Shown: positions 1 to 64,000 of the stretch, one piece after another
How the letters are laid out: each line of letters starts with the position of its first letter
How positions within the stretch are numbered: position 1 is the stretch's first letter
Assembly (NCBI GenBank): GCA_902801485.1
Contig: CADCIP010000004.1
Coordinates: 1-64,000, forward strand
Source: an uncultured Bacteroidales bacterium
GTDB taxonomy: Bacteria; Bacteroidota; Bacteroidia; Bacteroidales; Bacteroidaceae
DNA: 64,000 bases
Reading direction: 5' to 3'
Made by a program: the position numbers and the translations under genes
The notes under the pieces: generated by a model
Seen by the model: only the letters and a program-made list of their open reading frames with translations
The model's database searches: none
Told to the model about the DNA's origin: nothing

Positions 1-113
1 ATAATGATTACCAGTGTGTTATAGTATTAACATCTTTTCGAATAATACACATATTTATTACAAAATGCTATTTGTCAAAACTATTGAGCGTCTGCCCTGA
101 AACGGAAAGCGAA

Positions 114-309
114 GGCTGAGGGCTGATGAAACCTGAAACCTGGAACCTGAACCATTAATAACGAAAACTCTCAATTCTCATCTTGATAAAGACCATAAGT
201 GCCCTCAGACTTCAGACGTCAGACATCATACTTCAGACATCATACATCAGACATCTTCCTTCTTCCATCATACATCTTACATCATACATCATACATCATA
301 CATCATACA
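114..309. repeat. Long degenerate heptamer tandem tract
   Basis: From 114 to 309 the sequence keeps a strict 7-nt register for 28 units while the unit itself drifts. It runs GGCTGAG, GGCTGAT, then GAAACCT twice and GGAACCT, then CTCAATT and CTCATCT (170-183), then fifteen TCAGACA/TCATACA-type units at 205-309. The units at 156-169 and 184-204 match poorly but do not break the phase. The tract ends at the stop codon (310-312) of the minus-strand gene that follows. Read in that gene's direction most units carry TGA, so a 7-nt period puts stops in all three frames. Bases 1-113 hold no gene or signal that I can support. Confidence 0.9.
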
Positions 310-1101
310 TCACTTTACCGCAACCTTTTTCCCATTCTGGATGTAAATGCCCTTCTTGAGTGAAGAACGAGGAGTAAAGAGTGAAGAATCTATTTTTCTG
401 CCACTGAGGTCGTAGAATATTTTGTCCGAAGGCTGAACAGAGGACTTCAATACACTTGTTACAATCTGTGCTGTTTTGTTGTAATCGGCTGTATTAAAGA
501 CAACTTCGCCATTCACTGTACAAGTTTTTAACTCCCAGATTCCTCCGGCAAACCATGGACCATACCCATCTATGAAACAAGTTAGAGTAGCTCCACCGAG
601 AATACCAACACCTTCAATCCAATCGTAATTAGAGTATGAAGGAAAGTCCTGCTTAAAAGAATCATAAGGACTATAATTGGTTACTTTCAAATAATCACCT
701 CGGTATTTGACAAGTCGCCTTTCATTGATTCTTACTTTAAACTCGCCCACCATGACATCTGTGCCTGATTCACTGGAGAAGTCGTATAGGAGAACCGGAG
801 TGGAGCTATCCGGGACAATAATAAATACGTTTCCCCCATCTTCTTCAGATATTGCCCCTTTGTATGAATGGTCAGAAGAACCGAATGGGTAATCGCTTGT
901 ATAATAAAGCTTCATACATTGACGAGAACCTATTATGGTGTCGCCTTCCAAACTGAATATTTCATTCCACACCTTGTCGTTATAATTGCGACCTTCATAA
1001 ACCCACACCTTGCCGTCTTGTACAAAAGGAAGAATCGTTTGACCCATGACACATGAATATGCCATCAAAACCATCATCACAGAAAAAATAAATCGTTTCA
1101 T
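310..1101 (-). CDS. Secreted protein with Bacteroidales sorting-type C-terminal tail
   Basis: A 263-aa protein of unknown function. Residues 1-20 are a signal peptide (MKRF, hydrophobic core, cut near VMG-Q), with no convincing lipobox. The body is rich in Tyr, Gly and Asp and probably beta-rich; I recognise no enzyme motif. The last 37 residues form the tail seen in many Prevotella secreted proteins, with FYDLSGRKI, a linker, then KKGIYIQNGKK. This resembles a shortened type IX secretion sorting domain, so surface export is inferred. The linker DSSLFTPRSSLK is encoded by four tandem heptamers (358-385). A near-consensus promoter lies at 1131-1161, so it is probably a single-gene transcript. 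The start ATG at 1101 follows that promoter at a normal distance. Confidence 0.8.
   Translation of the reverse strand: MKRFIFSVMMVLMAYSCVMGQTILPFVQDGKVWVYEGRNYNDKVWNEIFSLEGDTIIGSRQCMKLYYTSDYPFGSSDHSYKGAISEEDGGNVFIIVPDSSTPVLLYDFSSESGTDVMVGEFKVRINERRLVKYRGDYLKVTNYSPYDSFKQDFPSYSNYDWIEGVGILGGATLTCFIDGYGPWFAGGIWELKTCTVNGEVVFNTADYNKTAQIVTSVLKSSVQPSDKIFYDLSGRKIDSSLFTPRSSLKKGIYIQNGKKVAVK
358..385. repeat. Four heptamers inside the tail-linker codons
   Basis: Plus-strand units GAGTGAA, GAACGAG, GAGTAAA and GAGTGAA lie end to end inside the coding sequence at 310-1101. They encode the stretch between GRKI and KKGIYI. GAGTAAA also occurs in the murE-mraY spacer (57686-57692). The strand used in the gene's sense direction is the one free of stop codons. 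Confidence 0.85.
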
Positions 1102-1130
1102 AGTTCCAATACTTACTGGGTTTCTAATTG

Positions 1131-1161
1131 CAAAGTTACCATTTCTTTCGGTAATAGCAAA
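1131..1161 (-). promoter_or_regulatory. Bacteroidota-type promoter
   Basis: On the minus strand the -7 box TAACTTTG (1131-1138) is preceded by TTTG (1158-1161) with a 19-nt spacer. This matches the known Bacteroidota consensus TTTG-N19-21-TAnnTTTG. It is placed to drive the secreted-protein gene that starts at 1101. Confidence 0.8.
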
Positions 1162-1179
1162 ATCTATGAATAATAATTA

Positions 1180-1254
1180 TTATTCTATCGAATAGGATGG
1201 CAGTACTAAACACATGCTCATTAAAAGAGCAAATAAGAAATTTTTTGTTTTCAT
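1180..1254 (-). pseudogene. Signal-peptide stub, remnant of a secreted-protein gene
   Basis: The minus strand encodes a 24-residue frame beginning MKTKNFLFALLMSMCL and ending PSYSIE before TAA (1180-1182). It is a complete signal peptide (Lys-rich n-region, hydrophobic core, Ser/Tyr c-region) with nothing after it. A -7 box (TACCTTTG, 1289-1296) lies about 35 nt upstream, so promoter and start survive while the mature protein is gone. I read it as a gene cut short by deletion or an early stop. A real 24-aa peptide cannot be excluded. Confidence 0.55.
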
Positions 1255-1288
1255 GTTTTTAGCTTATTGAAAATAATTATTGTCGCTG

Positions 1289-1296
1289 CAAAGGTA
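1289..1296 (-). promoter_or_regulatory. Putative -7 box for the stub
   Basis: TACCTTTG on the minus strand fits TAnnTTTG. No clear -33 TTTG at the usual spacing was seen. It sits just upstream of the start at 1254. Confidence 0.5.
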
Positions 1297-1352
1297 CGGG
1301 TATTAATATATTTCTTCCAAATAATTACGATATTAACAATTTATTAATAGAA

Positions 1353-1395
1353 AACCGTTTAAAATCCAGCAAAACACACTGAATTTTAAACGGTT
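1353..1395. terminator. Strong inverted repeat downstream of the GT2 gene
   Basis: Two 13-nt arms (AACCGTTTAAAAT and its complement) form a perfect stem that extends through CAG/CTG with single unpaired bases, around a short A/C-rich loop. It lies about 190 nt beyond the stop of the minus-strand glycosyltransferase gene. The bases that follow on the minus strand (TTTTCTATT) are only weakly U-rich, so terminator function is likely but not certain. Confidence 0.55.
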
Positions 1396-1585
1396 AATTT
1401 ACACACCTCTATTGAGTTTGGGGTATTAATTTGTATTTACAGGTATAATAAAGTGACCTTAATGGGGTTAAGATTGCTTGATATATTGCCTAAGAGATGT
1501 GTTTATCTACAACAGGTTCTAGCATTACACAGTATCAGATTTTTGTGCAACTCTGTGCATTCTATAAGGATAAATAACTGTTAAT
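1396..1585. other. Gene-free stretch
   Basis: Nothing recognisable: AT-rich sequence with no open frame of note, no tRNA-like fold and no promoter box that stands out. It separates the inverted repeat at 1353-1395 from the stop codon of the glycosyltransferase gene. Confidence 0.6.
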
Positions 1586-2437
1586 TTAATCTTTACTCTG
1601 AGCAGCTAAGCCCACCCTTTTACGTAGTTCCTCCTGCCTGTCAACGTACATATTATATAATAATCGGCCGTTACGTTCGCTCTGTTCACGGGTAAACTCG
1701 TTGTTATAAAGACGCATGCCACCAGCTGTGAGACTGTGGAATCCTGCATTGTACCAGCCTACTTTCAGTCCGGAGAGCCAGGCCCGGGCACAAAGTTCGT
1801 AGTCATCGAACTGAAACGGAGCAAAATTGAAGTTGATGTGACGCAGATGGCGTTTGAAAAGATTTCGATTAAGCCACATTGGAGCACGGTTGACTGCTGT
1901 GACGAAACAGAAGTCGCCAACAGCCTGCGATGAGCCTCCGTGTGCCCACTGGCGTTCGGCAACGAATTCCAGTTCTAAACCGCTCTTGCCACCAAGGATC
2001 ACCATATCAGGATGTAGTTTAAATAAACTGACGGCACGCTCCACCCAATCGATGCCATCAAAATCGTCATCATCCTGCATCAGAGCAACGTATTGACCGT
2101 TAGCCAGACGGATTGCCTTATCATAGGTGACGTTCTCGAACAAATCGTTAGCTCGCAGAAGAAACTCGTTTGTTCCTGTCAATGCTGCCACAAGTCGCCT
2201 TGTATGTTCTGGCATTGAGCCATCATCAATAACAATAATCTCCGAATCTTCATACTGTCGCAACTTGGGCAGCACATGACATATTTGCAGACTCTTGTTG
2301 TGCGATTGCAGGATAAACGTTACTTTTGGCTTTTTACGATAGCCTTTTGCCACCCACATGGCATGACATTTCTTCTGCTGAGCAATTCCTGTCCGTTTCT
2401 GCAAGGCAAGTTTTATCTTTTCAAATAGCAGTCCCAT
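1586..2437 (-). CDS. Family 2 glycosyltransferase
   Basis: A 283-aa GT-A fold glycosyltransferase, cytoplasmic or membrane-peripheral, expected to move a sugar from an NDP-sugar to a glycan or lipid carrier. The fold is shown by the N-terminal strand KVTFILQSHN, the nucleotide-binding IVIDDGS (DDGS at about 71-74) and the metal-binding cluster DDDD (about 122-125) after YVALMQ. I chose ATG 2437 (MGLLFEKIK) rather than the ATG at 2497, because the longer start would overlap the end of the neighbouring mini-gene (stop at 2448). The added 20 residues also do not look like part of the fold. Acceptor and sugar cannot be told from sequence. No capsule or LPS genes stand beside it; its neighbours are eroded genes. 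Confidence 0.8.
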   Translation of the reverse strand: MGLLFEKIKLALQKRTGIAQQKKCHAMWVAKGYRKKPKVTFILQSHNKSLQICHVLPKLRQYEDSEIIVIDDGSMPEHTRRLVAALTGTNEFLLRANDLFENVTYDKAIRLANGQYVALMQDDDDFDGIDWVERAVSLFKLHPDMVILGGKSGLELEFVAERQWAHGGSSQAVGDFCFVTAVNRAPMWLNRNLFKRHLRHINFNFAPFQFDDYELCARAWLSGLKVGWYNAGFHSLTAGGMRLYNNEFTREQSERNGRLLYNMYVDRQEELRKRVGLAAQSKD

Positions 2438-2447
2438 TTGAAATTTG

Positions 2448-2663
2448 TTATTTGGAAATAACAATTCGTTTTGTCTCAATTTCTTTTCCGTTGGCATTTA
2501 AAGAACATAGGAAAATGCCATTTCCTAATTCTTGACTATATGCTGTAACGCTTGTCATGCCAGAAGTAACAGGTATTTGTTTAAGCATCTTTCCTTGCAG
2601 GTCATAGATACAATTAGTACTAAACATGAAGACACCAAATAATAATAATAATAATTTTCTCAT
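2448..2663 (-). CDS. Signal peptide fused directly to a type IX-like sorting tail
   Basis: A 71-aa product with only two parts. Residues 1-17 are a signal peptide (MRKLLLLLFGVFMFSTN). At once follows IYDLQGKMLKQIPV...GIFLCSLNANGKEIETKRIVISK, a fairly complete T9SS type-A-like C-terminal domain of about 50 residues. A normal cargo protein would have hundreds of residues between them, so an internal deletion that kept the reading frame is the simplest explanation. The start ATG at 2663 is preceded by a -7 box at 2694-2701. It may still be expressed as a minimal exported domain; I cannot say whether it does anything. Confidence 0.6.
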   Translation of the reverse strand: MRKLLLLLFGVFMFSTNCIYDLQGKMLKQIPVTSGMTSVTAYSQELGNGIFLCSLNANGKEIETKRIVISK

Positions 2664-2693
2664 AATATTTAACAATAAAAATTAATTCGCTTG

Positions 2694-2701
2694 CAAAATT
2701 A
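2694..2701 (-). promoter_or_regulatory. Putative -7 box
   Basis: TAATTTTG on the minus strand. A TTTG at 2725-2728 lies upstream with a 23-nt spacer, longer than the consensus. It is positioned for the mini-gene at 2663 and possibly the glycosyltransferase behind it. Confidence 0.5.
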
Positions 2702-2825
2702 TGAGATTAGGAGAATGCCTCCAACAAAAAGTGGAATGAGGAATTAACCAAAAATTAACCACTGGTTAATAATTGGAAATCAAACAGTTACCTGTAAAAC
2801 TTAATCGAGATTTAACCGAAAGTAT

Positions 2826-4380
2826 CTAAATTATCTTTGAAAATTCCTTTGCTAAGTCCTTTGAACTTCCTCTTTTGTTGAAGAGATTTGCAAGGATTGC
2901 TGTGCTAATTTTGGATATATAAGGTGGTGTTACGCTAAGCACATTAGCAATTTCCCCCGCTTTTAGATGCATCCTGAGCAACATACTTACTTTGTATTCT
3001 ACAGATTCTATCTTTAATTTGGAGTGTAGAAAATCGTCAAACCCGGGAAAATATTCGCATATCAACTGCTGTATGATAATCCAGTCGTTCTCTTGAAATG
3101 TCTGTCCTTTATAGGCCATACTTCTTATTATCTGATATTTGGACGATAGAAGCAGATCATTTTCTGCTTTTTCTGCACCAAAATAAACTAACTTCCCGTA
3201 TTTTCCCAATTTTTGCTCTAATTGTTTAATTCTCGTTTCTTTTTCTGTAATTGTATTTTTGTTGGAAAAACTGTTCTGTTGAAGTATTGCTAATTCTTCT
3301 CTGGTAGAGGTTAACTCTGATGACATTTGCTTTAGATTCTCTATTACGTTTTTTCTGGCAATATAAAGCCATGATGCAATAAGACTGATTACAAGAAGAA
3401 TGATAAAGCAAACCAAGAGCTTTCTATTTGCTTGGGTCGCCTTTTCTTTCTCTTTGTATGCTTCTTCTTGGTAGCGCGCGTAGTCATACATGGCTTGCAT
3501 CCGCTCCACTTCTTCGGTAGCCTTCTGCGCATGCATGGAGTCATTCATAGCATAGGCATAATGATAGTACTTGGCAGCGGAATCCGGGATATGGCGTTGC
3601 TCATATACCATAGCAAGGCCAAGTGTTCCGGCATTCTGGTTGTTAAAGTCTTTTCCGTATTCCAATTCTTTCCTGAACCAATATTCTGCGGAATCGAGTT
3701 GAGTGGAAACAATAGACAATCTCCCCTTACAATAGTAATAGAATTCCTTTCCTTCTATTGCATCCTTGTTTTTATTGATATAGCCAGAACGAGATTCATA
3801 TATTGATATATACCTTCTTGCTTTCTCGTATTCACCCAAGTTAATGAGAATATGTAAAATGTTTCCTAATGAAATTGTAGCATGTGTAGTGTAACCATAT
3901 TGAGAAAACTTAGATGCCACGTTATCTATGACACATACAGCTGAATCCAACATTTTTATTTCACTATATGCAACACCCTGTTTTTCATTTGATATCAGAG
4001 CCGCAAGAGTATCTTTGGCAATCCATGCAAATTCCTCTGCTTGTTTATCACTCTCTAATTGTTGTCTGTAGAGTCCTTGGTCATAGAATATCTGGGCCAT
4101 TTGGGCATAGACTCTGCTTAGCTGATTATAATCACAATCTTTTTGGGTTGTATCGACACATTCGATGGCCTCATGATAGCATTGAAGAGCCATGGGAGCC
4201 TCATGACTTTCGTAATAGGCACGGCCTAACAAGTAGTGTGCCAGTAGTTGGTCGTTAGGTTTACCGTGCTTATCAAAGAAGTTGACGTAAGGCTTTACGT
4301 CCTGAACGGAGAATGATAAATCGCTACGGTTGCATTGATTGATGCTGTCAAGACCACGACGCTATCATCACTCTTTTCAT
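2826..4380 (-). pseudogene. 5'-truncated TPR membrane regulator with C-terminal HTH
   Basis: The open frame ends at 2826 and includes TPR-like helices, one membrane segment (about 1080-1120 nt into the frame, LLVCFIILLVISLIASWLYIA), a coiled coil, and a C-terminal helix-turn-helix region (LKAGEIANVLSVTPPYISK). This is the layout of Bacteroidota TPR-TM-HTH regulators. The first usable codon in frame is a TTG at 4232, but family-like sequence (SDLSF...YVNFFDKHGKPNDQLLA) continues upstream in frame to a TAG at 4362-4364 with no start. A promoter box (4427-4434) and an ATG at 4380 (MKRVMIASWS, then TGA) survive in another frame. The signal peptide and first TPRs, roughly 70-80 residues, are missing. 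I infer a deletion plus frameshift. Confidence 0.65.
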
Positions 4381-4426
4381 ACTTGTATATTCAAAACCAA
4401 AATATAGTCATTTCGTATCTCGATGG

Positions 4427-4434
4427 CAAAATTA
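4427..4434 (-). promoter_or_regulatory. Putative -7 box of the truncated regulator
   Basis: TAATTTTG on the minus strand, about 47 nt before the ATG at 4380. No -33 TTTG at 19-21 nt. It shows that the promoter region outlived the 5' coding part. Confidence 0.5.
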
Positions 4435-4565
4435 CAACTTTTCACCCAATCCCACAAGAAAAAGCGGTAATAACAATTAATTGATAGAATTTCGGAATAA
4501 CAGACTGTTCTTTAAGTACTTGAATAGGGTTACCTGAAATTTCAGAGGTAACAATATTTGTTCTT

Positions 4566-5519
4566 TTATCCTCCAAGAAAGAAGAGGCTGACACCTACAA
4601 CAGAGATAATGGCTCCAATGACAGCGCGCCAGGTAATCTTCTCGTGGAAAAGCCAATACGACGGGAGCAGGATTATGATGGGCGTCATTGCCATCAGAGT
4701 GGATGCGATTCCTGCGGCTGTGTACTGAACAGCCATCAGAGAAAAGCCTACACCCACGAAGGGGCCAAAGATAGTTGTAGCTGTAGCTACGGACAAGCCT
4801 TTCTTATCGTGAAAAACAGAACGAAGAGAAACCTCTCCACGTCCCCCGCCAAGAGAAGGGGCCTTTTTTTTACGAAGACTTAACAACAAAGAGAAGCCTA
4901 TGACACCGGCTATGCAACGATAGAAGTTGGCGCTGAAAGGAACAAGCCACGCGGGCATTCCGTCTGTTACTTGGTAATGGTCCATACCTATTTTGCTTAG
5001 CACAAGTCCTATTCCCTGACACATGGCAGCAGCAATGGCAAAAAGCACGCCATTAAGCGGCAGGCGAAGCGACACCTTGTGATGCTCGCCTCTTCCAAGC
5101 ACGGAAATGCTAATACCGGACAGCGTTACCAGCATAGCCACTATACTCATCTTTGTCATCTGCTGTCCTAATGTTACCCATGCCATCAATGCAGCAGAAA
5201 GCGGAGCCAACGTCATGAACAACTGGCCGAAACGAGAACCAATGATGATGTAGCATTGAAACAGGCAGAAGTCGCCAATCACATATCCCACGACTCCCGA
5301 AAGCAGCATCCACCCTATTGCCTCGGGAGAAGCGCTTAAAGGTAGCATACCACCTGTTACCACACCAAACAGTACCAGTGAAAACAGGAGTGCCAGCGAC
5401 ATACGTAATACGTTCAGCGTCAGGTTACCCATACGCTTGCTACCAAATTCACTCAGCAGGGCAGTCGCCGTCCACGAGAATGCCACACCTATGGAAATAA
5501 GTTCACCTAAATAAGTCAT
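4566..5519 (-). CDS. EamA/DMT-family transporter
   Basis: A 317-aa inner-membrane protein with about ten hydrophobic helices arranged as two EamA repeats of five (first from TYLGELISIGVAFSWTATALL, second from GVLFAIAAAMCQGIGLVLSKIG). The family exports metabolites such as amino acids or purine derivatives; the substrate here is unknown. The second repeat holds a short basic loop (KKKAPSLGGGRGE) between helices. Last gene of the minus-strand group 9214-4566. The 36-nt spacer from the preceding gene consists of heptamers (5520-5554), and the ATG at 5519 follows that tract directly. Confidence 0.85.
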   Translation of the reverse strand: MTYLGELISIGVAFSWTATALLSEFGSKRMGNLTLNVLRMSLALLFSLVLFGVVTGGMLPLSASPEAIGWMLLSGVVGYVIGDFCLFQCYIIIGSRFGQLFMTLAPLSAALMAWVTLGQQMTKMSIVAMLVTLSGISISVLGRGEHHKVSLRLPLNGVLFAIAAAMCQGIGLVLSKIGMDHYQVTDGMPAWLVPFSANFYRCIAGVIGFSLLLSLRKKKAPSLGGGRGEVSLRSVFHDKKGLSVATATTIFGPFVGVGFSLMAVQYTAAGIASTLMAMTPIIILLPSYWLFHEKITWRAVIGAIISVVGVSLFFLGG

Positions 5520-5554
5520 GAGAATTGAGAATTGAAAATTGGAACTGGGAGATG
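5520..5554. repeat. Heptamer spacer between two minus-strand genes
   Basis: Plus-strand units GAGAATT, GAGAATT, GAAAATT, GGAACTG and GGAGATG fill the entire gap between the stop codon of the helix-hairpin-helix gene (5556) and the ATG of the EamA gene (5519). Here the sense (minus) strand units are free of stop codons, unlike most other tracts. Confidence 0.85.
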
Positions 5555-5555
5555 G

Positions 5556-6497
5556 TTAGAATTCAAGATATGGTTGGAGTTTCTCGATCTTAAGTGGGGT
5601 AAAGCCTTCTAAGCCCTTTAAATCCTCTATACCTTTTATATTACCAAACGCCTTACGATACTCCACCATGGCACGAGCCTGATAGAAAGAGATATAAGGA
5701 TGGTTCATCAGGCGTTGCAAAGACAGTTTGTTCACGTTCAGTTTTCTTGTAGGAACATCAGGAGAAACCCAGACCCATTGCAACACAGAATCGGGCAATT
5801 CGCAGGCCTCCATTACTTGTTCCGCATTCTGGAAACCTCCCAATTTCCTTCGGTACTCCACAATCTTATTTGCCCTGTATGTGCCGATGCCAGGAATACG
5901 CATAAGCTCTGTAGTATCTGCCTTATTGATATCAACCTGCGTAAACACGTCGAACTTACGTGGGCGTATTGACATTGTATCTGCTTTCTGGGAAGCAACA
6001 GGTATCTCGGTAACATGAGCCGCCGGAACACTCTTTTCAGGCAAGGAGGAACGCTTGTCCCTCTCATCGATATACTGGAACTGACGGGCAACCCTAATCT
6101 GTGGTCCTAAGCGTTCCCACAACTCATACGTCATACCAGGTAAGCGTTTGAAATCCTCTGGGGTGTGATACCTGCCATGTTTGGCTCTGTACTTATATAT
6201 GGCACGTACCTGCCAAGGAGCCAAGCCCAATTTTAAGAGCGCAGTGCTGTCGGCTGTATTTGGGTCGAAAGGAAAGGTCTCTACCTTCTCCTCGGCGACA
6301 GCATAATTGGCAGAACGGGAAGGATTCGTTTGCTTCTTAGCATAAGAAGTGGTCGGGAGTTCTTTCTCCGGCCCTGATTTTTCTTTAGGCTCATACCAAG
6401 ACCAGATGAAAGAACCAATGACAACAATGATGATGATCCACTCCAGAAAGAGAAGGCCCCTACGAGCCGAATTAGAAAGGAATGGAATACGTTTCAT
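5556..6497 (-). CDS. Helix-hairpin-helix (ComEA-like) membrane-anchored protein
   Basis: A 313-aa protein with an N-terminal membrane anchor (LEWIIIIVVIGSFIWSW, about residues 18-34), a charged spacer, and repeated helix-hairpin-helix units. These are FDPNTADSTALLKLGLAPWQVRAI (about 78-100), DINKADTTELMRIPGIGTYRANKIVEYR (about 190-217) and LNVNKLSLQRLMNHPYISFYQARAMVEYR (about 252-280). HhH motifs bind the DNA backbone without sequence preference. ComEA-type proteins act in DNA uptake, but Bacteroidota versions are mostly uncharacterised. The start overlaps the stop of the upstream symporter gene by 4 nt (ATGA), which points to translational coupling. Confidence 0.8.
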   Translation of the reverse strand: MKRIPFLSNSARRGLLFLEWIIIIVVIGSFIWSWYEPKEKSGPEKELPTTSYAKKQTNPSRSANYAVAEEKVETFPFDPNTADSTALLKLGLAPWQVRAIYKYRAKHGRYHTPEDFKRLPGMTYELWERLGPQIRVARQFQYIDERDKRSSLPEKSVPAAHVTEIPVASQKADTMSIRPRKFDVFTQVDINKADTTELMRIPGIGTYRANKIVEYRRKLGGFQNAEQVMEACELPDSVLQWVWVSPDVPTRKLNVNKLSLQRLMNHPYISFYQARAMVEYRKAFGNIKGIEDLKGLEGFTPLKIEKLQPYLEF

Positions 6498-7852
6498 CCT
6501 AACAGTTCATTAATAAAGATGAGTGCGATGGCAACAGGAACCACGTAACGGATGAGGAACACATAAACGCGGAACAGGCGGAAGGGAACGGTTCCCTCAT
6601 TGGTCAGTTCGTTGTAAACCAGTTTCCTGTCGAGATACCAACCTGTAAAGAGACAGATGATAAGACCTCCGGCAGGCATAATAATCTTGGAAGCGCAGAA
6701 ATCAAAAAGGTCAAAGATGGTGAGACCGCATACTGTAACATCGCTTAGCACACCGAACGACAGGCTACACAACACACCTAAAGCCATGCAACAGACAGAA
6801 ACCCATGCAGAAGCTTTTTTTCTGGGAAGCCGCAAAGACTCTATGACGTAGGCCGTTACCGATTCGTGCAAAGACATGGCACTGGTCAGCGCAGCCAAAA
6901 GCAGGAGCAGATAGAACAGACCAGAGAACAGATAACCCAACAAAGGTACACTTTGGTGGAAGGCCATATTAAAAACATACGGGAGGGTTACAAACACCAA
7001 CCCCGGGCCTTCGTCAGGATTCACACCTTCGACACTGAAAACGGCAGGGAAAATGATAAAACCACTTAGGACAGCTACAAAGGTATCTATGGAGCAAACA
7101 CTGAAAGCTGTCTTTACCAATTTTGTATCAGACGTAAAATAAGAAGCGTAAGTACACAGGCAGCCCATCGCCAGACTCAGCGAGAAGAACGCTTGCCCCA
7201 TGGCGCTTAGGACTACGCTGGCAGTCACTTTGCTGAAGTCAGGTTTCAACAGGAACCGCAATCCTGTTCCCGCACCTGGCATTCCAAACGAGCACACCAC
7301 CAGAACACAGATAATCAGCAGCAGTAAAGGCATCATAATTTTCGAGAAACGCTCTATGCCCGATTGTACTCCACGCGCAATTACCAGGTGCGTCATCAAC
7401 ATAAATACAGCAGCATATATAACAGGCATATAGGGGTCGGAGACAAAAGACGAGAAGTAGGCCAAATAGTCCTGACTCTCCAACAAACCTCCTTTCAGGG
7501 ACTGTACCAGATAATAAAGCGTCCATCCGCTGATGACAGTGTAATAAGACAGGATGAGGAAAGCAACAAAGACACCCGAAACACCCTGTATTCGCCACCA
7601 TTTGCCAGGAGCTAATTTAGAGAAAGCCGTAATGGTATTGGCGTGTGTATGCCTGCCAATCAGGAATTCGCTCATCATAACCGGGACACCTACAGCCAGA
7701 ACACATATCAGATAGATAAGGATAAAAGCAGCACCACCATTGTTGCCTACCTCTGTGGGAAAGCGCCACACATTTCCCAAACCCACGGCACTGCCGGCAG
7801 CAGCCAACACAACACCCAACTTACTGGTAAAATTCTTTCTAGTTTCTGTCAT
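6494..7852 (-). CDS. Sodium-dependent NSS-family symporter (copy 1)
   Basis: A 452-aa inner-membrane protein of the neurotransmitter:sodium symporter (SNF, LeuT-like) family, which uses the Na+ gradient to import amino acids or related amines. The diagnostic helix 1 motif GLGNVWRFPTEVGNNGG is at about residues 24-40, and about eleven hydrophobic helices follow. It is a clear paralogue of the gene just upstream (same length, same motif order), so this is a tandem duplication. It starts 3 nt after the upstream stop and overlaps the next gene by 4 nt. Which amino acid is carried cannot be read from sequence. Confidence 0.9.
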   Translation of the reverse strand: MTETRKNFTSKLGVVLAAAGSAVGLGNVWRFPTEVGNNGGAAFILIYLICVLAVGVPVMMSEFLIGRHTHANTITAFSKLAPGKWWRIQGVSGVFVAFLILSYYTVISGWTLYYLVQSLKGGLLESQDYLAYFSSFVSDPYMPVIYAAVFMLMTHLVIARGVQSGIERFSKIMMPLLLLIICVLVVCSFGMPGAGTGLRFLLKPDFSKVTASVVLSAMGQAFFSLSLAMGCLCTYASYFTSDTKLVKTAFSVCSIDTFVAVLSGFIIFPAVFSVEGVNPDEGPGLVFVTLPYVFNMAFHQSVPLLGYLFSGLFYLLLLLAALTSAMSLHESVTAYVIESLRLPRKKASAWVSVCCMALGVLCSLSFGVLSDVTVCGLTIFDLFDFCASKIIMPAGGLIICLFTGWYLDRKLVYNELTNEGTVPFRLFRVYVFLIRYVVPVAIALIFINELLG

Positions 7853-7855
7853 TAC

Positions 7856-9214
7856 TTAATTAAACAGTTTTGTCAATTCGTTCAAGAAAACCATTCCAAC
7901 ACCTACGGGAGCCACCCATCTTATCAGGAAAAAAAGGACTTTAAGGCCTTTTACCTTTAGCGTGCCGTCGTTGGTGAGTTCGTTTTCAAGCAGTCGGCGT
8001 TCCATAAACCAGCCTACGAATATTGAGATGAAAATACCACCGACAGGCATTATGAACATGGCTGTAGCAAAATCGAACCAAGAAAAGACGGTCATTCCTG
8101 CCAAGGTATAATCCTTCCAAGGCCCAAACGACAGCGTACAGGCAGCACCTAAGACCAAATACACCAACGTTACCAGCGTAGCCGCATGTTTACGTTTCAA
8201 GTTATAGTGCTCGCTTACGAAAGCTGTACAGATCTCATGCATGGAGATACTGCTGGTTAGGGCTGCCAGCAAAAGGAGTAAGTAGAACAATGTTGAAAAG
8301 AAGTACCCCACCAAAGGCATCTGGGAAAAAGCACTACCGAAAACATGGGGAAGTGTTATGAACACCAGACCTGCTCCGGCATCAGGCCGGACACCTTCTA
8401 CACTGAAGACCGCGGGAAAAATGATGAACCCGCTCATGATGGCCACCAAAGTGTCAATGGCGCATACGTTGAAAGCAGAACCGGCAAGGTTCATATTCTT
8501 ATCACAATAGGAAGCGTACGTTGCCAGACAACCTATTCCCACACTTAGCGAGAAGAATGCCTGCCCCATAGCACTCAGCACCACATAGGGTGTCACCTTG
8601 CCGAAATCAGGCTTCAGCAGAAAACGGATTCCGTCTGCTGAGCCAGGCATAGCAAGTGAACAGCCCACCAATATCAGAATAATCAGAAACAATAAAGGCA
8701 TCATCAACTTTGAATACTTTTCTATTCCGCCTCTAATACCCCGTATCACCACAAAATGGGTAAGCAAAAGGAAAATAGCCATATAAAGCAATGGGCTCCA
8801 AGTGTCCGATACGAAGCTGTTGAAGGCCTGCCCGGGATCTGCTCCGCCAATACGGTTCAGGGCAGCATCAACCGTATATTTCAGCGTCCATCCTGCAACC
8901 ACACTATAAAAAGACAACACCATAAAACCGCCCATCACTCCCATGAGACCAACCAGCACCCACCATTTGGCAGGAGCCAGTTTCTGAAAGGCATGAACGA
9001 TGTTAGAGCCAGAAGAACGCCCGATGACAAATTCGCTGACCATAACGGGCAAAGCCAAAAAAAGCACAAAGGCTATGTACACCAGAATGAAGACTGCTCC
9101 GCCATTTTGTCCGACTTCGGTAGGGAAACGCCAGATGTTGCCAAGACCCACGGCACTTCCTGCCGATGCCAAGACCACCCCAAGCTTGCTTCCAAAACTT
9201 CCTCTGTTATTCAT
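7856..9214 (-). CDS. Sodium-dependent NSS-family symporter (copy 2)
   Basis: A 452-aa NSS/SNF transporter, first gene of its operon. Helix 1 carries GLGNIWRFPTEVGQNGG (about 22-38), the sodium- and substrate-binding unwound helix of the LeuT fold. It matches copy 1 along the whole length (for example SAMGQAFFSLS, SGFIIFPAVFSVEGV, LFYLLLLLAALTS are shared). That both copies stay intact suggests they differ in substrate. A minus-strand -7 box lies at 9254-9261. The divergent VanZ-ThuA gene begins 97 nt away. Confidence 0.9.
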   Translation of the reverse strand: MNNRGSFGSKLGVVLASAGSAVGLGNIWRFPTEVGQNGGAVFILVYIAFVLFLALPVMVSEFVIGRSSGSNIVHAFQKLAPAKWWVLVGLMGVMGGFMVLSFYSVVAGWTLKYTVDAALNRIGGADPGQAFNSFVSDTWSPLLYMAIFLLLTHFVVIRGIRGGIEKYSKLMMPLLFLIILILVGCSLAMPGSADGIRFLLKPDFGKVTPYVVLSAMGQAFFSLSVGIGCLATYASYCDKNMNLAGSAFNVCAIDTLVAIMSGFIIFPAVFSVEGVRPDAGAGLVFITLPHVFGSAFSQMPLVGYFFSTLFYLLLLLAALTSSISMHEICTAFVSEHYNLKRKHAATLVTLVYLVLGAACTLSFGPWKDYTLAGMTVFSWFDFATAMFIMPVGGIFISIFVGWFMERRLLENELTNDGTLKVKGLKVLFFLIRWVAPVGVGMVFLNELTKLFN

Positions 9215-9253
9215 CTAATATGGAAAAAACTGATAATTTACGCTAAAAACGCA

Positions 9254-9261
9254 CAAAAGTA
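9254..9261 (-). promoter_or_regulatory. Putative -7 box, symporter operon
   Basis: TACTTTTG on the minus strand, about 40 nt before the ATG at 9214. A TTTG at 9285-9288 has a 23-nt spacer, slightly long. Confidence 0.5.
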
Positions 9262-9273
9262 CAAAGTTTTTTA

Positions 9274-9281
9274 TAACTTTG
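9274..9281 (+). promoter_or_regulatory. Putative -7 box, VanZ-ThuA gene
   Basis: TAACTTTG on the plus strand, 30 nt before the ATG at 9311. It lies only 12 nt from the divergent minus-strand box, so the two promoters must share or exclude each other. No good -33 TTTG was seen. Confidence 0.5.
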
Positions 9282-9310
9282 CAACAAAAATATATGTTTA
9301 TACTTACAAA

Positions 9311-10486
9311 ATGGAAACAAACCACATGAAAACCTATCCACTTTCACTGCTCATTGCATGTGTTATTATCTTTCTTTCGCTGTATCCCTTTCCTGAGCTA
9401 CCGGAAGTTGATGTACCTCTGGCTGACAAGTGGACACACATGGTGATGTACGGCGGTTTCTGCCTAATCATCTGGTACGAATACCTGAAAGCACATAAAA
9501 GTATAAACAAAGGTAAGATAACCTTATATGGCTGGTTCTGCCCTATTGTAATGAGCGGTTTGCTGGAACTGGCTCAGGCATATCTGACCAGCTGTCGCAG
9601 CGGAGAGTGGATGGACCTTTTAGCCAATGCCATAGGTGCCACACTGGCATACGTATTAGGTTGGACGGTACTGAGTAAGGTGATTTCGCCAAAGACCGTC
9701 GCCACCTTGCTGCTGTTTATGGTTTCAATATCTGCATTGCCCCAGGAAGGATATCCTGCCAATTATGCACGCGGTCCCCGTTTCAAAGCCCTTATCTATT
9801 ATAGTAATAATGTAGAGTCGGCTCACAAGGAGTTTGCCGAGCAGGCTTTGAAGTTCTTCCATAAGCTATCATACGGCGAGGGATTCCTCTACGACAAGAC
9901 CACAGATTTGTCCCAATATACCGATGAGCAACTGGCTGAGTACGATGTACAAATCTGGCTCAACAATTCTGTTCACGGAGAGAAGGAACGTAAAGCATTT
10001 GAGCGCTACATGGAGAACGGCGGAGGATGGATTGGCTTCCACGCTGCTGCTTACAACGACAAGAATACCCGCTGGCCCTGGTTCGTTAATTTCCTGGGCG
10101 GAGGTGTCTTCTACTGCAACAACTGGCCCCCTCAACCGGCTTTAGTGGTGACAGATACCGACCAGCACACGGTTACCAAAAGTCTGCCTCGTGAATTTGT
10201 CATACCCTCCAGCGAGTGGTACCAGTGGAATCCCAGCCCACGTAAGAATCCTGATGTGGAGGTGTTGCTGAGTATCTCACCCAAAAACTATCCTCTTGGC
10301 ATAAAGGATGTGGTGAAATTCGGCGACTTCCCCATTGTCTGGACCAACAAGAAGTATCGTATGGTTTACCTGAACGGCGGACACGGCGACGAATGTTTCT
10401 CTGACGCCACCACCAATCTGCTATACGTTAATGTTTTCCGCTGGGTTGTGAGTACATCGCCCAAGGGAAATCCGTTTGAGAAATAA
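9311..10486 (+). CDS. VanZ-like membrane domain fused to ThuA-like domain
   Basis: A 391-aa two-domain protein. Residues about 6-115 are a VanZ-like unit of about four membrane helices, with ADKWTHMVMYGGF and SCRSGEWMDLLANAIG. A further hydrophobic segment ending SALPQEG (about 130-145) looks like an internal signal sequence. From about residue 150 to the end is a ThuA-like domain (glutamine-amidotransferase-like fold) with FKALIYYSNN, ENGGGWIGFHAAAY and MVYLNGGHGDE. VanZ-type proteins are linked to glycopeptide or envelope tolerance; ThuA-like domains occur with sugar catabolism. The joint role is unknown. The start is ATG 9311, or 9326 in the same frame. The open frame extends further upstream, but only as antisense of the symporter gene. 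Confidence 0.8.
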   Translation: METNHMKTYPLSLLIACVIIFLSLYPFPELPEVDVPLADKWTHMVMYGGFCLIIWYEYLKAHKSINKGKITLYGWFCPIVMSGLLELAQAYLTSCRSGEWMDLLANAIGATLAYVLGWTVLSKVISPKTVATLLLFMVSISALPQEGYPANYARGPRFKALIYYSNNVESAHKEFAEQALKFFHKLSYGEGFLYDKTTDLSQYTDEQLAEYDVQIWLNNSVHGEKERKAFERYMENGGGWIGFHAAAYNDKNTRWPWFVNFLGGGVFYCNNWPPQPALVVTDTDQHTVTKSLPREFVIPSSEWYQWNPSPRKNPDVEVLLSISPKNYPLGIKDVVKFGDFPIVWTNKKYRMVYLNGGHGDECFSDATTNLLYVNVFRWVVSTSPKGNPFEK

Positions 10487-10497
10487 GAACGGAAACG

Positions 10498-10977
10498 TTA
10501 ACTACCCCACAACTTGTATGGATTCTTACGCATGTGGGAGTTGTAGTAGCGACGGTCGCCTGTTACTTCCTTACCGATAAAGTCGGGCTTACTGAAAGCC
10601 TCATCTTCGGAGCCTAATTCTATCTCAGCCATAATCAGACCGTCGTTGTCACCATGGAACTCATCCACCTCCCACGTATGGATGCCATCATCCGCCTTAA
10701 CCAGATAACGGGTTTTGTCGATGATGCCAGGCTCACATATCAGCATCAGGTCCTGTGCATCCTGAAGAGGAATCTCCTTTTCAAATTCATAACGGGAAAG
10801 GCCTGCCTTCCCACTTGGACCTTTGATGGTAAGATAGCCCTTTTCGTCACGAATACGGACACGTACTGTACGACCGTTTCCCGATGCGATATACCCTTGC
10901 TGTATATGCGTATGATTATATGCCTGGCTCTTGAACTCTCCAACAACCAGGAACTTGCGCTCTATCTCGAAATGCAT
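10498..10977 (-). CDS. CYTH-domain protein (triphosphate tunnel enzyme)
   Basis: A 159-aa single CYTH domain. The N-terminus MHFEIERKFLV holds the ExExK signature, and alternating charged strands follow (RTVRVRIRDEKGYLTIKG, WEVDEFHG, MAEIELGSEDE) that line the triphosphate tunnel. Family members hydrolyse inorganic triphosphate or related compounds with Mg2+ or Mn2+; bacterial short forms are usually tripolyphosphatases. I chose ATG 10977: the 29 residues encoded upstream come from a hexamer repeat and lie outside the domain. Its end is 12 nt from the end of the convergent VanZ-ThuA gene. Confidence 0.85.
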   Translation of the reverse strand: MHFEIERKFLVVGEFKSQAYNHTHIQQGYIASGNGRTVRVRIRDEKGYLTIKGPSGKAGLSRYEFEKEIPLQDAQDLMLICEPGIIDKTRYLVKADDGIHTWEVDEFHGDNDGLIMAEIELGSEDEAFSKPDFIGKEVTGDRRYYNSHMRKNPYKLWGS

Positions 10978-10993
10978 TATTCTATATATTCTA

Positions 10994-11035
10994 GAAGTTA
11001 ACGCTTTCGTTATCGTTGACGTTAACGTTAACGTT
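10994..11035. repeat. Hexamer tract following a stop codon
   Basis: Read on the minus strand, directly after the TAA of the small membrane protein, are AACGTT twice, AACGTC, AACGAT, AACGAA, AGCGTT and AACTTC. The period is 6 nt rather than the 7 nt of most other spacers in the window. It fills most of the gap to the CYTH start at 10977. Confidence 0.8.
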
Positions 11036-11173
11036 TTACTCAAAGAGAAGAGCCGCTCCCGCAAAGATGAGAATAAACATCACTATCAAGGCAATAGCAA
11101 CGTATGCAACGACTCTCTTGCCATTCGCGGCAACTCTCTTAGAGATCTTCTCAGAATTCTTGTTCTTTTTCAT
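11036..11173 (-). CDS. 45-aa single-pass membrane peptide
   Basis: The sequence starts MKKNKNSEKISKRVAANGKR, then a hydrophobic helix (about 21-41, VVAYVAIALIVMFILIFAGA) and ends ALLFE. The very basic N-terminus predicts an N-in topology. The ATG at 11173 lies 21 nt downstream of the prfB stop and the frame is clean, so co-transcription with prfB is likely. No function is known to me. The Lys/Arg-rich head plus one helix could be a small membrane regulator or simply an unstudied conserved peptide. Confidence 0.6.
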   Translation of the reverse strand: MKKNKNSEKISKRVAANGKRVVAYVAIALIVMFILIFAGAALLFE

Positions 11174-11194
11174 TGTATATAAGTTTATAAGTTA

Positions 11195-12307
11195 TTAATC
11201 CTGTCCTCCAAATTCCATCAGGTAGGCCTTGATGAAAGCATCTATCTTGCCATCCATTACGCCGCTTACATCGCTGGTCTGATAATTGGTACGGTGATCC
11301 TTTACGCGACGGTCGTCAAAGACATAGCTGCGAATTTGGCTTCCCCACTCAATTTTCTTCTTGCCTGCTTCCACCTTTGCCTGCTCCTCCATACGATGCT
11401 TCATCTCCTTATCGTAGAGCATAGAGCGTAGGATTCGCATGGCGTTCTCCTTATTCTTGGGCTGGTCGCGAGTCTCTGTATTCTCGATGAGGATTTCCTC
11501 TTCCTCGCCCGTATAGGGGTCCTTGTACTGATAACGCAGACGAACACCAGACTCTACCTTGTTTACATTCTGACCGCCGGCACCACTACTGCGGAAAGTA
11601 TCCCATGAGATGCGGGCGGGCTCTATATTCACCTCGATGGTATCATCTACCAATGGTGTAACGAAGACACTGGAGAAACTGGTCATACGCTTACCCTGAG
11701 CATTATAGGGGGAAACACGTACCAGACGGTGAACGCCATTCTCACTCTTCAGGTAACCGTAAGCATATTCGCCTTGAATCTCAAGAGTGCAGGTCTTGAT
11801 GCCTGCATCGTCACCGTCTAAGAGGTTGCTCACCACACACTTATATCCATTATTCTCTGCCCAGCGCATATACATACGCATCAGCATCTGGGCCCAGTCT
11901 TGTGCTTCTGTACCTCCGGCACCTGAGTTAATCTTCAGCACAGCATCCATAGCATCACCCTCTCCACGAAGCATGTTCTTCAACTCAAGGTCTTCGATAG
12001 CTTTTATGGCACGGGCATAGAGATCGTCCACCTCTTCTTCTGTCACCAACTCTTCTTTATAGAAATCGAAGGCAGTCTCCAGTTCATCTGCCAAAGTCTT
12101 TACTTCTTCGTATCCCTTTATCCACTTTTCCAATCCCTTTACCAACTTCATCTGTGCCTCTGCACGTTTCTGGTCGTCCCAGAATTCAGGGGCCTGCGTA
12201 CGCAACTGCTCCTCCTCGTACTGCATCCGCTTGGCATCTATATCCAAATATCGGTTCAACTGCTCTGTACGCTCTTTTACTTCTTTTAATTGATCTGCTG
12301 TTATCAT
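11195..12307 (-). CDS. prfB: Peptide chain release factor 2
   Basis: A 370-aa class I release factor that acts at UAA and UGA on the ribosome. It has the catalytic GGQ (about 244-246, in SSGAGGQNVNKVESGVRLRY), and at the RF2 anticodon-tripeptide position SPY (about 199-201) instead of the textbook SPF. The region where E. coli RF2 has its programmed +1 frameshift reads NRYLDIDAK without an in-frame stop, so this gene is translated in one frame. The start overlaps the stop of the acyl-CoA ligase gene by 4 nt. Length and domain order (N-terminal helical domain, SPY domain, GGQ domain) are normal. Confidence 0.95.
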   Translation of the reverse strand: MITADQLKEVKERTEQLNRYLDIDAKRMQYEEEQLRTQAPEFWDDQKRAEAQMKLVKGLEKWIKGYEEVKTLADELETAFDFYKEELVTEEEVDDLYARAIKAIEDLELKNMLRGEGDAMDAVLKINSGAGGTEAQDWAQMLMRMYMRWAENNGYKCVVSNLLDGDDAGIKTCTLEIQGEYAYGYLKSENGVHRLVRVSPYNAQGKRMTSFSSVFVTPLVDDTIEVNIEPARISWDTFRSSGAGGQNVNKVESGVRLRYQYKDPYTGEEEEILIENTETRDQPKNKENAMRILRSMLYDKEMKHRMEEQAKVEAGKKKIEWGSQIRSYVFDDRRVKDHRTNYQTSDVSGVMDGKIDAFIKAYLMEFGGQD

Positions 12308-14124
12308 CTTAAATCTTCTTCCTTATACATCTTATCTATCTGTTCTTTATAACGCTCATTGATTACAGGCCGCTTAACCTTTAGGGTATTAGTCAGTTCG
12401 CCACGTTCCAGACTCAAAGGTTCGGGCAAAAGGGTTATGCGCTTCACCTGCTCGAAATACGCAAGGTCTTGCTGCATGGTTTCCAACCTGTCAAGCACAA
12501 ACTGAACAACCTGTTCGTTCCGGCAGAGGTCTTCCCTGTCCTGGAATGCTATGTTATGACTCTGCGCATACTGCTCCAGCAATTTATATTCCGGAATAAC
12601 CAGCGCAGAGACAAATTTCTTCTGATCGGCAATGATGACAACCTGATCTATATAACGGTCCACACATAACCTTGCTTCCAGCATCTGCGGAGCAATGTAC
12701 TTCCCATTGCTAGTCTTAAACAGGTCTTTTATCCGGTCCGTCAGGAAGAGTTCACCGTCTTTCATGTAACCGGCATCACCCGTATGGAACCATCCTTCGT
12801 TATCGACAACCAGTCCAGTTACCTCAGCCTTTCGGTAGTAGCCTTTGGTAATGGTATCTCCTTTAAGCAGGATTTCGTTGTTTTCGCCGAATTTCAGCTG
12901 AACACCATCCAGCAGCCTTCCTACGGAACCGATGGTGATGGGCCGGTTCCATCTGTCGGCCGAAACAGTGGCTGTGCTCTCTGTAAGGCCATAGCCTACT
13001 ATCATCATAATGCCGGCAGAATGTATAAACTCCTCAACCTCTTTCGATATGGCAGCACCTGCCGTAGGGAAAAAGTTGTGTCTCTCTAAGCCCAGCGTCT
13101 TCAGCAACAAGGCTATCACCGTCTTCTCGTAGAAGAGGTATTGCATCTTCAGGGTCAGAGGAGGCTCCAAACCCTTCATCTTATAGTTTACATTATATTC
13201 CTTGCCTACCCGCAACGCATCCTCCAACATCTTGCGCTGAATGGGGCTGCTGGTGTTTATCTTCTCCTGCACACCTGCATACACCTTCTCCCAGAAACGG
13301 GGAACAGCACACATGCAAGTGGGATGTACCTCGCGAAGGCTCTGAAGGATTTCCGTTGGACGGAGATTTACTGCCAACGTACAGCCGCTGGCAATACACA
13401 GATAAGACCATCCCCGTTCAAAGACATGCGTAAAAGGCAGGAAATTCATCACCAGGTCAGAGTCGGACAGGTTGAGCACACCTTCATGGGCACGAATGGC
13501 TGCATTAAACATACGGTGTGTTAACATGACGCCTTTGCTCAGGCCCGTTGTTCCGCTGGTATAGAGAATGTTTGCCAAATCGTCCTGATCCAGTTCTGCA
13601 GTCCGCTGCTCTATCTCAGTCTGATACTTAAAGGTTGCCCCAATCTCCAGAAACTCATCGAAATACACACTTACCTTGTCCTGTTCATCCTTCTTGACAG
13701 AACGGTCAAAGATAATCAGGCCACAGACGCAATGCTCTATCTTCAGTACACGATAGGCCGTATCGTACTGGTACTGCTCGCCCACAAAAATATAGCGAAT
13801 CTTAGCATCGCTCACCATGTACTTCACCTGTGTCTCACTGCTGGTAGCATAAAAAGGAATCGTAACTGCCCTGATAGCGTAGGCACCGAAATCCACATAC
13901 ATACACTCAGGCATATTCTGAGAGAAAACAGCTACGTTCTCCTGAATGCCAATGCCCAGTTCCATCATGGCATTGCTTACCAGACGGACCTTTTCCGAGA
14001 ATGTGTTCCACGAGATATCCTTCCACTTATTCTCCACATAGTCTTTATACTTCATGGCTGTCCGGCTACCGTAAATCTCAGCCTGACTATGAATAAGAGT
14101 AGATAAAGGACTATTGTTTTGCAT
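12304..14124 (-). CDS. Long-chain acyl-CoA synthetase (AMP-forming)
   Basis: A 606-aa cytoplasmic or membrane-associated ANL-family ligase that activates fatty acids with ATP to acyl-AMP and then acyl-CoA. The P-loop motif ILYTSGTTGLSKGVML is at about 190-205. Further core motifs are VGYGLTESTA, the hinge region GWFHTGDAGYMKDGELFLTDRIKD, and KTSNGKYIAPQMLE near the C-terminal lysine. It most resembles the FadD15-type ligases that are common in Bacteroidota. First gene of an operon with prfB, expressed from a near-consensus promoter (14174-14205). Its 5' leader carries nonamer repeats (14131-14157). Confidence 0.9.
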   Translation of the reverse strand: MQNNSPLSTLIHSQAEIYGSRTAMKYKDYVENKWKDISWNTFSEKVRLVSNAMMELGIGIQENVAVFSQNMPECMYVDFGAYAIRAVTIPFYATSSETQVKYMVSDAKIRYIFVGEQYQYDTAYRVLKIEHCVCGLIIFDRSVKKDEQDKVSVYFDEFLEIGATFKYQTEIEQRTAELDQDDLANILYTSGTTGLSKGVMLTHRMFNAAIRAHEGVLNLSDSDLVMNFLPFTHVFERGWSYLCIASGCTLAVNLRPTEILQSLREVHPTCMCAVPRFWEKVYAGVQEKINTSSPIQRKMLEDALRVGKEYNVNYKMKGLEPPLTLKMQYLFYEKTVIALLLKTLGLERHNFFPTAGAAISKEVEEFIHSAGIMMIVGYGLTESTATVSADRWNRPITIGSVGRLLDGVQLKFGENNEILLKGDTITKGYYRKAEVTGLVVDNEGWFHTGDAGYMKDGELFLTDRIKDLFKTSNGKYIAPQMLEARLCVDRYIDQVVIIADQKKFVSALVIPEYKLLEQYAQSHNIAFQDREDLCRNEQVVQFVLDRLETMQQDLAYFEQVKRITLLPEPLSLERGELTNTLKVKRPVINERYKEQIDKMYKEEDLR

Positions 14125-14130
14125 TTTTTC

Positions 14131-14157
14131 AGGAATTAAAGGAGTTATAGGAGTTAT
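14131..14157. repeat. Nonamer repeat in a 5' leader
   Basis: Plus-strand units AGGAATTAA, AGGAGTTAT and AGGAGTTAT, 6 nt upstream of the ligase ATG and between it and its promoter. The same AGGAGTT core returns at 16721-16753, 16806-16883 and 17743-17760. Confidence 0.75.
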
Positions 14158-14173
14158 CTCTTAATTTTAACCA

Positions 14174-14205
14174 CAAAGATAACATCTTTTAAGATAAATG
14201 CCAAA
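14174..14205 (-). promoter_or_regulatory. Bacteroidota-type promoter, ligase-prfB operon
   Basis: Minus-strand -7 box TATCTTTG (14174-14181) and TTTG (14202-14205), spacer 20 nt, a full match to the known consensus. It drives the ligase gene that starts at 14124. Confidence 0.8.
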
Positions 14206-14209
14206 TAAA

Positions 14210-14241
14210 TTTGTTTTTTTTGGAATTACAACGTAACTTTG
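14210..14241 (+). promoter_or_regulatory. Bacteroidota-type promoter, M20 gene
   Basis: Plus-strand TTTG (14210-14213) and TAACTTTG (14234-14241), spacer 20 nt. It is back-to-back with the divergent ligase promoter; their -33 elements are 4 nt apart. The ATG at 14262 follows 20 nt after the box, which implies a very short leader. Confidence 0.8.
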
Positions 14242-14261
14242 TTCTATTTAAATGGCATAAA

Positions 14262-15314
14262 ATGAGTACAGAAGCATTAACAGAACAGGCAATTGAGCTT
14301 TTAAGCCAACTTATCAGTATTCCACGAACCAGCAAAAACGAAACTGAGGCAGCACAGTTTCTTAGGTCTTTTATGGAGCAGGAATGCAAACTGCCCACAC
14401 AAGCCGACGGTTGCAACCTATGGTCCGTTGCTCCAGATTATAACCTTCAGAAACCCACCCTCCTACTGAATGCCCACATCGACACAGTAAAGCCGGTGGA
14501 TGCTTGGACACGCAACCCATTCAGTCCCGTCATCGAGAACGGCAAGCTGTACGGGTTGGGCAGTAACGACGACGGAGCAAGTCTGGTTTCCCTTTTACAA
14601 GTGTTCCGTGTACTCCGTGAACAGCAACTTCCCTATAACCTTATATATTTAGTCAGCGCCGAGGAAGAAATCAGCGGCAAGAACGGTATCGAGCACGCCC
14701 TGCCCCTGTTGCCCCATATAGATTTAGCTCTGGTAGGAGAGCCCACAGGTATGCAACCCGCTATAGCCGAGAAGGGGCTTATGGTACTAGACGTTACCGC
14801 TCACGGAAAGGCCGGACATGCGGCACGTAACGAGGGCGACAATGCCATCTACCACGCTATAAAAGACATCCAATGGTTCCAGACCTACAAATGGGAAAAA
14901 GAATCCGAATTACTGGGTCCTGTTAAGATGTCTGTTACCATCATCAATGCAGGAACGCAGCACAACGTCATCCCGGACAAGTGTATGTTTACTGTGGATG
15001 TACGGTCTAACGAGCTTTATTCCAACGAGGAGCTCTTCAACGAGATACGTCAGCACATCGGGAGCGACATCCAGGCCCGCTCCTTCCGGCTGAACTCTTC
15101 CCGCATAGCAATTTCCCATCCTTTGGTTCAGAAGATCATCTCCCTTGGCGGACAGCCCTTTGGTTCACCCACCCTCAGCGATCAGGCCCTGATGCCTTTC
15201 CCCAGCCTGAAGATGGGCCCCGGACAAAGTTCACGCAGCCACACAGCTGATGAATTTGTGGAAATTCAGGAAATCCGGCAAGCCATAGAATTTTACCTGA
15301 AGGTGCTTCTTTAG
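14262..15314 (+). CDS. argE: M20-family deacylase, probably ArgE-type ornithine deacylase
   Basis: A 350-aa cytoplasmic zinc peptidase-like enzyme. The metal-site motifs are in order: LLLNAHIDTV (about 84-93), YGLGSNDDGASL (about 106-117), SAEEEISGKNG with the catalytic Glu pair (about 143-153), ALVGEPTG (about 164-171), and a C-terminal histidine in SRSHTADEF. The family removes N-acyl groups. In Bacteroidales the nearest role is deacylation of N-acetyl- or N-succinyl-ornithine in arginine synthesis, but no arg genes lie beside it, so the assignment rests on family resemblance only. The start ATG 14262 is fixed by the promoter at 14210-14241; a longer upstream frame would overlap that promoter. 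Confidence 0.7.
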   Translation: MSTEALTEQAIELLSQLISIPRTSKNETEAAQFLRSFMEQECKLPTQADGCNLWSVAPDYNLQKPTLLLNAHIDTVKPVDAWTRNPFSPVIENGKLYGLGSNDDGASLVSLLQVFRVLREQQLPYNLIYLVSAEEEISGKNGIEHALPLLPHIDLALVGEPTGMQPAIAEKGLMVLDVTAHGKAGHAARNEGDNAIYHAIKDIQWFQTYKWEKESELLGPVKMSVTIINAGTQHNVIPDKCMFTVDVRSNELYSNEELFNEIRQHIGSDIQARSFRLNSSRIAISHPLVQKIISLGGQPFGSPTLSDQALMPFPSLKMGPGQSSRSHTADEFVEIQEIRQAIEFYLKVLL

Positions 15315-15391
15315 GAATTATCTTCTATATAAGGAGTAAGCACTGCACTAGGACATCACCTATGGCCTCTTGGAGGGGGGTATGTGTAAAA

Positions 15392-16780
15392 CTATCGCCC
15401 TATCCAGCTTTCGGGATTCAGCTTGGTGGTTTCCTTGCGGAGCTGGAAATGAAGGACGCATTTGCCCGTACCATCGTCGGCAACGGTACCGATAATGTCG
15501 CGAGTGTTAACCTTCTGACCCTTGGAAACCGTAACAGACGAAAGGTTACAGTAAACAGATATGTAGCTGCCATGACGGATGAGCACATTGCGCGAACCAC
15601 CAAACTGGAAGACAGCCGAAACCACACCGGTGAAAATGGAACGGGCACGGGCTCCTGAACGTCCCACATAGTTGGTTCCCTTATTCTCGAGCTGCACATT
15701 CTTAAGCCCGGGAACGTTATACGTGCCAAAACGGTTGCCAATCATGTACTGGCCGGTGATGGGGACGGGCAGACGGCCGCGGTTCTGCTCGAAGGTGCCG
15801 TTCAGTTGTCGGTCCTCGGCTGTGAGCCATGTATCGGGTTTGAGAGGCGTTGGTCTGCTGGTTGACTTGGAAGCTGGCGTAGATTTTCCGGCCGACTTAC
15901 CAGCCTTCTTACGGGCAGCCTCCTCGGCAGCTTTCTTGCGAGCCGCCTCTTGCGCAGCCTTCTTTCGGGCTGCTGCCTCGGCTGCTTTGCGGGCCTGTTC
16001 TATTTCGTAGGCAATAAGGGCATCAATCTTTTTGTCGAGTGCATTCAGTTGCTTCTGCTGCTCGGCAATCTTTCCTGCCAAACCTGATTCCTGCTTCTTC
16101 AAGCCTTCAACTTTCTTTTTTTGCAGAACCTGCTGCGCACCTAAATCCTTACGCTGCAACATCACCTCGCGAACCAAACTGCTCTTCTTGCTTTTTGCAT
16201 CCAAGAGTTTGTTCTGTTCTTCCAGCAGTTCAGACTGTTTCTTAAGTATCATTTCGCCCAGGTTCTGCTGAAACGTCACATATTCCTTAGCAAAACGGGA
16301 ACGGCGGAACATTTCCTTTACATCATTGGCCGAAAGAATAAAGATTAACGAAGAAGTATGTCCCTTCTGGGTTCGGGCATAACGCATAGCCAGTTTCAGT
16401 TTCTCGCGTTTTTCCTTCAGTTCCAATTCCTTTTCACGAATCCTGCCCTGCAACTGAATGGCAAGGGAATCCAACTCGCCGATTTCCTTTTCCAGCCCCA
16501 CAATCTGGTCAAGCCTGTTGTTTAGCTGCACACCTATAAAATGTATGTTCTGCTGTCCTGCCTTGACTTGCTGTTTGGTCTTGGTCAGCTCGGCCTTGGA
16601 TTTCTTGAGGGTATTCTGCAGCTCAGCCTTCTGCTTCTGCAAAGCCTTCACCTTCTTACTGTTCTGGGGAAATGCTGCTACAGGGAGTATTAGGAAAATG
16701 ACAAGGAGAGCCGTTTTTTCTAAAGGAGTTAAAGGAGTTAAAGGAGTTAAAGACGATACTTTAGACTTCTTGAACGTCAT
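15392..16780 (-). CDS. EnvC-like murein hydrolase activator (degenerate LytM/M23)
   Basis: A 462-aa exported protein. Residues 1-35 are a signal peptide whose n-region contains the repeat LTPLTPLTPL from a nonamer array. Residues about 40-265 form long coiled coils, then comes an Ala/Lys-rich stretch (EAARKKAAEEAARKK) and a C-terminal LytM/M23 fold (about 350-462). The usual zinc ligands are not visible: the first motif reads NKGTNYVGRSG where active enzymes have His and Asp, and the last reads VLHFQLRK rather than HxH. That fits activators such as EnvC, which switch on amidases at the septum. Last gene of the long 23.5-15.4 kb operon. Start chosen at the ATG that begins the signal peptide (MTFKKSK). 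Confidence 0.8.
   Translation of the reverse strand: MTFKKSKVSSLTPLTPLTPLEKTALLVIFLILPVAAFPQNSKKVKALQKQKAELQNTLKKSKAELTKTKQQVKAGQQNIHFIGVQLNNRLDQIVGLEKEIGELDSLAIQLQGRIREKELELKEKREKLKLAMRYARTQKGHTSSLIFILSANDVKEMFRRSRFAKEYVTFQQNLGEMILKKQSELLEEQNKLLDAKSKKSSLVREVMLQRKDLGAQQVLQKKKVEGLKKQESGLAGKIAEQQKQLNALDKKIDALIAYEIEQARKAAEAAARKKAAQEAARKKAAEEAARKKAGKSAGKSTPASKSTSRPTPLKPDTWLTAEDRQLNGTFEQNRGRLPVPITGQYMIGNRFGTYNVPGLKNVQLENKGTNYVGRSGARARSIFTGVVSAVFQFGGSRNVLIRHGSYISVYCNLSSVTVSKGQKVNTRDIIGTVADDGTGKCVLHFQLRKETTKLNPESWIGR
16721..16753. repeat. Nonamer repeat inside the EnvC-like signal peptide codons
   Basis: TAAAGGAGT three times plus a partial copy (plus strand). Because 9 is a multiple of 3 it keeps the frame and encodes LTP repeats in the n-region of the signal peptide. 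Copy-number change would lengthen or shorten the n-region without a frameshift. Confidence 0.85.
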
Positions 16781-16805
16781 TGGGGAACATGTGTAGAACA
16801 AACGT

Positions 16806-16883
16806 CCTAGCGAAGCGATAACTCCTAGGCCGCAGGCCGATAACTCCTTAGCGAAGCGATAACTCCTTAGCGAAGCGATAACT
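16806..16883. repeat. Four-copy ~19-bp tandem repeat between two genes
   Basis: Units of 18, 22, 19 and 19 bp with the common form CCTTAGCGAAGCGATAACT. The second copy has CCGCAGG in place of GAAG. The tract fills the gap between the stop of the DUF4292 gene (16891) and the start of the EnvC-like gene (16780). In the sense direction each unit carries AGGAGTTA, the same core as the nearby nonamers. Confidence 0.85.
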
Positions 16884-16890
16884 CCTTCCT

Positions 16891-17739
16891 TCATTTCGCC
16901 AAACTCATGATTTTCCTGAACGCAGCATCTAAGGAAACTTCTGCGTAGCGGTTCGTGTTTATCTCTGTACGCGTCTCCCAACTGGAATCGGGCTTGACGG
17001 AACTGATACGGAAAAGAGCCTCTACATTATCGTTATTGATGTCGAATGAAACCTTCATAATGCCAGGGAAATCTTTCTCACCCACCTTTGTCCATTCCGA
17101 ATACTGCCATTTTACGACAGGATTATCGGAATAGGCACGCGAGAAACGTGTCTCGCTCACCAGTTGGTTAGCAGCATTCAGCACGAACGTCAACGCCACG
17201 TTATCGTTTTGCGAGTTCACAAGCTTCACGTCACTCGCATCGGACTGTAGGCTATAGCTGTTGCTGCCGGGTGCTTCTCCCTTGCTGTTCAGGACAAATA
17301 ACTCGTTCCAAAACAGCGATTGAAACGTAAAGAAATCTATTCCCGCCTCGCGGAAGAAATTCACCTCGTCGTAGTCGCACTTCACATACTGATGGTTCAT
17401 ACGGTCCACCATCATCATATAGTCGGGGGTCAGCTCCAGCCGGCCAACCTCCATAAAGCCCAGCGCCACCAGCGAGATCTGTATAACATCGTCGCGTTTC
17501 ATCCTCAATGAACCACCCACCCTGGCACTATTCTTGGAGGTACTGATGCTAAGGTTCATCTTGGCAGATATGCAGGGTTCTGTTACACGCTTTGAGTTAA
17601 CAGCCTGAACGACATCGACTAAACTGGGTTGCTTTTCCAACATGGGATTACCACCAGCAACAACATTTTTCTTGCTGCCACAGGAAGCAAGAAGGAAGGC
17701 ACTGGCCAGGAATACCAAAAACTTTATTCTTTTCGTCAT
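16891..17739 (-). CDS. DUF4292 lipoprotein (LolA/LolB-like fold)
   Basis: A 282-aa lipoprotein: signal peptide with lipobox LLASC (Cys at about 20), then a Gly/Asn linker and a beta-rich domain (from SLVDVVQAVNSKRV to the end) that matches DUF4292. The fold recalls LolA/LolB-type lipoprotein carriers, with alternating strands such as SAKMNLSIS and GSLRMKRDDVIQISL. The order TPR protein, DUF4292 lipoprotein, EnvC-like protein is one I associate with Bacteroidales, which suggests an envelope role. Substrate unknown. Heptamer-like and nonamer repeats lie on both sides. Confidence 0.8.
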   Translation of the reverse strand: MTKRIKFLVFLASAFLLASCGSKKNVVAGGNPMLEKQPSLVDVVQAVNSKRVTEPCISAKMNLSISTSKNSARVGGSLRMKRDDVIQISLVALGFMEVGRLELTPDYMMMVDRMNHQYVKCDYDEVNFFREAGIDFFTFQSLFWNELFVLNSKGEAPGSNSYSLQSDASDVKLVNSQNDNVALTFVLNAANQLVSETRFSRAYSDNPVVKWQYSEWTKVGEKDFPGIMKVSFDINNDNVEALFRISSVKPDSSWETRTEINTNRYAEVSLDAAFRKIMSLAK

Positions 17740-17742
17740 CTA

Positions 17743-17760
17743 TTAGGAGTTAGAGGAGTT
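17743..17760. repeat. Two-copy nonamer spacer
   Basis: Plus-strand TTAGGAGTT and AGAGGAGTT fill the gap between the TPR gene stop (17762) and the DUF4292 gene start (17739). Confidence 0.7.
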
Positions 17761-17761
17761 A

Positions 17762-19480
17762 TCACTTAATGTACTTTTTTTTCTTAATCTTCTTCTTTAT
17801 CAGCGGAGTGCATGTTCCGTCGTTTTTCTGTACAGCCAGATTCCAATAGCGAAGGGCAATGTCCAAGGAACCGCACTCGGCATAAATATCCCCGGCATGT
17901 TCTAACAGGTTTCCTTGAAGGTCTTCAACCTTTAGCAGTTCCTCGTCGGAAAGATCCGGATTTACTACTCTATCCATATAAATCTTGGCATTGGTAAAGT
18001 CCTTCTTCATAAACAGAATCCATGCATAGGTATCCAGATACGTAATATTCTTTGGTTCCGCCTTGATGGTTCGGTAGCTCATCTCCTCGGCCTTATCCAG
18101 TTGCTCGTTTCTAAGGCTCAGGTAATAAGCATAATTGTTCAGACAACTGATATTGTCGTCTTTATAAACAAGGGCAGAATCGTATGCAGCAAAAGCCTCC
18201 AGAGGTTTATTCTCCTGATAATACAAATCGCCTAAAACGGAATACATGTCAGACACCAGCGCAGGACGGGCCTCCTCGGTCTTTGTACGTAGCCCCTGCA
18301 AGAACACCTCGGCAGCATCGTTTCTCTTGTCCTGCTGATATAATGCCACACCCAGATAATAAGCATACGCCAATTCCTCGGGGTGATAGTTGACGCCCTT
18401 TCGACAAATATCCTCAATAGCTGCAAAATTATTTTTGGGAGCATAATACTGAAGCATGTGCGAGAGGGCCATCTGGTTTCCGGGCTCAACCTCCAGCACC
18501 CTGTTCATCAGTTCTGCCACCTTATCGTCATTTTCTTTAACATAAGTAAGATAAGCCGCTTTCAACATCAGAAGCTGGGCATCTTTCTGAGGCTTGGCTA
18601 AGAGAGAATCAAAAGTCTGAAGCATATCATCACGCTTGGTGGAATCCTGAATAGTCTCGTCAATACAGTCTTTCATCAAAGCCACGCGCAGATCGTTGGA
18701 GCTGCCATCGTCAAACAACAGAGAATCACGCAATTGGACAAACCGCTCGTTGTCTTGGACACTTCTGTAGTAGTTCATCATGGCAAGTATGAGGTTCAGG
18801 TTATGGGCATCCTTCTGTCTGACAGAATTATAGATCTCCATGGCCTTATCCGGATAACCTGCTTGTTGATACTGATTAGCCATAACGACACGGTAGTTCA
18901 GGTCGTGAGGATACTCATCACACAGGCTCTGCAACTCCATAAAAGCAGAATCTTCCTCTTCCTTGCTCATATAAAGTGTGAATTTCTCCAAGCTCAACTG
19001 AACCGATTTTCCTTCCTGTACTTCAATGCGGTTCAACACCTCTATAGCCTTGTCGGTATGCCCGTCATCACGATAGATACTGGCAAGCTGTGATAACACA
19101 TCTGTACGTTTTGTCTGGAACCTTGCCAGTTTCTCCAGATATGGAACAGCATCACTTGTCCTGCGCGCATTCAAATAAATGGTCGCCAACGTCTCTAAGT
19201 ACCATGGGTTACACGAGTCCAATTCACAAGCCTGCTTTAGCATGCCTATACCCACCTCCAAGCTGTCCTGTCTGAGGAACAACTTCATCAAGCCAAGATT
19301 GTAAACAGCTTCTGCAGCTTGAGGATTAATGTCCAGGCAATGCTGATACAATTCAAGAGCCGAAGCATAGTCGCCTGACAGACGAGTTTTCTCTGCTTCG
19401 AGAAAAAAGTAGTCGAACTTTGTCTGTCCCAACAAAGTTCCACTACATAGAAGTATAATTGCCAGAAGTTTACTCTTCAC
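17762..19480 (-). CDS. Exported tetratricopeptide-repeat protein
   Basis: A 572-aa protein with an N-terminal signal peptide (MKSKLLAIILLCSGTLLG, cut near LLG-Q) and TPR units almost throughout. Examples are DYASALELYQHCLDINPQAAEAVYNLG near the N-terminus, KPLEAFAAYDSALVYKDDN and the final repeats around residue 500. TPR arrays bind partner proteins or peptidoglycan enzymes. Its place directly ahead of the DUF4292 and EnvC-like genes suggests periplasmic work in envelope assembly. The start is GTG 19480, directly after a heptamer spacer. The C-terminus is a Lys-rich tail (KKKIKKKKYIK). Confidence 0.85.
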   Translation of the reverse strand: MKSKLLAIILLCSGTLLGQTKFDYFFLEAEKTRLSGDYASALELYQHCLDINPQAAEAVYNLGLMKLFLRQDSLEVGIGMLKQACELDSCNPWYLETLATIYLNARRTSDAVPYLEKLARFQTKRTDVLSQLASIYRDDGHTDKAIEVLNRIEVQEGKSVQLSLEKFTLYMSKEEEDSAFMELQSLCDEYPHDLNYRVVMANQYQQAGYPDKAMEIYNSVRQKDAHNLNLILAMMNYYRSVQDNERFVQLRDSLLFDDGSSNDLRVALMKDCIDETIQDSTKRDDMLQTFDSLLAKPQKDAQLLMLKAAYLTYVKENDDKVAELMNRVLEVEPGNQMALSHMLQYYAPKNNFAAIEDICRKGVNYHPEELAYAYYLGVALYQQDKRNDAAEVFLQGLRTKTEEARPALVSDMYSVLGDLYYQENKPLEAFAAYDSALVYKDDNISCLNNYAYYLSLRNEQLDKAEEMSYRTIKAEPKNITYLDTYAWILFMKKDFTNAKIYMDRVVNPDLSDEELLKVEDLQGNLLEHAGDIYAECGSLDIALRYWNLAVQKNDGTCTPLIKKKIKKKKYIK

Positions 19481-19481
19481 C

Positions 19482-19523
19482 CTAATCTCTAAACTCTAAA
19501 CTCTAAACTTTAAACTTTAAACT
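19482..19523. repeat. Heptamer spacer dut-TPR
   Basis: Plus-strand units CTAATCT, CTAAACT three times, TTAAACT twice. The tract fills the whole gap from the dut stop (19524-19526) to the GTG start of the TPR gene. On the sense strand the unit is AGTTTAG/AGTTTAA, each with a stop codon, so all three frames are closed within 21 nt. Confidence 0.95.
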
Positions 19524-19958
19524 TTATTTCACTCCGCTATGGCCGAAGCCGCCGGCTCCGCGTCCTGTCTCATCAAGCACCTCTACCTGTTCCCACTCTG
19601 CCTGTTCGTGACGGGCAATAATCATCTGAGCGATGCGCTCACCGTCCTCGATAACAAAAGGATCAGACGAAAGATTTATGAGAATAACACCCACCTCGCC
19701 ACGGTAGTCGGCATCTATGGTGCCAGGAGTATTCAGTACTGTTACACCACGCTTCAGGGCAAGTCCGCTTCTTGGACGCACCTGAGCTTCGAAGCCCTTG
19801 GGCAACGAGAGGAAAAGGCCCGTAGGAATCAAGCGTCTCTCCATCGGTCTCAACTCTATGGGAGCCTCCAAATTAGCTCTTAAATCTACTCCTGCCGACT
19901 GCTCGGTAGCATACTGAGGCAGTGCATGATGACTGCGATTAATTATCTTTATTTTCAT
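19524..19958 (-). CDS. dut: Deoxyuridine 5'-triphosphate nucleotidohydrolase
   Basis: A 144-aa trimeric dUTPase that splits dUTP to dUMP and pyrophosphate, keeping uracil out of DNA and feeding dTMP synthesis. The conserved motifs are present in order: AGVDLRAN (about 23-30), [11 protein letters not shown] (about 62-72), [19 protein letters not shown] (about 76-94), DGERIAQMI (about 105-113) and the C-terminal arm [11 protein letters not shown] (about 131-141) that closes the active site. It lies 6 nt downstream of dgt, so two nucleotide-sanitising enzymes are coupled. Confidence 0.95.
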
Positions 19959-19964
19959 ACCTTA

Positions 19965-21320
19965 TCACACATCCGGCAAACTCATGCCGTTAATCTTTCT
20001 ATATAAATCCAGGGCAAAGACATCCGTCATGCCACTGATATAATCCAATACCGCCATTACTCGCTCGTAAAGAGTGGGCGCCAGAATCTGATACTGAGAG
20101 CTGACCCTATTGATAAGCAATTTGGAGAAAGCTTTATCCGGCTCCGTTACCGCCTTTATCATTAAATCCGTCAGCTGAGTAATCACCTTGTAGCCAGCTA
20201 TTTCAATGTCCACAACATCCTTGCAATGATATATGCTGGAATATGCGACCTTCTCGCATTCTTCGTAAGCATGTCTGGGAACATCAGCAATATGTTTGAT
20301 GAGTGTGTCGGGGAAAGTACCTGAAAGAAACTCATCTTCATGCTCGACAAAGACACGCACACATTCCTGCTCAAGACAATTAATGACACAAGAGCGCAGA
20401 TAAACGATCTGCTCGTTCACATCCTCTACCGTCATCATACGTTCAGCAATATGGGCGCGCTGCCTTTCGTCGAAATAATCCAGGAAAAGATGCTTCACCT
20501 GCTCCGTTGTCAGTAACTTCAGTTTATGGGCATCTTCAATATCCATAATCTGATAACAGATATCATCGGCAGCCTCCACCAGATAAACCAATGGATAGCG
20601 TGCATATTTAAAGGAGCCCTCCGGTGCATCCAATTTCAGGATTCCCAGTTCATCAGCTATACGGCAGTAATCCTCGACCTCGCTGCGGAAGAAGCCGAAC
20701 TTGTTCCTGTCTCCTGCCAAATCTGAAGTAAACGGATATTTAACGATGCTGGCCAATGTACTGTATGTCATGACAAATCCGCCTTTTCTACGACCATTGA
20801 AATGATGCGTCAATAAGCGGAAAGCGTTGGCGTTTCCTTCGAAATGAATCAAGTCCTCCCATTGCTTGGGACTCAGGCAGTCGCCTGTCTGCCCGCAAAC
20901 ATAGTTCTTTAAGAAAAGGCCGTCTCCCTCACTGAAATAGGTATCTATGGCATTCTCTCCACTGTGTCCGAATGGAGGATTCCCCAAATCATGTGCCAGG
21001 CAAGCGGCACTGACAATGTTTCCCAACTCGGTAAAATGCGTATCGACCAACTGAGGATGACGCTCCAGCAAAAGCCGGCTCACATCATTACCTAAGCTGC
21101 GGCCCACACTACTTACCTCCAGGCTATGAGTCAAACGGTTATGAACGAATATGCTTCCCGGCAAGGGAAACACCTGTGTCTTATTTTGCAGACGACGGAA
21201 AGGAGCAGAGAAAATCAGTCGGTCGTAGTCGCGTTGGAATTCCGTTCTGTCGTCGTATCTGTTCGACAAGCCCTCCTGCCCCAACCGCTTGTTGGAGAGC
21301 AACTGATTCCAATTCATCAT
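19965..21320 (-). CDS. dgt: dGTP triphosphohydrolase (HD domain)
   Basis: A 451-aa HD-superfamily enzyme that releases triphosphate from dGTP or other dNTPs. The metal ligands are visible: NRLTHSLEV with H65, AHDLGNPPFGH at 110-119 with H110-D111, and a later Asp in LVEAADDICYQIMDIED. The N-terminal stretch NRYDDRTEFQRDYDRLIFS and the signature FRRLQNKTQVFPL are typical. ATG 21320; a second ATG follows directly and either could be used. Downstream dut suggests dNTP pool control. Confidence 0.9.
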   Translation of the reverse strand: MMNWNQLLSNKRLGQEGLSNRYDDRTEFQRDYDRLIFSAPFRRLQNKTQVFPLPGSIFVHNRLTHSLEVSSVGRSLGNDVSRLLLERHPQLVDTHFTELGNIVSAACLAHDLGNPPFGHSGENAIDTYFSEGDGLFLKNYVCGQTGDCLSPKQWEDLIHFEGNANAFRLLTHHFNGRRKGGFVMTYSTLASIVKYPFTSDLAGDRNKFGFFRSEVEDYCRIADELGILKLDAPEGSFKYARYPLVYLVEAADDICYQIMDIEDAHKLKLLTTEQVKHLFLDYFDERQRAHIAERMMTVEDVNEQIVYLRSCVINCLEQECVRVFVEHEDEFLSGTFPDTLIKHIADVPRHAYEECEKVAYSSIYHCKDVVDIEIAGYKVITQLTDLMIKAVTEPDKAFSKLLINRVSSQYQILAPTLYERVMAVLDYISGMTDVFALDLYRKINGMSLPDV

Positions 21321-21325
21321 CTTAA

Positions 21326-21371
21326 TTTACTATTTGACGATTTACTATTTACCATTTAAAGATTTACAATC
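21326..21371. repeat. Heptamer-like spacer glsB-dgt
   Basis: On the minus strand GTAAATC, TTTAAAT, GGTAAAT, AGTAAAT, an 8-nt CGTCAAAT, and AGTAAAT. The period is 7 nt with one slip. It fills most of the gap between the glsB stop (21377) and the dgt start (21320). Confidence 0.8.
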
Positions 21372-21376
21372 AACTC

Positions 21377-22366
21377 TTATTCAGGTTTATAGAAAAGACG
21401 ATTGGCACCGCTGGTAATTTTAACTAGCTCAGGATGTTCTGCTGCAAAGGTATCAATATGTCTCATGCGCTTCTCCTGCAAGATTTCATCAACAGCTATC
21501 AAGATACCTGTTTCCTCTACATCACCAAACCCATCGTTGATAGCCGTACCAAACAGTTTCATGGTGGGGCTTAAACCCATATAGGCATTTACCAAAGGCG
21601 GGATGTTATAGCCAAGGGCACGAACCTCGCCGTTAAGGATTCTGTAATCGGCCTTGAAATCGTCTTCCACAAAGATTTTCTCGAATTCCGTCGTGTCATG
21701 CTCCAGTTGCAGAGGCTTCATGGGGAAAATCAGGTTGTCGGGATCGGGGAAATGCTTTTTCAGGAAATACAGTATCATATCGCGTGCCATACGATCGTAG
21801 CTGGGATACATGGTAAACTTTCCGAACAGATAACGGACTGTTGGTTCAATTACGACGATGGCGCCCAAGCCATCCCAAAGATTATCAAGGGCAAAGATTC
21901 CTTTTCGTCCACGCAACGTACTCTGATACTCCAGGGTAACAAAACTGCGACCCAATTCAATCGTCCAGGGAGCATATTCCTTCAGGAATTTATCGCTGAA
22001 GCGGAACATGTGGCTGGTAGCCAGAATAGGTTGGCCTTCCTCGTCGTATTGCCAATCCTTACCTAATATATATCTGTAGCCTCCAACTATTTCCTCTTCC
22101 TCAGGATCCCAAACCAGAATCTGCTTGTAGGGATTCTCGCAAGTATCAAACTCATCAAGGTCCATGCTTTTGCCCGTTCCTCCACCAGCGGCACGGAAAG
22201 CTATCTCGCGCAACCGGCCAATCTCCTTTACTACGTTAGGAGAATCCTGCCATGTAACAACATAGACCTCGTTGCTACTCTTATTGGTCATACGCAACTT
22301 CTTGTCAGGCGTCAGTTCCGCCTTCAATATCTCGCGTGGAATACTGCTAATAATCTCTTCCATCAT
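21377..22366 (-). CDS. glsB: Glycine-lipid N-acyltransferase (GNAT-type)
   Basis: A 329-aa acyltransferase of the GNAT/OlsB-like group (Acetyltransf_5). Recognised by LREIAFRAAGGGTGKSMDLDEFD, YKQILVWDPEEEEIVGGYRYILG and WTIELGRSFVTLEYQ. In Bacteroides, GlsB puts a 3-hydroxyacyl chain on the amino group of glycine, the first step to glycine lipids; GlsA then adds a second acyl chain. The assignment follows from family and from the overlapping partner gene: the start at 22366 overlaps the glsA stop by 4 nt. Confidence 0.8.
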   Translation of the reverse strand: MMEEIISSIPREILKAELTPDKKLRMTNKSSNEVYVVTWQDSPNVVKEIGRLREIAFRAAGGGTGKSMDLDEFDTCENPYKQILVWDPEEEEIVGGYRYILGKDWQYDEEGQPILATSHMFRFSDKFLKEYAPWTIELGRSFVTLEYQSTLRGRKGIFALDNLWDGLGAIVVIEPTVRYLFGKFTMYPSYDRMARDMILYFLKKHFPDPDNLIFPMKPLQLEHDTTEFEKIFVEDDFKADYRILNGEVRALGYNIPPLVNAYMGLSPTMKLFGTAINDGFGDVEETGILIAVDEILQEKRMRHIDTFAAEHPELVKITSGANRLFYKPE

Positions 22367-23184
22367 ATTTCGTAAACTTTACTCCGCACCCACTGTGCCC
22401 ATTGCAACGGGGTTTGAGACTTGTCAAATGTTTGCCATGGAATTGGCTTTCCTATCTTAACTGTATAAACGTTCCCGTTACTCTTATACATTTCGTCAGG
22501 CAAAAGAATCTGCGCAAAGTTGGGCAGATGAAATTTCTTACAGAAACGGGCCACCTTATAGAAACGCGGCGTTAGCCGGCCTTCAAAATGTATGGGAACA
22601 ACATCGCGCTGATGCTGTACGGATTTTGTGATAAATGATTTGCTCCAGGCAACGTCCCTTATCAAGCCTTCGTCATTCTTACGACTGCACAGACCCGCAG
22701 GAAACATTATAACGTGGTTCTCGCCGGAGAATGCGCTCTCCACCATAGCCGGAAAATTCCTTCCGTTTTTACCAAATTTGTTGATAGGGACGCACAATGG
22801 AGCCAGTCCTTTCAGGTTCATCAGCAGATCATTAACCAGATATTTTATTTTGCCTTCGTAATGTTCACCTATCACCCACCCTAAAGTTACACCATCAACG
22901 GCTCCTAAGGGGTGATTGCTCACAAAAGTGTAATAGCGGCTGTCTGCGGGCAGGTTCTCGCGTCCTTCCACATTAACCTTAACACCCAAATACTCCACAC
23001 AATACTTGCAGAAATCCACACCCACATAGCCCCTACGAAGGTACACATTAATAAATTCCTGATGGATAACACGTTTAAGCCAACTTATAACGAACTTAGG
23101 AATACACCATGCCTTCTTACCCATCTTATTGCGGATAATCTTGTCAAGGTCAATTTCCTGGATTGTATTTTCTTGCTCCGACAT
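22363..23184 (-). CDS. glsA: Glycine-lipid O-acyltransferase (PlsC-like)
   Basis: A 273-aa lysophospholipid-type acyltransferase at the inner membrane. The catalytic HX4D motif is in FVSNHPLGAVDGVT (about 88-101) and the second block is MFPAGLCSRKNDEG (about 159-172). It should transfer an acyl chain to the hydroxyl of the N-acyl glycine made by GlsB. The pair order glsA-glsB with a 4-nt overlap supports this over ordinary phosphatidic acid synthesis. It starts 4 nt after the preceding small exported protein. Confidence 0.8.
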   Translation of the reverse strand: MSEQENTIQEIDLDKIIRNKMGKKAWCIPKFVISWLKRVIHQEFINVYLRRGYVGVDFCKYCVEYLGVKVNVEGRENLPADSRYYTFVSNHPLGAVDGVTLGWVIGEHYEGKIKYLVNDLLMNLKGLAPLCVPINKFGKNGRNFPAMVESAFSGENHVIMFPAGLCSRKNDEGLIRDVAWSKSFITKSVQHQRDVVPIHFEGRLTPRFYKVARFCKKFHLPNFAQILLPDEMYKSNGNVYTVKIGKPIPWQTFDKSQTPLQWAQWVRSKVYEI

Positions 23185-23188
23185 GGTT

Positions 23189-23548
23189 TCAGTTAATAGT
23201 GATGGGACGGTTGTTAATAAAATAATGCCCGCGAGGTAGCCCGTTCAGCCAGTTCACACCTTTATTCAGGCGTACTGCCATAAAGAAAGCACCTTCTCTG
23301 GTATAGATAGGAAGAATCTGGTTATGGTCACTCTGAATCTGTACGGCTCTGCCGCTGGTGTGAATCTTAACCGGAAACGTAGAACAACTCATACGCTCAG
23401 TACGACCAAGGTCACGCATCTTTTCAACAAGAGGAATCGTATCAGGTTTTGCCACTACGCGTTTCTTACGCAAAGAAGCACCCATTGGCAATATGACCAA
23501 CAGGACAAGCAAGAAAACAATCGTACGTACAACAATGCCTTTTAACAT
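23189..23548 (-). CDS. Small exported or membrane-anchored protein, unknown
   Basis: A 119-aa protein with an N-terminal hydrophobic segment (IVVRTIVFLLVLLVILPMGAS) and a mainly beta C-terminal part (PVKIHTSGRAVQIQSDHNQILPIYTREGAFF). I do not recognise a family. First gene of the long operon running to 15392; its stop is 4 nt before the glsA start, so a link with envelope lipid synthesis is possible. A near-consensus promoter precedes it. Confidence 0.7.
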   Translation of the reverse strand: MLKGIVVRTIVFLLVLLVILPMGASLRKKRVVAKPDTIPLVEKMRDLGRTERMSCSTFPVKIHTSGRAVQIQSDHNQILPIYTREGAFFMAVRLNKGVNWLNGLPRGHYFINNRPITIN

Positions 23549-23575
23549 AAAATCCTTCTACACCTTTACGAATTA

Positions 23576-23607
23576 CAAAATTACATCTTTTACCTTAAAA
23601 GGACAAA
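23576..23607 (-). promoter_or_regulatory. Bacteroidota-type promoter of the glsA-to-EnvC operon
   Basis: Minus-strand TAATTTTG (23576-23583) with TTTG at 23604-23607, spacer 20 nt. It lies 28 nt upstream of the ATG at 23548 and is the only full-consensus promoter seen before the eight minus-strand genes that end at 15392. Confidence 0.8.
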
Positions 23608-23646
23608 TAATTTTAGAAAAATATACCTTGATTTGCATAAAATAGC

Positions 23647-23654
23647 TATCTTTG
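23647..23654 (+). promoter_or_regulatory. Putative -7 box of the AraC-type regulator
   Basis: TATCTTTG on the plus strand, 32 nt before the ATG at 23687. The nearest TTTG (23632-23635) is too close to serve as -33, so the box is only half supported. Confidence 0.45.
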
Positions 23655-23686
23655 CCCGCGAAACTGTCAACTATCAACTAAAGAAA

Positions 23687-24793
23687 ATGGATTCAAACAC
23701 GATACTTCTGATACTGGCATGCAGCGCAACAGCACACCTAATGGTTAGCGCTACGACCGGTATTTTCGCTCGCCACAAAGTACAATATCTATGTCTGACA
23801 TGGGTAAACGGTATCTTCGGATTTGTACTGGCTGGTGTCACCTTTATCAGCAAACAAATAGCCGAAGGCGAGCCGGGCATCATGCATCCTGCCATGATTA
23901 TGCCCCTTTTATGTGGTGTTTACCTTCAAAGTATATTTCCCCTTAGTATTCCCATGCCAGGTTTCCTGCAGGTCAAACGTATGGTTAAATATGCCCGACC
24001 GGTCATAGCGCTGATAGCTGTTTACTCGGCGGCAAGGCTGATGGGAAGCAAGATTGTTATTATGCACACCTTCAATGAAGTGATTCAGAATCTCCTTTCC
24101 AGCGATGTATTGTTACGCATCCTTACCCTCGCCATCACTATCTATTATATTGTTAATATATTCCTGCTTCCTCGCCGTCTGGTTCACAAGACCGATATTC
24201 CAAGCTACCAGATTGGCTACTGCTTAGCTTTGGGATTCTCTGTGGTCTTTTTTACGACCGTCTCCATTGTGTATAATCCTACGGCGTTAATGATATACGT
24301 CATTATCTTTACACTACTAAACATGTATCTGGCTTTCCGCACATTAGAGGAAATGGCCATTCATTTGCCACAGCCGGCACTGATAGAAGTGGAAGAAGCG
24401 CCTACAGAAGATATTGTTGAGAAAGCCGAGAAGGAAGACTTTAACGAAGCTAACTTGCTGCGATTTAAACGCATCGAGTTTTGGATGCAGAACCACAAGG
24501 AAGAATGGACGGACAACACTTTCGGTCGCGACCGTCTATGCGAAGCCGTAGGCTATAACCGCCACCTTATCCTTCAGTGTGTTCGAAGTCAGGGTTATAA
24601 TAATGTACACGATTATATCAACCGTTATCGCATAGAGGAACTGAAGTTCTTAATTACCAAGGAAAGGATTTCCGCCCTTGGCGAAGTTGTTGATGCAGGT
24701 TTCGGCACAATACAAACCGCCCGCTCCTGTTTCCTGAAGATGGAAGGCATTACCTTGGATGATTACTGGAACCAAAAGAAAAAAAGAGAATAA
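23687..24793 (+). CDS. Membrane protein with C-terminal AraC-type HTH
   Basis: A 368-aa protein with six or seven membrane helices (about residues 5-220; for example ILLILACSATAHLMVSA and YQIGYCLALGFSVVFFTTVS). An acidic linker and a C-terminal AraC-like DNA-binding domain (about 268-360) follow, the latter with DRLCEAVGYNRHLILQCVRS and VDAGFGTIQTARSCFLKMEG. The layout suggests a sensor that stays in the membrane while it binds DNA. Its target is unknown; it stands divergent to the glsA operon and convergent to the surface-protein operon. ATG 23687 chosen: the frame upstream overlaps the promoter. Confidence 0.8.
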   Translation: MDSNTILLILACSATAHLMVSATTGIFARHKVQYLCLTWVNGIFGFVLAGVTFISKQIAEGEPGIMHPAMIMPLLCGVYLQSIFPLSIPMPGFLQVKRMVKYARPVIALIAVYSAARLMGSKIVIMHTFNEVIQNLLSSDVLLRILTLAITIYYIVNIFLLPRRLVHKTDIPSYQIGYCLALGFSVVFFTTVSIVYNPTALMIYVIIFTLLNMYLAFRTLEEMAIHLPQPALIEVEEAPTEDIVEKAEKEDFNEANLLRFKRIEFWMQNHKEEWTDNTFGRDRLCEAVGYNRHLILQCVRSQGYNNVHDYINRYRIEELKFLITKERISALGEVVDAGFGTIQTARSCFLKMEGITLDDYWNQKKKRE

Positions 24794-24796
24794 AAA

Positions 24797-24832
24797 AAAA
24801 CACGGCAGCCAAAATGGGTTGCCGTGTTTTTT
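24797..24832. terminator. Bidirectional hairpin terminator
   Basis: Arms AAAACACGGCAGCC and GGTTGCCGTGTTTT pair with one G-U, around a loop of AAAATG. An A-run lies on the left and a T-run on the right, so it can end transcription from both the regulator gene (plus) and the surface-protein operon (minus). Confidence 0.9.
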
Positions 24833-24859
24833 ATGATAATTACAACTGATTCAGAAAGG

Positions 24860-25015
24860 TTATTCATCTTCTGACCAAATGTTCCAGCTGGTGTTTTCTC
24901 TTGTCAGGACATCCGCGTTCGCATCTGCCTGACCATCCATAAGTGAAACAGCCATCATATTCTGAACCTCAGCCTCATCAACCAGTGTTACTGGTATTAT
25001 ATATTTCTTTTTCAT
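24860..25015 (-). CDS. 51-aa peptide with Trp/acidic C-terminus
   Basis: The frame begins MKKKYIIPVTLVDEAEVQNM and ends LTRENTSWNIWSEDE. There is no hydrophobic export signal. The head is basic, the middle acidic and polar, and the tail has two Trp among Asn, Ser and Glu. It is the last gene of the minus-strand operon from 30900, 38 nt after the Big2 protein. From memory, short MKK-headed peptides with tails like this are common in Bacteroidales and of unknown role. A RiPP-like precursor is conceivable, but no modifying enzyme lies nearby. Confidence 0.6.
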   Translation of the reverse strand: MKKKYIIPVTLVDEAEVQNMMAVSLMDGQADANADVLTRENTSWNIWSEDE

Positions 25016-25053
25016 TTCTATTACTGTTTTGTGGTAAAAGGTAATACGAATAC

Positions 25054-26958
25054 TTACTTTACAGCAACCTTTTTCCCGTTAATAATGTTTATACCCTTCT
25101 GCATCCGGCTAATGCGCTGACCTGCAATGTTGTAAATAGCGCCCTTGTTATCATTATCTTTAACATTGACATTTTCAATAGCAGTTGCACTTTCTGAACT
25201 GAAGAAGTAAGCCCTCACATTAGAAGCAGGAACAGTAAGATAAGCATGATTAGGTTCAACCTTAGGCTGTGTACCCTCTGTGACCTTATACATACCGACA
25301 GCACCTTCTAAATTCTGCAGTACATAAGAACCTACAGGAGCCACGGTCTCCTCGTACACACCAGTAAGCAAACCAGCCTGAGCCGTTGCGGGTTCTGCAA
25401 CGCCATAAGCTGTGAGAGAAGTCACGCTATTACCCTCAAGGATAACAGGTGTATTGGCAGGAATAACACCTTCAACCTCTTTCATATCAAGCGATGTATC
25501 ATCTTTTACGCCATCAACGGTATAAGCCTTCATACCAAAAGGAACGTTTACCTCGAAAGGAGCACAGAAAGTTGCATATTTAGCATCTGTCATAGCTACA
25601 GGAGCCTGAGCATACTCTGTCTCATACAAGAGTTCAATGTCATCGATGTAAAGATGATCACCTGCCTGACCCTGACCGGGATCAGCATTAGTAGCCAAAT
25701 TTACAATAATGTACAACTGACCATTTACAGCATTAGCTGTCTTTTCGAAAGGAACTGTAAACTCAACCCATTCTCCATTGGTGGTAGGGAAATCCTTCCT
25801 TACCCTTGCTACAACATGAGATTTTTCCTCATCCGATTCGAAAGAAGGCTGGCTGTAAGTAATATAATCAAAATTATCATGTACAACAGCCTCAACATGA
25901 GCATTGGGATGCTGCGCATTTTCAGCAGCAGGAACGAACTTAGCCCAGAAACGGATAGCTGTTGGTATCTTGGAGAGCGTCTCACTTTTCGAAGGATCCG
26001 ATGTTTTGCTGTAGTTGTAGTTATCCTTTGCGGCAGCCGAAGTGGCACCAGCATTAATACAACCGGTAGTAAGATTGCCCTGAGCAACAACTCCCATTAC
26101 AGAACGAGAGTAAATGTCAACGCAATAAAAGCCATTACTGCCAGGACGGGCACCCTCTACAAGTTGAACCTGCTGTGCACGAGCCAGGGAAGCGAGAGAG
26201 CCTTCATTAGTCTCAAATGAATTCCAGTTGTCAGGGGCATGATTACTGTCTGATGCACCACGCCAGTCTTCAAAATCGCCATTACCAATTTGTGTAACGC
26301 CTGCTGTCAGATTATTGACAACAGTAGCTACATAAGAAACAGACTGACCCTCACCCGAAACGGTAATGGTGGATGAACCAGCCCCCACTGGGGTAAGCTT
26401 GCCTTCTGCATCAACAGTAACAACATCAGTGTTGCTGGATTCAAACACAGGAGTAATATTCTCTATTATCAACCCATCATTAGCGACTGGGGCTGCATCA
26501 ATGTTTAAATAAACATGGGGGATATTACATGCCAGAAGAGGTGCAGAAGAATCTACGAATTTTGCAAAGAAATTCATGGTAGTTGGCTCATCTGCAGTAT
26601 TAGAAGTCACAGTAAATGAAACCTCGTATTCTGTGCTGCCGCTTATTGCAGAACCTGTACATTCCTCATTATCAAACCAGCCTGCAAACTTAGAGCCTTC
26701 GTTTGCCTGAGCATACAGAAAATAAGAATGTTTGGGAGCCTCAGACTGACTATCCTTATCCGAAACAGCTTCAGATTCTGTGGCATACTCGGGAGCCTCT
26801 GCTGCAGCCTTGTACTTTACATACACTTTACCTTCGCCTACTGCCTTGACAGTAGTCTTGGAATAATAATCTTTGTTGTTTGCAAACACCGACATGCTAA
26901 ACATGGCGAACATCACCATGAAAAGCCCCAAAAACCTTGAAAAACTAATTCCTTTCAT
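25054..26958 (-). CDS. Secreted Ig-like (Big2) protein with PCMD-like domain and sorting-type tail
   Basis: A 634-aa exported protein. Signal peptide ends near SMSVFA. Then come an InlB-like repeat with AGWFDNEECTG (about 80-105), a Big2-like domain with ESSNTDVVTVDAEGKLTPVG (about 165-215), and a jelly-roll-like domain from IGNGDFEDWRG to LYIDDIELLYE (about 220-450) whose ends resemble PCMD. Next is a Prevotella-type block starting YATFCAPFEVNVPFGMKAYT, and the tail AIYNIAGQRI..MQKGINIINGKK. Probably surface-exposed. ATG 26958 is used; an in-frame GTG lies 6 nt upstream. It follows the DUF4105 gene by 22 nt. Confidence 0.75.
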   Translation of the reverse strand: MKGISFSRFLGLFMVMFAMFSMSVFANNKDYYSKTTVKAVGEGKVYVKYKAAAEAPEYATESEAVSDKDSQSEAPKHSYFLYAQANEGSKFAGWFDNEECTGSAISGSTEYEVSFTVTSNTADEPTTMNFFAKFVDSSAPLLACNIPHVYLNIDAAPVANDGLIIENITPVFESSNTDVVTVDAEGKLTPVGAGSSTITVSGEGQSVSYVATVVNNLTAGVTQIGNGDFEDWRGASDSNHAPDNWNSFETNEGSLASLARAQQVQLVEGARPGSNGFYCVDIYSRSVMGVVAQGNLTTGCINAGATSAAAKDNYNYSKTSDPSKSETLSKIPTAIRFWAKFVPAAENAQHPNAHVEAVVHDNFDYITYSQPSFESDEEKSHVVARVRKDFPTTNGEWVEFTVPFEKTANAVNGQLYIIVNLATNADPGQGQAGDHLYIDDIELLYETEYAQAPVAMTDAKYATFCAPFEVNVPFGMKAYTVDGVKDDTSLDMKEVEGVIPANTPVILEGNSVTSLTAYGVAEPATAQAGLLTGVYEETVAPVGSYVLQNLEGAVGMYKVTEGTQPKVEPNHAYLTVPASNVRAYFFSSESATAIENVNVKDNDNKGAIYNIAGQRISRMQKGINIINGKKVAVK

Positions 26959-26980
26959 AATCACTAAGTTAATGTTTATA

Positions 26981-28117
26981 TTATTTTGATTTATTATTTC
27001 GATTTAATCTGATTTCTACATTACATTCTGCCATTGCAATAGCAAGCACCAAATGAGCATCATCGACTATCTGATGCGGATATACCAACATTCCCACAAC
27101 CCACACGACACACATTACCGCAAAAGGCAATACCCAATACCTTCTCCACTTCCAGAAGATGAAAGGCAGTGGGCAGAATGGTATGACGAGCCAGTTCCAT
27201 TGCGTACAAGGCAAATCGGAAAGTACAACCAGATACAGGACAAATGTCCCAAGCAGCAGACATGGCACAAGAACAACACATCTGAGCCACCCCTTGCGCA
27301 ATCGTAGGTTAAGGACTGACAGCAAAAGAACTATAAGCGACAGCATGAGCGGTGTAAAACTGGCATCACGAACTGTTTTGGCTGGCTTGAGCAACACATT
27401 ACATTCACCGGACAGTAAAGGTGCTCCGAATGCACTGGCGTCTGACAACACCTCTATCAGTTCTGTAGGAACAATCACCTTACGGGTGTTCTCTATATCC
27501 AGGCTATTTGCCTCACCTGTTACAAATGTGCAAACAAATATATGGTTCCATTTATTCCGGATGCTATCTCCACCCATTTCCTTTCGCGACCGATTGAATT
27601 TTTCCGGCCAGGGACCGTATTCAAGACTGTCCTTACCAATAGCATCCTCCAACCAACTGAGTACAGAAACGGCACATCCGTTATTCATATAGTCATAAGG
27701 AATAGGACTATATTCCGACCGCGCGTCCATTTGTTCCCACAAACGCTGCTTCACACGAACCGGAAGATTCAGAACATATTCTTTTACTCCTCTGCCTTGC
27801 GGAACATATTGAGCGATGTATTCCTCAGTAGGAACTGTCCGAACAGCCATCTTCAGTTTACCTGCAAAGAATCGCGCTACATTATGATTAACATCCTCTG
27901 CCTCATAGCTGAAAACATAATCAAGTCCGTGTGTCGGGCATTGCAAACGCAGACATGCGTGGCCAAGAGCGGCATATATATCATCACCCGGTGTTGCCAC
28001 GCATACAGAAGCTATGACAAAATCCTCTGCCGGCTGCTGGGGCACTAATGTGTCAGTCTGTGCATAAGAATACACAGACAGCAACGCATATAATAATATG
28101 CAACAGAGGGCTTTCAT
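26981..28117 (-). CDS. DUF4105 (Lnb-type N-terminal) membrane protein
   Basis: A 378-aa protein with a signal peptide (MKALCCILLYALLSVYSYAQ). A periplasmic DUF4105/Lnb-like domain (about 30-215) carries ALGHACLRLQCPTHGLDYVFSYE and YDYMNNGCAVSVLSWLE. A C-terminal membrane part has about four helices (from LMLSLIVLLLSVLNL). The conserved His, Cys and Asn suggest a peptidase-like or acyl-transfer active site (NlpC/P60-like inference). ATG 28117 used; the codon before it is GTG. It sits inside the surface-protein operon. Confidence 0.8.
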   Translation of the reverse strand: MKALCCILLYALLSVYSYAQTDTLVPQQPAEDFVIASVCVATPGDDIYAALGHACLRLQCPTHGLDYVFSYEAEDVNHNVARFFAGKLKMAVRTVPTEEYIAQYVPQGRGVKEYVLNLPVRVKQRLWEQMDARSEYSPIPYDYMNNGCAVSVLSWLEDAIGKDSLEYGPWPEKFNRSRKEMGGDSIRNKWNHIFVCTFVTGEANSLDIENTRKVIVPTELIEVLSDASAFGAPLLSGECNVLLKPAKTVRDASFTPLMLSLIVLLLSVLNLRLRKGWLRCVVLVPCLLLGTFVLYLVVLSDLPCTQWNWLVIPFCPLPFIFWKWRRYWVLPFAVMCVVWVVGMLVYPHQIVDDAHLVLAIAMAECNVEIRLNRNNKSK

Positions 28118-28149
28118 CACTTTACTTTACACCTTATTATATATTAGGC

Positions 28150-28788
28150 TTAGAACAACACTTTCTTTCCGCCTATGATGTAAAGTCCTTTCTTCGATTG
28201 AGAATTGAGAATTGCGGATTGGGCATGAATCCTACGGCCATTCAAATCATAGATAGCCGAAGAAGATTTACGGACAGTTGTAATGACGTTAATCGCATCT
28301 TCTTTTTCTTTATCAACAAAGTCATCTGTACCAAGTTGGACATAAACTATCTGACCAAGGGACTCTTGCATGTTGATGTCGATGGTGACAAAGAGTTTAT
28401 CTTCGTTCATTTTTCCCTGAAGTTTCATGGGAATCTCGCCTACCATAGGACCGACCCACATATCCACTCCTTCCATATCGCCGGGCTGAATAGTGATACT
28501 GCCATCGAAGGTGATATAGTCCAAGCCGTCCTCACCCTTCTTTACAGGAAGGTTCTCTACACTAATGTTACCAACAGGAATAGTATTCTCACCATTAACA
28601 AGAAAGAAATTCTTCAGCACGAAATTAATGGTGTTATTACCATTGTCAACAACGACAACACCTGCGTCTTGAGGTGCAGAAATTTCACCATTAATGGTTA
28701 ATACAAGTTGCTCGGTATAGACTTTACCTTGAGCAAACATCACCAGAGCGGTGATAAAACACGACAAAAAGAGTAGAAGTTTCTTCAT
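28150..28788 (-). CDS. Calycin-like exported protein with sorting-type tail
   Basis: A 212-aa protein: signal peptide (MKKLLLFLSCFITALVMFAQ), then a domain of about 145 residues (KVYTEQLVLTINGEIS to VYVQLGTDDF) that matches the Bacteroidota calycin-like family, an eight-stranded barrel-like fold. The tail reads AIYDLNGRRI, linker HAQSAILNSQS, KKGLYIIGGKK. The linker codons are heptamers (28196-28223). It lies 12 nt downstream of the OMP gene, so it is co-transcribed with a barrel protein and a PCMD protein. Ligand unknown. Confidence 0.75.
   Translation of the reverse strand: MKKLLLFLSCFITALVMFAQGKVYTEQLVLTINGEISAPQDAGVVVVDNGNNTINFVLKNFFLVNGENTIPVGNISVENLPVKKGEDGLDYITFDGSITIQPGDMEGVDMWVGPMVGEIPMKLQGKMNEDKLFVTIDINMQESLGQIVYVQLGTDDFVDKEKEDAINVITTVRKSSSAIYDLNGRRIHAQSAILNSQSKKGLYIIGGKKVLF
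28196..28223. repeat. Four heptamers inside the tail-linker codons
   Basis: Plus-strand GATTGAG, AATTGAG, AATTGCG and GATTGGG, in register, coding (minus strand) for the linker between GRRI and KKGLYI. The stop-free strand is the coding strand. Same place in the tail as the heptamers at 358-385, with a different unit sequence. Confidence 0.85.
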
Positions 28789-28800
28789 AAAAATATAAGT

Positions 28801-29598
28801 TTAATATCTGTATGCTAATCCTATAGTCGCATAAATGGGGTACATCCTGAAAGCTACGGCATCGAAATCCGGTTCCCATATATTAGTCATACCCCAATCC
28901 AACTTGGCAAAGACATTCATGTGCTTGCAGGCCTTCCAATCGAAACCGACTTCCATACCTGCATTCCATTGGAACATATTATCGGAAAAATCGTATGTGG
29001 CCGGATTATTCCTGTCAATATTTACTTTCTCACCGGTGGGATCGTTAACGCGAAGGTAGCCAACGCCCTTCTCGTTGTCATATACCTCGCCGCTAAAATT
29101 CTTCTTGAAATATGTGCTGAAATAGGGACCGAAACTCAGGTTCCAACGTGGAGATATCCTGAATGTTGCCAATATAGGGATGGTCATGCCCCACATATCG
29201 GTGTTGGTAATATCTGTTCCGGTAAAATAGCCTGACATCGTATTTCCATCCATTGTCAGGGACATCTTGTAATTCTTAACATCAGCACTTGTGTGGAAGC
29301 CTTCGTAAAAGAAATGCCATCCCATACTGGCTCCCCAACGTTTACAAAACATCTTATATACATCAACACCTATTGTGGCGCCGCCTTTAGGCGAAAAGGC
29401 ATTAATGGAACGTATTTCCTCCGGTAAAGGCAAAGGTGTGGTACCGCCTATTGTGTAACCTGCACGGACAAGGACGCCCGCACCTTTCATTCCCCTTGTG
29501 GGGCCCCATTTTTCCCAGGAATCCTGAGCTTGCATTATAGTTGCAGACAAAAGGGCAACCACTGCAAGAATATATTTCATTTTATTTGTCATCATCAT
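28801..29598 (-). CDS. Outer-membrane beta-barrel protein
   Basis: A 265-aa exported barrel of the OMP_b-brl_2 type. Signal peptide MKYILAVVALLSATIMQAQ; amphipathic strands alternate to the end and it closes on ATIGLAYRY with a terminal aromatic residue, as BAM substrates do. Gly/Trp-rich turns (RISPRWNLSFGPYFSTYFKK, NMFQWNAGMEVGFDWKA) are typical. It follows a PCMD lipoprotein gene, the same pairing as at 46.7 kb. The start is one of three consecutive ATGs at 29598-29590. Confidence 0.8.
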   Translation of the reverse strand: MMMTNKMKYILAVVALLSATIMQAQDSWEKWGPTRGMKGAGVLVRAGYTIGGTTPLPLPEEIRSINAFSPKGGATIGVDVYKMFCKRWGASMGWHFFYEGFHTSADVKNYKMSLTMDGNTMSGYFTGTDITNTDMWGMTIPILATFRISPRWNLSFGPYFSTYFKKNFSGEVYDNEKGVGYLRVNDPTGEKVNIDRNNPATYDFSDNMFQWNAGMEVGFDWKACKHMNVFAKLDWGMTNIWEPDFDAVAFRMYPIYATIGLAYRY

Positions 29599-29661
29599 TT
29601 TCTCTTTAACGTATTCGTTGAAAAACACTAGCATATAACAAACAACTCGTCAACTAAGCCA

Positions 29662-30900
29662 TCATTGCTCATCTTTTTCGCAATAAAGCGATACATTATC
29701 CAAGAACAACTTACTTCCGATTGCACCCTGGAAATAGCCTCCCTGCCAACTGCTTGCAAAACTGATGGCAAGACTATAGCCCTTGTTCGCAAGGATTTCG
29801 GGATCAACTTCCTTTTGGTAAACAACAGGTATATCTACGAGTTTCCACGTTGAGCTAAGTCCATGAATTGGAGTATCGCAGAGTTTATCCGATCCATCCT
29901 CGTTTAGATTATGGGGAAGACGGCCTAAACCGACAATATGCGGATTGGTAAACATGTCGTTACCGTCAATCATCACCTCGTTACCAGACTCGTCCTGATT
30001 ACGATAGAAAACCACATAAGCATCCGGTTCATCGATAATCCCCTCCATCGGTTTTCCCATCCTATCCTGGAAAACAGCACCTGGCTCGTATTTAAGCCAA
30101 ACAGTCATTTTCTCAGGTTTGTGTGTAAAAGGAGAGCCGAAACGGGTAGCTTTCAGGGCATCCTTCAGCGCATTGCTCACATCAAAAATGCCATTAAACA
30201 TACTTCCGCTGGCCAACCTCATATTAACCATACTACCGAAAGAACCGGTATCTTTGGTCTCAAGTTTAACACAAGAACTTCCGTCGGGACCGCCATCAAC
30301 AACAGGAACAGATGGATATTCCATAGGTTTTGCAGAGGATTTGCACAACTTGTAACCGGGATTCCCGTTTTTCCATTTACCATCGGTAAATACATTCGCT
30401 ACTTTAGCATCCAGAACCTGCCATTCGTAGTATTTACCTGTAGCGTCAAGAGTATAATCTTCGAAACCGAGGGTAAAGTCACCTTCCGCCGGTATTTCAT
30501 GTTCAAAAACTATTGAATATGTCCTGTTCCAGTTCTTGTCCTCGGAAAGAACGCGGAAAACCTGTTCCCTTTCCTGTGAAAAATCTACAAGACTACCGTT
30601 CTTGAACTCAGAAAAGTTGCCATTTGCATCTTTAATAAAAGCGGTAGCGCCCGAAGTAAGATTCAATGTCAAAGGTAACTGGGATACATTCTCCTGAGAG
30701 CGGATCAGGAAAACAATTCTATCCGAAGCCGATCCGACGACCTTCAGCGTATCATATTCGTGATGGAAAATACTGATCGGATTATCAACATGCACAGATA
30801 CAGATTCTATATCACACTCTGCATTCATGGGCTCCTCCTTGATACACGAGCTCAAAGAAAAAACACCCAAAACCATTGATATGGAGATAATTTTTCGCAT
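29662..30900 (-). CDS. PCMD-domain lipoprotein
   Basis: A 412-aa lipoprotein with lipobox SLSSC (Cys about 19). An N-terminal beta domain (about 30-140) holds DNPISIFHHEYDTLKVVGS. It is followed by a PCMD domain (putative carbohydrate metabolism domain, about 140-405) beginning FTLGFEDYTLDATGKYYEW and ending KLFLDNVSLYCE. PCMD folds as a jelly-roll and is thought to bind glycans; no catalytic residues can be named. First gene of the 30.9-24.9 kb operon, with a -7 box at 30940. ATG 30900 chosen because it begins a proper signal peptide. Confidence 0.8.
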   Translation of the reverse strand: MRKIISISMVLGVFSLSSCIKEEPMNAECDIESVSVHVDNPISIFHHEYDTLKVVGSASDRIVFLIRSQENVSQLPLTLNLTSGATAFIKDANGNFSEFKNGSLVDFSQEREQVFRVLSEDKNWNRTYSIVFEHEIPAEGDFTLGFEDYTLDATGKYYEWQVLDAKVANVFTDGKWKNGNPGYKLCKSSAKPMEYPSVPVVDGGPDGSSCVKLETKDTGSFGSMVNMRLASGSMFNGIFDVSNALKDALKATRFGSPFTHKPEKMTVWLKYEPGAVFQDRMGKPMEGIIDEPDAYVVFYRNQDESGNEVMIDGNDMFTNPHIVGLGRLPHNLNEDGSDKLCDTPIHGLSSTWKLVDIPVVYQKEVDPEILANKGYSLAISFASSWQGGYFQGAIGSKLFLDNVSLYCEKDEQ

Positions 30901-30939
30901 TTGACTGTTCAAAATAAATAACACCTTTTTCTTGAGTTG

Positions 30940-30947
30940 CAAAAGTA
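30940..30947 (-). promoter_or_regulatory. Putative -7 box
   Basis: TACTTTTG on the minus strand, 39 nt before the PCMD gene start. No -33 TTTG at 19-21 nt. Two copies of a 22-bp repeat lie about 130 nt upstream (31075-31118). Confidence 0.5.
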
Positions 30948-31074
30948 TTATTTCTTGTAATACCATGATATAAAATACGGTAATAAATAAGAAACTTACC
31001 GATATTTAGAAAAAAACAACCATTTCATCGCTTGTCACACTTCTATTACTACTACGCGAAGGAAAACTTTTTTC

Positions 31075-31118
31075 TACGTGTACCAGTAAATATTCTTACG
31101 TGTACCAGTAAATAATCT
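31075..31118. repeat. Two tandem 22-bp repeats
   Basis: Two adjoining copies beginning TACGTGTACCAGTAAATA and differing at one position. They lie between the stop of the giant adhesin gene and the promoter of the next operon. Period close to two helical turns. Confidence 0.85.
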
Positions 31119-31231
31119 ATGCCTTAAGAAATAAAGAATAAAGTAAGCATAGAAACAAACAACAAAGAAAAACACCATAAATAAAACTAACCCGTAAAAC
31201 AATCTATTAATTGAGAAAAGGAGAGCCACTA

Positions 31232-34200
31232 CTACCTTCGCGGCTCTATTTCCTTCCTCACTTTACCATCTCTTATTACAATATTTATACCGGCTTGGGC
31301 ACGTGGAAGCCTACGTCCCTGCAGGTCGTAAATCAACTGATCACCACTCTGGTTCTCCTGATTGTTGATGAGTTCCAGAATACCATCAGCCTCATCCTCA
31401 TCCAGATAAGCAGCCTTCACCTCCGCTGATGCCGGTCCTTCAATATAAGCATGTAAGGCCTTCAGCGTAGAGTTAGCAGTACCCTTCTTCAGGACAGCTC
31501 CATCATTAACTACTCCGTATTTACCTTCCATATCGAAGGCAGGATCATAGTTAGAGTGCATCGTCCAGTCAGTAACATGAACGCCATTAGTTGCGTTCTG
31601 GGTTGCTTCTTCTGCAGCAACCACACTCACATCAGTGAATACAGGAGAATCAACTGCAGTGCCCAAATGCAGGATATAAGGCTGGTTCGCTTCAATGGTA
31701 TTCTTCTTCTCGAAGTAAAGAGAATAGCCATCTTTAGCGTTGTAAGTTACCACACTAAGCTGTGCCACCCAATCGTTGGGATTAGCTTCACGACCTGTTA
31801 ATGTCTCAACTGTGGTATTGAATGGCAGAGCAATGGTTGAGTAGCCGGATTTGAGGGTATTATTCACAAATACCTTTCTATATGTGCCTGCTGTATGGGT
31901 AGGTTCAACGGTAGAAGACAACGCCAGGAAATCATCGGGCCAATAAACCTCAATGTTGTATGTCTGACTCTTGGCAATGAAGTCATCATTGCCCTCCTGA
32001 GCCAGGGTCAAGGTAGTAGAACCAACCTGTAAGCCCGTTATGGTTATGGTCTCGCCATCACGCACAACGCTGATAACAGAATTATCACCATTGGTTATGG
32101 TAAAGCCCTGCTCGTTGTCTGCTCCCACACCCGTCACCATAATGGTGGCAGTGCCAGTGTATTCTACCCTACCGTTTGCACCTGTAAAATGCGTATCTGC
32201 TGCAAAGGCAGGCGTCTGCTTATTGAAGACAGAGAACTGACGGGTCAGCGTTGCAGGCAGATACTTGTAGTTACCAGCTTGAGAAGCCGTGATACCGACA
32301 TTAGAACCTGTTGCAACTGCTGTCAGCACACCTGTATTGGCATCTACAGTAATGGCAGCTGTATTGCCAGAAGAATAGGTAACTGGGGTAAGCCCAACAA
32401 CGGAAGTGGCTGTATTACCTTCCAACGTACTACCAACCTGCATTGTTGTTTCCAAACTTGAATTATCCCATATCAGCGTCTGTGGAAGCTTGTTGACAGT
32501 CACATTGAATGACTGACTCTTAGCTACATACTTGTAGGTTTCTGCCTGGGTAATAGTAACCGTGCCAGTACCAGCGTTCCAACCCGTCAATGTGTTCCCT
32601 GCAAAAGTCAACAGACCACCCTCGCGATTCTGCGACTCGTTCAGGTAACTTATATTAGAATATGATGCAGATAATGCGCCATCGCTATCAGCATTCATCA
32701 ACTCAACAGTAGCTGTGCCATCTACATTCACTGTCTTCGTGCTGAGAGCCATTACTGTTTTATTTTCCAACTTGCTGACGGTAAAGTCAAATGTCTGACT
32801 CGTGGCATTGTAGAGATTGGTTTTCTTCTGATAGATAGTCAATCGGGCTGTACCAGCATTCAAACCAGTAACAGTATTATTCTCCGGATTATAACTGATA
32901 ACACCACTTCCATTATTCACAGGCGAAGTCTGGGTATGACTGATTGTATAATAGAAGTCGGCATTACTATCAGCCGAAGGATAATCAGCACTTGTTCCTG
33001 TAAAGGCAAAGGCATTGGATATAGAGCCCTCCACCGTGGTTGCTGTGGCGGTGTTGTTGCCGCGTGCTATAGTTGTTGTATATTTCTGTGCAGTAGCCGA
33101 TATTGATATCGTCTGGCTATGGAACAAATCATACACTTTTATAGCTGCTTCCTCTGTGCCTAAATGATCTGGGTCAGGAGTGTAAGTAACTATAACGTCT
33201 CTTGAACCATTACTATTTGCAGTTCCTGTAATTGGATTAGGAGAGAAAGAGAAGCGAGGATTATTATTCATTTCTTCAATTGCAATATCACCCCCATTTG
33301 AGCTTCCCCATTCCACCGATATTGTAGCAGTTCCCGTCTGGTCAGTATAGATTGTCCCCAAATCTGATATGTTGCAAGATGCATTAATGTATGTCTTTCT
33401 TACAACATAAACATCAGAAAGATATTGGTAAAAATCTCCTGTAGAACTGAATGAGAATTTTCGCGCTCCCTCGGGCAAATTACGAACATAATGTATTTCG
33501 TTTTGGTCTCTGTTAAGGTTAAATTTCTGGGATCCGAGTTGATTCCCCTGTTCGTCCTTCCAAACAACAGTTACTGACTCGTTAACACCAGCCCAATTAT
33601 CATACCAAGCCTTAAATCTGAGTTCTTGTGGTATATAATCTACTGAGACTTCATAATCATTACCCAAACCAGTATACCAACTATAATTATTTCCATTTAG
33701 AAGTGATTCATGAAGATACGAATCCTCTTTCGCTACTGAATTAACTTGAATACGGAAAGTCGTTTCCGCAGCCTTATATTTATAGGTTTCGTCCTGCCTA
33801 ATAGTCCATATGTTTGTTCCGTCCGTAGTATTACCGGCTGTGATGGTATTACCGCTGATAGTGGCGATAGCTGTTGATCCTGAAGTCAAAGATACATGGT
33901 AGTCTCCATCAGAAACAGAGCTATACGACAATGTTACTTTATCATCACGAGCAACATTCTGTGAGTTTTTCTGCTCACCATCGAGCAGTACAACAATTGT
34001 ATTACTTATCTTACTTACCGTTATATCAAAAGAGTAACTTTGGGAGGCGGTGTACTGGTCAGTTGCAGGCTGTGAGAAGGTAATCTTGGCTGTTCCGGCA
34101 TTCTTCGCTTTTATGACGCCATCCTCGAATACGATAACTCTATTTGAAGCTATATTAACCAAAGATGGTGTTAACAATTGATCTATAATTGTTGCCTCTA

Positions 34201-36385
34201 TGGGGGTCGTTGTATTGTTCTGGCTACCTCCTGCAATACTGGGTGTTATGGTACCATCTACATCAACCGTCAAAGAAGGTAACGAAATATACAAAGTATT
34301 TGTAACCTTAGTTACTGTAACATCAATAGTTTTGGTTGCACCTGAATATTCGGTAGTTTCCGCCTGTGTGAAGGTGATAGTGGTTGAACCTTCGCCCACG
34401 GCCGTGATTATATTGTTCTCGGCATCGTATGTGGCCACACCCTTTTTGCTGTAAGATACTGCGGTATTATTGTTTCCCGTGTTTGTCACCACGTTTGTCC
34501 ACTCCTCGCCCACCTTCATAGCCTTACTTTCAGCAGCAATCGCAAAGGTGTTAGAGTGTTTGATAACATTTATAGTATATGGTGTGGTATTTCCATCAAG
34601 ATAGACTCCATCGCCAGGCTGTGATAGGGTAAGTGTAGTAGTTCCTGCAGAAAGGGCTGATATTGTGATAGTATTCGAATTGGTACGTTCCCAACTGATA
34701 CTATTACCCTCTTTTGTAACAGTAAAATTCTCGTTAACATTAATTAGACTGATTGTTGCCGATTCACCAAGTTCTAAACTGGGATTTGTGGCTTCGCCCC
34801 AACTTGGTGTAAAGGTTGCCTGTTTTCTTTCTCCAACGTTGAAATCACGAGTGATGGTTTCTGCAATGTAAGTACTGTCACCTGGCACACTAGCTGTAAC
34901 CGTACTGCTACCCAAACCTACTGTCGTAATAGAGCCATCAGCTGCAATGGTAAGTGCGTTTTCATTACTGCTGGTGTATGTTATCGTTTTAATACTAGTA
35001 ACAGACGCTGCAGATGATAATCCTGTAGCGCCCAGTACAAGATTCAGGTCCATATCTTCATCCACCCATTGTAGGTTCTGTTTCTTTTTAAACAGAGCAT
35101 ATAGTGTTTTTGTTCCAGCGGTTCCAATAGAACTGGTCAATGTTTCAGTATGACTAAGGTCTGTCGAGATAGGGTTGCCTGTATAAGAATCCGTAGTAAA
35201 CCATCCTAAAAACACGCAGTCGGTCTTGGGCTCTGCAGTAAATGTGGCTGTAGTAGTGTATGAGGTTGCACCAACATTCCCTACAACTCTATTTGTTACA
35301 GAGACTGTCGCTGTTCCAAGTGTCTCATTGCTTGAAACTGCTGTCGGAGAGAACAAGAAGACAGGCTTATAGATGGCAGTTATAGTTTTGTTTTCGGCTG
35401 TCGCTTGAATAGTAATTGTTTTGTTACTTATCGTTGTACCACTTGTCAATCCCACACCATTAGGTACATTCCATTGATAGAATTCGTAATTTGTTTTGTC
35501 TGATGCAGTCACAGTGGCTGTTTTAATAGTTCCTGCTTGGACCGTACTGGTCGTTGCATCAACATTATTGGCAACTGTTACATCATAGATTCTTCCATAT
35601 CTAGCCGTGATTGTTGCATTATTAGTAGCATTGAATTTTATTGTTTTATCTGTGCTTGAATAACCTGTTGCTAATGTAACACTAGAAGGATAATCCCATC
35701 CAAGAAACTCATACCCACTGGCCGGATCATTTGCTGTCGCCGTACCTTGTGTGTCAACACCTGCAGTGGCTGAACTCGTTGTACCATTAACAATGGTGAC
35801 AGTGTGAAGGATTTCTTCTTCATGAGAGAGTTTATAGGTAATCGTGACTTTATTGATGTGGAAGGGATGAGATGAAGCGAATGTCCGATTAGTTCCCCTA
35901 CACGTAATTGTTATTGGAGTTGTTACATTTGAACTTGATACATCAGTATAATTGCCATCACTCCTTTGAGGGTTAGTACTACTATCAGTAATATTCGTTT
36001 CACTGCCCCCTTCAATAGTCATATACCTCGCATAAAGACCAGATGAAGCATAGCCAACAGCACGTACTGTCATTGAAGTAACAGAAGACAATGTATAAAT
36101 ACCTTGAGCTGTCATCGTTACATTTCTCGTAAATGCATCATATTTAGTAGAACCTATGTTGAGGCAAGAACCGTTTGATTCATAAGAGCAATTACCATCT
36201 ATCTTAAAATTCACATTATCCTTAGTACAGCCATTATTACCTGCCATACTCTGAAGCTCAGTCCCGCTCAGTATAGTGGTTTTTGTTTCAGTAACAACCT
36301 TGTAGCCAGTCTTCTGTCCCCACGCCCCAATACTCCAGGCGAGGGTGGCGATATACATTATTATATATAGTAGCTTTTGCTTCAT
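31232..36385 (-). CDS. Giant Ig-like surface adhesin (1717 aa)
   Basis: The signal peptide ends near SIGAWGQ. Residues about 30-190 are a beta domain. InlB-like repeats occupy about 195-435 (YEFLGWDYPS, YEFYQWNVPN, CVFLGWFTTD). Many Ig-like (Big2-type) repeats occupy about 437-1480, each ending in a variant of Q-x-x-x-x-Y...F-x-V. A different beta module lies inside (about 890-1105). The last part has LKSGYSTIALPFNTTVE and a tail LIYDLQGRRLPRAQAGINI. Such proteins form long stalks on the cell surface. It closes the 50.7-31.2 kb locus and starts 4 nt after the preceding DUF4493 gene. A terminal adhesin or tip role is inferred. Confidence 0.85.
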   Translation of the reverse strand: MKQKLLYIIMYIATLAWSIGAWGQKTGYKVVTETKTTILSGTELQSMAGNNGCTKDNVNFKIDGNCSYESNGSCLNIGSTKYDAFTRNVTMTAQGIYTLSSVTSMTVRAVGYASSGLYARYMTIEGGSETNITDSSTNPQRSDGNYTDVSSSNVTTPITITCRGTNRTFASSHPFHINKVTITYKLSHEEEILHTVTIVNGTTSSATAGVDTQGTATANDPASGYEFLGWDYPSSVTLATGYSSTDKTIKFNATNNATITARYGRIYDVTVANNVDATTSTVQAGTIKTATVTASDKTNYEFYQWNVPNGVGLTSGTTISNKTITIQATAENKTITAIYKPVFLFSPTAVSSNETLGTATVSVTNRVVGNVGATSYTTTATFTAEPKTDCVFLGWFTTDSYTGNPISTDLSHTETLTSSIGTAGTKTLYALFKKKQNLQWVDEDMDLNLVLGATGLSSAASVTSIKTITYTSSNENALTIAADGSITTVGLGSSTVTASVPGDSTYIAETITRDFNVGERKQATFTPSWGEATNPSLELGESATISLINVNENFTVTKEGNSISWERTNSNTITISALSAGTTTLTLSQPGDGVYLDGNTTPYTINVIKHSNTFAIAAESKAMKVGEEWTNVVTNTGNNNTAVSYSKKGVATYDAENNIITAVGEGSTTITFTQAETTEYSGATKTIDVTVTKVTNTLYISLPSLTVDVDGTITPSIAGGSQNNTTTPIEATIIDQLLTPSLVNIASNRVIVFEDGVIKAKNAGTAKITFSQPATDQYTASQSYSFDITVSKISNTIVVLLDGEQKNSQNVARDDKVTLSYSSVSDGDYHVSLTSGSTAIATISGNTITAGNTTDGTNIWTIRQDETYKYKAAETTFRIQVNSVAKEDSYLHESLLNGNNYSWYTGLGNDYEVSVDYIPQELRFKAWYDNWAGVNESVTVVWKDEQGNQLGSQKFNLNRDQNEIHYVRNLPEGARKFSFSSTGDFYQYLSDVYVVRKTYINASCNISDLGTIYTDQTGTATISVEWGSSNGGDIAIEEMNNNPRFSFSPNPITGTANSNGSRDVIVTYTPDPDHLGTEEAAIKVYDLFHSQTISISATAQKYTTTIARGNNTATATTVEGSISNAFAFTGTSADYPSADSNADFYYTISHTQTSPVNNGSGVISYNPENNTVTGLNAGTARLTIYQKKTNLYNATSQTFDFTVSKLENKTVMALSTKTVNVDGTATVELMNADSDGALSASYSNISYLNESQNREGGLLTFAGNTLTGWNAGTGTVTITQAETYKYVAKSQSFNVTVNKLPQTLIWDNSSLETTMQVGSTLEGNTATSVVGLTPVTYSSGNTAAITVDANTGVLTAVATGSNVGITASQAGNYKYLPATLTRQFSVFNKQTPAFAADTHFTGANGRVEYTGTATIMVTGVGADNEQGFTITNGDNSVISVVRDGETITITGLQVGSTTLTLAQEGNDDFIAKSQTYNIEVYWPDDFLALSSTVEPTHTAGTYRKVFVNNTLKSGYSTIALPFNTTVETLTGREANPNDWVAQLSVVTYNAKDGYSLYFEKKNTIEANQPYILHLGTAVDSPVFTDVSVVAAEEATQNATNGVHVTDWTMHSNYDPAFDMEGKYGVVNDGAVLKKGTANSTLKALHAYIEGPASAEVKAAYLDEDEADGILELINNQENQSGDQLIYDLQGRRLPRAQAGINIVIRDGKVRKEIEPRR

Positions 36386-36389
36386 TATC

Positions 36390-37130
36390 TTAGTTTAGTG
36401 GGCGATATTCTTTGGTATCGAACTCGCCATTATGTGTGCCTTCACCTATCTGAATCAGAAGATCCGAGATGGATGAGGCTGTTATGTTTAGCGGATAGCT
36501 GATGCCAGCCTCCGCATTATTTATGGTGCCAGTTATTCCACTGGCGGGAATATCGGATACATAAGAGCCTGCCTTGGCAGAGCCCTTTATGGTATAGGTA
36601 ACTTTACCCAATTCATCTGGCATAGCATAGAGATTGCCATTGGCAGAGACGGATTTTCGCCCTATAGTTACGGAATAGTTTTCGTAGAGATTAGTAAAAC
36701 TCTCATCAAAAGAAACAACGATCTCCACATTCTTGGGCTTGCCCAATTCAATCTCTACCGTTTGGGTACCACCAAGAAACAATGAGAAAGAACCTGATGT
36801 TCCCTGATACCAGGGTGCGGCATCCTGTGCCGTCTTGCTGGTAGCAGTAAGTGTATAGGTTCCTGCAGGAACGATGGCAGAGCCATCAGTGAAGGTAATG
36901 GTGGAGGCTTCGCTTGTTTCTGTGTTGGTCAACGTATAGGTGTAATCAGCAATATTGCCGTCGGCTCTGGTAGTAACTTCTGTATAGAGTTGTACCTCCG
37001 AAAGAGAGAGCACAATACGACCGGTCTGAGCCTGCTGAGGGATAGGAGGCAAATCATCCGTTTGGCAAGCAGTAAGCATTACTGTTGACAACAGGAGCAG
37101 AACCTTAAGACAAACTATTGTACTCTTCAT
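36390..37130 (-). CDS. DUF4493 lipoprotein
   Basis: A 246-aa lipoprotein with lipobox LTAC (Cys22), a linker, GRIVLSLSEV and TTRA at 53-56, then a DUF4493 domain (about 60-240). Typical are the strand IVPAGTYTLTATSK, WYQGTSGSFSLFLGG and the anchor strand KPKNVEIVVSFDESFTNLYENYSV. Family function is unknown. A strong hairpin (37152-37194) lies in its 5' spacer, the only sizeable gap in this part of the locus. Confidence 0.8.
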   Translation of the reverse strand: MKSTIVCLKVLLLLSTVMLTACQTDDLPPIPQQAQTGRIVLSLSEVQLYTEVTTRADGNIADYTYTLTNTETSEASTITFTDGSAIVPAGTYTLTATSKTAQDAAPWYQGTSGSFSLFLGGTQTVEIELGKPKNVEIVVSFDESFTNLYENYSVTIGRKSVSANGNLYAMPDELGKVTYTIKGSAKAGSYVSDIPASGITGTINNAEAGISYPLNITASSISDLLIQIGEGTHNGEFDTKEYRPLN

Positions 37131-37151
37131 TTTTATTTCTTTTTTGTCTAT

Positions 37152-37194
37152 AAGTGAGTATGTCGGAGCGGTATTCGCTCAGACATACTCGCTT
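37152..37194. promoter_or_regulatory. Strong intercistronic hairpin
   Basis: The outer arms AAGTGAGTATGTC and GACATACTCGCTT pair over 13 bp (one G-U). One mismatch and an inner GAGCG/CGCTC stem follow, with loop GTATT. On the transcribed (minus) side the base of the stem is followed by A-rich, not U-rich, sequence, so it is a poor intrinsic terminator. It fits better as an mRNA-stabilising or processing element behind the DUF4493 gene at 37201-37956. Confidence 0.75.
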
Positions 37195-37200
37195 GGATTA

Positions 37201-37956
37201 TTAGTTAGCCTTTTCACCTGTAGCAGCGTCGATAGTGATAGTTTCTGCTGTTTCTGTGGTAAATTCAGTATCGTAAGTTACAGTAAGGGTAATAGTACCG
37301 TTTGTATTGGTTGTTACTTTAACCTGATACTCTATGGCAGCAGCAGGATTTGCGATGCTACCATGCAAAGTTTTGGCAGCGACACCGTTATACTTATAAT
37401 CCAGGTCATAGTTAATGATCTTGCCAGTACCGGCATAGAAGTAACCCGTTGTAGATTCGGTACTCAGCACGCGATTAGGAGCCTCTGACTGGCTGACAGT
37501 CAACTTAGCTTCGGTAATAGCCGAGAAATCTGCCAAGCCTGCCAAATCAGCCTTAACGCGACAGTTCTTTGCCTGTCCGCAAGCAACGGTAACGCTGTTG
37601 CTTCCCTTAACAAGAGTCTTGTCAACAGAACCAGAGTAGTAAGCCTGATTTGCAGTAATAGCGGCAGCCTCTGTGGCATAGTTACTAACAGCAATAGTGT
37701 AATCGCCTGCGGCATACTTCTGCGAGCTCAAAGCAGATACCTGAATCTGATCATTGTTTCCAACTTTAACATACCAAGAAGAGGTATTGGACACATTACT
37801 CTCAGCACGTGTAAACATTACATTGTCGTTAGTAATGTTCAAATCGATAGTTGCCTTCTCAGATGTTAAGGACTCGAACATGTCAATCTCGTTAGTACAA
37901 GATGTGAAACTTGCAGCAGCAAGAGCTGCAACGACTGTCATTAAATACTTTTTCAT
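37201..37956 (-). CDS. DUF4493 lipoprotein, possible major subunit
   Basis: A 251-aa lipoprotein: lipobox FTSC (Cys20), ATIDLNIT, FTRA at 48-51, then DUF4493 with YAAGDYTIAVSNYATEA, YYSGSVDKTLVKGSN and CGQAKNCRVKADLAG. It differs from its neighbours in high Ala/Thr and low charge, a composition seen in abundant surface subunits. It is set off by real spacers on both sides, with the hairpin behind it. That it is the main subunit is inference only. Confidence 0.75.
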   Translation of the reverse strand: MKKYLMTVVAALAAASFTSCTNEIDMFESLTSEKATIDLNITNDNVMFTRAESNVSNTSSWYVKVGNNDQIQVSALSSQKYAAGDYTIAVSNYATEAAAITANQAYYSGSVDKTLVKGSNSVTVACGQAKNCRVKADLAGLADFSAITEAKLTVSQSEAPNRVLSTESTTGYFYAGTGKIINYDLDYKYNGVAAKTLHGSIANPAAAIEYQVKVTTNTNGTITLTVTYDTEFTTETAETITIDAATGEKAN

Positions 37957-37999
37957 TTTCTTTCTTTATTTTAATTTTTTTCCTTTCCTATTTATTATC

Positions 38000-38791
38000 T
38001 CAATCCTCTAAAGGAACATCTATATACTCATATTGTACATCGAACTCGTCATCAAATGTAATGCCAAGGTCAATCTGTCCTTCAGTTGATTCACTCTTTC
38101 TGACATGGAGTCGGGTAACACCACCACGAGTCAGGACCAGGTCACGCTCGATATGTAAGGTACCATCCCATCCGGCAGAGGCATTCACAAGCAAGTGAAC
38201 CATACGTGTATTCCCTTCGGGGATGTTGTAGTATGCTACACTTCCAGAGGTAGTATTATCGAAACGCAAAGTCCTGCTGTCATCGGTGGTAACAGAATAA
38301 CCCATAGTGAAGTACGAGGTGAATGATTCGTCGAACTCCACACATAGACCTGCATTGGCCATGCGGCAATCAACGCTGACCTCGGTATTTTCTCCCGATT
38401 TGATATCGAAACTATCCGACTGGCCCCAATAGCGACGCTGTCCCCAACCATTGTTTGCAGCCTCTGCCTCGGAACTGGTGCAACTCTCTGCACTTACCAC
38501 ATAACCATTTCCTACTGGTTGGATACGGTCGTCCTGTGTGATATCAGCAAAGGGAATGTTTTCCCATATTTTCTCTCCGTTCTGGGTAAGGCTGACAATA
38601 AATATCTGCTGCTCTGCATCGGTAAGGTTTCGACCGGCACGTGTTGTCACCTCTACAACAAGGCTGTCCGTAGAAAGTCCCAAGGTGAAGGAGCCGCGCA
38701 TATTTGTAGGCAGACCGTTTTCCTCTGCTGTACAAGCCGTCAGCAAGCAAACAGCCAAAAGTGGGATAATATGTTGTATCTTAAAACTCAT
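38000..38791 (-). CDS. DUF4493 lipoprotein
   Basis: A 263-aa lipoprotein with lipobox LTAC (Cys20), GSFTLGLST, VTTRA at 48-52, and a DUF4493 domain. The domain has the AESCTSSEAEAANNGWGQRRYWG loop (also in the 40678 gene as ESCNEATAESSNDGWGEPRYVG) and the strand CRMANAGLCVEFDESFTSYFTMGYSV. It is therefore closest to the paralogue two genes upstream. It starts 7 nt after the stop of the fimbrillin-type gene. Confidence 0.8.
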   Translation of the reverse strand: MSFKIQHIIPLLAVCLLTACTAEENGLPTNMRGSFTLGLSTDSLVVEVTTRAGRNLTDAEQQIFIVSLTQNGEKIWENIPFADITQDDRIQPVGNGYVVSAESCTSSEAEAANNGWGQRRYWGQSDSFDIKSGENTEVSVDCRMANAGLCVEFDESFTSYFTMGYSVTTDDSRTLRFDNTTSGSVAYYNIPEGNTRMVHLLVNASAGWDGTLHIERDLVLTRGGVTRLHVRKSESTEGQIDLGITFDDEFDVQYEYIDVPLED

Positions 38792-38798
38792 TTTCTTC

Positions 38799-40685
38799 TT
38801 ATCTGTATTGTATATTAACAGAATTTATACGGGCAAAACCACTCAAAGCGGTACGTGCACCGACAGAGAATCTCAGGTAATTACTGCCATTACCGAATGT
38901 AGTATTTATCACAGGATTGATGGATGCCGGTGTAGTGCTCTTCTGCGGACTTTCCTGACTCCATATCGAAGTACCACCCACGTACATAGTCAATGTCTCA
39001 CTATAATATATCGGCCATACCTGTCTGGTATGCAAAGTGCCTTGTGCCTGTGCCACCACATTAATATTCCCGTTAGGCAGATAAAACTCGGGTGACTTAA
39101 TTGTGGGGTCGGACGTAGCTGTTCCACCATCGCCTAAGGACACATTATCATTGTTCCAGTCTATCTTGCTTCCACCCTGTACCTCGCTCCAGGCATGGTT
39201 ACCGGAGTTCTTAGGAGGAGCGGCAGTATAAGGCAAGCCGGTTATGTAAACTGTTTTGCTGCCAGACTTAGTGACCCCATCGAAAGAAAGGGAGCACGAC
39301 AGGGTGTATGCCTTCCAATCTGTTACAGACACATTGTTGTAAACATAAGTTCCGTTGGTGCCGGACTTCAGCGATGTTGAGTAACCTGATGGGGTTAGGG
39401 TGAACTTATAATTGGTATTGTTGAGTATGTTATTAGCTATACCTGTTACTTTGAGTGTTGGCTCATAGATGATGTTATTGGCACAAGCATTTGCCTGCGT
39501 GATGTTCCGAGTAACACCATCACCTGAATAATAAGAATAAGACGTATAAGTTGAAAAACTAACGCTAAAGTCATGTGTCATCTTTGGTACCGTAAGACTT
39601 AGAGTCTTTGTCATTGCCTTATTATTCGAGGTAGTGTAATGATATGTGACAGTATAGTCACCCTTAGGCAAATAGGGCCATGAGGCATCGGTCTCGTCTG
39701 AAGTTAGGTCACCTGTACCAGATAAAGTACGAACCGTAGTACCGCTGGCATTCTTGATGGTAGCAGTCCAATTTGCGTCCTCTACAGGTGCACCGGTAAG
39801 TGTAACTTTTGTTCCTTGCAAGATGCCGTCTGCATAAACATGAGTGGCCGTTACAGAAGGAGTATTCACCAAGTCGATGTTGCCTAATGAATAGATATGA
39901 CCAGCCGCTCCACCAAATTGGGTATCGGAAGCCAGGCGATAGGTCTTATTGTCGGCCGTCTGCATGGTCATAGAGAACCCGTTTAGCTGAACAGGAGCTG
40001 TGAGAATGTAGTAGGTACCTGCAGCAAAAGTGCTGGAGCCACTTGGAGGCAAGACGGTAATGACCTTGTTCTCTGTTGAAGCTATGCTGACAACAGGAAA
40101 CATACCAGAATAATCAATATTAAGTTTTCCTGCTACAGGTGTCTGGGCGGTAAAGGTAATACGGGTAACCTTATTGGCAGCGTAAGCGGGCACACTGAAA
40201 CGGAGCAACTGGCATACATTATGGAAAGTAACGTTGGACGGACTGCCATCTATATTACGCGCGCCCTTGGCAACAGAAATGTTCATTCCTGCAGGAAATC
40301 CATCGAGTACGGCATACTGTTCAGCAGGCAGAGTTGCACCAAGGGCAGAAGCGGAAGAACCTGCCTCGGCTGCCAAATCATAAGGATAAATGGCAGCAAA
40401 GGGTTCACTCTTAGCTGTTACCTTTCCCACGAACTTAGTACGCCCGTCGGTAGTCTGACTGGTAAAGCGATGCTTTGTAGTCTTAAAGTCATAGACTGCT
40501 GCCTCGTCGCCCTCTGACCATAGTACAGAAGTACCATCGAGCACTGTTCGTGTCGATTCGGAAAGAGCCTCGATGGTCATCGGCACCAAGTCCTGGCTGT
40601 CCTCATCGAAAGCTGTATCGGAGCAGGCAACCATAAAGCTGGCTGCAAACCAAAGTAAAATTATATATATCTTGCTCTTAGTCAT
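38799..40685 (-). CDS. Fimbrillin-type lipoprotein with extra C-terminal module
   Basis: A 628-aa lipoprotein with lipobox MVAC (Cys21). A fimbrillin (Mfa-like) N-terminal half (about 35-270) carries TRTVLDGTSVLWSEGDEAAVYD, KFVGKVTAKSEPFAAIYPYD and FHNVCQLLRFSVP. A C-terminal module (about 280-628) is shared with the DUF4493 protein at 42278-44101: WPYLPKGDYTV, GYTSYSYYSGD-type sequence, ANAC...IYEP, SFDGV..SGSK and ITGLPY. Fimbrillins build type V pili in Bacteroidales, so this gene ties the DUF4493 cluster to pilus-like assembly. It overlaps the upstream gene by 8 nt. Confidence 0.8.
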   Translation of the reverse strand: MTKSKIYIILLWFAASFMVACSDTAFDEDSQDLVPMTIEALSESTRTVLDGTSVLWSEGDEAAVYDFKTTKHRFTSQTTDGRTKFVGKVTAKSEPFAAIYPYDLAAEAGSSASALGATLPAEQYAVLDGFPAGMNISVAKGARNIDGSPSNVTFHNVCQLLRFSVPAYAANKVTRITFTAQTPVAGKLNIDYSGMFPVVSIASTENKVITVLPPSGSSTFAAGTYYILTAPVQLNGFSMTMQTADNKTYRLASDTQFGGAAGHIYSLGNIDLVNTPSVTATHVYADGILQGTKVTLTGAPVEDANWTATIKNASGTTVRTLSGTGDLTSDETDASWPYLPKGDYTVTYHYTTSNNKAMTKTLSLTVPKMTHDFSVSFSTYTSYSYYSGDGVTRNITQANACANNIIYEPTLKVTGIANNILNNTNYKFTLTPSGYSTSLKSGTNGTYVYNNVSVTDWKAYTLSCSLSFDGVTKSGSKTVYITGLPYTAAPPKNSGNHAWSEVQGGSKIDWNNDNVSLGDGGTATSDPTIKSPEFYLPNGNINVVAQAQGTLHTRQVWPIYYSETLTMYVGGTSIWSQESPQKSTTPASINPVINTTFGNGSNYLRFSVGARTALSGFARINSVNIQYR

Positions 40686-41559
40686 AGTTATTGATGTCTA
40701 CATTTGTGTCATCATCGGAATAACCGTCATGGTTACTGCCCATATCCGTATCACCCTGGTCTGTCTTGATATCATCATCTGAAATGTACAGACTATCGTC
40801 AAACATCAGCTCTTCCTCATCGACAGTGATACTTAAACTGAAGGTTGACATCTCGTAACTAATAGTCGCACGAGAAACACGACCTTTATTGAGGGTAATT
40901 TCAACATCACGGTCGAGAGTTTTACGAGGACTTACGGCATGAATGTGATAAGTTATCGTACGAGAACCTGTCTCTCCTACATTGAAATAGGCCACATCGC
41001 TAATCTGGAAAATATTATCACCCTCAGACAGACCTCCAGTGATGCGGTCGAAGACAATACTACGGTTGCCCTCTGTAACACTTACTTGGAATCCACCTGT
41101 GAAATAAGAATAGAATGTCTTATCAAAAACAACATCGAATCCAGCGTTAGTTCCAGTACAATGAACAGAAACATGAGTAGTCTGACCGGCCTTTACTGAG
41201 AAAGGAGCGGAAGTACCAACATAGCGAGGCTCCCCCCAACCGTCATTACTGGATTCTGCTGTAGCCTCATTGCAACTTTCCACATTAATGGTATAACCAT
41301 AACCGGCAGAAAGACGGGTATTAATGTTCTTAAGAAGGTCTGTCTGGCGATAGACATCACTACCCTTATAGATGGTAACGAGAAAGTTGTCAGCCTGCTC
41401 CTTGGAGATAGTTGAAGTAGCACGCGTCTGACGTTCGCCCGTAAGAGTAAGCTCGAAGCTACCCATCTCTTCATTCTCGCCTGGTGTCGGGAAATCAAAA
41501 TCCTTTTCGGAACAAGAGGCGAGGAGAACTGAACATATTATAATTAAGTACTTTCTCAT
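40678..41559 (-). CDS. DUF4493 lipoprotein
   Basis: A 293-aa lipoprotein: lipobox LLASC (Cys16), GSFELTLTG, QTRAT at 44-48, a DUF4493 domain (about 50-215) with the WGEPRYVG loop and CTGTNAGFDVVFDKTFYSYFTGG. An unusual acidic tail follows (DDSLYISDDDIKTDQGDTDMG to the end), rich in Asp, like a calcium-binding or sticky tail. It overlaps the next gene upstream by 4 nt and the fimbrillin gene downstream by 8 nt. Confidence 0.8.
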   Translation of the reverse strand: MRKYLIIICSVLLASCSEKDFDFPTPGENEEMGSFELTLTGERQTRATSTISKEQADNFLVTIYKGSDVYRQTDLLKNINTRLSAGYGYTINVESCNEATAESSNDGWGEPRYVGTSAPFSVKAGQTTHVSVHCTGTNAGFDVVFDKTFYSYFTGGFQVSVTEGNRSIVFDRITGGLSEGDNIFQISDVAYFNVGETGSRTITYHIHAVSPRKTLDRDVEITLNKGRVSRATISYEMSTFSLSITVDEEELMFDDSLYISDDDIKTDQGDTDMGSNHDGYSDDDTNVDINNYD

Positions 41560-42275
41560 GAATTAATCGGATTATTATCAATCGTCATATCGTCGATAAC
41601 GATGTCAATACCACCAGAATTAGCATCGGAATCGTAATGATAAGTAAGCGTATATAACTTCCCTGCATTTACATCGAGATAGCTGATGGCCGAATGGGAA
41701 CTGGTACGTCCGTCGGTGTTGGTAGCAGAGAGGGCATAAGAGAAACCTCCGTCAGCCAAATCAAAGTATGCACGTTCACCCTGACGGATTACAACCGTAC
41801 GACCGCCACTCTTCAGACGGAAGGTGTAGGCACTGAAAAGCATATCCCAAAGGTCTGGCAACTGCAGCCCTACGGCATAGTTTGTCATAGGAACACGCAT
41901 CTGCAAGCGCTTTACCATATCATACTCCATTTCTACGGAAGTTTCCTGAAAATAGCATGCCTCACCTTTACCATCGTTGGCTGATTTCCAGTTTTCCTGG
42001 TTGTCGGTGTAGGCTTGGATATAAAACGTACCTGGTTCTAATACAATCTTCTGAGGAACAGAACCTGCATCATAGTGACGATAAGGTGCTCTGTTTGCAT
42101 CGAGGATATCAACTACGAGGTCTGCATCGCAAGCTCGGGTGACCTCCATCTGGGGACGGCCGTTAAGCAGAAGGTCAAGTTCCAACACAGCCTTACCGCC
42201 TGTTGGTGCCACCTCATCCTGTTGACAGGCTGTAAACAGGACTATGCTTAGAAGTATGTATATCGGATATTTCAT
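41556..42275 (-). CDS. DUF4493 lipoprotein
   Basis: A 239-aa lipoprotein with lipobox FTAC (Cys17), KAVLELDLLL, EVTRA at 44-48, and a DUF4493 domain with LEPGTFYIQAYTDN, ACYFQETSVEMEYDMVKRLQMRVPM and PDLWDMLFSAYTFRL. The shortest member of the set. It begins 2 nt after the stop of the DUF4493-module gene and overlaps its downstream neighbour by 4 nt. Confidence 0.8.
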   Translation of the reverse strand: MKYPIYILLSIVLFTACQQDEVAPTGGKAVLELDLLLNGRPQMEVTRACDADLVVDILDANRAPYRHYDAGSVPQKIVLEPGTFYIQAYTDNQENWKSANDGKGEACYFQETSVEMEYDMVKRLQMRVPMTNYAVGLQLPDLWDMLFSAYTFRLKSGGRTVVIRQGERAYFDLADGGFSYALSATNTDGRTSSHSAISYLDVNAGKLYTLTYHYDSDANSGGIDIVIDDMTIDNNPINS

Positions 42276-42277
42276 GG

Positions 42278-44101
42278 TTATGGCTTAGCGTATTTAAATG
42301 ATAAGGAATAAATATGAGAACAGGTTTGACCTGCCCCATAGCTATTGTGACAGGTAATGGTGGTAAGAACCTGATTGTTGTCCCTTAAAACATTGGTTGT
42401 TCCTGAATGAAGGTGGTCGGTATCTCTAAAAGGAGTACCAGCTTCTTCTATGGAAAGAATCTCCCTATTACCTACCGAGACACTAAAGGTGGTACCAACT
42501 GTTAAAGTATGAACATTAACACTATAGTCGGCACAGAAACAGGTACCCATAGGAATAGAAACGGAAGATGAGTTTGTTATACTCTGACTACCTGTAGAAA
42601 GGTGTCCCAAACGTACATCGGAATCAAACCAGTCAACTCCTGAAGAAGAAATCCATTCATCATGGCTGGCCAGATTGAGAGAGTAAGGCAAACCGGTGAT
42701 GATGAACTCCTTCTGTGCACTGACAGAAACACCATCGAAAGTTAGGTCACCCCTCAAAACGTGGGCAGCAGAACGAACTGTCTGACCTGCCATATCACCG
42801 AACTCGTATGTATTACCGGTAGTCACATTGGACGTCTCACCATCGTAAGTGTAGGTGAATGTATGCGTCCACTTATCACCACGAAGCAAAGCGTCACTGA
42901 CGTTTACAGAAACAGAAGGTTCGTAGATGGTAAGTCTGTCACAAGCATTGGCACCATTAATATCTCCTGTCAAATACATCGAATAAGAGGTATAGCCTGT
43001 AACGGTTACCTTTAGATTTTGGGGCGCATCGATTGTGAAATCGCGGTCACTGACAAATGTAGCTGTTCCATCATCCTCGACAAAGTAGTAAGAGGCCTTA
43101 TAATTTCCATGAGGAAGGTAGGGCCAGGTATCTTTGTTGGCATCCGCATTGTACTCGGACAGTAAAGCACCTGTTCCCTCTACAGCACGTACGGTAGCGC
43201 CGGCAGCATTAGTAATGACCGTCCGCCATTTCTTGCCGGGATAACTCTCGGTAATAATGAGGTTGGTACCTACGAGGAGTCCATTCCTGTCGAACTGGTG
43301 CATAGGGATTACCATAGCAACAGGCAACCAGGAAAGGGGTATGGTCTCGTCCATCGTTACTGTTTCGACTTCTACCTTACTGATATCAACACCTAAAGCA
43401 CTTTCAGGATCAGGCAAAGAAAGTGTAACAACAGCATGGTCAGCCGCTTTCAGGGTATCAGGGAAATCTTCGCTGGTAAGTTCACAGTTGACCTCACGGT
43501 CATCCTCCATCTTCAGTTTTCCCCAGAAACGCAAAGTAACATGGTTCCCTGATTTAACATAAACACTCCGGGCAGGTTCTCCTTTCGTGATAGCCATACT
43601 GTAATTGCCAACACAAACATATAGTGCATAGTCGCTGTAATAACGATCGAATCGAGCCTGTTCCTCGGCATCGCGCCCGAAGTTCGCAGAAACCAGTGCA
43701 TTACCTACTCGTGCTGTTATACTGGACTCTGTAGTCTGGTCTTTTACAATCTCTACATTATCAGTACCAATATAATAAGGTGCATCGATAGCCAACAAGT
43801 TGTCCCGACCATAAGTGACAGAGACATCGTAACGACCTACAGGCAGCGTAATTTCTTCCTCGGTGAAGACATCATTATAAACAGCACGTCCTGCGGCATT
43901 TACAATTAGCAAGTGGAAGTCAGCAATGCTGGGAGCACCTATATCACCGGGAGTGGAACGCGTGGTAGCCGTATTTATGTTCGCCAACGACAATTGCAAG
44001 CGTCCGCCCTCGCCCATTGGATTAGGTTCTTCTTCGCTGACACAAGCCATTAAGCTGAATGTCAGACAAAGCAACAGCATGCGGATTATATTTTTATTCA
44101 T
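42278..44101 (-). CDS. DUF4493 lipoprotein with shared C-terminal module
   Basis: A 607-aa lipoprotein, start ATG 44101 (MNKNIIRML); the codon 12 nt upstream is TTG. Lipobox LMAC (Cys20), GRLQLSLAN, TTRST at about 46-50. The DUF4493 domain (about 55-260) has LPVGRYDVSVTYGRD and YYIGTDNVEI. The C-terminal half (about 265-607) repeats the module of the fimbrillin-type protein: WPYLPHGNYKASY, GYTSYSMYLTGDI, ANACDRLTIYEP, LTFDGVSVSAQK and ITGLPY. The same module on two kinds of anchor implies a modular assembly. It overlaps the PCMD gene by 8 nt. Confidence 0.8.
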   Translation of the reverse strand: MNKNIIRMLLLCLTFSLMACVSEEEPNPMGEGGRLQLSLANINTATTRSTPGDIGAPSIADFHLLIVNAAGRAVYNDVFTEEEITLPVGRYDVSVTYGRDNLLAIDAPYYIGTDNVEIVKDQTTESSITARVGNALVSANFGRDAEEQARFDRYYSDYALYVCVGNYSMAITKGEPARSVYVKSGNHVTLRFWGKLKMEDDREVNCELTSEDFPDTLKAADHAVVTLSLPDPESALGVDISKVEVETVTMDETIPLSWLPVAMVIPMHQFDRNGLLVGTNLIITESYPGKKWRTVITNAAGATVRAVEGTGALLSEYNADANKDTWPYLPHGNYKASYYFVEDDGTATFVSDRDFTIDAPQNLKVTVTGYTSYSMYLTGDINGANACDRLTIYEPSVSVNVSDALLRGDKWTHTFTYTYDGETSNVTTGNTYEFGDMAGQTVRSAAHVLRGDLTFDGVSVSAQKEFIITGLPYSLNLASHDEWISSSGVDWFDSDVRLGHLSTGSQSITNSSSVSIPMGTCFCADYSVNVHTLTVGTTFSVSVGNREILSIEEAGTPFRDTDHLHSGTTNVLRDNNQVLTTITCHNSYGAGQTCSHIYSLSFKYAKP

Positions 44102-45818
44102 ATAATAGTTCAATATTATCTATTTGCAAGAGTGATTCTTCTCCGCCTGTGAAGTAGTCACCATATTTACTGCTGCTGGCTACTACGATAATATACTTCG
44201 GCTGACGGTCTTTAACCCGGTAGTCCAGAGTGATCGTTTCTGTTGTCCATGAAGTTACATCCTCACCCTTGGTCATTTGGGCAAAAGCAATCAGGTGAGG
44301 GTCGTTCATGTCAAAGAGGTGCAAGGCACTGGGACGGGTACGAATGAGATATGGACACTGAATATTAATCCCCTTCGAGGTTGTAAAAGTTACAGGTTCC
44401 CAGTCACCAAGTGCAATATACACGCTACATGAATCTGGTCGTCCCTTGAAGTTCTCGTACATCTCTTTTGAAATGTATGTGCCATAGGCTTCTTTCCAGT
44501 CGCCACCTGTACGAGTAATGGGAGAACTTTTATACTTATAGTCAAAACGCATTTTCGTGGGGAAAGAAGTAAAGGGGCGACCGAATGAAAGAACGCCATT
44601 GGAACCATCGGTCTCAAGATAGTCGCCCGTAAAGATATTGCCAGCCGCAAACTTAATGACAATGTACTTCGACTGGAGGTTTGCAAAACGACGACCATCT
44701 TCATCTTTGTACGTACTGTTGCTGTTACCAACAGTTGTTGCTCCGGCATTACCTGTACTCCAATATGGTACATCACCCTCTCCCCAAGGTTGCCAGAGCT
44801 CCTTTCCTGAACTACCGGTAACACTACTCCACCTATCGAAACTACCATTCTCCAAGTGCTGTTCACCTACTGTCGTGAATGTTTTTTCTTCACTTTTAGC
44901 TGTACCGGCAAAAACACGGTATGAATAGGTGGTAGCAGGACGAATGCCTGTAAGCTCAGCTGTAAAACGTGTACCATTTACCAAGACGTGAGAAGCAGTT
45001 ATTAATGTCCATTCATTGGAATCCGAAGCGCGATATTCCACAACTGGCTGCGTATTCATTGGAATGGTTCCGCTGATAGTAGCCGACACACTGCGTGCAA
45101 AGGCTGTTGCTTCGATGCTTTCTTTCGCCTCGGTCTTGTAAACAAACACACGCCATGTCTGTATCTCATCAACCCCAGCCATTTTTACCTGGAAAGTACG
45201 CATCTGAGAGAAGTCAAAGGTCTCAGATTTTGTAGGATCAGGCATAACAGTACCATGTATGCCACCCAAAGAAAACTTGTCGGCATGTAAAGTACCAAGG
45301 GATTTATTGGAAGCAACATATACAACAACGTTCTGATTGACAGGGTCGATGATGGCATTACCTACCTGACCTGTCAGATAGACTTCCCGCTTAATAATCT
45401 GATGAACACGTACCTTCCAACGGTATGTCTGATAGGTAGTCAGCACAAAAGTAACCTCGTGAGAAAAATCCAATGTTGGAGCATTTGAGCCGCTTGCAGA
45501 GAACGAAGACTCGGGGAAGTCCGTCTGAACGTCTTCAACAGTTATCTTTGCATCAGAAGTAACATCCATGCGTTTTACACGAAGCTTTGTAATATCTACC
45601 CGATCATCAACATAGAGATCAACCACACGCTTATCATTGTCAATAGACGCAGCAGCATAGCCTTCGCCTGATTCGTCACACTGTCCTTCCACCTCGAATG
45701 CAGTTATCACCGCCTTTCTGATTGGGAGAGGCAGGTCATCCTTGATAGCACATGAGGTAAATACCACGAGTGCAACCATTAGGAAACGGAAGGGATGAAT
45801 ATAACGAGAATGCATCAT
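44094..45818 (-). CDS. PCMD-domain lipoprotein
   Basis: A 574-aa lipoprotein (FTSC, Cys about 23). Two beta repeats of the kind seen in DUF5018 proteins follow, FSHEVTFVLTTYQTYRWKVRVHQ and FSQMRTFQVKMAGVDEIQTWRVFVYK. Next is a fibronectin-III-like segment (IRPATTYSYRVFAGTAKSEEKTF) and a PCMD domain from LENGSFDRWSSV to LLQIDNIELLYE. Surface-exposed glycan or protein binding is inferred. ATG 45818; it overlaps the upstream OMP gene by 4 nt. Confidence 0.8.
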   Translation of the reverse strand: MMHSRYIHPFRFLMVALVVFTSCAIKDDLPLPIRKAVITAFEVEGQCDESGEGYAAASIDNDKRVVDLYVDDRVDITKLRVKRMDVTSDAKITVEDVQTDFPESSFSASGSNAPTLDFSHEVTFVLTTYQTYRWKVRVHQIIKREVYLTGQVGNAIIDPVNQNVVVYVASNKSLGTLHADKFSLGGIHGTVMPDPTKSETFDFSQMRTFQVKMAGVDEIQTWRVFVYKTEAKESIEATAFARSVSATISGTIPMNTQPVVEYRASDSNEWTLITASHVLVNGTRFTAELTGIRPATTYSYRVFAGTAKSEEKTFTTVGEQHLENGSFDRWSSVTGSSGKELWQPWGEGDVPYWSTGNAGATTVGNSNSTYKDEDGRRFANLQSKYIVIKFAAGNIFTGDYLETDGSNGVLSFGRPFTSFPTKMRFDYKYKSSPITRTGGDWKEAYGTYISKEMYENFKGRPDSCSVYIALGDWEPVTFTTSKGINIQCPYLIRTRPSALHLFDMNDPHLIAFAQMTKGEDVTSWTTETITLDYRVKDRQPKYIIVVASSSKYGDYFTGGEESLLQIDNIELLYE

Positions 45819-46729
45819 AGATAGAAGGTCATTCCTATGTGAATACTAAAGAAATTAAATTTGAAATTAGCTCCGCCGCTATGACTCTTACCATATTCGT
45901 ACTCGGTGGAATTTGGATGAATGTTCTTAAAACTACTCCATTTGTAATCTACGCCAAGCACGCCAATAGACGTTTCTACGGCAGCGAAATCGGTGACGAA
46001 GATACATAAACCGGGGCTTATACCTAATTGTAACTTGTGAACTGTCTCGTAAGTTCCGTCAAATGTATTGAGTATAGGATCATCGCTATAACTACCTGTG
46101 CTATTCTTGCCATTGGCATGCGAATAGGTTGCACGCACTTCAGCAAAAGCACCGAATATCTTGCTTCCGAAGAGCGGCATGTAGTTGCGCATGAAAAGAC
46201 TTGCCTCATGTCTGTGCTCCAAATAATAGAGATTATCTAAACTGATGTTTAAATCCTCACCCAAGTTGACATCCAAGTCGCCCAGATAAAGGTATTGCCT
46301 GCTGTAATTGTAACGCATACCAACAGCCAGATTCTTTGCCACGAAATAACCTACATAAGGAGAAACAGAGAATAAATGTCCCTCCATATTCAGATTCTTC
46401 AGTACCAGGAGGTTCTGGTTTTCATTTTCCCACTCACGGTAATTAACTGTAGCACCACACATCCACATACCCTTTGGGATGAATGGAGCCTTCAGTTCGC
46501 CACGATCTACACGCTGGATATGTCTTTTTTTGAGATTCTTCTCATAACTGTCGCGTACCTTATTATTATATATATGTTTAGGCTGCTTACCGCTTATCAT
46601 TTCCGAGTAAGACTGGCCCCCATCGTACGCCCCAACGGGATATTGATTATATTGCGCGAATACTGCTACCGGCATGAAAGCCAGCAGCAGTATCAGCATT
46701 ATACTATGATTCTTACGTTTTTGTGTCAT
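45815..46729 (-). CDS. Outer-membrane beta-barrel protein of the surface locus
   Basis: A 304-aa exported barrel. Signal peptide ends near AVFAQ (about residue 26), then a short periplasmic stretch (KPKHIYNNKVRDSYEKNLKKR). Amphipathic strands follow and the chain ends IHIGMTFYL with a terminal aromatic/hydrophobic residue. It could be the outer-membrane partner of the DUF4493/PCMD lipoproteins. ATG 46729 is placed 1 nt after the upstream stop (46731-46733); a longer frame would lie wholly inside the neighbouring gene. Confidence 0.8.
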   Translation of the reverse strand: MTQKRKNHSIMLILLLAFMPVAVFAQYNQYPVGAYDGGQSYSEMISGKQPKHIYNNKVRDSYEKNLKKRHIQRVDRGELKAPFIPKGMWMCGATVNYREWENENQNLLVLKNLNMEGHLFSVSPYVGYFVAKNLAVGMRYNYSRQYLYLGDLDVNLGEDLNISLDNLYYLEHRHEASLFMRNYMPLFGSKIFGAFAEVRATYSHANGKNSTGSYSDDPILNTFDGTYETVHKLQLGISPGLCIFVTDFAAVETSIGVLGVDYKWSSFKNIHPNSTEYEYGKSHSGGANFKFNFFSIHIGMTFYL

Positions 46730-46730
46730 G

Positions 46731-48530
46731 CTACTGTACAGTAGGTTCGCCATACTCGAACGAGAAGTCATCGATATTGAGTACACTAGAATCCGATCCA
46801 TAGAAGTAGTCACCCCACTTGCTTGCAGAGCATACGATAATCATATGGGTTGGCTTCTTCGTCGTTGAATAATAAACCAATGGGATGTTAAACTCTTGCC
46901 ATGCACCACCGCTACTTGTGTTGCGAGTCATCTGACCATAGGCGATAACTCGCGGATCGGTTGCCCAATTAAGACTTGTGGTCAGCTCATATCCATCGCT
47001 GTTACTTGCATTTGCAACTTTGAACTTTTCTGTTACCAACGCACAGAATATCTGACACTCATCATTTGAATTCTTTGCAGGAGCACCGACTCCAGAAGGC
47101 TGGCTGCCTCGGTTAATTGAACCTGGAGTATAACAATAGTAACCCTTCAGTGCTGATGGACGAGAGGTGAATGGTACGCCCCACTCGAGTTTTGCGCCCT
47201 TGGTTGTGATAAGGCCAATGAAATCACCAGTGAACAAACTTGCAGCAGCCAACTTAATTGAAGCCCAGGCTGTAGCGAGCTTTGCAGAAGAGTTTCCACT
47301 ACGCTTGAAGGAAGTATCCTGTGTAGTTACACTACCAATAAAGGTTGCAGCACCGGCATTACTTGAGTTCCAATACTTAGGATCGGCAGGATTGCCACAG
47401 ATAGAAATCTTACCATCAACATACCAGTCTTCAAATCCAGAGTTATAAATTTGCTCTTGCGCTTCTGTTGTGAAGTTCACTTCATTACTGTTAATAGGCT
47501 CGTCAGTACCATTGTTATAAACAAAGCGGTATGTATAAGCTGTAGAAGCTGATAGTCCCTTCAGCTTATAGGAGATGGTACCGTTATTGTTGGTCAGGGC
47601 GTTGTTAGCCACTGTAGTCCACTCGCTGTCGGTCTTCTTCCTCCACTGCAGGGTTACGTTCTCGAAGTCATTCTTTTCCAGAGAAGCCTTACCGGAAAGT
47701 TCTGCAAAGGTGCTCCACGAAGATGCATTCTTTGCCTGGAGGGAGGTAAGATTCTTGCGAGGCACTTGAATAGTGTATGTGTATGTCTGGGTAGCATCGT
47801 CAGTTACAACTGTGATGTTACCCTGGCTACCTACAGGATCTCCAACACTATAATTGATAATGATGTGATCGCGAGCCTTTACGTTCTTTACTTCATTGGT
47901 CTGACTCTTGGCAGCATCGTTATTTACTGTAACTTTCAAATTGAGGTCAGCAACGGGGAAATAGGCTGAACCAGTAGTCTGCCCCATAACAAAGGTGCGT
48001 GCCGTGACGCCAGCCTGTGCTGAAGTAACCTCAGCTTTGGCGCTCTCGAAATACTTATTGAAGTTATCGTCAAAATTCACAGTTACCTTTACATTAGCCA
48101 ACGTACAGGTGACAGAGGCAGTGTTTGCCTCTTTACGCTTGATGGTAACACTTGTCGAACCTGCATAATAAGGAGCATCGAAAGCAGAATTACTACCATC
48201 CCAGTTGGCAGAGTGTGCAACTATGGTGTAAGTTCCTTCTGCCAATTTTATGTTACCTTTAAGCGTTTCGGAATTATTCCAATCATTGGTTTCCAGAGAA
48301 ACGCCATCGCCACTCTTGGCAACTTGTCCGTTAGCATCCAGAACAGCAACATATAACTTCTTGGCATTATAACCGGTAGGAACATCGGCACGAGTGTAAG
48401 TTGAAACAATCGTTTCGACCTTCAGTTTCAGATAACCTTCTCCCTGCTCTGCAACCTCTATATCATTGGTACAAGAGGCTACGAATAACGTAGCGCAGAG
48501 CAAACTAAACATGGAAAATATCTTTTTCAT
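46731..48530 (-). CDS. DUF4493 plus PCMD lipoprotein
   Basis: A 599-aa lipoprotein: lipobox VASC (Cys20), GYLKLKVETI, YTRADVPTG (TRA 46-48), and a DUF4493 domain (about 50-240) with LAEGTYTIVAHSANW, APYYAGSTSVTIKRKEANTASVTCTLANVKVTVNFDDNF. A fibronectin-III-like linker (LSASTAYTYRFVYNNGTDEP) and a PCMD domain from IYNSGFEDWYVDG to VLNIDDFSFEYG follow. It joins the two main families of the locus in one chain. Followed after 1 nt by the OMP gene. Confidence 0.85.
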   Translation of the reverse strand: MKKIFSMFSLLCATLFVASCTNDIEVAEQGEGYLKLKVETIVSTYTRADVPTGYNAKKLYVAVLDANGQVAKSGDGVSLETNDWNNSETLKGNIKLAEGTYTIVAHSANWDGSNSAFDAPYYAGSTSVTIKRKEANTASVTCTLANVKVTVNFDDNFNKYFESAKAEVTSAQAGVTARTFVMGQTTGSAYFPVADLNLKVTVNNDAAKSQTNEVKNVKARDHIIINYSVGDPVGSQGNITVVTDDATQTYTYTIQVPRKNLTSLQAKNASSWSTFAELSGKASLEKNDFENVTLQWRKKTDSEWTTVANNALTNNNGTISYKLKGLSASTAYTYRFVYNNGTDEPINSNEVNFTTEAQEQIYNSGFEDWYVDGKISICGNPADPKYWNSSNAGAATFIGSVTTQDTSFKRSGNSSAKLATAWASIKLAAASLFTGDFIGLITTKGAKLEWGVPFTSRPSALKGYYCYTPGSINRGSQPSGVGAPAKNSNDECQIFCALVTEKFKVANASNSDGYELTTSLNWATDPRVIAYGQMTRNTSSGGAWQEFNIPLVYYSTTKKPTHMIIVCSASKWGDYFYGSDSSVLNIDDFSFEYGEPTVQ

Positions 48531-48573
48531 TTCTTTATCTTCTTAATGTCGTTTATATAAAAGTCAAAACTTA

Positions 48574-49866
48574 TTATTCTGTTATAGTTACTTTAACTGT
48601 ACCTGTTTTAGTATTACCTTCCATATCTGTTACTGTCATCAAAAAATTATGCTCTCCTGAAAGAAGACCTAAGAACAAGTAGAACTGTCCGACAGGGAAT
48701 GTGTAATCTGTGTCACCTTGAGCAGGTACGGTAATTACCTTATCAAGACCACTTAAGAATGCTACCAGGTTCTGGTTGCCTACAACCTCACAGCCATTTA
48801 CGAGGTCAACACCTGGATATTCGTCTGCAACGCCAACCAATGACTCCATCATCTCATCACTAGATGAGTTTACTTTAACCATAACACTCTTCAAACCATT
48901 ATCTGCATGCATCACAACATCACCAGAAGTAGGATCAGCTGTAGCAGATTCCTCAGCAGACAAAGTCACAGGAGCAGGGAGAGTAAGTGTAATCAGGTCT
49001 GCACCGGGATTGTCACCAGGATTGTCACCGGGATTGTCACCAGGTTCGTCGTTTTCTGCATCAGTAACATCTACTACAATTTCATCACCAGTTTCGGTAA
49101 AAATAACATTAGCATTGATAGTGATTGTCGTAATCTTACCTGTCTTGGGATCCTCGGGCAGCACTCCAAAGTTGATAACCAATTCGTCACCACCACGGAA
49201 GTACTTGGAATCGTCGTCATAATGTACATCAAGCATCGATTTTTCCAAATACTGTTCAGAATTAATCGTAGTACCATCCGACTTCAGTTTACCTGAGAAG
49301 TCCAACGTCAGTCTTTCTGTTTCATTTTCGAACAACCAGTAATAATCTTTACGGTTACTACTGCTGACGAAATCCAGTACCGTCGAACTACCGTCATTAA
49401 TTGTTACTGTCCAAGATTCGAACTGTGTCAGGAATTCATCATCGTAATTTACACTTATATGGCTATTCTTCATCTTACAAACCACCTTTACATTTGTGGT
49501 AATGCCATTTTGGATTTCCATAGGTTCTGTTCCCTCAAAATAGGGAGAGGTCCTTTTCTTCGCACATTTACCTGCGGTGTGAGAAGTAACTGAATAATTA
49601 CCCACGGGCAATTCCACTGATGCCGGAACTTCCTCCACAGATTCGTACTTTACAATATATGTACTGTCTGCGTTCACCACCTCAACAGGAAAGTCCGTAA
49701 CTTCCTCTTGGGAACGGGTAAACGTTTCAGGCTCAAGCAGAGAAACGTTGAGAGCCATACGACCGGTTGCTGTATTCTCCAAGCCGCTCTTTATATCTTC
49801 GCTAACACACGAAGCGAAGCCTACGACGGTCATCAAACCAACGATGAATATATTTCTTATTTTCAT
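48574..49866 (-). CDS. DUF4493 lipoprotein with DNPG linker and second domain
   Basis: A 430-aa lipoprotein with lipobox FASC (Cys20), GRMALNVSLL, FTRS at 49-52, a classic DUF4493 domain (about 55-275) with ELPVGNYSVTSHTAG, SPYFEGTEPMEI and CKMKNSHISVNYDDEF. A linker of about three GDNP units (12-bp tandem repeat at 49002-49044) and a C-terminal domain of about 140 residues (LITLTLPAPVTLSAEES to TVKVTITE) follow, which looks Ig-like. The linker length could vary by repeat slippage. Confidence 0.8.
   Translation of the reverse strand: MKIRNIFIVGLMTVVGFASCVSEDIKSGLENTATGRMALNVSLLEPETFTRSQEEVTDFPVEVVNADSTYIVKYESVEEVPASVELPVGNYSVTSHTAGKCAKKRTSPYFEGTEPMEIQNGITTNVKVVCKMKNSHISVNYDDEFLTQFESWTVTINDGSSTVLDFVSSSNRKDYYWLFENETERLTLDFSGKLKSDGTTINSEQYLEKSMLDVHYDDDSKYFRGGDELVINFGVLPEDPKTGKITTITINANVIFTETGDEIVVDVTDAENDEPGDNPGDNPGDNPGADLITLTLPAPVTLSAEESATADPTSGDVVMHADNGLKSVMVKVNSSSDEMMESLVGVADEYPGVDLVNGCEVVGNQNLVAFLSGLDKVITVPAQGDTDYTFPVGQFYLFLGLLSGEHNFLMTVTDMEGNTKTGTVKVTITE
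49002..49044. repeat. In-frame 12-bp repeat encoding GDNP units
   Basis: Three full copies and a partial one of CACCGGGATTGT-type units (plus strand), with alternating CCGGG/CCAGG. Twelve is a multiple of three, so copy changes alter the linker length but not the frame. Confidence 0.85.
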
Positions 49867-49906
49867 TTTTCAAATCAATTATTAGGAATCAAACTTCGTG
49901 TTAATT

Positions 49907-50746
49907 TTAAATCCACTCTACAGGTACTTCAATGGAAACAACACGGTCGTTAGTCGTTTCGTCAACAGTAATTGTAAGAGTGAAAGTGCCGTATTCGTTG
50001 GAAGTGTAGTGAGGTTTAACGGTCAGTTTGTAAGCCTCATTGCGTTTCAACGTGAATTTACCTGATGCTGTAGCAGTTGTAGATGTGTTACCATTCTTAT
50101 CCACATGTACATATTCCTCCTTGACTTTCAGTGAGATAGCATAGGATATTTCCTCACCGCTTTCCTTCAGCTTGACGTACCAAGGTTCTTTATCAGTTTT
50201 TGACCAAGGTAGTTTCTGACTTCCAAGTGCTTCTGTACCTGAAAACTCGGTGCTGTAATCATCATAGTACTTAGCCATATCTGCATCATACTCTACAAGA
50301 ATTTTACCACAGGTGGGAGTACAATTCACATTTACAACTTTCTCTTCATCGGGATTTAGGATAAATGAAGTGCTGCCTTCAACACGGAAAGTATTACGAC
50401 TGGCAGATTCCTCAGAACCATAAAATGCCTTGATCGAATAAGAGTTGTTGGAGCCTATAGTGCGCTCGAATTCTAAATCACTCTGAGGACCTTGCCATGT
50501 CTGGAGTACATTAGTTCCTTGCAATAACTGAACCGTGTAATTCCTTGTGTTTCGGTAATCAGCCTCATTGAGGGCACGTGTTTCCTCATCGAAACTGGCA
50601 TCGGCATTCAAATTAAGAACAATCTTACCCGTTTCTGACTTGTCCAGATTATCTGACGGCTTCGTATCAAAGTCGTGCTCCGAACATGATGCGAAGAGTG
50701 CAATTGCACTCAATCCCATGCAAAAGATTAATTGTTTTTGTTTCAT
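49907..50746 (-). CDS. DUF4493 lipoprotein, first gene of the surface locus
   Basis: A 279-aa lipoprotein: lipobox FASC (Cys21), GKIVLNLNAD, ETRA at 55-58, and a DUF4493 domain with FERTIGSNNSYSIKAFYG, LNPDEEKVVNVNCTPTCGKILVEYDADMAKYYDDY and a C-terminal strand EYGTFTLTITVDE. ATG 50746 begins the signal peptide; an in-frame ATG lies upstream at 50782. A -7 box lies at 50796-50803 and a 21-bp repeat array farther upstream. Confidence 0.8.
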   Translation of the reverse strand: MKQKQLIFCMGLSAIALFASCSEHDFDTKPSDNLDKSETGKIVLNLNADASFDEETRALNEADYRNTRNYTVQLLQGTNVLQTWQGPQSDLEFERTIGSNNSYSIKAFYGSEESASRNTFRVEGSTSFILNPDEEKVVNVNCTPTCGKILVEYDADMAKYYDDYSTEFSGTEALGSQKLPWSKTDKEPWYVKLKESGEEISYAISLKVKEEYVHVDKNGNTSTTATASGKFTLKRNEAYKLTVKPHYTSNEYGTFTLTITVDETTNDRVVSIEVPVEWI

Positions 50747-50795
50747 TACTTGAAATATGTTTATAATTTGTTGCTCGAACATTATTTTTCGGGTG

Positions 50796-50803
50796 CAAAA
50801 TTA
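50796..50803 (-). promoter_or_regulatory. Putative -7 box of the surface locus
   Basis: TAATTTTG on the minus strand, 50 nt before the ATG at 50746. No TTTG at the -33 distance, so it may need an activator. It is the only promoter-like box before the thirteen co-oriented genes that follow. Confidence 0.5.
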
Positions 50804-51089
50804 CCCCGACTTTTTATAACACATATTAAAAAGTGGTAGTATTTTTTAACAATATTGGTAAAAAAGAATAAAATAAGGTAAAAAAATAATTGAAAAACGG
50901 TACAATGACAAAAACAGAAAACAGGAGAAAAAAAGAGAAAATAACGTTGAAATGGTCATTTTCTTTCGATTTTTGTTAAATTTGAAACTTGAAAATAAAG
51001 TAAGAGAAGAAAAAAGGAAAAAGATATGGATTAGACAGAAATCTTATCGGACAAGCCTATAAAAAGTATTTTATCCTAAGGGATTTTTC
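50804..51089. other. A/T-rich leader region without genes
   Basis: Very A-rich on the plus strand (long runs of AAAAA with scattered G), no credible frame and no stable hairpin. It separates the promoter at 50796 from the 21-bp repeat array. A curved or regulatory upstream region is possible, but I see no defined site. Confidence 0.5.
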
Positions 51090-51173
51090 CATTTCAAAGT
51101 TTGGAATATACATACCAAGGTTTGGAATGTACATTTCAAAGTTTGCAACATACATTCCAAAGTTTGAAACGGA
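51090..51173. repeat. Four tandem 21-bp repeats with palindromic cores
   Basis: Units at 51090-51110, 51111-51131, 51132-51152 and a diverged fourth at 51153-51173. The shared form starts CATTTCAAAGTTTGGAAT, whose core CCAAAGTTTGG (or CAAAGTTTG) is an odd-centred palindrome. A 21-bp period equals two helical turns, so four sites face the same side. An open frame across the array encodes a 7-residue repeat, but I do not regard it as a gene. Confidence 0.85.
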
Positions 51174-51219
51174 AAATTGCTACCGAGGAAATATCTTTTC
51201 CTAAACGGGAAAAGAACAT

Positions 51220-51924
51220 TTACTTCTTGTTCTTGCTATATTGCTCGACTGTCACCTTACGGATAACAACATCTTCCAGAGGACGGTCGTTCTTGTCTGT
51301 GGAAACAGCCTGAATCTGTTTTACAACATCCATCCCATCAATAACCTCACCGAAGACCGTATATTGGCCGTCGAGATGGGGTGTTCCGCCACGTGTTTCG
51401 TAATCGTCTTTCATCTGGGCAGTCATTTCTATGCCTTTATCTTGCAACATGGAACGAACATTTTTCAGTTCACTTGGAGACTGCTTCTTACCATAAACAA
51501 TATAAAACTGGCAGCCGCTGCTATTCTGTTCCGGATTTACATCGTCCGCTTCTCTGGCAGCTGCTAAGGTTCCACGCCAATGATATATATAAGGTAAACA
51601 AAACTCGGCAGGAACGGTGTATCCGTTATTGCCCTCACCCAAAAGCTGGCCCTTTGGTGCATTACGCGAATCAGGATCGCCACCTTGAATCATAAAATTC
51701 TTAATACACCTGTGAAATAGGGTCCCGTCGTAGAATCCTTCTGAAGCTAACTTCAGGAAATTATTACGATGCAGAGGGGTTTCATCGAACAAGGCAACTC
51801 GGATAATGCCGCAAGATGTTTCGATGCGGACAACGGCACGTTTTTCCTTCTTCCGCGCCTGAACAGATATTACAGACATTGAAAGGAACAAAATCAGAAC
51901 GATAAGAATCTTATTTTTCAGCAT
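51220..51924 (-). CDS. Peptidyl-prolyl cis-trans isomerase, cyclophilin type
   Basis: A 234-aa exported cyclophilin: signal peptide (MLKNKILIVLILFLSMSVISVQA), then the catalytic domain. The domain has LHRNNFLKLASEGFYDGTLFHRCIKNFMIQGGDP (active-site FHR and the QGGDP loop), a Bacteroidota insertion before YIYHWRGTLAAAREADDVNPEQNSSGCQFYIV, and VFGEVIDGMDVVKQI. It speeds folding of exported proteins in the periplasm. ATG 51924 begins the signal peptide; the frame upstream lacks signal character. Single gene, -7 box at 51942-51949. Confidence 0.9.
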   Translation of the reverse strand: MLKNKILIVLILFLSMSVISVQARKKEKRAVVRIETSCGIIRVALFDETPLHRNNFLKLASEGFYDGTLFHRCIKNFMIQGGDPDSRNAPKGQLLGEGNNGYTVPAEFCLPYIYHWRGTLAAAREADDVNPEQNSSGCQFYIVYGKKQSPSELKNVRSMLQDKGIEMTAQMKDDYETRGGTPHLDGQYTVFGEVIDGMDVVKQIQAVSTDKNDRPLEDVVIRKVTVEQYSKNKK

Positions 51925-51941
51925 AATTTTGATGTTTTGTG

Positions 51942-51949
51942 CAAAAGTA
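51942..51949 (-). promoter_or_regulatory. Putative -7 box of the cyclophilin gene
   Basis: TACTTTTG on the minus strand, 18 nt before the ATG at 51924. TTTG at 51973-51976 gives a 23-nt spacer, slightly long. Confidence 0.5.
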
Positions 51950-52127
51950 AGGAAAAATTCCCCACCATGCAACAAAATAAAGAAAAAAAATATTCAAGAA
52001 AGGCAATAATGGGTAAATTTCAAAAAAAAGACCATTTCATCGAATGATATTAATCATTTTGCACGACTTATCTGAAAAGAAAATTAAGGCACAAAGAAGT
52101 TTATTAAAAAAAATTTTTGAAAAAATG

Positions 52128-52142
52128 TGGGGAATTGTGGGG
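52128..52142 (+). promoter_or_regulatory. Two MraZ-type boxes (TGGGG with 10-bp spacing)
   Basis: TGGGG at 52128-52132 and again at 52138-52142, separated by 5 nt. In E. coli, MraZ binds TGGGN repeats spaced by 5 nt ahead of its own operon. Here they lie just upstream of the -7 box and next to mraZ, which predicts autorepression of the dcw cluster. Confidence 0.7.
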
Positions 52143-52150
52143 AATTTGAT

Positions 52151-52158
52151 TATCTTTG
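52151..52158 (+). promoter_or_regulatory. Putative -7 box of the dcw operon
   Basis: TATCTTTG, 8 nt after the second TGGGG box and 33 nt before the mraZ ATG. No -33 TTTG at consensus spacing; the MraZ boxes occupy the region between -33 and -7. Confidence 0.6.
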
Positions 52159-52190
52159 CACCCAAGAATTAATATAATTAAGTACACGTG

Positions 52191-52649
52191 ATGAGATTTA
52201 CCGGCAATATTGATGCCAAAGTTGACGAAAAGGGACGAGTTTTTGTTCCAAGCAGCTTCCGCAAAATTCTTCAGAAAGAAGAGGAGCTGGGGCTGATTCT
52301 GCGTCGCGACATCTTCCAACGCTGCCTGATACTGTACCCTCAACAGGTATGGGATAAGCAGGTTGACGCCATTACTGCCAAAACCAATATGTTTGACAGA
52401 AACGGACGCAACGCCCTCAGACAGTTTGTAGCTGGTGCAGAAGCTGTATCGCTGGATAGCGGAGGACGTATTCTGATACCCAAAAGATATCTGGAAGAGG
52501 CCGGCATTAAGAACGACGTTCGCTTTATCGGTGTAGATAACACCATAGAAGTCTGGAACAAACAAGACGCAGAAGCACTTCTCGGTCAGCCGGAAGCTTT
52601 GGCAGACTGTCTGGAAGAGATGATGAACGCACCACAAGAGTGCAAGTAG
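52191..52649 (+). CDS. mraZ: MraZ transcriptional regulator
   Basis: A 152-aa DNA-binding protein of the SpoVT/AbrB-like fold, present twice in the chain: MRFTGNIDAKVDEKGRVFVPSSFRK near the N-terminus and EAVSLDSGGRILIPKRYLEEAG at about 83-104. It represses its own dcw operon in other bacteria. ATG 52191 used; a GTG lies directly before it. The first gene of the cluster, with its operator boxes at 52128-52142. Confidence 0.95.
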   Translation: MRFTGNIDAKVDEKGRVFVPSSFRKILQKEEELGLILRRDIFQRCLILYPQQVWDKQVDAITAKTNMFDRNGRNALRQFVAGAEAVSLDSGGRILIPKRYLEEAGIKNDVRFIGVDNTIEVWNKQDAEALLGQPEALADCLEEMMNAPQECK

Positions 52650-52663
52650 AATAACAATCAAGC

Positions 52664-53593
52664 ATGATGAGCGAGGTTTATCATATTCCTGTTCTGTTGA
52701 AAGAGACAGTGGACGGACTTGACATCAAGCCCAACGGGACTTATGTTGACCTCACCTTTGGAGGAGGCGGGCATAGCAGAGAGATTCTGAGCAGATTGGG
52801 AAAAGACGGACGTCTGTACAGTTTCGACCAGGACCTGGATGCCCAGAAGAATGCGCTTCCCTTGGAAGAAACATACGGGAAAGCTTTTACGTTTGTAAGA
52901 AGCAATTTCCGCTTCCTGAAGAACTGGATGCAATACTATGGTGTAGAGCAGATTGACGGCATTCTGGCTGATTTAGGCGTTAGCAGCCATCATTTGGACG
53001 ATGGAGAACGGGGATTCAGTTTCCGATACGATGCCAAGCTGGACATGAGGATGAACCAGACAGCAAGACTGAAAGCAAGCGATGTGCTGAAGAACTACTC
53101 GGAAGAACAACTGGCAGATGTCTTTTATCTGTATGGCGAAATGAAAAACAGCAGGAAACTGGCATCAGCAATCGTCAAGGCAAGAGCCACAACCGAGATG
53201 GAGACTACAGGCCAATTGGCAGAAATACTGAAGCCGTGCTTGGGTTACGACAGGGAAAAGAAAGACCTGGCACGTATTTTTCAGGCATTACGAATTGAAG
53301 TAAACGGAGAAATGTCTGCACTTAGGCAAATGCTGGCAGCAGCCGTAGAGATATTAAGTCCGGGAGGAAGAATCTCGATTCTGACATATCACTCGCTGGA
53401 AGACAGAATGGTGAAGAATATCATCAAGTCGGGAAATGTGGAAGGAAAGACGGAAACAGACCTGTTCGGACAAAGCAAAGCGCCCCTGAAGGCCGTGAAC
53501 AGAAATGTGATTACAGCATCGGCTGAAGAGGTACAGATGAATCCGCGAAGCAGATCGGCAAAACTTAGAATAGGAGAAAAATGGCAGAGATGA
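52664..53593 (+). CDS. rsmH: 16S rRNA (cytosine-1402 N4) methyltransferase
   Basis: A 309-aa SAM-dependent methyltransferase that modifies C1402 in the ribosomal P site. It has the N-terminal MSEVYHIPVLLKETVDGL, the SAM motif YVDLTFGGGGHSREIL (about 25-40), and the RsmH signature ILADLGVSSHHLDDGERGFSFRYDAKLDMRMN (about 103-134). In dcw clusters it sits between mraZ and ftsL, as here. Two ATGs in a row (52664, 52667) are possible starts. Its end overlaps the ftsL start by 13 nt. Confidence 0.95.
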   Translation: MMSEVYHIPVLLKETVDGLDIKPNGTYVDLTFGGGGHSREILSRLGKDGRLYSFDQDLDAQKNALPLEETYGKAFTFVRSNFRFLKNWMQYYGVEQIDGILADLGVSSHHLDDGERGFSFRYDAKLDMRMNQTARLKASDVLKNYSEEQLADVFYLYGEMKNSRKLASAIVKARATTEMETTGQLAEILKPCLGYDREKKDLARIFQALRIEVNGEMSALRQMLAAAVEILSPGGRISILTYHSLEDRMVKNIIKSGNVEGKTETDLFGQSKAPLKAVNRNVITASAEEVQMNPRSRSAKLRIGEKWQR

Positions 53594-54033
53594 CAGATAA
53601 AAACCAAGAGGAACTGGAGAAAAAACAGGCAACCGCCCCAGAAGATCAGGAGCAAAGCGGAAAGAGTATAATTTACAACGCTTTGGTCAACGACGAGGAT
53701 GACGGCGAGAAGAAAAACATAGAACATCTGAAGGATGTTCTGCAGGCGCTGAGTATCAACGGGTTGTGGTTCAAGCGTCAACTGGGTGTGCTGGCATTAA
53801 TACTTTTGGGAATCATTATCTACATTTCGAACCGCTATCAGGCACAGAGCGAGATGATAGAAGAGGATAAACTGCACGAGGAATTACAAGACTGGAAATA
53901 CAGGAGCATGACCAGAAACAGCGAGCTGACATTCCGCTGCCGCCAAAGTCAGTTAGAAGAACAACTGAAAGCAATGGGCGACAGCACGCTTTGCTCCAGC
54001 AACGAGCCCGTCTATGAACTTACAAACGATTAA
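53581..54033 (+). CDS. ftsL: FtsL-like cell-division protein
   Basis: A 150-aa bitopic membrane protein: a polar cytoplasmic N-terminus, one helix (LGVLALILLGIIIYIS, about 65-80), then a periplasmic coiled-coil segment. Sequence identity to E. coli FtsL is not visible; the call rests on position between rsmH and ftsI, size and topology, all typical of Bacteroidota. FtsL links FtsB to FtsQ and FtsW-FtsI in the divisome. Confidence 0.8.
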   Translation: MAEMTDKNQEELEKKQATAPEDQEQSGKSIIYNALVNDEDDGEKKNIEHLKDVLQALSINGLWFKRQLGVLALILLGIIIYISNRYQAQSEMIEEDKLHEELQDWKYRSMTRNSELTFRCRQSQLEEQLKAMGDSTLCSSNEPVYELTND

Positions 54034-54042
54034 AAGAAACGA

Positions 54043-56178
54043 ATGAAGTCAACAAAAAACGATAGTTCAATTGGTAGATTTCGCATCATCCTGGCGTTTA
54101 TTGCGATATTAGCCGTATATATTCTCGGGACGGCCCTTCATACCATGTTGCCCCCTCAAAGCAACTATTGGGAGCAAGTGGACAAGCGCTTTACAACAGA
54201 GAATATCTCCATTCCTGCCAACAGAGGGAATATCCTGTCGGCAGATGGACAAGTTCTTTCCGGCTCCATACCTGTATATCGTTTATACATGGACTTCAAG
54301 GTTTACGATCCGGATTCTGTAAGTCAAAAGAAGATAGAGAAATGGAGAGACTCTGCATTCGTTGCAGATTTGGACAGCATATCAGTTGGATTGGCAAAGA
54401 TATTCCAGAATCACGATGCAGCCTGGTTCAGGAATCACTTGCTGAAGGGAAAGCAGCGTGGCAGATTTGCCTGGAACATCTGTCCTGGGAAACTGGCATC
54501 GTACATTCAGTACAAAGAATGCCAGAAACTGCCCATGCTGAGGGAAAGTGCCAACAGAAGCGGTTTCCACGCCGAAGAGATTATGCAACGCAAAAAACCA
54601 TACGGTATGCTGGCATCCAGAACCCTTGGTGATTTGTATGCCGACTCCAGCGCTAAGGCAAAATGCGGACTTGAGCTGAGTTTCGACAGCATCCTGAGAG
54701 GAAAACCGGGTACTTCCCACTCGTCAAAGGTCCTGAACAAACGCATCAGATTTGTTGATATGCCACCAGAAGACGGCAACGACCTGTTAACAACGCTCGA
54801 CATCAACATCCAGGATATGGCCGACAGAGCCTTGCGTAACAAGCTGAAAGAGGTGAACGGCGAAATAGGAATGGCGGTGGTGATGGAGGTAAAGACAGGT
54901 GACGTAAAAGCGATCGTAAACCTGACAAGGATGTCCGACGGCGGCTATTACGAGTGTAAGAACAATGCCGTGAGCGACCTGATGGAACCAGGCTCCACCT
55001 TTAAGACAGCCAGTATAATGGTAGCCCTTGACGATGGTAAAATAAATAAGAACACGCGCGTAGAGACAGGAAGCGGTATTTACCAGATGCATGGACGCTG
55101 GATGAAAGACCACAACTGGCGTAAAGGCGGCTACGGCAACCTGTCGGTTCCAGAAGTGCTGATGTTCAGCTCGAACATCGGAGTCAGCAGACTGATAGAC
55201 GATGCCTACAAGGACGACCCTGACAGATATGTTCGCGGCCTGAACAAACTGGGCGTAGGACTTCCGCTTAACCTTCCCTTCGTAGGAAAGGGAGAACCTC
55301 GCGTCCGTCATCCCAAGAAACAAGGCAGATTCTGGTTAAACTGGAGCAACACAGCCCTCCCATGGATGAGTATCGGATACGAAACTATGCTGCCCCCCAT
55401 AGCCACACTAACATTCTACAATGGTATAGCTAACGGCGGAAAGATGGTTAAGCCCCGGTTTGTAACGGCCGAATTAAAAGACGGGCAGGTGATTCGTGAA
55501 TTCCCCACAGAGGTTATCAAGGAAAACATGTGCAAACCCAGCACACTGGCAGATATCCAGGAGATTCTGGAATTGGTAGTCAGCAAAGGATTGGGAAAGA
55601 AAGCAGGAAACAACGGCAGGTACTTTAAAGTTAGCGGTAAAACAGGTACGGCACAGATAGCAGCAGCCGGCGGAGGCGGATATCATAGCGGCACTACCAG
55701 GTATATGGTCAGCTTCTGCGGATACTTTCCAAGCGAAGCTCCCAAATACAGTTGTATCGTATGTATCGTAAAGACAGGCTTGCCTGCATCTGGAGGCGGC
55801 CAGTGCGGTCCTGTGTTCAGCGAAATCTCACAATACATTATGTCGAAAGGCAACAGTCACGACGCCAGAGAAGTCAGCGACTCCAACTCTGTATATATCC
55901 CCACTTCTGTACGCGGACAAGAGCAGAAATCCAACCTTGTGCTGGAGGAGCTGGGGATAAAGGAGCAGCTGGAAGCTAAAACAGACTCCGTCCCAGAGAA
56001 TAAGATTCCCGACGTGACAGGTATGGGAGCAAGGGATGCCGTATATGAACTACAGAAACGAGACCTGAAAGTGAATGTACATGGTAAGGGACGCGTAAAG
56101 AGTCAAAGCATTCCTGCCGGCAGTATTGCCGAAAGAGGTAAGACGATAACAATACAATTGGAACAAAACCAGAAATAA
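54043..56178 (+). CDS. ftsI: Division transpeptidase PBP3 with PASTA domain
   Basis: A 711-aa class B penicillin-binding protein that crosslinks septal peptidoglycan. N-terminal membrane helix ([20 protein letters not shown]), PBP dimer region, and transpeptidase domain with SxxK at S318-K321 (PGSTFK), SSN at 376-378 and KTG at 533-535 (SGKTGTAQ). A C-terminal PASTA domain (about 650-711, [17 protein letters not shown]) is absent from E. coli FtsI. The reading frame, length and motifs are complete. It starts 9 nt after ftsL. Confidence 0.95.
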
Positions 56179-56189
56179 AACATACAATT

Positions 56190-57665
56190 ATGAAATTAAC
56201 ACAATTGATAAATGTATGCCGTCCCACAAAGGTTATAGGTGACACAGAAAAAGATGTAACCGGGATTGAGATAGACTCACGCTTGATTAAAAGCGGAAAT
56301 ATGTTCGTAGCCATGCGGGGAACGCAGGTTGACGGACACACATATATAGCCAAAGCTGTAGAGCTTGGTGCCAAAAGCATCGTCTGCGAGAAATTGCCTG
56401 CCGACATTCAGGATGACGTAACATATATACAATACGAAAAGACCGAAGATGTCGTAGGACCTTTGGCAACAACTTTCTTCGGGAGCCCGACCAGCAGGAT
56501 GAAACTGATTGGTGTAACAGGCACCAATGGAAAGACCACCATTGCTACCGTATTATATAATATGTTTAGGAGAATGGGGTACAAATGCGGACTGTGCAGC
56601 ACCGTCTGCAACTACATAGACGGTGAGGCTGTTCCCACAGAATGTACTACGCCCGACCCTATTACGCTGAACAGGCTGTTAGGACAAATGGCTGATGCCG
56701 GATGCGAATATGCCTTTATGGAAGTCAGCAGCCATAGTGTGACCCAGAAGAGAATCGGCGGTTTGAAGTTCGCCGGTGGCATTTTCACCAACCTGACCCG
56801 AGACCATCTGGATTACCACAAAACATTCGAAAACTACAGAGATGCCAAAAAGGGATTCTTTGACGCACTACCTAAAGGCTCCTTCGCTATTACGAATGCA
56901 GACGACAAAAATGGTTTCGTAATGGTACAGAACACAAAAGCAACGGTAAAAACCTACTCAACACGTACGGCTGCCGACTTCAAGGCTAAGATTCTGGAAG
57001 AGAGCTTCGAGGGGATGAACCTGGAGATTAACGGCCAGGAAGTTTGTGTACAGTTTGTCGGACGCTTTAACGTGAGCAATCTGCTTGCCATCTATGGAGC
57101 TGCCGTGATGATGGGGGCCGATCCAAGAGAAACGCTGATACACCTCAGCGCTATGAAACCTGTTAACGGACGATTCGAGACCATCCGTTCCAAGAATGGC
57201 GTAACAGCTATCGTTGACTATGCCCATACACCCGATGCGCTGAAAAATGTCCTAGATACCATCAACGAGGTACTGAAGCATCGCGGTCAATGCTGGACCG
57301 TATGCGGTGCCGGTGGCAACAGGGATAAGGGGAAACGACCTCTGATGGCACAGGAAGCCGTCAAGAACAGCGACCGTGTGATTATTACCAGCGACAATCC
57401 AAGATTCGAAGAACCTCAGGAAATTATCAACGATATGCTGGCAGGACTGACCGAGAAACAGCGCCAAGGCGTGCTGAGCATTGTTGACAGAAGGGAAGCC
57501 ATTCGTTCTGCTTGCCTCCTGGCACAACCAGGAGACGTCATCCTGGTTGCCGGTAAGGGCCACGAGGACTATCAGATTATCCAAGGTGTAAAGCACCACT
57601 TTGACGACCACGAGATTATACAGGAAGCATTTGGCTTAGTCCAAAACATTACAACGCTTAGCTAG
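56190..57665 (+). CDS. murE: UDP-MurNAc-L-Ala-D-Glu:meso-DAP ligase
   Basis: A 491-aa cytoplasmic Mur ligase. ATP loop [19 protein letters not shown] (about 107-125), the carbamylated-lysine region, DHLDYH, and in the C-terminal domain [14 protein letters not shown] and [16 protein letters not shown] is the motif linked with meso-diaminopimelate as the third amino acid rather than lysine. murF does not follow, as is usual for Bacteroidota. The spacer to mraY is a heptamer tract. Confidence 0.95.
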
Positions 57666-57713
57666 AGTTGAAAATGAAGAGTTTAGAGTAAACAGTAAAC
57701 GGTAAACTAAAAC
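57665..57713. repeat. Heptamer spacer murE-mraY
   Basis: GAGTTGA, AAATGAA, GAGTTTA, GAGTAAA, CAGTAAA, CGGTAAA and CTAAAAC, in register from the last base of the murE stop to the base before the mraY ATG. Stop codons (TAG, TAA) recur and close all frames. Confidence 0.9.
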
Positions 57714-58979
57714 ATGTTATATTACTTATTCAGATACTTAGGCGAATATGGAGTGAGCGGTGCTCACCTCTGGTCGTATATCTCATTCCGTGCACTCCTG
57801 ACGTTGGTGCTCTCGTTAATTATTTCGGTATGGTTCGGAGAGTATTTTATCAAATGGATGAAGAAGCGCGGAATCAATGAGGCCCAGCGCAGCGCAAACA
57901 TCGACCCATACGGAGTAGAGAAAAGGGGCGTTCCTACTATGGGTGGTTTGATTATCATCATCGCAACAGTTGTACCCTGTCTATTATTGGGCAGATTACG
58001 TAACATATACATGCTGCTGATGATTTTAACAACCGTATGGTTAGGAGCAATCGGTTTTGCTGACGACTACATCAAGATGAAAGTCACAAAAGACGGCTTA
58101 CGCCCTTTGTACAAACTATTCGGACAAGCATTATTGGGACTTGTAATCGGCCTGACCTTATGGCTTAGCCCTGATGCTGTTATACGCGAGAATGTGAAAG
58201 CTGAAGTCCAGAATCCCACAGAAGAGGTTACATACAAGAAAGAGGCCGTAAAAAGCACCATAACAACCATCCCGTTTGTCAAGAATAACAATCTGCGCTA
58301 TAGCGATATGTTCCGTTTCCTGGGCAGATACCGTACAGCTGCAGGATGGATATTCTTCGTATTCATGACAACCTTTGTGGTAATGGCAGTAAGCAACGGA
58401 TGTAATCTTAACGATGGCATGGACGGTATGTGTGCCGGCAATTCTGCAATTATTGGCGTAGCATTGGCCATTCTGGCATACGTAAGCAGCCATATTGTGA
58501 TGGCTGGTTATCTGAACATCATGTTTATTCCAGGCAGCGAAGAGATGGTAATCTTCCTGTTAGCATTCGTAGGAGCATTAATAGGCTTCTTGTGGTATAA
58601 CGCCTATCCAGCCCAGATATTCATGGGTGATACCGGTAGCCTGGCCATAGGCGGTATTATTGCAGTCGCAGCAATCATTATTCACAAAGAATTGCTTATT
58701 CCCCTGCTTTGCTTCATATTCTTTATGGAAAGCGTCAGCGTTTTACTTCAGACCAACTATGCAAAAATGGGTAATAAGAAAGGGCAGAAATGGCGTGTCT
58801 TCAAACGGGCACCCATACACGATACATTCAGAGTGGCTCCCGGCCAACTTCCTGCCGACTTCAAGGTGCTCATCAACTGGCCAAAAGGATGTTGGTTAGA
58901 GTCGAAGATAACAGTCCGATTCTGGATTGTAACCATTATACTTGCAGCACTTACCATAGTGACGCTGAAAATCAGATAA
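57714..58979 (+). CDS. mraY: Phospho-MurNAc-pentapeptide transferase
   Basis: A 421-aa inner-membrane enzyme that makes lipid I from UDP-MurNAc-pentapeptide and undecaprenyl phosphate. It has about ten helices, the catalytic FADDYIKMK region (about 120), NLNDGMDGMCAG (about 230) and MGDTGSLAIGG (about 304). The chain is about 60 residues longer than the usual 360; the extra lies mostly in the loop NVKAEVQNPTEEVTYKKEAV... (about 160-205). Such an insertion is, from memory, usual in Bacteroidota. Confidence 0.95.
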   Translation: MLYYLFRYLGEYGVSGAHLWSYISFRALLTLVLSLIISVWFGEYFIKWMKKRGINEAQRSANIDPYGVEKRGVPTMGGLIIIIATVVPCLLLGRLRNIYMLLMILTTVWLGAIGFADDYIKMKVTKDGLRPLYKLFGQALLGLVIGLTLWLSPDAVIRENVKAEVQNPTEEVTYKKEAVKSTITTIPFVKNNNLRYSDMFRFLGRYRTAAGWIFFVFMTTFVVMAVSNGCNLNDGMDGMCAGNSAIIGVALAILAYVSSHIVMAGYLNIMFIPGSEEMVIFLLAFVGALIGFLWYNAYPAQIFMGDTGSLAIGGIIAVAAIIIHKELLIPLLCFIFFMESVSVLLQTNYAKMGNKKGQKWRVFKRAPIHDTFRVAPGQLPADFKVLINWPKGCWLESKITVRFWIVTIILAALTIVTLKIR

Positions 58980-58982
58980 AAA

Positions 58983-59017
58983 GGATTAGGGGTTAGAGAT
59001 TAGGGATTAGAGATTAG
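58983..59017. repeat. Heptamer tract mraY-murD
   Basis: GGATTAG, GGGTTAG, AGATTAG, GGATTAG and AGATTAG without interruption, 4 nt after the mraY stop. Each unit carries TAG. The remaining 32 nt before murD are not in register. Confidence 0.9.
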
Positions 59018-59049
59018 AGAAGTGTGATAATATAAGATATTAAAGCAGG

Positions 59050-60387
59050 ATGAAAGAGAGAATCGTTGTTTTAGGTGCAGCCGAAAGTGGTGTAGGCGCA
59101 GCTGTTTTGGCGCAGAAGAAAGGTTTTGATGTCTTTGTCAGCGACATGGGGACCATAAAGCCAGAATACAAGAGTATGCTGGAGCAATACGCTATCGAAT
59201 GGGAAGAAGGACATCATACAGAAGAAAAAATCCTGAATGCAAAGGAAATTATCAAGAGTCCGGGCATACCCGAGAATGCTCCCATGATTGTTAAAGCCAG
59301 AGAAGCAGGAATTCCCATTATCAACGAGATAGAGTTTGCCGGAAGATACACCCATGCCAAGATGATTTGTATTACTGGCTCTAACGGCAAAACCACAACC
59401 ACAAGCCTCATCTATCACATCTTTAAGAATGCCGGTTACAACGTAGGGCTGGCAGGCAACATAGGAAGAAGTTTGGCACTCCAGATTGCGGAAGGCAAAG
59501 AATATGATTACTATATTATAGAGTTGAGCAGCTTCCAACTCGACAACATGTATAAGTTCCGCGCTAACATTGCAGTTCTGCTGAACATCACCCCAGACCA
59601 TCTGGATCGATATAACAACAGCATGCAGGAATACACAAATGCCAAGATGCGTATTCTGCAGAACCAGACCGAGGATGATGCTTTCGTGTACTGGGCCGAT
59701 GACCCAATCATTGCAAAGGAACTGAAAAAATACGGTATAAAGTCACAGTTGTGTCCCTTCAGCATCCTAAAGAAAAACGGCATGATCGGCTATATTAACG
59801 ACGGCCATTATGTAATCGAGCGCCCCACCCCATTCAATATGGAACAGGAAAGTCTGAGCCTGCATGGTAAACACAACATGTACAACAGCCTGGCTGCCGG
59901 AATTGCAGCTCACCTGAGCGGTATCAAAGACGAAACATTGAGACAGAGTTTGGGAGACTTTGAAGGTGTAGAGCACAGGCTGGAGAAAGTGGCTCGTGTC
60001 GGCGGTGTACAGTACATAAACGATTCAAAAGCGACAAATGTAGATGCCTGCTGGTATGCCCTGGAGAGTATGACAACTCCTACCATACTTATTATAGGCG
60101 GAAAAGACAAAGGAAACGACTATAATGCCATCAAGGATCTGGTGAAGAAAAAATGTGCCGGATTGGTCTTCCTGGGCGCCGACAACACAAAGTTACACAA
60201 CTTCTTCGACAATATGGGAATACCCATTGCTGACACACACAGCATGAAGGACTGCGTGGCAGAATGTGTAAAAATGGCAAAACCGGGTTATACTGTACTA
60301 TTGAGTCCCTGCTGTGCAAGCTTTGACCTCTTCAAGAATATGGAAGACCGGGGCGAACAATTCAAAGAACTGGTAAGGGCGTTGTGA
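59050..60387 (+). CDS. murD: UDP-MurNAc-L-Ala:D-Glu ligase
   Basis: A 445-aa Mur ligase with the N-terminal Rossmann-like UDP domain (IVVLGAAESGVGAAVLAQKKG), the ATP loop CITGSNGKTTTTSLIYHIF (about 112-130), ELSSFQLD and NITPDHLDRY in the central domain, and NDSKATNVDACWYAL plus LSPCCASFDLFKNMEDRG in the C-terminal domain. Complete and in the normal order of the cluster. Confidence 0.95.
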   Translation: MKERIVVLGAAESGVGAAVLAQKKGFDVFVSDMGTIKPEYKSMLEQYAIEWEEGHHTEEKILNAKEIIKSPGIPENAPMIVKAREAGIPIINEIEFAGRYTHAKMICITGSNGKTTTTSLIYHIFKNAGYNVGLAGNIGRSLALQIAEGKEYDYYIIELSSFQLDNMYKFRANIAVLLNITPDHLDRYNNSMQEYTNAKMRILQNQTEDDAFVYWADDPIIAKELKKYGIKSQLCPFSILKKNGMIGYINDGHYVIERPTPFNMEQESLSLHGKHNMYNSLAAGIAAHLSGIKDETLRQSLGDFEGVEHRLEKVARVGGVQYINDSKATNVDACWYALESMTTPTILIIGGKDKGNDYNAIKDLVKKKCAGLVFLGADNTKLHNFFDNMGIPIADTHSMKDCVAECVKMAKPGYTVLLSPCCASFDLFKNMEDRGEQFKELVRAL

Positions 60388-60425
60388 GTTGTGAGTTGAG
60401 AGTGGCGAGTTTAAAGTTTAAAGTG
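60384..60425. repeat. Heptamer tract murD-ftsW
   Basis: GTGAGTT twice, GAGAGTG, GCGAGTT, TAAAGTT and TAAAGTG. The murD stop TGA is part of the first unit, and the tract ends 7 nt before the ftsW ATG. Confidence 0.9.
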
Positions 60426-60432
60426 ACAATAT

Positions 60433-61614
60433 ATGACACTGAGCAATCTTAAAGAAAAAAGCTGGATGCAAGGCGATACGGTAATATGGATGGTATTCCT
60501 AATTCTGTGCATGATTTCCGTAATTGAAGTTTACAGTGCAACAAGTACTATGACTTATTCAAACGGGCACTACTGGGACCCGGTATTACGTCATAGTGCA
60601 TTTCTGGGAATTGGAATAATCTTTGCCTGGCTCATAACACAGGTATCGTGCAATTGGTTTAAACTGGCATCGCTTGTTGTGCTGGCAATTTCCATTCTGT
60701 TGCTGATTGTCGTATTGTTTACAACCAAAATAAATGGCGGCGCACGTTGGCTTGAGATAGGAAGAATATCTTTTCAACCTTCCGAATTGGCCAAGATGGG
60801 CCTAATAGGTTTCACCGCATTCGTACTTTCTACCTCCAGGGACGAGAAGGGAGCCTCCAAGATAGGTACCAGATGGGTGATGGGTATTACCGGATTCGTT
60901 TTACTCCTTATAGCAACGGAGAACCTCTCTACTGCTATCATCATAGGCGCCACTATATTCGGCATACTGTTCTATGCACAGGCACCCAAGAAATACCTGG
61001 CAGTCATCGTTGGCTTGGGAATGGCTGTACTTATCCTGGGAGGCACAGCAGTCTATACCCTGTCGAAGTCTGAGACTATGATGGAGAAGATGTCCCAGGG
61101 TCCCTTGCATCGCATCCCCACATGGGTTCACCGACTGACTACGAACAATACCATCCCTGAGGATCCCAATAAATATCTTCTGACAGAAAATATACAAGTA
61201 ACCCATGCCAACATTGCCATAGCCACATGCGGCATCATTGGCAAAGGACCTGGCAATTCCGTACAGCGTGACTATCTGCCACAGGCCTATTCCGACTTTA
61301 TTTATGCCATCATCATAGAAGAGACCGGAGTCTTTGGCTTGTTTGGCGTTATGTTCCTGTACTTACTGCTGATGTGGCAGTCGATGAAGATTGCCAGCAG
61401 GTGCAAGTCGAGGTTCCCGTCGTATCTGGTTATGGGACTGGCACTAATGATAGTGATTCAGGCTATGGTAAACATGGCTGTTGCAACGGGAGCCTTCCCT
61501 GTTACAGGACAACCGCTACCCTTAATCAGCAGGGGCGGAACCAGTACGTTTGTGAACTGTGCCTATTTCGGTATGATTCTAAGTGTAAGCAGAACAGCCA
61601 AAAGAAAGGAATAG
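60433..61614 (+). CDS. ftsW: SEDS-family septal glycosyltransferase
   Basis: A 393-aa polytopic membrane protein of the SEDS family, which polymerises glycan strands from lipid II together with FtsI. About ten helices, with the conserved blocks NGGARWLEIGRISFQPSELAK (about 96-116), GPGNSVQRDYLPQAYSDFIYAIIIEE (about 270-295) and GQPLPLISRGGTSTF (about 357-371). Position between murD and murG supports FtsW over RodA. Confidence 0.95.
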   Translation: MTLSNLKEKSWMQGDTVIWMVFLILCMISVIEVYSATSTMTYSNGHYWDPVLRHSAFLGIGIIFAWLITQVSCNWFKLASLVVLAISILLLIVVLFTTKINGGARWLEIGRISFQPSELAKMGLIGFTAFVLSTSRDEKGASKIGTRWVMGITGFVLLLIATENLSTAIIIGATIFGILFYAQAPKKYLAVIVGLGMAVLILGGTAVYTLSKSETMMEKMSQGPLHRIPTWVHRLTTNNTIPEDPNKYLLTENIQVTHANIAIATCGIIGKGPGNSVQRDYLPQAYSDFIYAIIIEETGVFGLFGVMFLYLLLMWQSMKIASRCKSRFPSYLVMGLALMIVIQAMVNMAVATGAFPVTGQPLPLISRGGTSTFVNCAYFGMILSVSRTAKRKE

Positions 61615-61641
61615 CATTCTATATAATATATAATAAGGTAT

Positions 61642-62751
61642 ATGGAAGATTTGAGAGTCATAATAAGCGGTGGCGGAACTGGAGGGCATATCTTTCCTGC
61701 AGTAAGTATAGCCAATGCACTGAAAGAGTTGCGTCCCAATGCAGAAATACTCTTCGTTGGGGCAGAGGGTAGAATGGAAATGCAAAAGGTCCCTGCTGCC
61801 GGCTATAAAATTATAGGCTTACCCGTCAGGGGGCTATTACGACCACTATGGAAGCCAGGCAACATAGGCGTGCTGTGGGATTTCCTAAGAAGCAAAAAGG
61901 CAATCAAAAAGACCATACGTCAATTTAAACCACATGTAGCAGTAGGAGTAGGAGGATATGCCAGTTCAGCCACACTGAATGCCGCGTACGAATTAGGCAT
62001 TCCATGCCTGATTCAGGAGCAGAACAGCTTTGCCGGACTGACCAACAAGACATTGGCTAAGAAAGCCAGCAAGATTTGCGTCGCATACGAAGGAATGGAA
62101 CGTTTCTTCCCCAAAGATAAAATTATGCTCACGGGAAATCCTGTACGGCAAAATCTGGTAAACAACAGCATCACAAAAGAAGAAGCTGCTAATGCCTTCA
62201 ACCTTGAGGCCAACCTGCCTACCATACTCCTTGTAGGAGGAAGTCTGGGTGCTCGGACTTTGAATGAGAGCGTTCTCCGGAATCTTGATAAGATAGCACA
62301 AGCTCCTGTTCAGTTTATCTGGCAGACAGGAGGCTACTACAAAGAAACCATCGCTAACGAACTGAAAGGCAAGAATGTGCCCGACAATCTGTATATAACA
62401 GACTTTATCAGCAGAATGGATATGGCATACCGACTGGCCGACCTTGTGATAAGCAGGGCTGGAGCCAGCAGTATCAGCGAACTCTGCCTATTAGGAAAAC
62501 CCAGTATTCTGGTTCCCAGCCCGAATGTAGCAGAAGATCACCAGACACATAACGCTATGGCATTGGTAAACAAACAGGCTGCTTTGTACGTCAAAGATGC
62601 AGACGCGGTAACTGAGCTCATCCCGCTTGCTCTGACAACCGTAGTGGATGCTGACAAGTTGAAAATGCTGGGAAGTAATGCTTACAAAATGGCATACAAG
62701 GATTCTGCACGCGTCATTGCAGAAGAGGTTTTGAAATTAACAAAGAAATAA
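61642..62751 (+). CDS. murG: Lipid II synthase (GlcNAc transferase)
   Basis: A 369-aa GT28-family enzyme at the inner face of the membrane; adds GlcNAc to lipid I. N-terminal glycine loop ISGGGTGGHIFPAVSIA (about 8-24), GVGGYASSATL, and in the C-terminal UDP-GlcNAc domain LVGGSLGARTLNE and ISRAGASSISELCLLGKPSILVPSP (about 272-296). The 27-nt spacer after ftsW is AT-rich. Ends 4 nt before murC. Confidence 0.95.
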   Translation: MEDLRVIISGGGTGGHIFPAVSIANALKELRPNAEILFVGAEGRMEMQKVPAAGYKIIGLPVRGLLRPLWKPGNIGVLWDFLRSKKAIKKTIRQFKPHVAVGVGGYASSATLNAAYELGIPCLIQEQNSFAGLTNKTLAKKASKICVAYEGMERFFPKDKIMLTGNPVRQNLVNNSITKEEAANAFNLEANLPTILLVGGSLGARTLNESVLRNLDKIAQAPVQFIWQTGGYYKETIANELKGKNVPDNLYITDFISRMDMAYRLADLVISRAGASSISELCLLGKPSILVPSPNVAEDHQTHNAMALVNKQAALYVKDADAVTELIPLALTTVVDADKLKMLGSNAYKMAYKDSARVIAEEVLKLTKK

Positions 62752-62755
62752 AGAT

Positions 62756-64000
62756 ATGAATCTGAACGATATAAAATCAGTATATTTTGTAGGCATAGGC
62801 GGTATAGGAATGAGCGCCATTGCCAGATATTTCCTGCATAAAGGCATGACCGTCGGTGGATACGACAAGACACCCAGCGACCTGACCAAAAAGCTACAGG
62901 AAGAAGGCGCCAATATTCACTACACAGAAGATGTAGAGCAGATACCTGCAGAATGCAAGAACGCTGACTCAACTCTTGTTATCTATACACCAGCTATACC
63001 AGCCGAGCACAAGGAACTGGTATTCTTCCGCAAGAACGGATTCGAGATACAGAAACGCGCTCAGGTTCTGGGTACACTTACCCGTTCGCTGAAAGGACTC
63101 TGTGTCGCAGGCACTCATGGTAAGACTACCACCAGTAGTATGGCAGCACATCTGCTACATCAGAGCCATGTGGACTGCAACGCTTTCCTGGGCGGAATTA
63201 CCAAGAACTACGGTACTAACTACATCATCAGCAAAGAGAGTCCTTACGTAGTGATAGAGGCAGATGAGTTCGACCGCAGTTTCCATTGGCTCACCCCCTT
63301 TGCCAGTGTTATCACTGCCACAGATGCAGACCATTTAGATATCTATGGAACAGAAGAGGCCTATCTGGAAAGTTTCAGCAAATACAGCAGCCTCATCCAA
63401 CCAGGCGGGTTCCTGATTCTACACACAGGATTAAAGATGATCCCCCGTACACAAGAGGGAGTTACCACCTATACCTATAGCCGTGAAGAAGGCGACTTCC
63501 ATGCCGAGAATGTAACGATTGGCAATGGAGAAATCTCCTTCGACTTGATATCACCTTTTGGGAATATCAAAGACATCAAATTAGGTGTACCCGTAAGTGT
63601 GAATATCGAAAACGGAATAGCTGCTATGGCACTTGCGCAGATTGCAGGTGCAAACGAAGAAGAAATCCGCAAAGGAATGGAAACCTTCGGTGGCGTGGAC
63701 CGAAGATTTGATTTTCGACTGAAAACAGGCAAGATGGTATATCTAAGCGATTATGCCCATCATCCGGAAGAGATTCGGCAGAGCCTGCTAAGCATCAGGC
63801 AACTTTATGAAGGAAAAAAAATAAAAGTAATATTTCAACCTCATTTGTACACAAGAACAAGAGACTTCTATCGCGAGTTTGCAGATGCGCTCTCTTTGCT
63901 GGATGATGTAACCATAGTTGACATCTATCCAGCAAGAGAAGCACCTATCCCTGGAGTAACCAGCGCACTTATCTATGACAACTTGCGTTCCGGGGTAAAA
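62756..64000 (+). CDS. murC: UDP-MurNAc:L-alanine ligase, cut by the window end
   Basis: The first 415 codons of MurC run to the right edge without a stop. N-terminal VYFVGIGGIGMSAIARYFL (Rossmann), ATP loop GTHGKTTTSSM (G122-K123-T124), VIEADEFDRSF, TATDADHLDIYG, and in the C-terminal domain LSDYAHHPEEIRQSL and FQPHLYTRTRDF. It adds L-alanine, the first amino acid of the stem peptide. The family is usually about 460 residues, so about 50 codons lie beyond the window; ftsQ, ftsA and ftsZ would be expected next. Confidence 0.95.
   Translation, partial: MNLNDIKSVYFVGIGGIGMSAIARYFLHKGMTVGGYDKTPSDLTKKLQEEGANIHYTEDVEQIPAECKNADSTLVIYTPAIPAEHKELVFFRKNGFEIQKRAQVLGTLTRSLKGLCVAGTHGKTTTSSMAAHLLHQSHVDCNAFLGGITKNYGTNYIISKESPYVVIEADEFDRSFHWLTPFASVITATDADHLDIYGTEEAYLESFSKYSSLIQPGGFLILHTGLKMIPRTQEGVTTYTYSREEGDFHAENVTIGNGEISFDLISPFGNIKDIKLGVPVSVNIENGIAAMALAQIAGANEEEIRKGMETFGGVDRRFDFRLKTGKMVYLSDYAHHPEEIRQSLLSIRQLYEGKKIKVIFQPHLYTRTRDFYREFADALSLLDDVTIVDIYPAREAPIPGVTSALIYDNLRSGVK

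Follow-up and report, generated by a model that had tools for sequence, protein, structure and literature searches.

The gene cluster considered here consists mostly of lipoproteins with the DUF4493 domain (PF14900), and it raises the question of whether these proteins are the subunits of a pilus-like structure on the bacterial surface. A literature search found no paper naming DUF4493 or its companion domain PCMD (PF13201). We analysed the cluster in a 64,000-nt stretch of DNA (the window), in the remainder of the same genome (~85% complete), and in related genomes.

Layout of the cluster and its recurrence

Coordinates, strand, and open reading frames agree with the first-pass annotation, which had described thirteen co-oriented and nearly gapless genes (31232-50746, reverse strand; Table 1); from g1 to g13, the successive gaps are 40, 43, -41, -4, -20, 2, -4, -8, 7, 43, 70, and 4 nt. 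That annotation had also counted nine DUF4493 lipoproteins, eight of which pass the Pfam cut-off, while the ninth, g11, is recovered by our own DUF4493 profile only. All eight DUF4493 matches of the window genome fall inside the cluster. The Pfam matches likewise bear out PCMD in one DUF4493 protein (g3) and in one separate lipoprotein (g5); PCMD also occurs in the adjoining gene 29662-30966, outside the 13-gene run. The remaining assignments stand on more distant matches. The outer-membrane barrel is g4, which has no Pfam match itself and whose family matches OMP_b-brl weakly in 3 of 28 members (best 0.0047); its start is uncertain, as a GTG at 46813 is likewise open. The Ig-like protein is g13, for which all Ig-like and repeat matches are sub-threshold, and the fimbrillin-type lipoprotein is g9, described below.

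Table 1. Features of the DUF4493 cluster and the box upstream of it
Feature	Position	Strand	Length (aa)	Description	Pfam match	Site behind the lipid Cys
-7 box	50796..50803	-		Bacteroides-type, TAATTTTG, upstream of g1; pattern match, by itself not evidence of function		
g1	49907..50746	-	279	Stand-alone DUF4493 lipoprotein, opens the core; conserved slot	DUF4493 2.4e-39	Cys21, TR57 at +36
g2	48574..49866	-	430	DUF4493, linker, and C-terminal domain, possibly Ig/PKD-like	DUF4493 2e-42	TR51 at +31
g3	46731..48530	-	599	DUF4493 - fn3-like - PCMD fusion; proposed tip-type subunit	DUF4493 8.5e-45, PCMD 1.1e-41	TR47 at +27
g4	45815..46771	-		Small predicted outer-membrane beta-barrel (28-member alignment); proposed base partner		
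g5	44094..45818	-	574	PCMD lipoprotein; proposed lipid-anchored base	PCMD 2.9e-38	No TR site
g6	42278..44113	-	611	DUF4493 and ~350-aa unclassified C-terminal head; proposed tip-type subunit	DUF4493 3.2e-29	TR52 at +28
g7	41556..42275	-	239	Short DUF4493 lipoprotein	DUF4493 4.7e-14	Lipobox and TR at +30, by eye
g8	40678..41559	-	293	Short DUF4493 lipoprotein	DUF4493 8.2e-23	TR46 at +30
g9	38799..40685	-	628	Fimbrillin-like N-terminal half and g6-related head		TR46 at +25
g10	38000..38791	-	263	Short DUF4493 lipoprotein	DUF4493 8.3e-26	Lipobox and TR at +31, by eye
g11	37201..37956	-	251	Divergent DUF4493-like lipoprotein; own profile E ≤ 1e-5	No DUF4493 match	TR50 at +30
g12	36390..37130	-	246	Short DUF4493 lipoprotein	DUF4493 7.2e-14	TR55 at +33
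g13	31232..36385	-	1717	Ig-like repeat protein, probably accessory	Flg_new_2, T2SS-T3SS_pil_N (sub-threshold)	

DUF4493 passes the cut-off in 24 of the 201 genomes surveyed in the family, a patchy but recurrent distribution. The recurring core order is g1, g2, g3 (DUF4493-PCMD), g4 (barrel), g5 (PCMD), a long DUF4493 gene, and a short DUF4493 gene. With the window genome left out, g1 to g5 are contiguous in 20 of the 23 other DUF4493 genomes, and g4 and g5 are present in all 23 survey clusters. The contiguous core was also found in 72 of 80 named loci (the best 80 of 402 stretches), many of them from ruminant or poultry guts, judging by their titles; these loci were selected by g3, so that the co-occurrence of g3 is testable only by the 201-genome survey. 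The two sets partly overlap (L042 and L124, for example, cover one and the same stretch of contig). Carriers include the cultured commensals Phocaeicola barnesiae (L149) and Bacteroides caecigallinarum (L142). Gene calls in the relatives are longest-ORF picks, with the order re-checked on stop-to-stop frames, and each gene is labelled by its best-scoring profile, the label g9 covering both g6 and g9 types. Since the gene order is repeated in other genomes, the cluster is beyond chance, and DUF4493, PCMD, and barrel genes do co-occur across genomes, the point on which the first-pass annotation had called for a neighbourhood survey.

A single promoter-like box had been proposed for the whole run, and this holds: one Bacteroides-type -7 box lies upstream of g1, and within the cluster the -33/-7 pattern was matched at four distinct places, each of them in coding sequence. 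No -33 pattern match accompanies the -7 box at 50803. A phase-variable promoter was considered but not demonstrated. Of the inverted repeats upstream of g1, the longest belongs to a 21-bp tandem repeat; two others have arms of 13 nt, spaced 133 nt apart, and of 10 nt, spaced 239 nt apart.

Pilin likeness and the Arg site of the DUF4493 proteins

By hhalign with signal peptides removed, the combined DUF4493 profile reached about 75% against Mfa2 and 85% against FimA (range 73-85%), and the single DUF4493 groups reached 8 to 87% and 60 to 88%, respectively. For comparison, FimA against Mfa2 gave 96%, whereas the PCMD and g5 controls gave 0.1-0.2% and reversed sequences 0.1-0.3%. Fragments, wrong frames, and members of another class were left out beforehand (4 of 30 FimA-type and 8 of 30 Mfa2-type ORFs), and only proteins with a recognised lipobox entered (FimA 24 of 26, Mfa2 19 of 22). 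The g2 and g3 groups held at most 70 sequences, those of g4 and g5 at most 60, and the combined profile took every second sequence. When the N-terminal extension was removed, the FimA match dropped to 0.4-26%, a sign that the extension and the first domain carry most of it; the Mfa2 match by group was then 54, 87, 49, and 9%. Four Mfa2-like proteins picked without regard to DUF4493, namely three of the eight dropped ORFs, added back for the percentages given above, and the window genome's own Mfa2 match, gave 1.5-58% (controls 0.3-1.4%). A set of six gave 55-93%, a figure set aside as evidence because two members had been chosen for also matching DUF4493.

Sequence profiles matched weakly: at E < 1e-3, the FimA profile found 8 of 478 sequences, none of 478 reversed sequences, and 1 of 154 others, whereas for the Mfa2 profile 6 hits among the 478 stood against 3 among the 478 reversed sequences. 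Among solved structures, the g1 profile found no pilin at E ≤ 10, its best match being a 33-residue stretch of titin (2e-6), and the g6 profile found nothing of note at E ≤ 1. In another genome, one protein (L067:3158-3988), encoded beside two fimbrillins and a barrel, matches both Mfa2 (2e-8) and, below the cut-off, DUF4493 (1.3e-4).

Each of the ten pilin-like subunits in the window has a lipobox and, following the lipid Cys, an Arg site. Across the relatives, a lipobox pattern was recognised in 435 of 523 DUF4493-type proteins, the misses including wrong starts and near-threshold signals. Of these lipoproteins, 364 carry [TS]R behind the Cys, against a mean of 110 and a maximum of 135 in 200 shuffles; the motif occurs in 14 of 65 PCMD lipoproteins and 22 of 104 other lipoproteins. 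With Lys allowed, the site is present in 42 of 43 FimA-type, 15 of 41 Mfa2-type, and 12 of 44 g5-type proteins, and g5 itself lacks [TS]R behind Cys23. Two or more acidic residues within five residues of the Cys, an approximation of a surface-export signal, were seen in 303 of the 435 DUF4493-type lipoproteins versus 16 of 99 others. According to a review (PMC12632263), the protease that processes type V pilins is a clostripain at the surface, and the window genome encodes a clostripain-family (C11) protein with a lipobox (L223:1387-2538), whose surface location and Arg specificity we presume, in addition to two further C11 matches and one C25 match.

DUF4493 appears to be a distant offshoot of the type V pilin superfamily. 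The earlier proposal of pilus-like subunits stands in part, in the likeness to pilin precursors by profile and in the Arg site that follows the lipid Cys. A role as Mfa2-type anchors is disfavoured because most DUF4493 proteins keep that site.

Barrel, PCMD proteins, and C-terminal heads

The barrel is a constant companion of DUF4493, in line with its proposed role as a partner: by gene co-occurrence, g4 is matched at E ≤ 4e-86 in 24 of 24 DUF4493 genomes, and more weakly in 7 of the 177 genomes without DUF4493. The barrel and PCMD pair is also found alone, without DUF4493, as a separate unit. Over 63 loci, conservation was highest for the barrel and lowest for the head of the g6 slot; when 422 closer pairs were compared, the barrel (0.57) and the PCMD part of g3 (0.58) were equally conserved.

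Extra C-terminal domains are carried by g2, g3, g6, and g9. That of g2 matches PKD and Big_9 under the Pfam cut-off, and the PCMD part of g3 is related to the solved proteins 4jrl, 4het, 3s30, and 3hbz. The heads of g6 and g9 are related to each other (31% over 305 columns, 2e-22) on differing carriers. In the g6 slot, the longer members end in PCMD instead (99.85%, 14 sequences), so that different heads occupy one slot; a hidden PCMD in the g6 head was not supported (hhalign 0.3-0.7%). Residues 5-54 of g6 match the FimD tip adhesin far below threshold (NCBIfam, 0.032). For g9, Pfam matches are sub-threshold only, and its designation as fimbrillin-type is upheld by hhalign of its N-terminal half to three neighbouring fimbrillin-type proteins of L067 (93%, 73 columns), two of which were confirmed as Mfa_like_1.

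The earlier suggestion that g13 forms the tip or stalk is not supported: g13 lacks both a lipobox and a DUF4493 domain, and g13-type matches occur in only 4 of the 23 regions surveyed and in 12 of the 80 named loci (best 80 of 402 stretches), counts in which some stretches stop short of the g13 slot and some matches may reflect the C-terminus only. None of the 12 named loci is titled Bacteroides, Phocaeicola, or Parabacteroides. The g13 C-terminus resembles other large proteins of the window genome, with matches at nine other places; it has no NCBIfam or Pfam match to a type IX sorting tail, but these shared C-terminal matches and an SprA gene in the genome speak for one. We consider g13 probably accessory, and g2, g3, g6, and g9, judging by their domains, the likelier tips.

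Proposed assembly and comparison with known systems

We favour, at a probability of about 0.58, the reading that the cluster encodes a surface assembly akin to type V pili, its base formed by the barrel and a PCMD protein. The DUF4493 proteins and g9 would be made as lipoproteins and then exported to the surface, where an Arg-specific clostripain-type protease would cut at [T/S]R, 25-36 residues past the lipid Cys. The cut would remove the first β-strand and open a groove to be filled by a strand of the next subunit. The tip-type subunits g2, g3, g6, and g9 would bear binding heads, some of them PCMD and others an unclassified domain, and the short proteins g1, g7, g8, and g10-g12 may be shaft or adaptor subunits, with no clear shaft subunit among the 13 proteins. 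The PCMD lipoprotein g5, together with the barrel g4, may hold the fibre in the outer membrane.

A tentative extension, which we hold to be possible rather than probable, is that DUF4493 systems are an organelle class of their own: a short heteropolymeric fibre with several pilin-like subunits, exchangeable heads, and a dedicated barrel and PCMD base, which is absent from the type V pili described so far. It is unlikely that the DUF4493 proteins are instead trimmed by clostripain and released as soluble binding proteins that never polymerise. The same review describes many surface lipoproteins as being cut and set free by fragipain-type clostripain, the cluster holds several different subunits with none obviously major, and no C-terminal donor strand was identified; the fixed order, the constant barrel, and a PCMD lipoprotein mostly without a cut site nevertheless suggest a complex kept at the membrane. 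Slightly less likely still is a non-polymerising complex at the cell surface in which PCMD and other heads would bind glycan, the DUF4493 domains act as spacers, and the barrel forms the base. The presence of PCMD in g3 and g5, in some of the long subunits, and in the adjoining gene fits this, as does the labelling of its solved relatives as putative or hypothetical glycoside hydrolases, but the conserved run of the survey clusters holds no additional gene, although an uptake system may lie nearby, and the pilin-like Arg site would go unexplained. A strict type V pilus locus, with one DUF4493 protein as lipid-retained anchor or a Mfa2-type anchor encoded elsewhere, is improbable: the profile likeness, the Arg site, the double match in L067, and one over-cut-off Mfa2 match on a different contig of the window genome speak for it, but Pfam matches none of Mfa2, P_gingi_FimA, and Fimbrillin_C among the 13 proteins, and all ten pilin-like subunits keep the Arg site.

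If the type V-pilus-like assembly is real, common gut bacteria would use it for adhesion, and DUF4493 would gain a testable function and a link to pilin chemistry. Given the constant barrel-PCMD pair, one may also ask whether an outer-membrane base is possible for pilin-type fibres in this phylum.

Several known systems share parts of this cluster. The solved PCMD proteins resemble the C-terminal domains of g3 and g5; they match g3 over its PCMD part only, and their function is putative. The Mfa_like_1 fimbrillins (PF13149) resemble the N-terminal half of g9, but g9 has the g6-related head and no direct Pfam match. The Mfa2/FimB anchors (PF08842) share a profile likeness with DUF4493, mainly in the first domain, and the double match in L067; the window DUF4493 proteins have the Arg site, whereas most Mfa2-type proteins, like g5, do not. 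The type V pili of Bacteroidales (FimA/Mfa1) have in common with the cluster the lipoprotein precursors, an Arg/Lys sequence site predicted to follow the first strand, tip-like subunits that carry C-terminal domains, the remote profile likeness, and a clostripain-family protein in the genome. Compared with these pili, the cluster lacks a FimA-type shaft and a Mfa2-type anchor, and for want of the latter we treat it as a variant rather than a strict type V pilus; it has a constant barrel and PCMD lipoprotein and several DUF4493 paralogues in a fixed order.

The gene cluster and its surroundings

The thirteen minus-strand genes described in the first-pass annotation (g1, the first, to g13, the last) were borne out, with a spacing of -41 to 70 nt. 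Nine of them had been claimed as DUF4493 (PF14900) genes; eight stand over the Pfam cut-off, whereas the ninth, the divergent lipoprotein gene g11, was picked up by our own DUF4493 profile alone. All eight DUF4493 matches of the window's genome are confined to this cluster. PCMD is over the Pfam cut-off in the DUF4493-PCMD fusion g3 and in the lipoprotein g5. In a profile comparison (hhalign, as for the Mfa2 and FimA percentages below), the N-terminal half of g9, the fimbrillin-like protein, aligns at 93% over 73 columns with three fimbrillin-type proteins encoded by another genome; Mfa_like_1 was verified for two of these.

Upstream of g1 lies a 21-bp tandem repeat of 3.7 copies with an imperfect palindrome inside. 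The C-terminus of g13, the 1717-aa Ig-like protein, resembles nine other places in the same genome (E 2.8e-6 to 5e-3), one of which falls inside an ORF of the window. Because the genome carries an SprA gene, this C-terminus is possibly a type IX sorting tail.

Coordinates of features in the window and in loci of other genomes
Feature	Sequence	Position	Strand
g1	window	49907..50746	minus
g13	window	31232..36385	minus
g13 C-terminus	window	31235-31531	
ORF holding a g13-C-terminus lookalike	window	25054-26964	
Tandem repeat	window	51090-51166	
Second PCMD-barrel pair	window	28801-30966	
PCMD lipoprotein of the pair	window	29662-30966	
OMP_b-brl_2 barrel of the pair	window	28801-29634	
Calycin-like protein	window	28150-28788	
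Mfa2/DUF4493 double match	L067	3158-3988	
Fimbrillin cluster	L067	1274-4758	
Diverged second g4-type barrel	L051	4225-5073	

Recurrence of the cluster and the barrel-PCMD unit

We sampled 201 genomes of the family; 25 had a DUF4493 match, which in 24 was over the cut-off. In a draw of 345 genomes from the phylum, DUF4493 was over the cut-off in the window's own genome only and sub-threshold in one other; the two other family members listed in that draw were both negative. The first-pass annotation had proposed a neighbourhood survey, and in the 23 other family genomes over the cut-off the DUF4493, PCMD and barrel genes do co-occur: g1-g2-g3-g4-g5 are contiguous in 20 of the 23 regions, in 19 a long DUF4493 gene (the g6 slot) and then a short one come next, and the small outer-membrane β-barrel g4 and g5 are found in all 23. 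Four regions depart from the full order: L053 and L055 run into contig ends, and L060 and L066 represent a variant headed by other DUF4493 proteins. A g3-alignment scan of titled genomes gave 402 stretches encoding a relative, a number that may include PCMD-only, DUF4493-only and double counts. The best 80 of the 402, with titles including Bacteroides, Phocaeicola, Parabacteroides, Proteiniphilum and many Prevotellaceae or Bacteroidaceae MAGs, show the contiguous five in 72 and the long-short pair as well in 62. Among the other eight, a contig end interrupts six; at L101 the g3 relative stands alone, and in L128 the short remaining stretch has neither g4 nor g5.

In the same 201 genomes the g4 profile matches 31, namely all 24 DUF4493 genomes (E<=4e-86) and seven others (1e-68 to 2e-5). 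Six of these seven, genomes of one other genus that have no DUF4493 match (L226-L231), carry the g4-like barrel adjoining a g5-like PCMD lipoprotein in stretches free of DUF4493 genes; at L235, the weakest of the seven matches, no PCMD lipoprotein stands beside the g4 relative. Because the pair stands without DUF4493 in L226-L231, the sequence evidence indicates that the barrel and PCMD lipoprotein is a separate unit and that this cluster combines it with the DUF4493 genes. A second PCMD-barrel pair occurs in the window directly downstream of g13, adjoined by a calycin-like protein, and similar pairs lie near the DUF4493 clusters of L060, L063, L110 and L135. Some expanded clusters (L051, also L049, L104, L106 and L131) hold a diverged second g4-type barrel among short DUF4493 genes.

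C-terminal heads and the gradient of conservation

The heads (extra C-terminal domains) of g6 and g9 are related, with 31% over 305 columns and an E of 2e-22, and their carriers differ. In g6-slot members longer than 680 aa, a PCMD domain takes the place of this head (99.85%, 14 sequences); when five g6-slot proteins were scanned with Pfam, PCMD was over the cut-off in two, just below it in one and absent from two. The latter two, from L053 and L059, can be aligned with the head type of the window, although PCMD-type heads occur in other members of the genus; therefore, the heads do not simply track genus. Across 63 complete loci, mean identity is highest in the barrel (0.54), followed by g5 and g3, and lowest in the g6-slot head (0.27, partly depressed by unrelated head types in the set) and the short subunit after the g6 slot (0.33). 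In 422 closer pairs, the barrel and the PCMD part of g3 are level (0.57 and 0.58). This pattern fits a putative inner base with outer, varying tips.

Comparison with type V pili

Profiles were compared with signal peptides removed, against 41 Mfa2-type and 43 FimA-type proteins. The combined DUF4493 profile reached 75% against the Mfa2 type and 85% against the FimA type, compared with 0.1-0.2% for the PCMD and g5 control profiles, 0.1-0.3% for reversed profiles, and 96% between FimA and Mfa2, which are known relatives. The comparisons and searches that follow count against a link to pilins. Trimming the N-terminal extension as well lowers the FimA value of the combined profile to 3%, while its Mfa2 value stays at 73%. 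By DUF4493 group, the values against Mfa2 range from 8% (g1) to 87% (g3), and those against FimA, with the extension kept, from 60% (g2) to 88% (g1); a smaller test with only four Mfa2-like proteins, picked without regard to DUF4493, gave 1.5-58%. Sequence-profile searches yielded few hits, and the Mfa2 profile (6 of 478) was not clear of its reversed control (3 of 478). Two proteins match both families, DUF4493 below the cut-off: one in L067 (Mfa2 2e-8, DUF4493 1.3e-4), adjoining two Mfa_like_1 fimbrillins and a β-barrel, and one on contig 368 of genome G041 (2e-15 and 2.7e-4). The L067 protein lies in a fimbrillin cluster, whose β-barrel has sub-threshold OMP_b-brl hits. From these profiles, DUF4493 and type V pilins are likely, but not proven, to be of remote common descent.

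In PMC5789003 and PMC4789730, type V pilins are described as lipoprotein precursors that lose the first strand by cleavage after Arg or Lys, with P. gingivalis sites reported at Arg49 in Mfa1, Arg43 in Mfa3 and Arg54 or 53 in Mfa4; the anchor Mfa2 is not cleaved. A [TS]R motif occurs 13-45 residues past the lipid Cys in 364 of 435 DUF4493-type lipoproteins, 330 of the sites lying at +26 to +36 and 255 being followed by Ala; 200 shuffles of the same residues gave 110 proteins with the motif on average and 135 at most. The motif is present in 14 of 65 PCMD lipoproteins and 22 of 104 other lipoproteins of the same loci. When Lys was also allowed, a site was found in 252/261 proteins of the DUF4493 groups, 42/43 FimA-type, 15/41 Mfa2-type and 12/44 g5-type proteins. 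The window's genome encodes a lipobox-bearing protein of the clostripain family; it also has two more C11 matches and one C25 match.

DUF4493, or PF14900, goes unnamed in the portion of the literature covered by our search, whose scope excluded subscription journals and preprints. Compared with type V pili, the g1-g13 cluster departs in one tested feature: a Pfam scan of its thirteen proteins found no Mfa2-type anchor. Elsewhere the window's genome has one Mfa2 match, and it has no FimA match. Because the anchor is missing from the cluster, we regard the system as a variant, probably similar to a type V pilus in how it works, and not as a member of that class, the mechanistic steps past the sequence being ones that we infer; its fibre may be a short heteropolymer.
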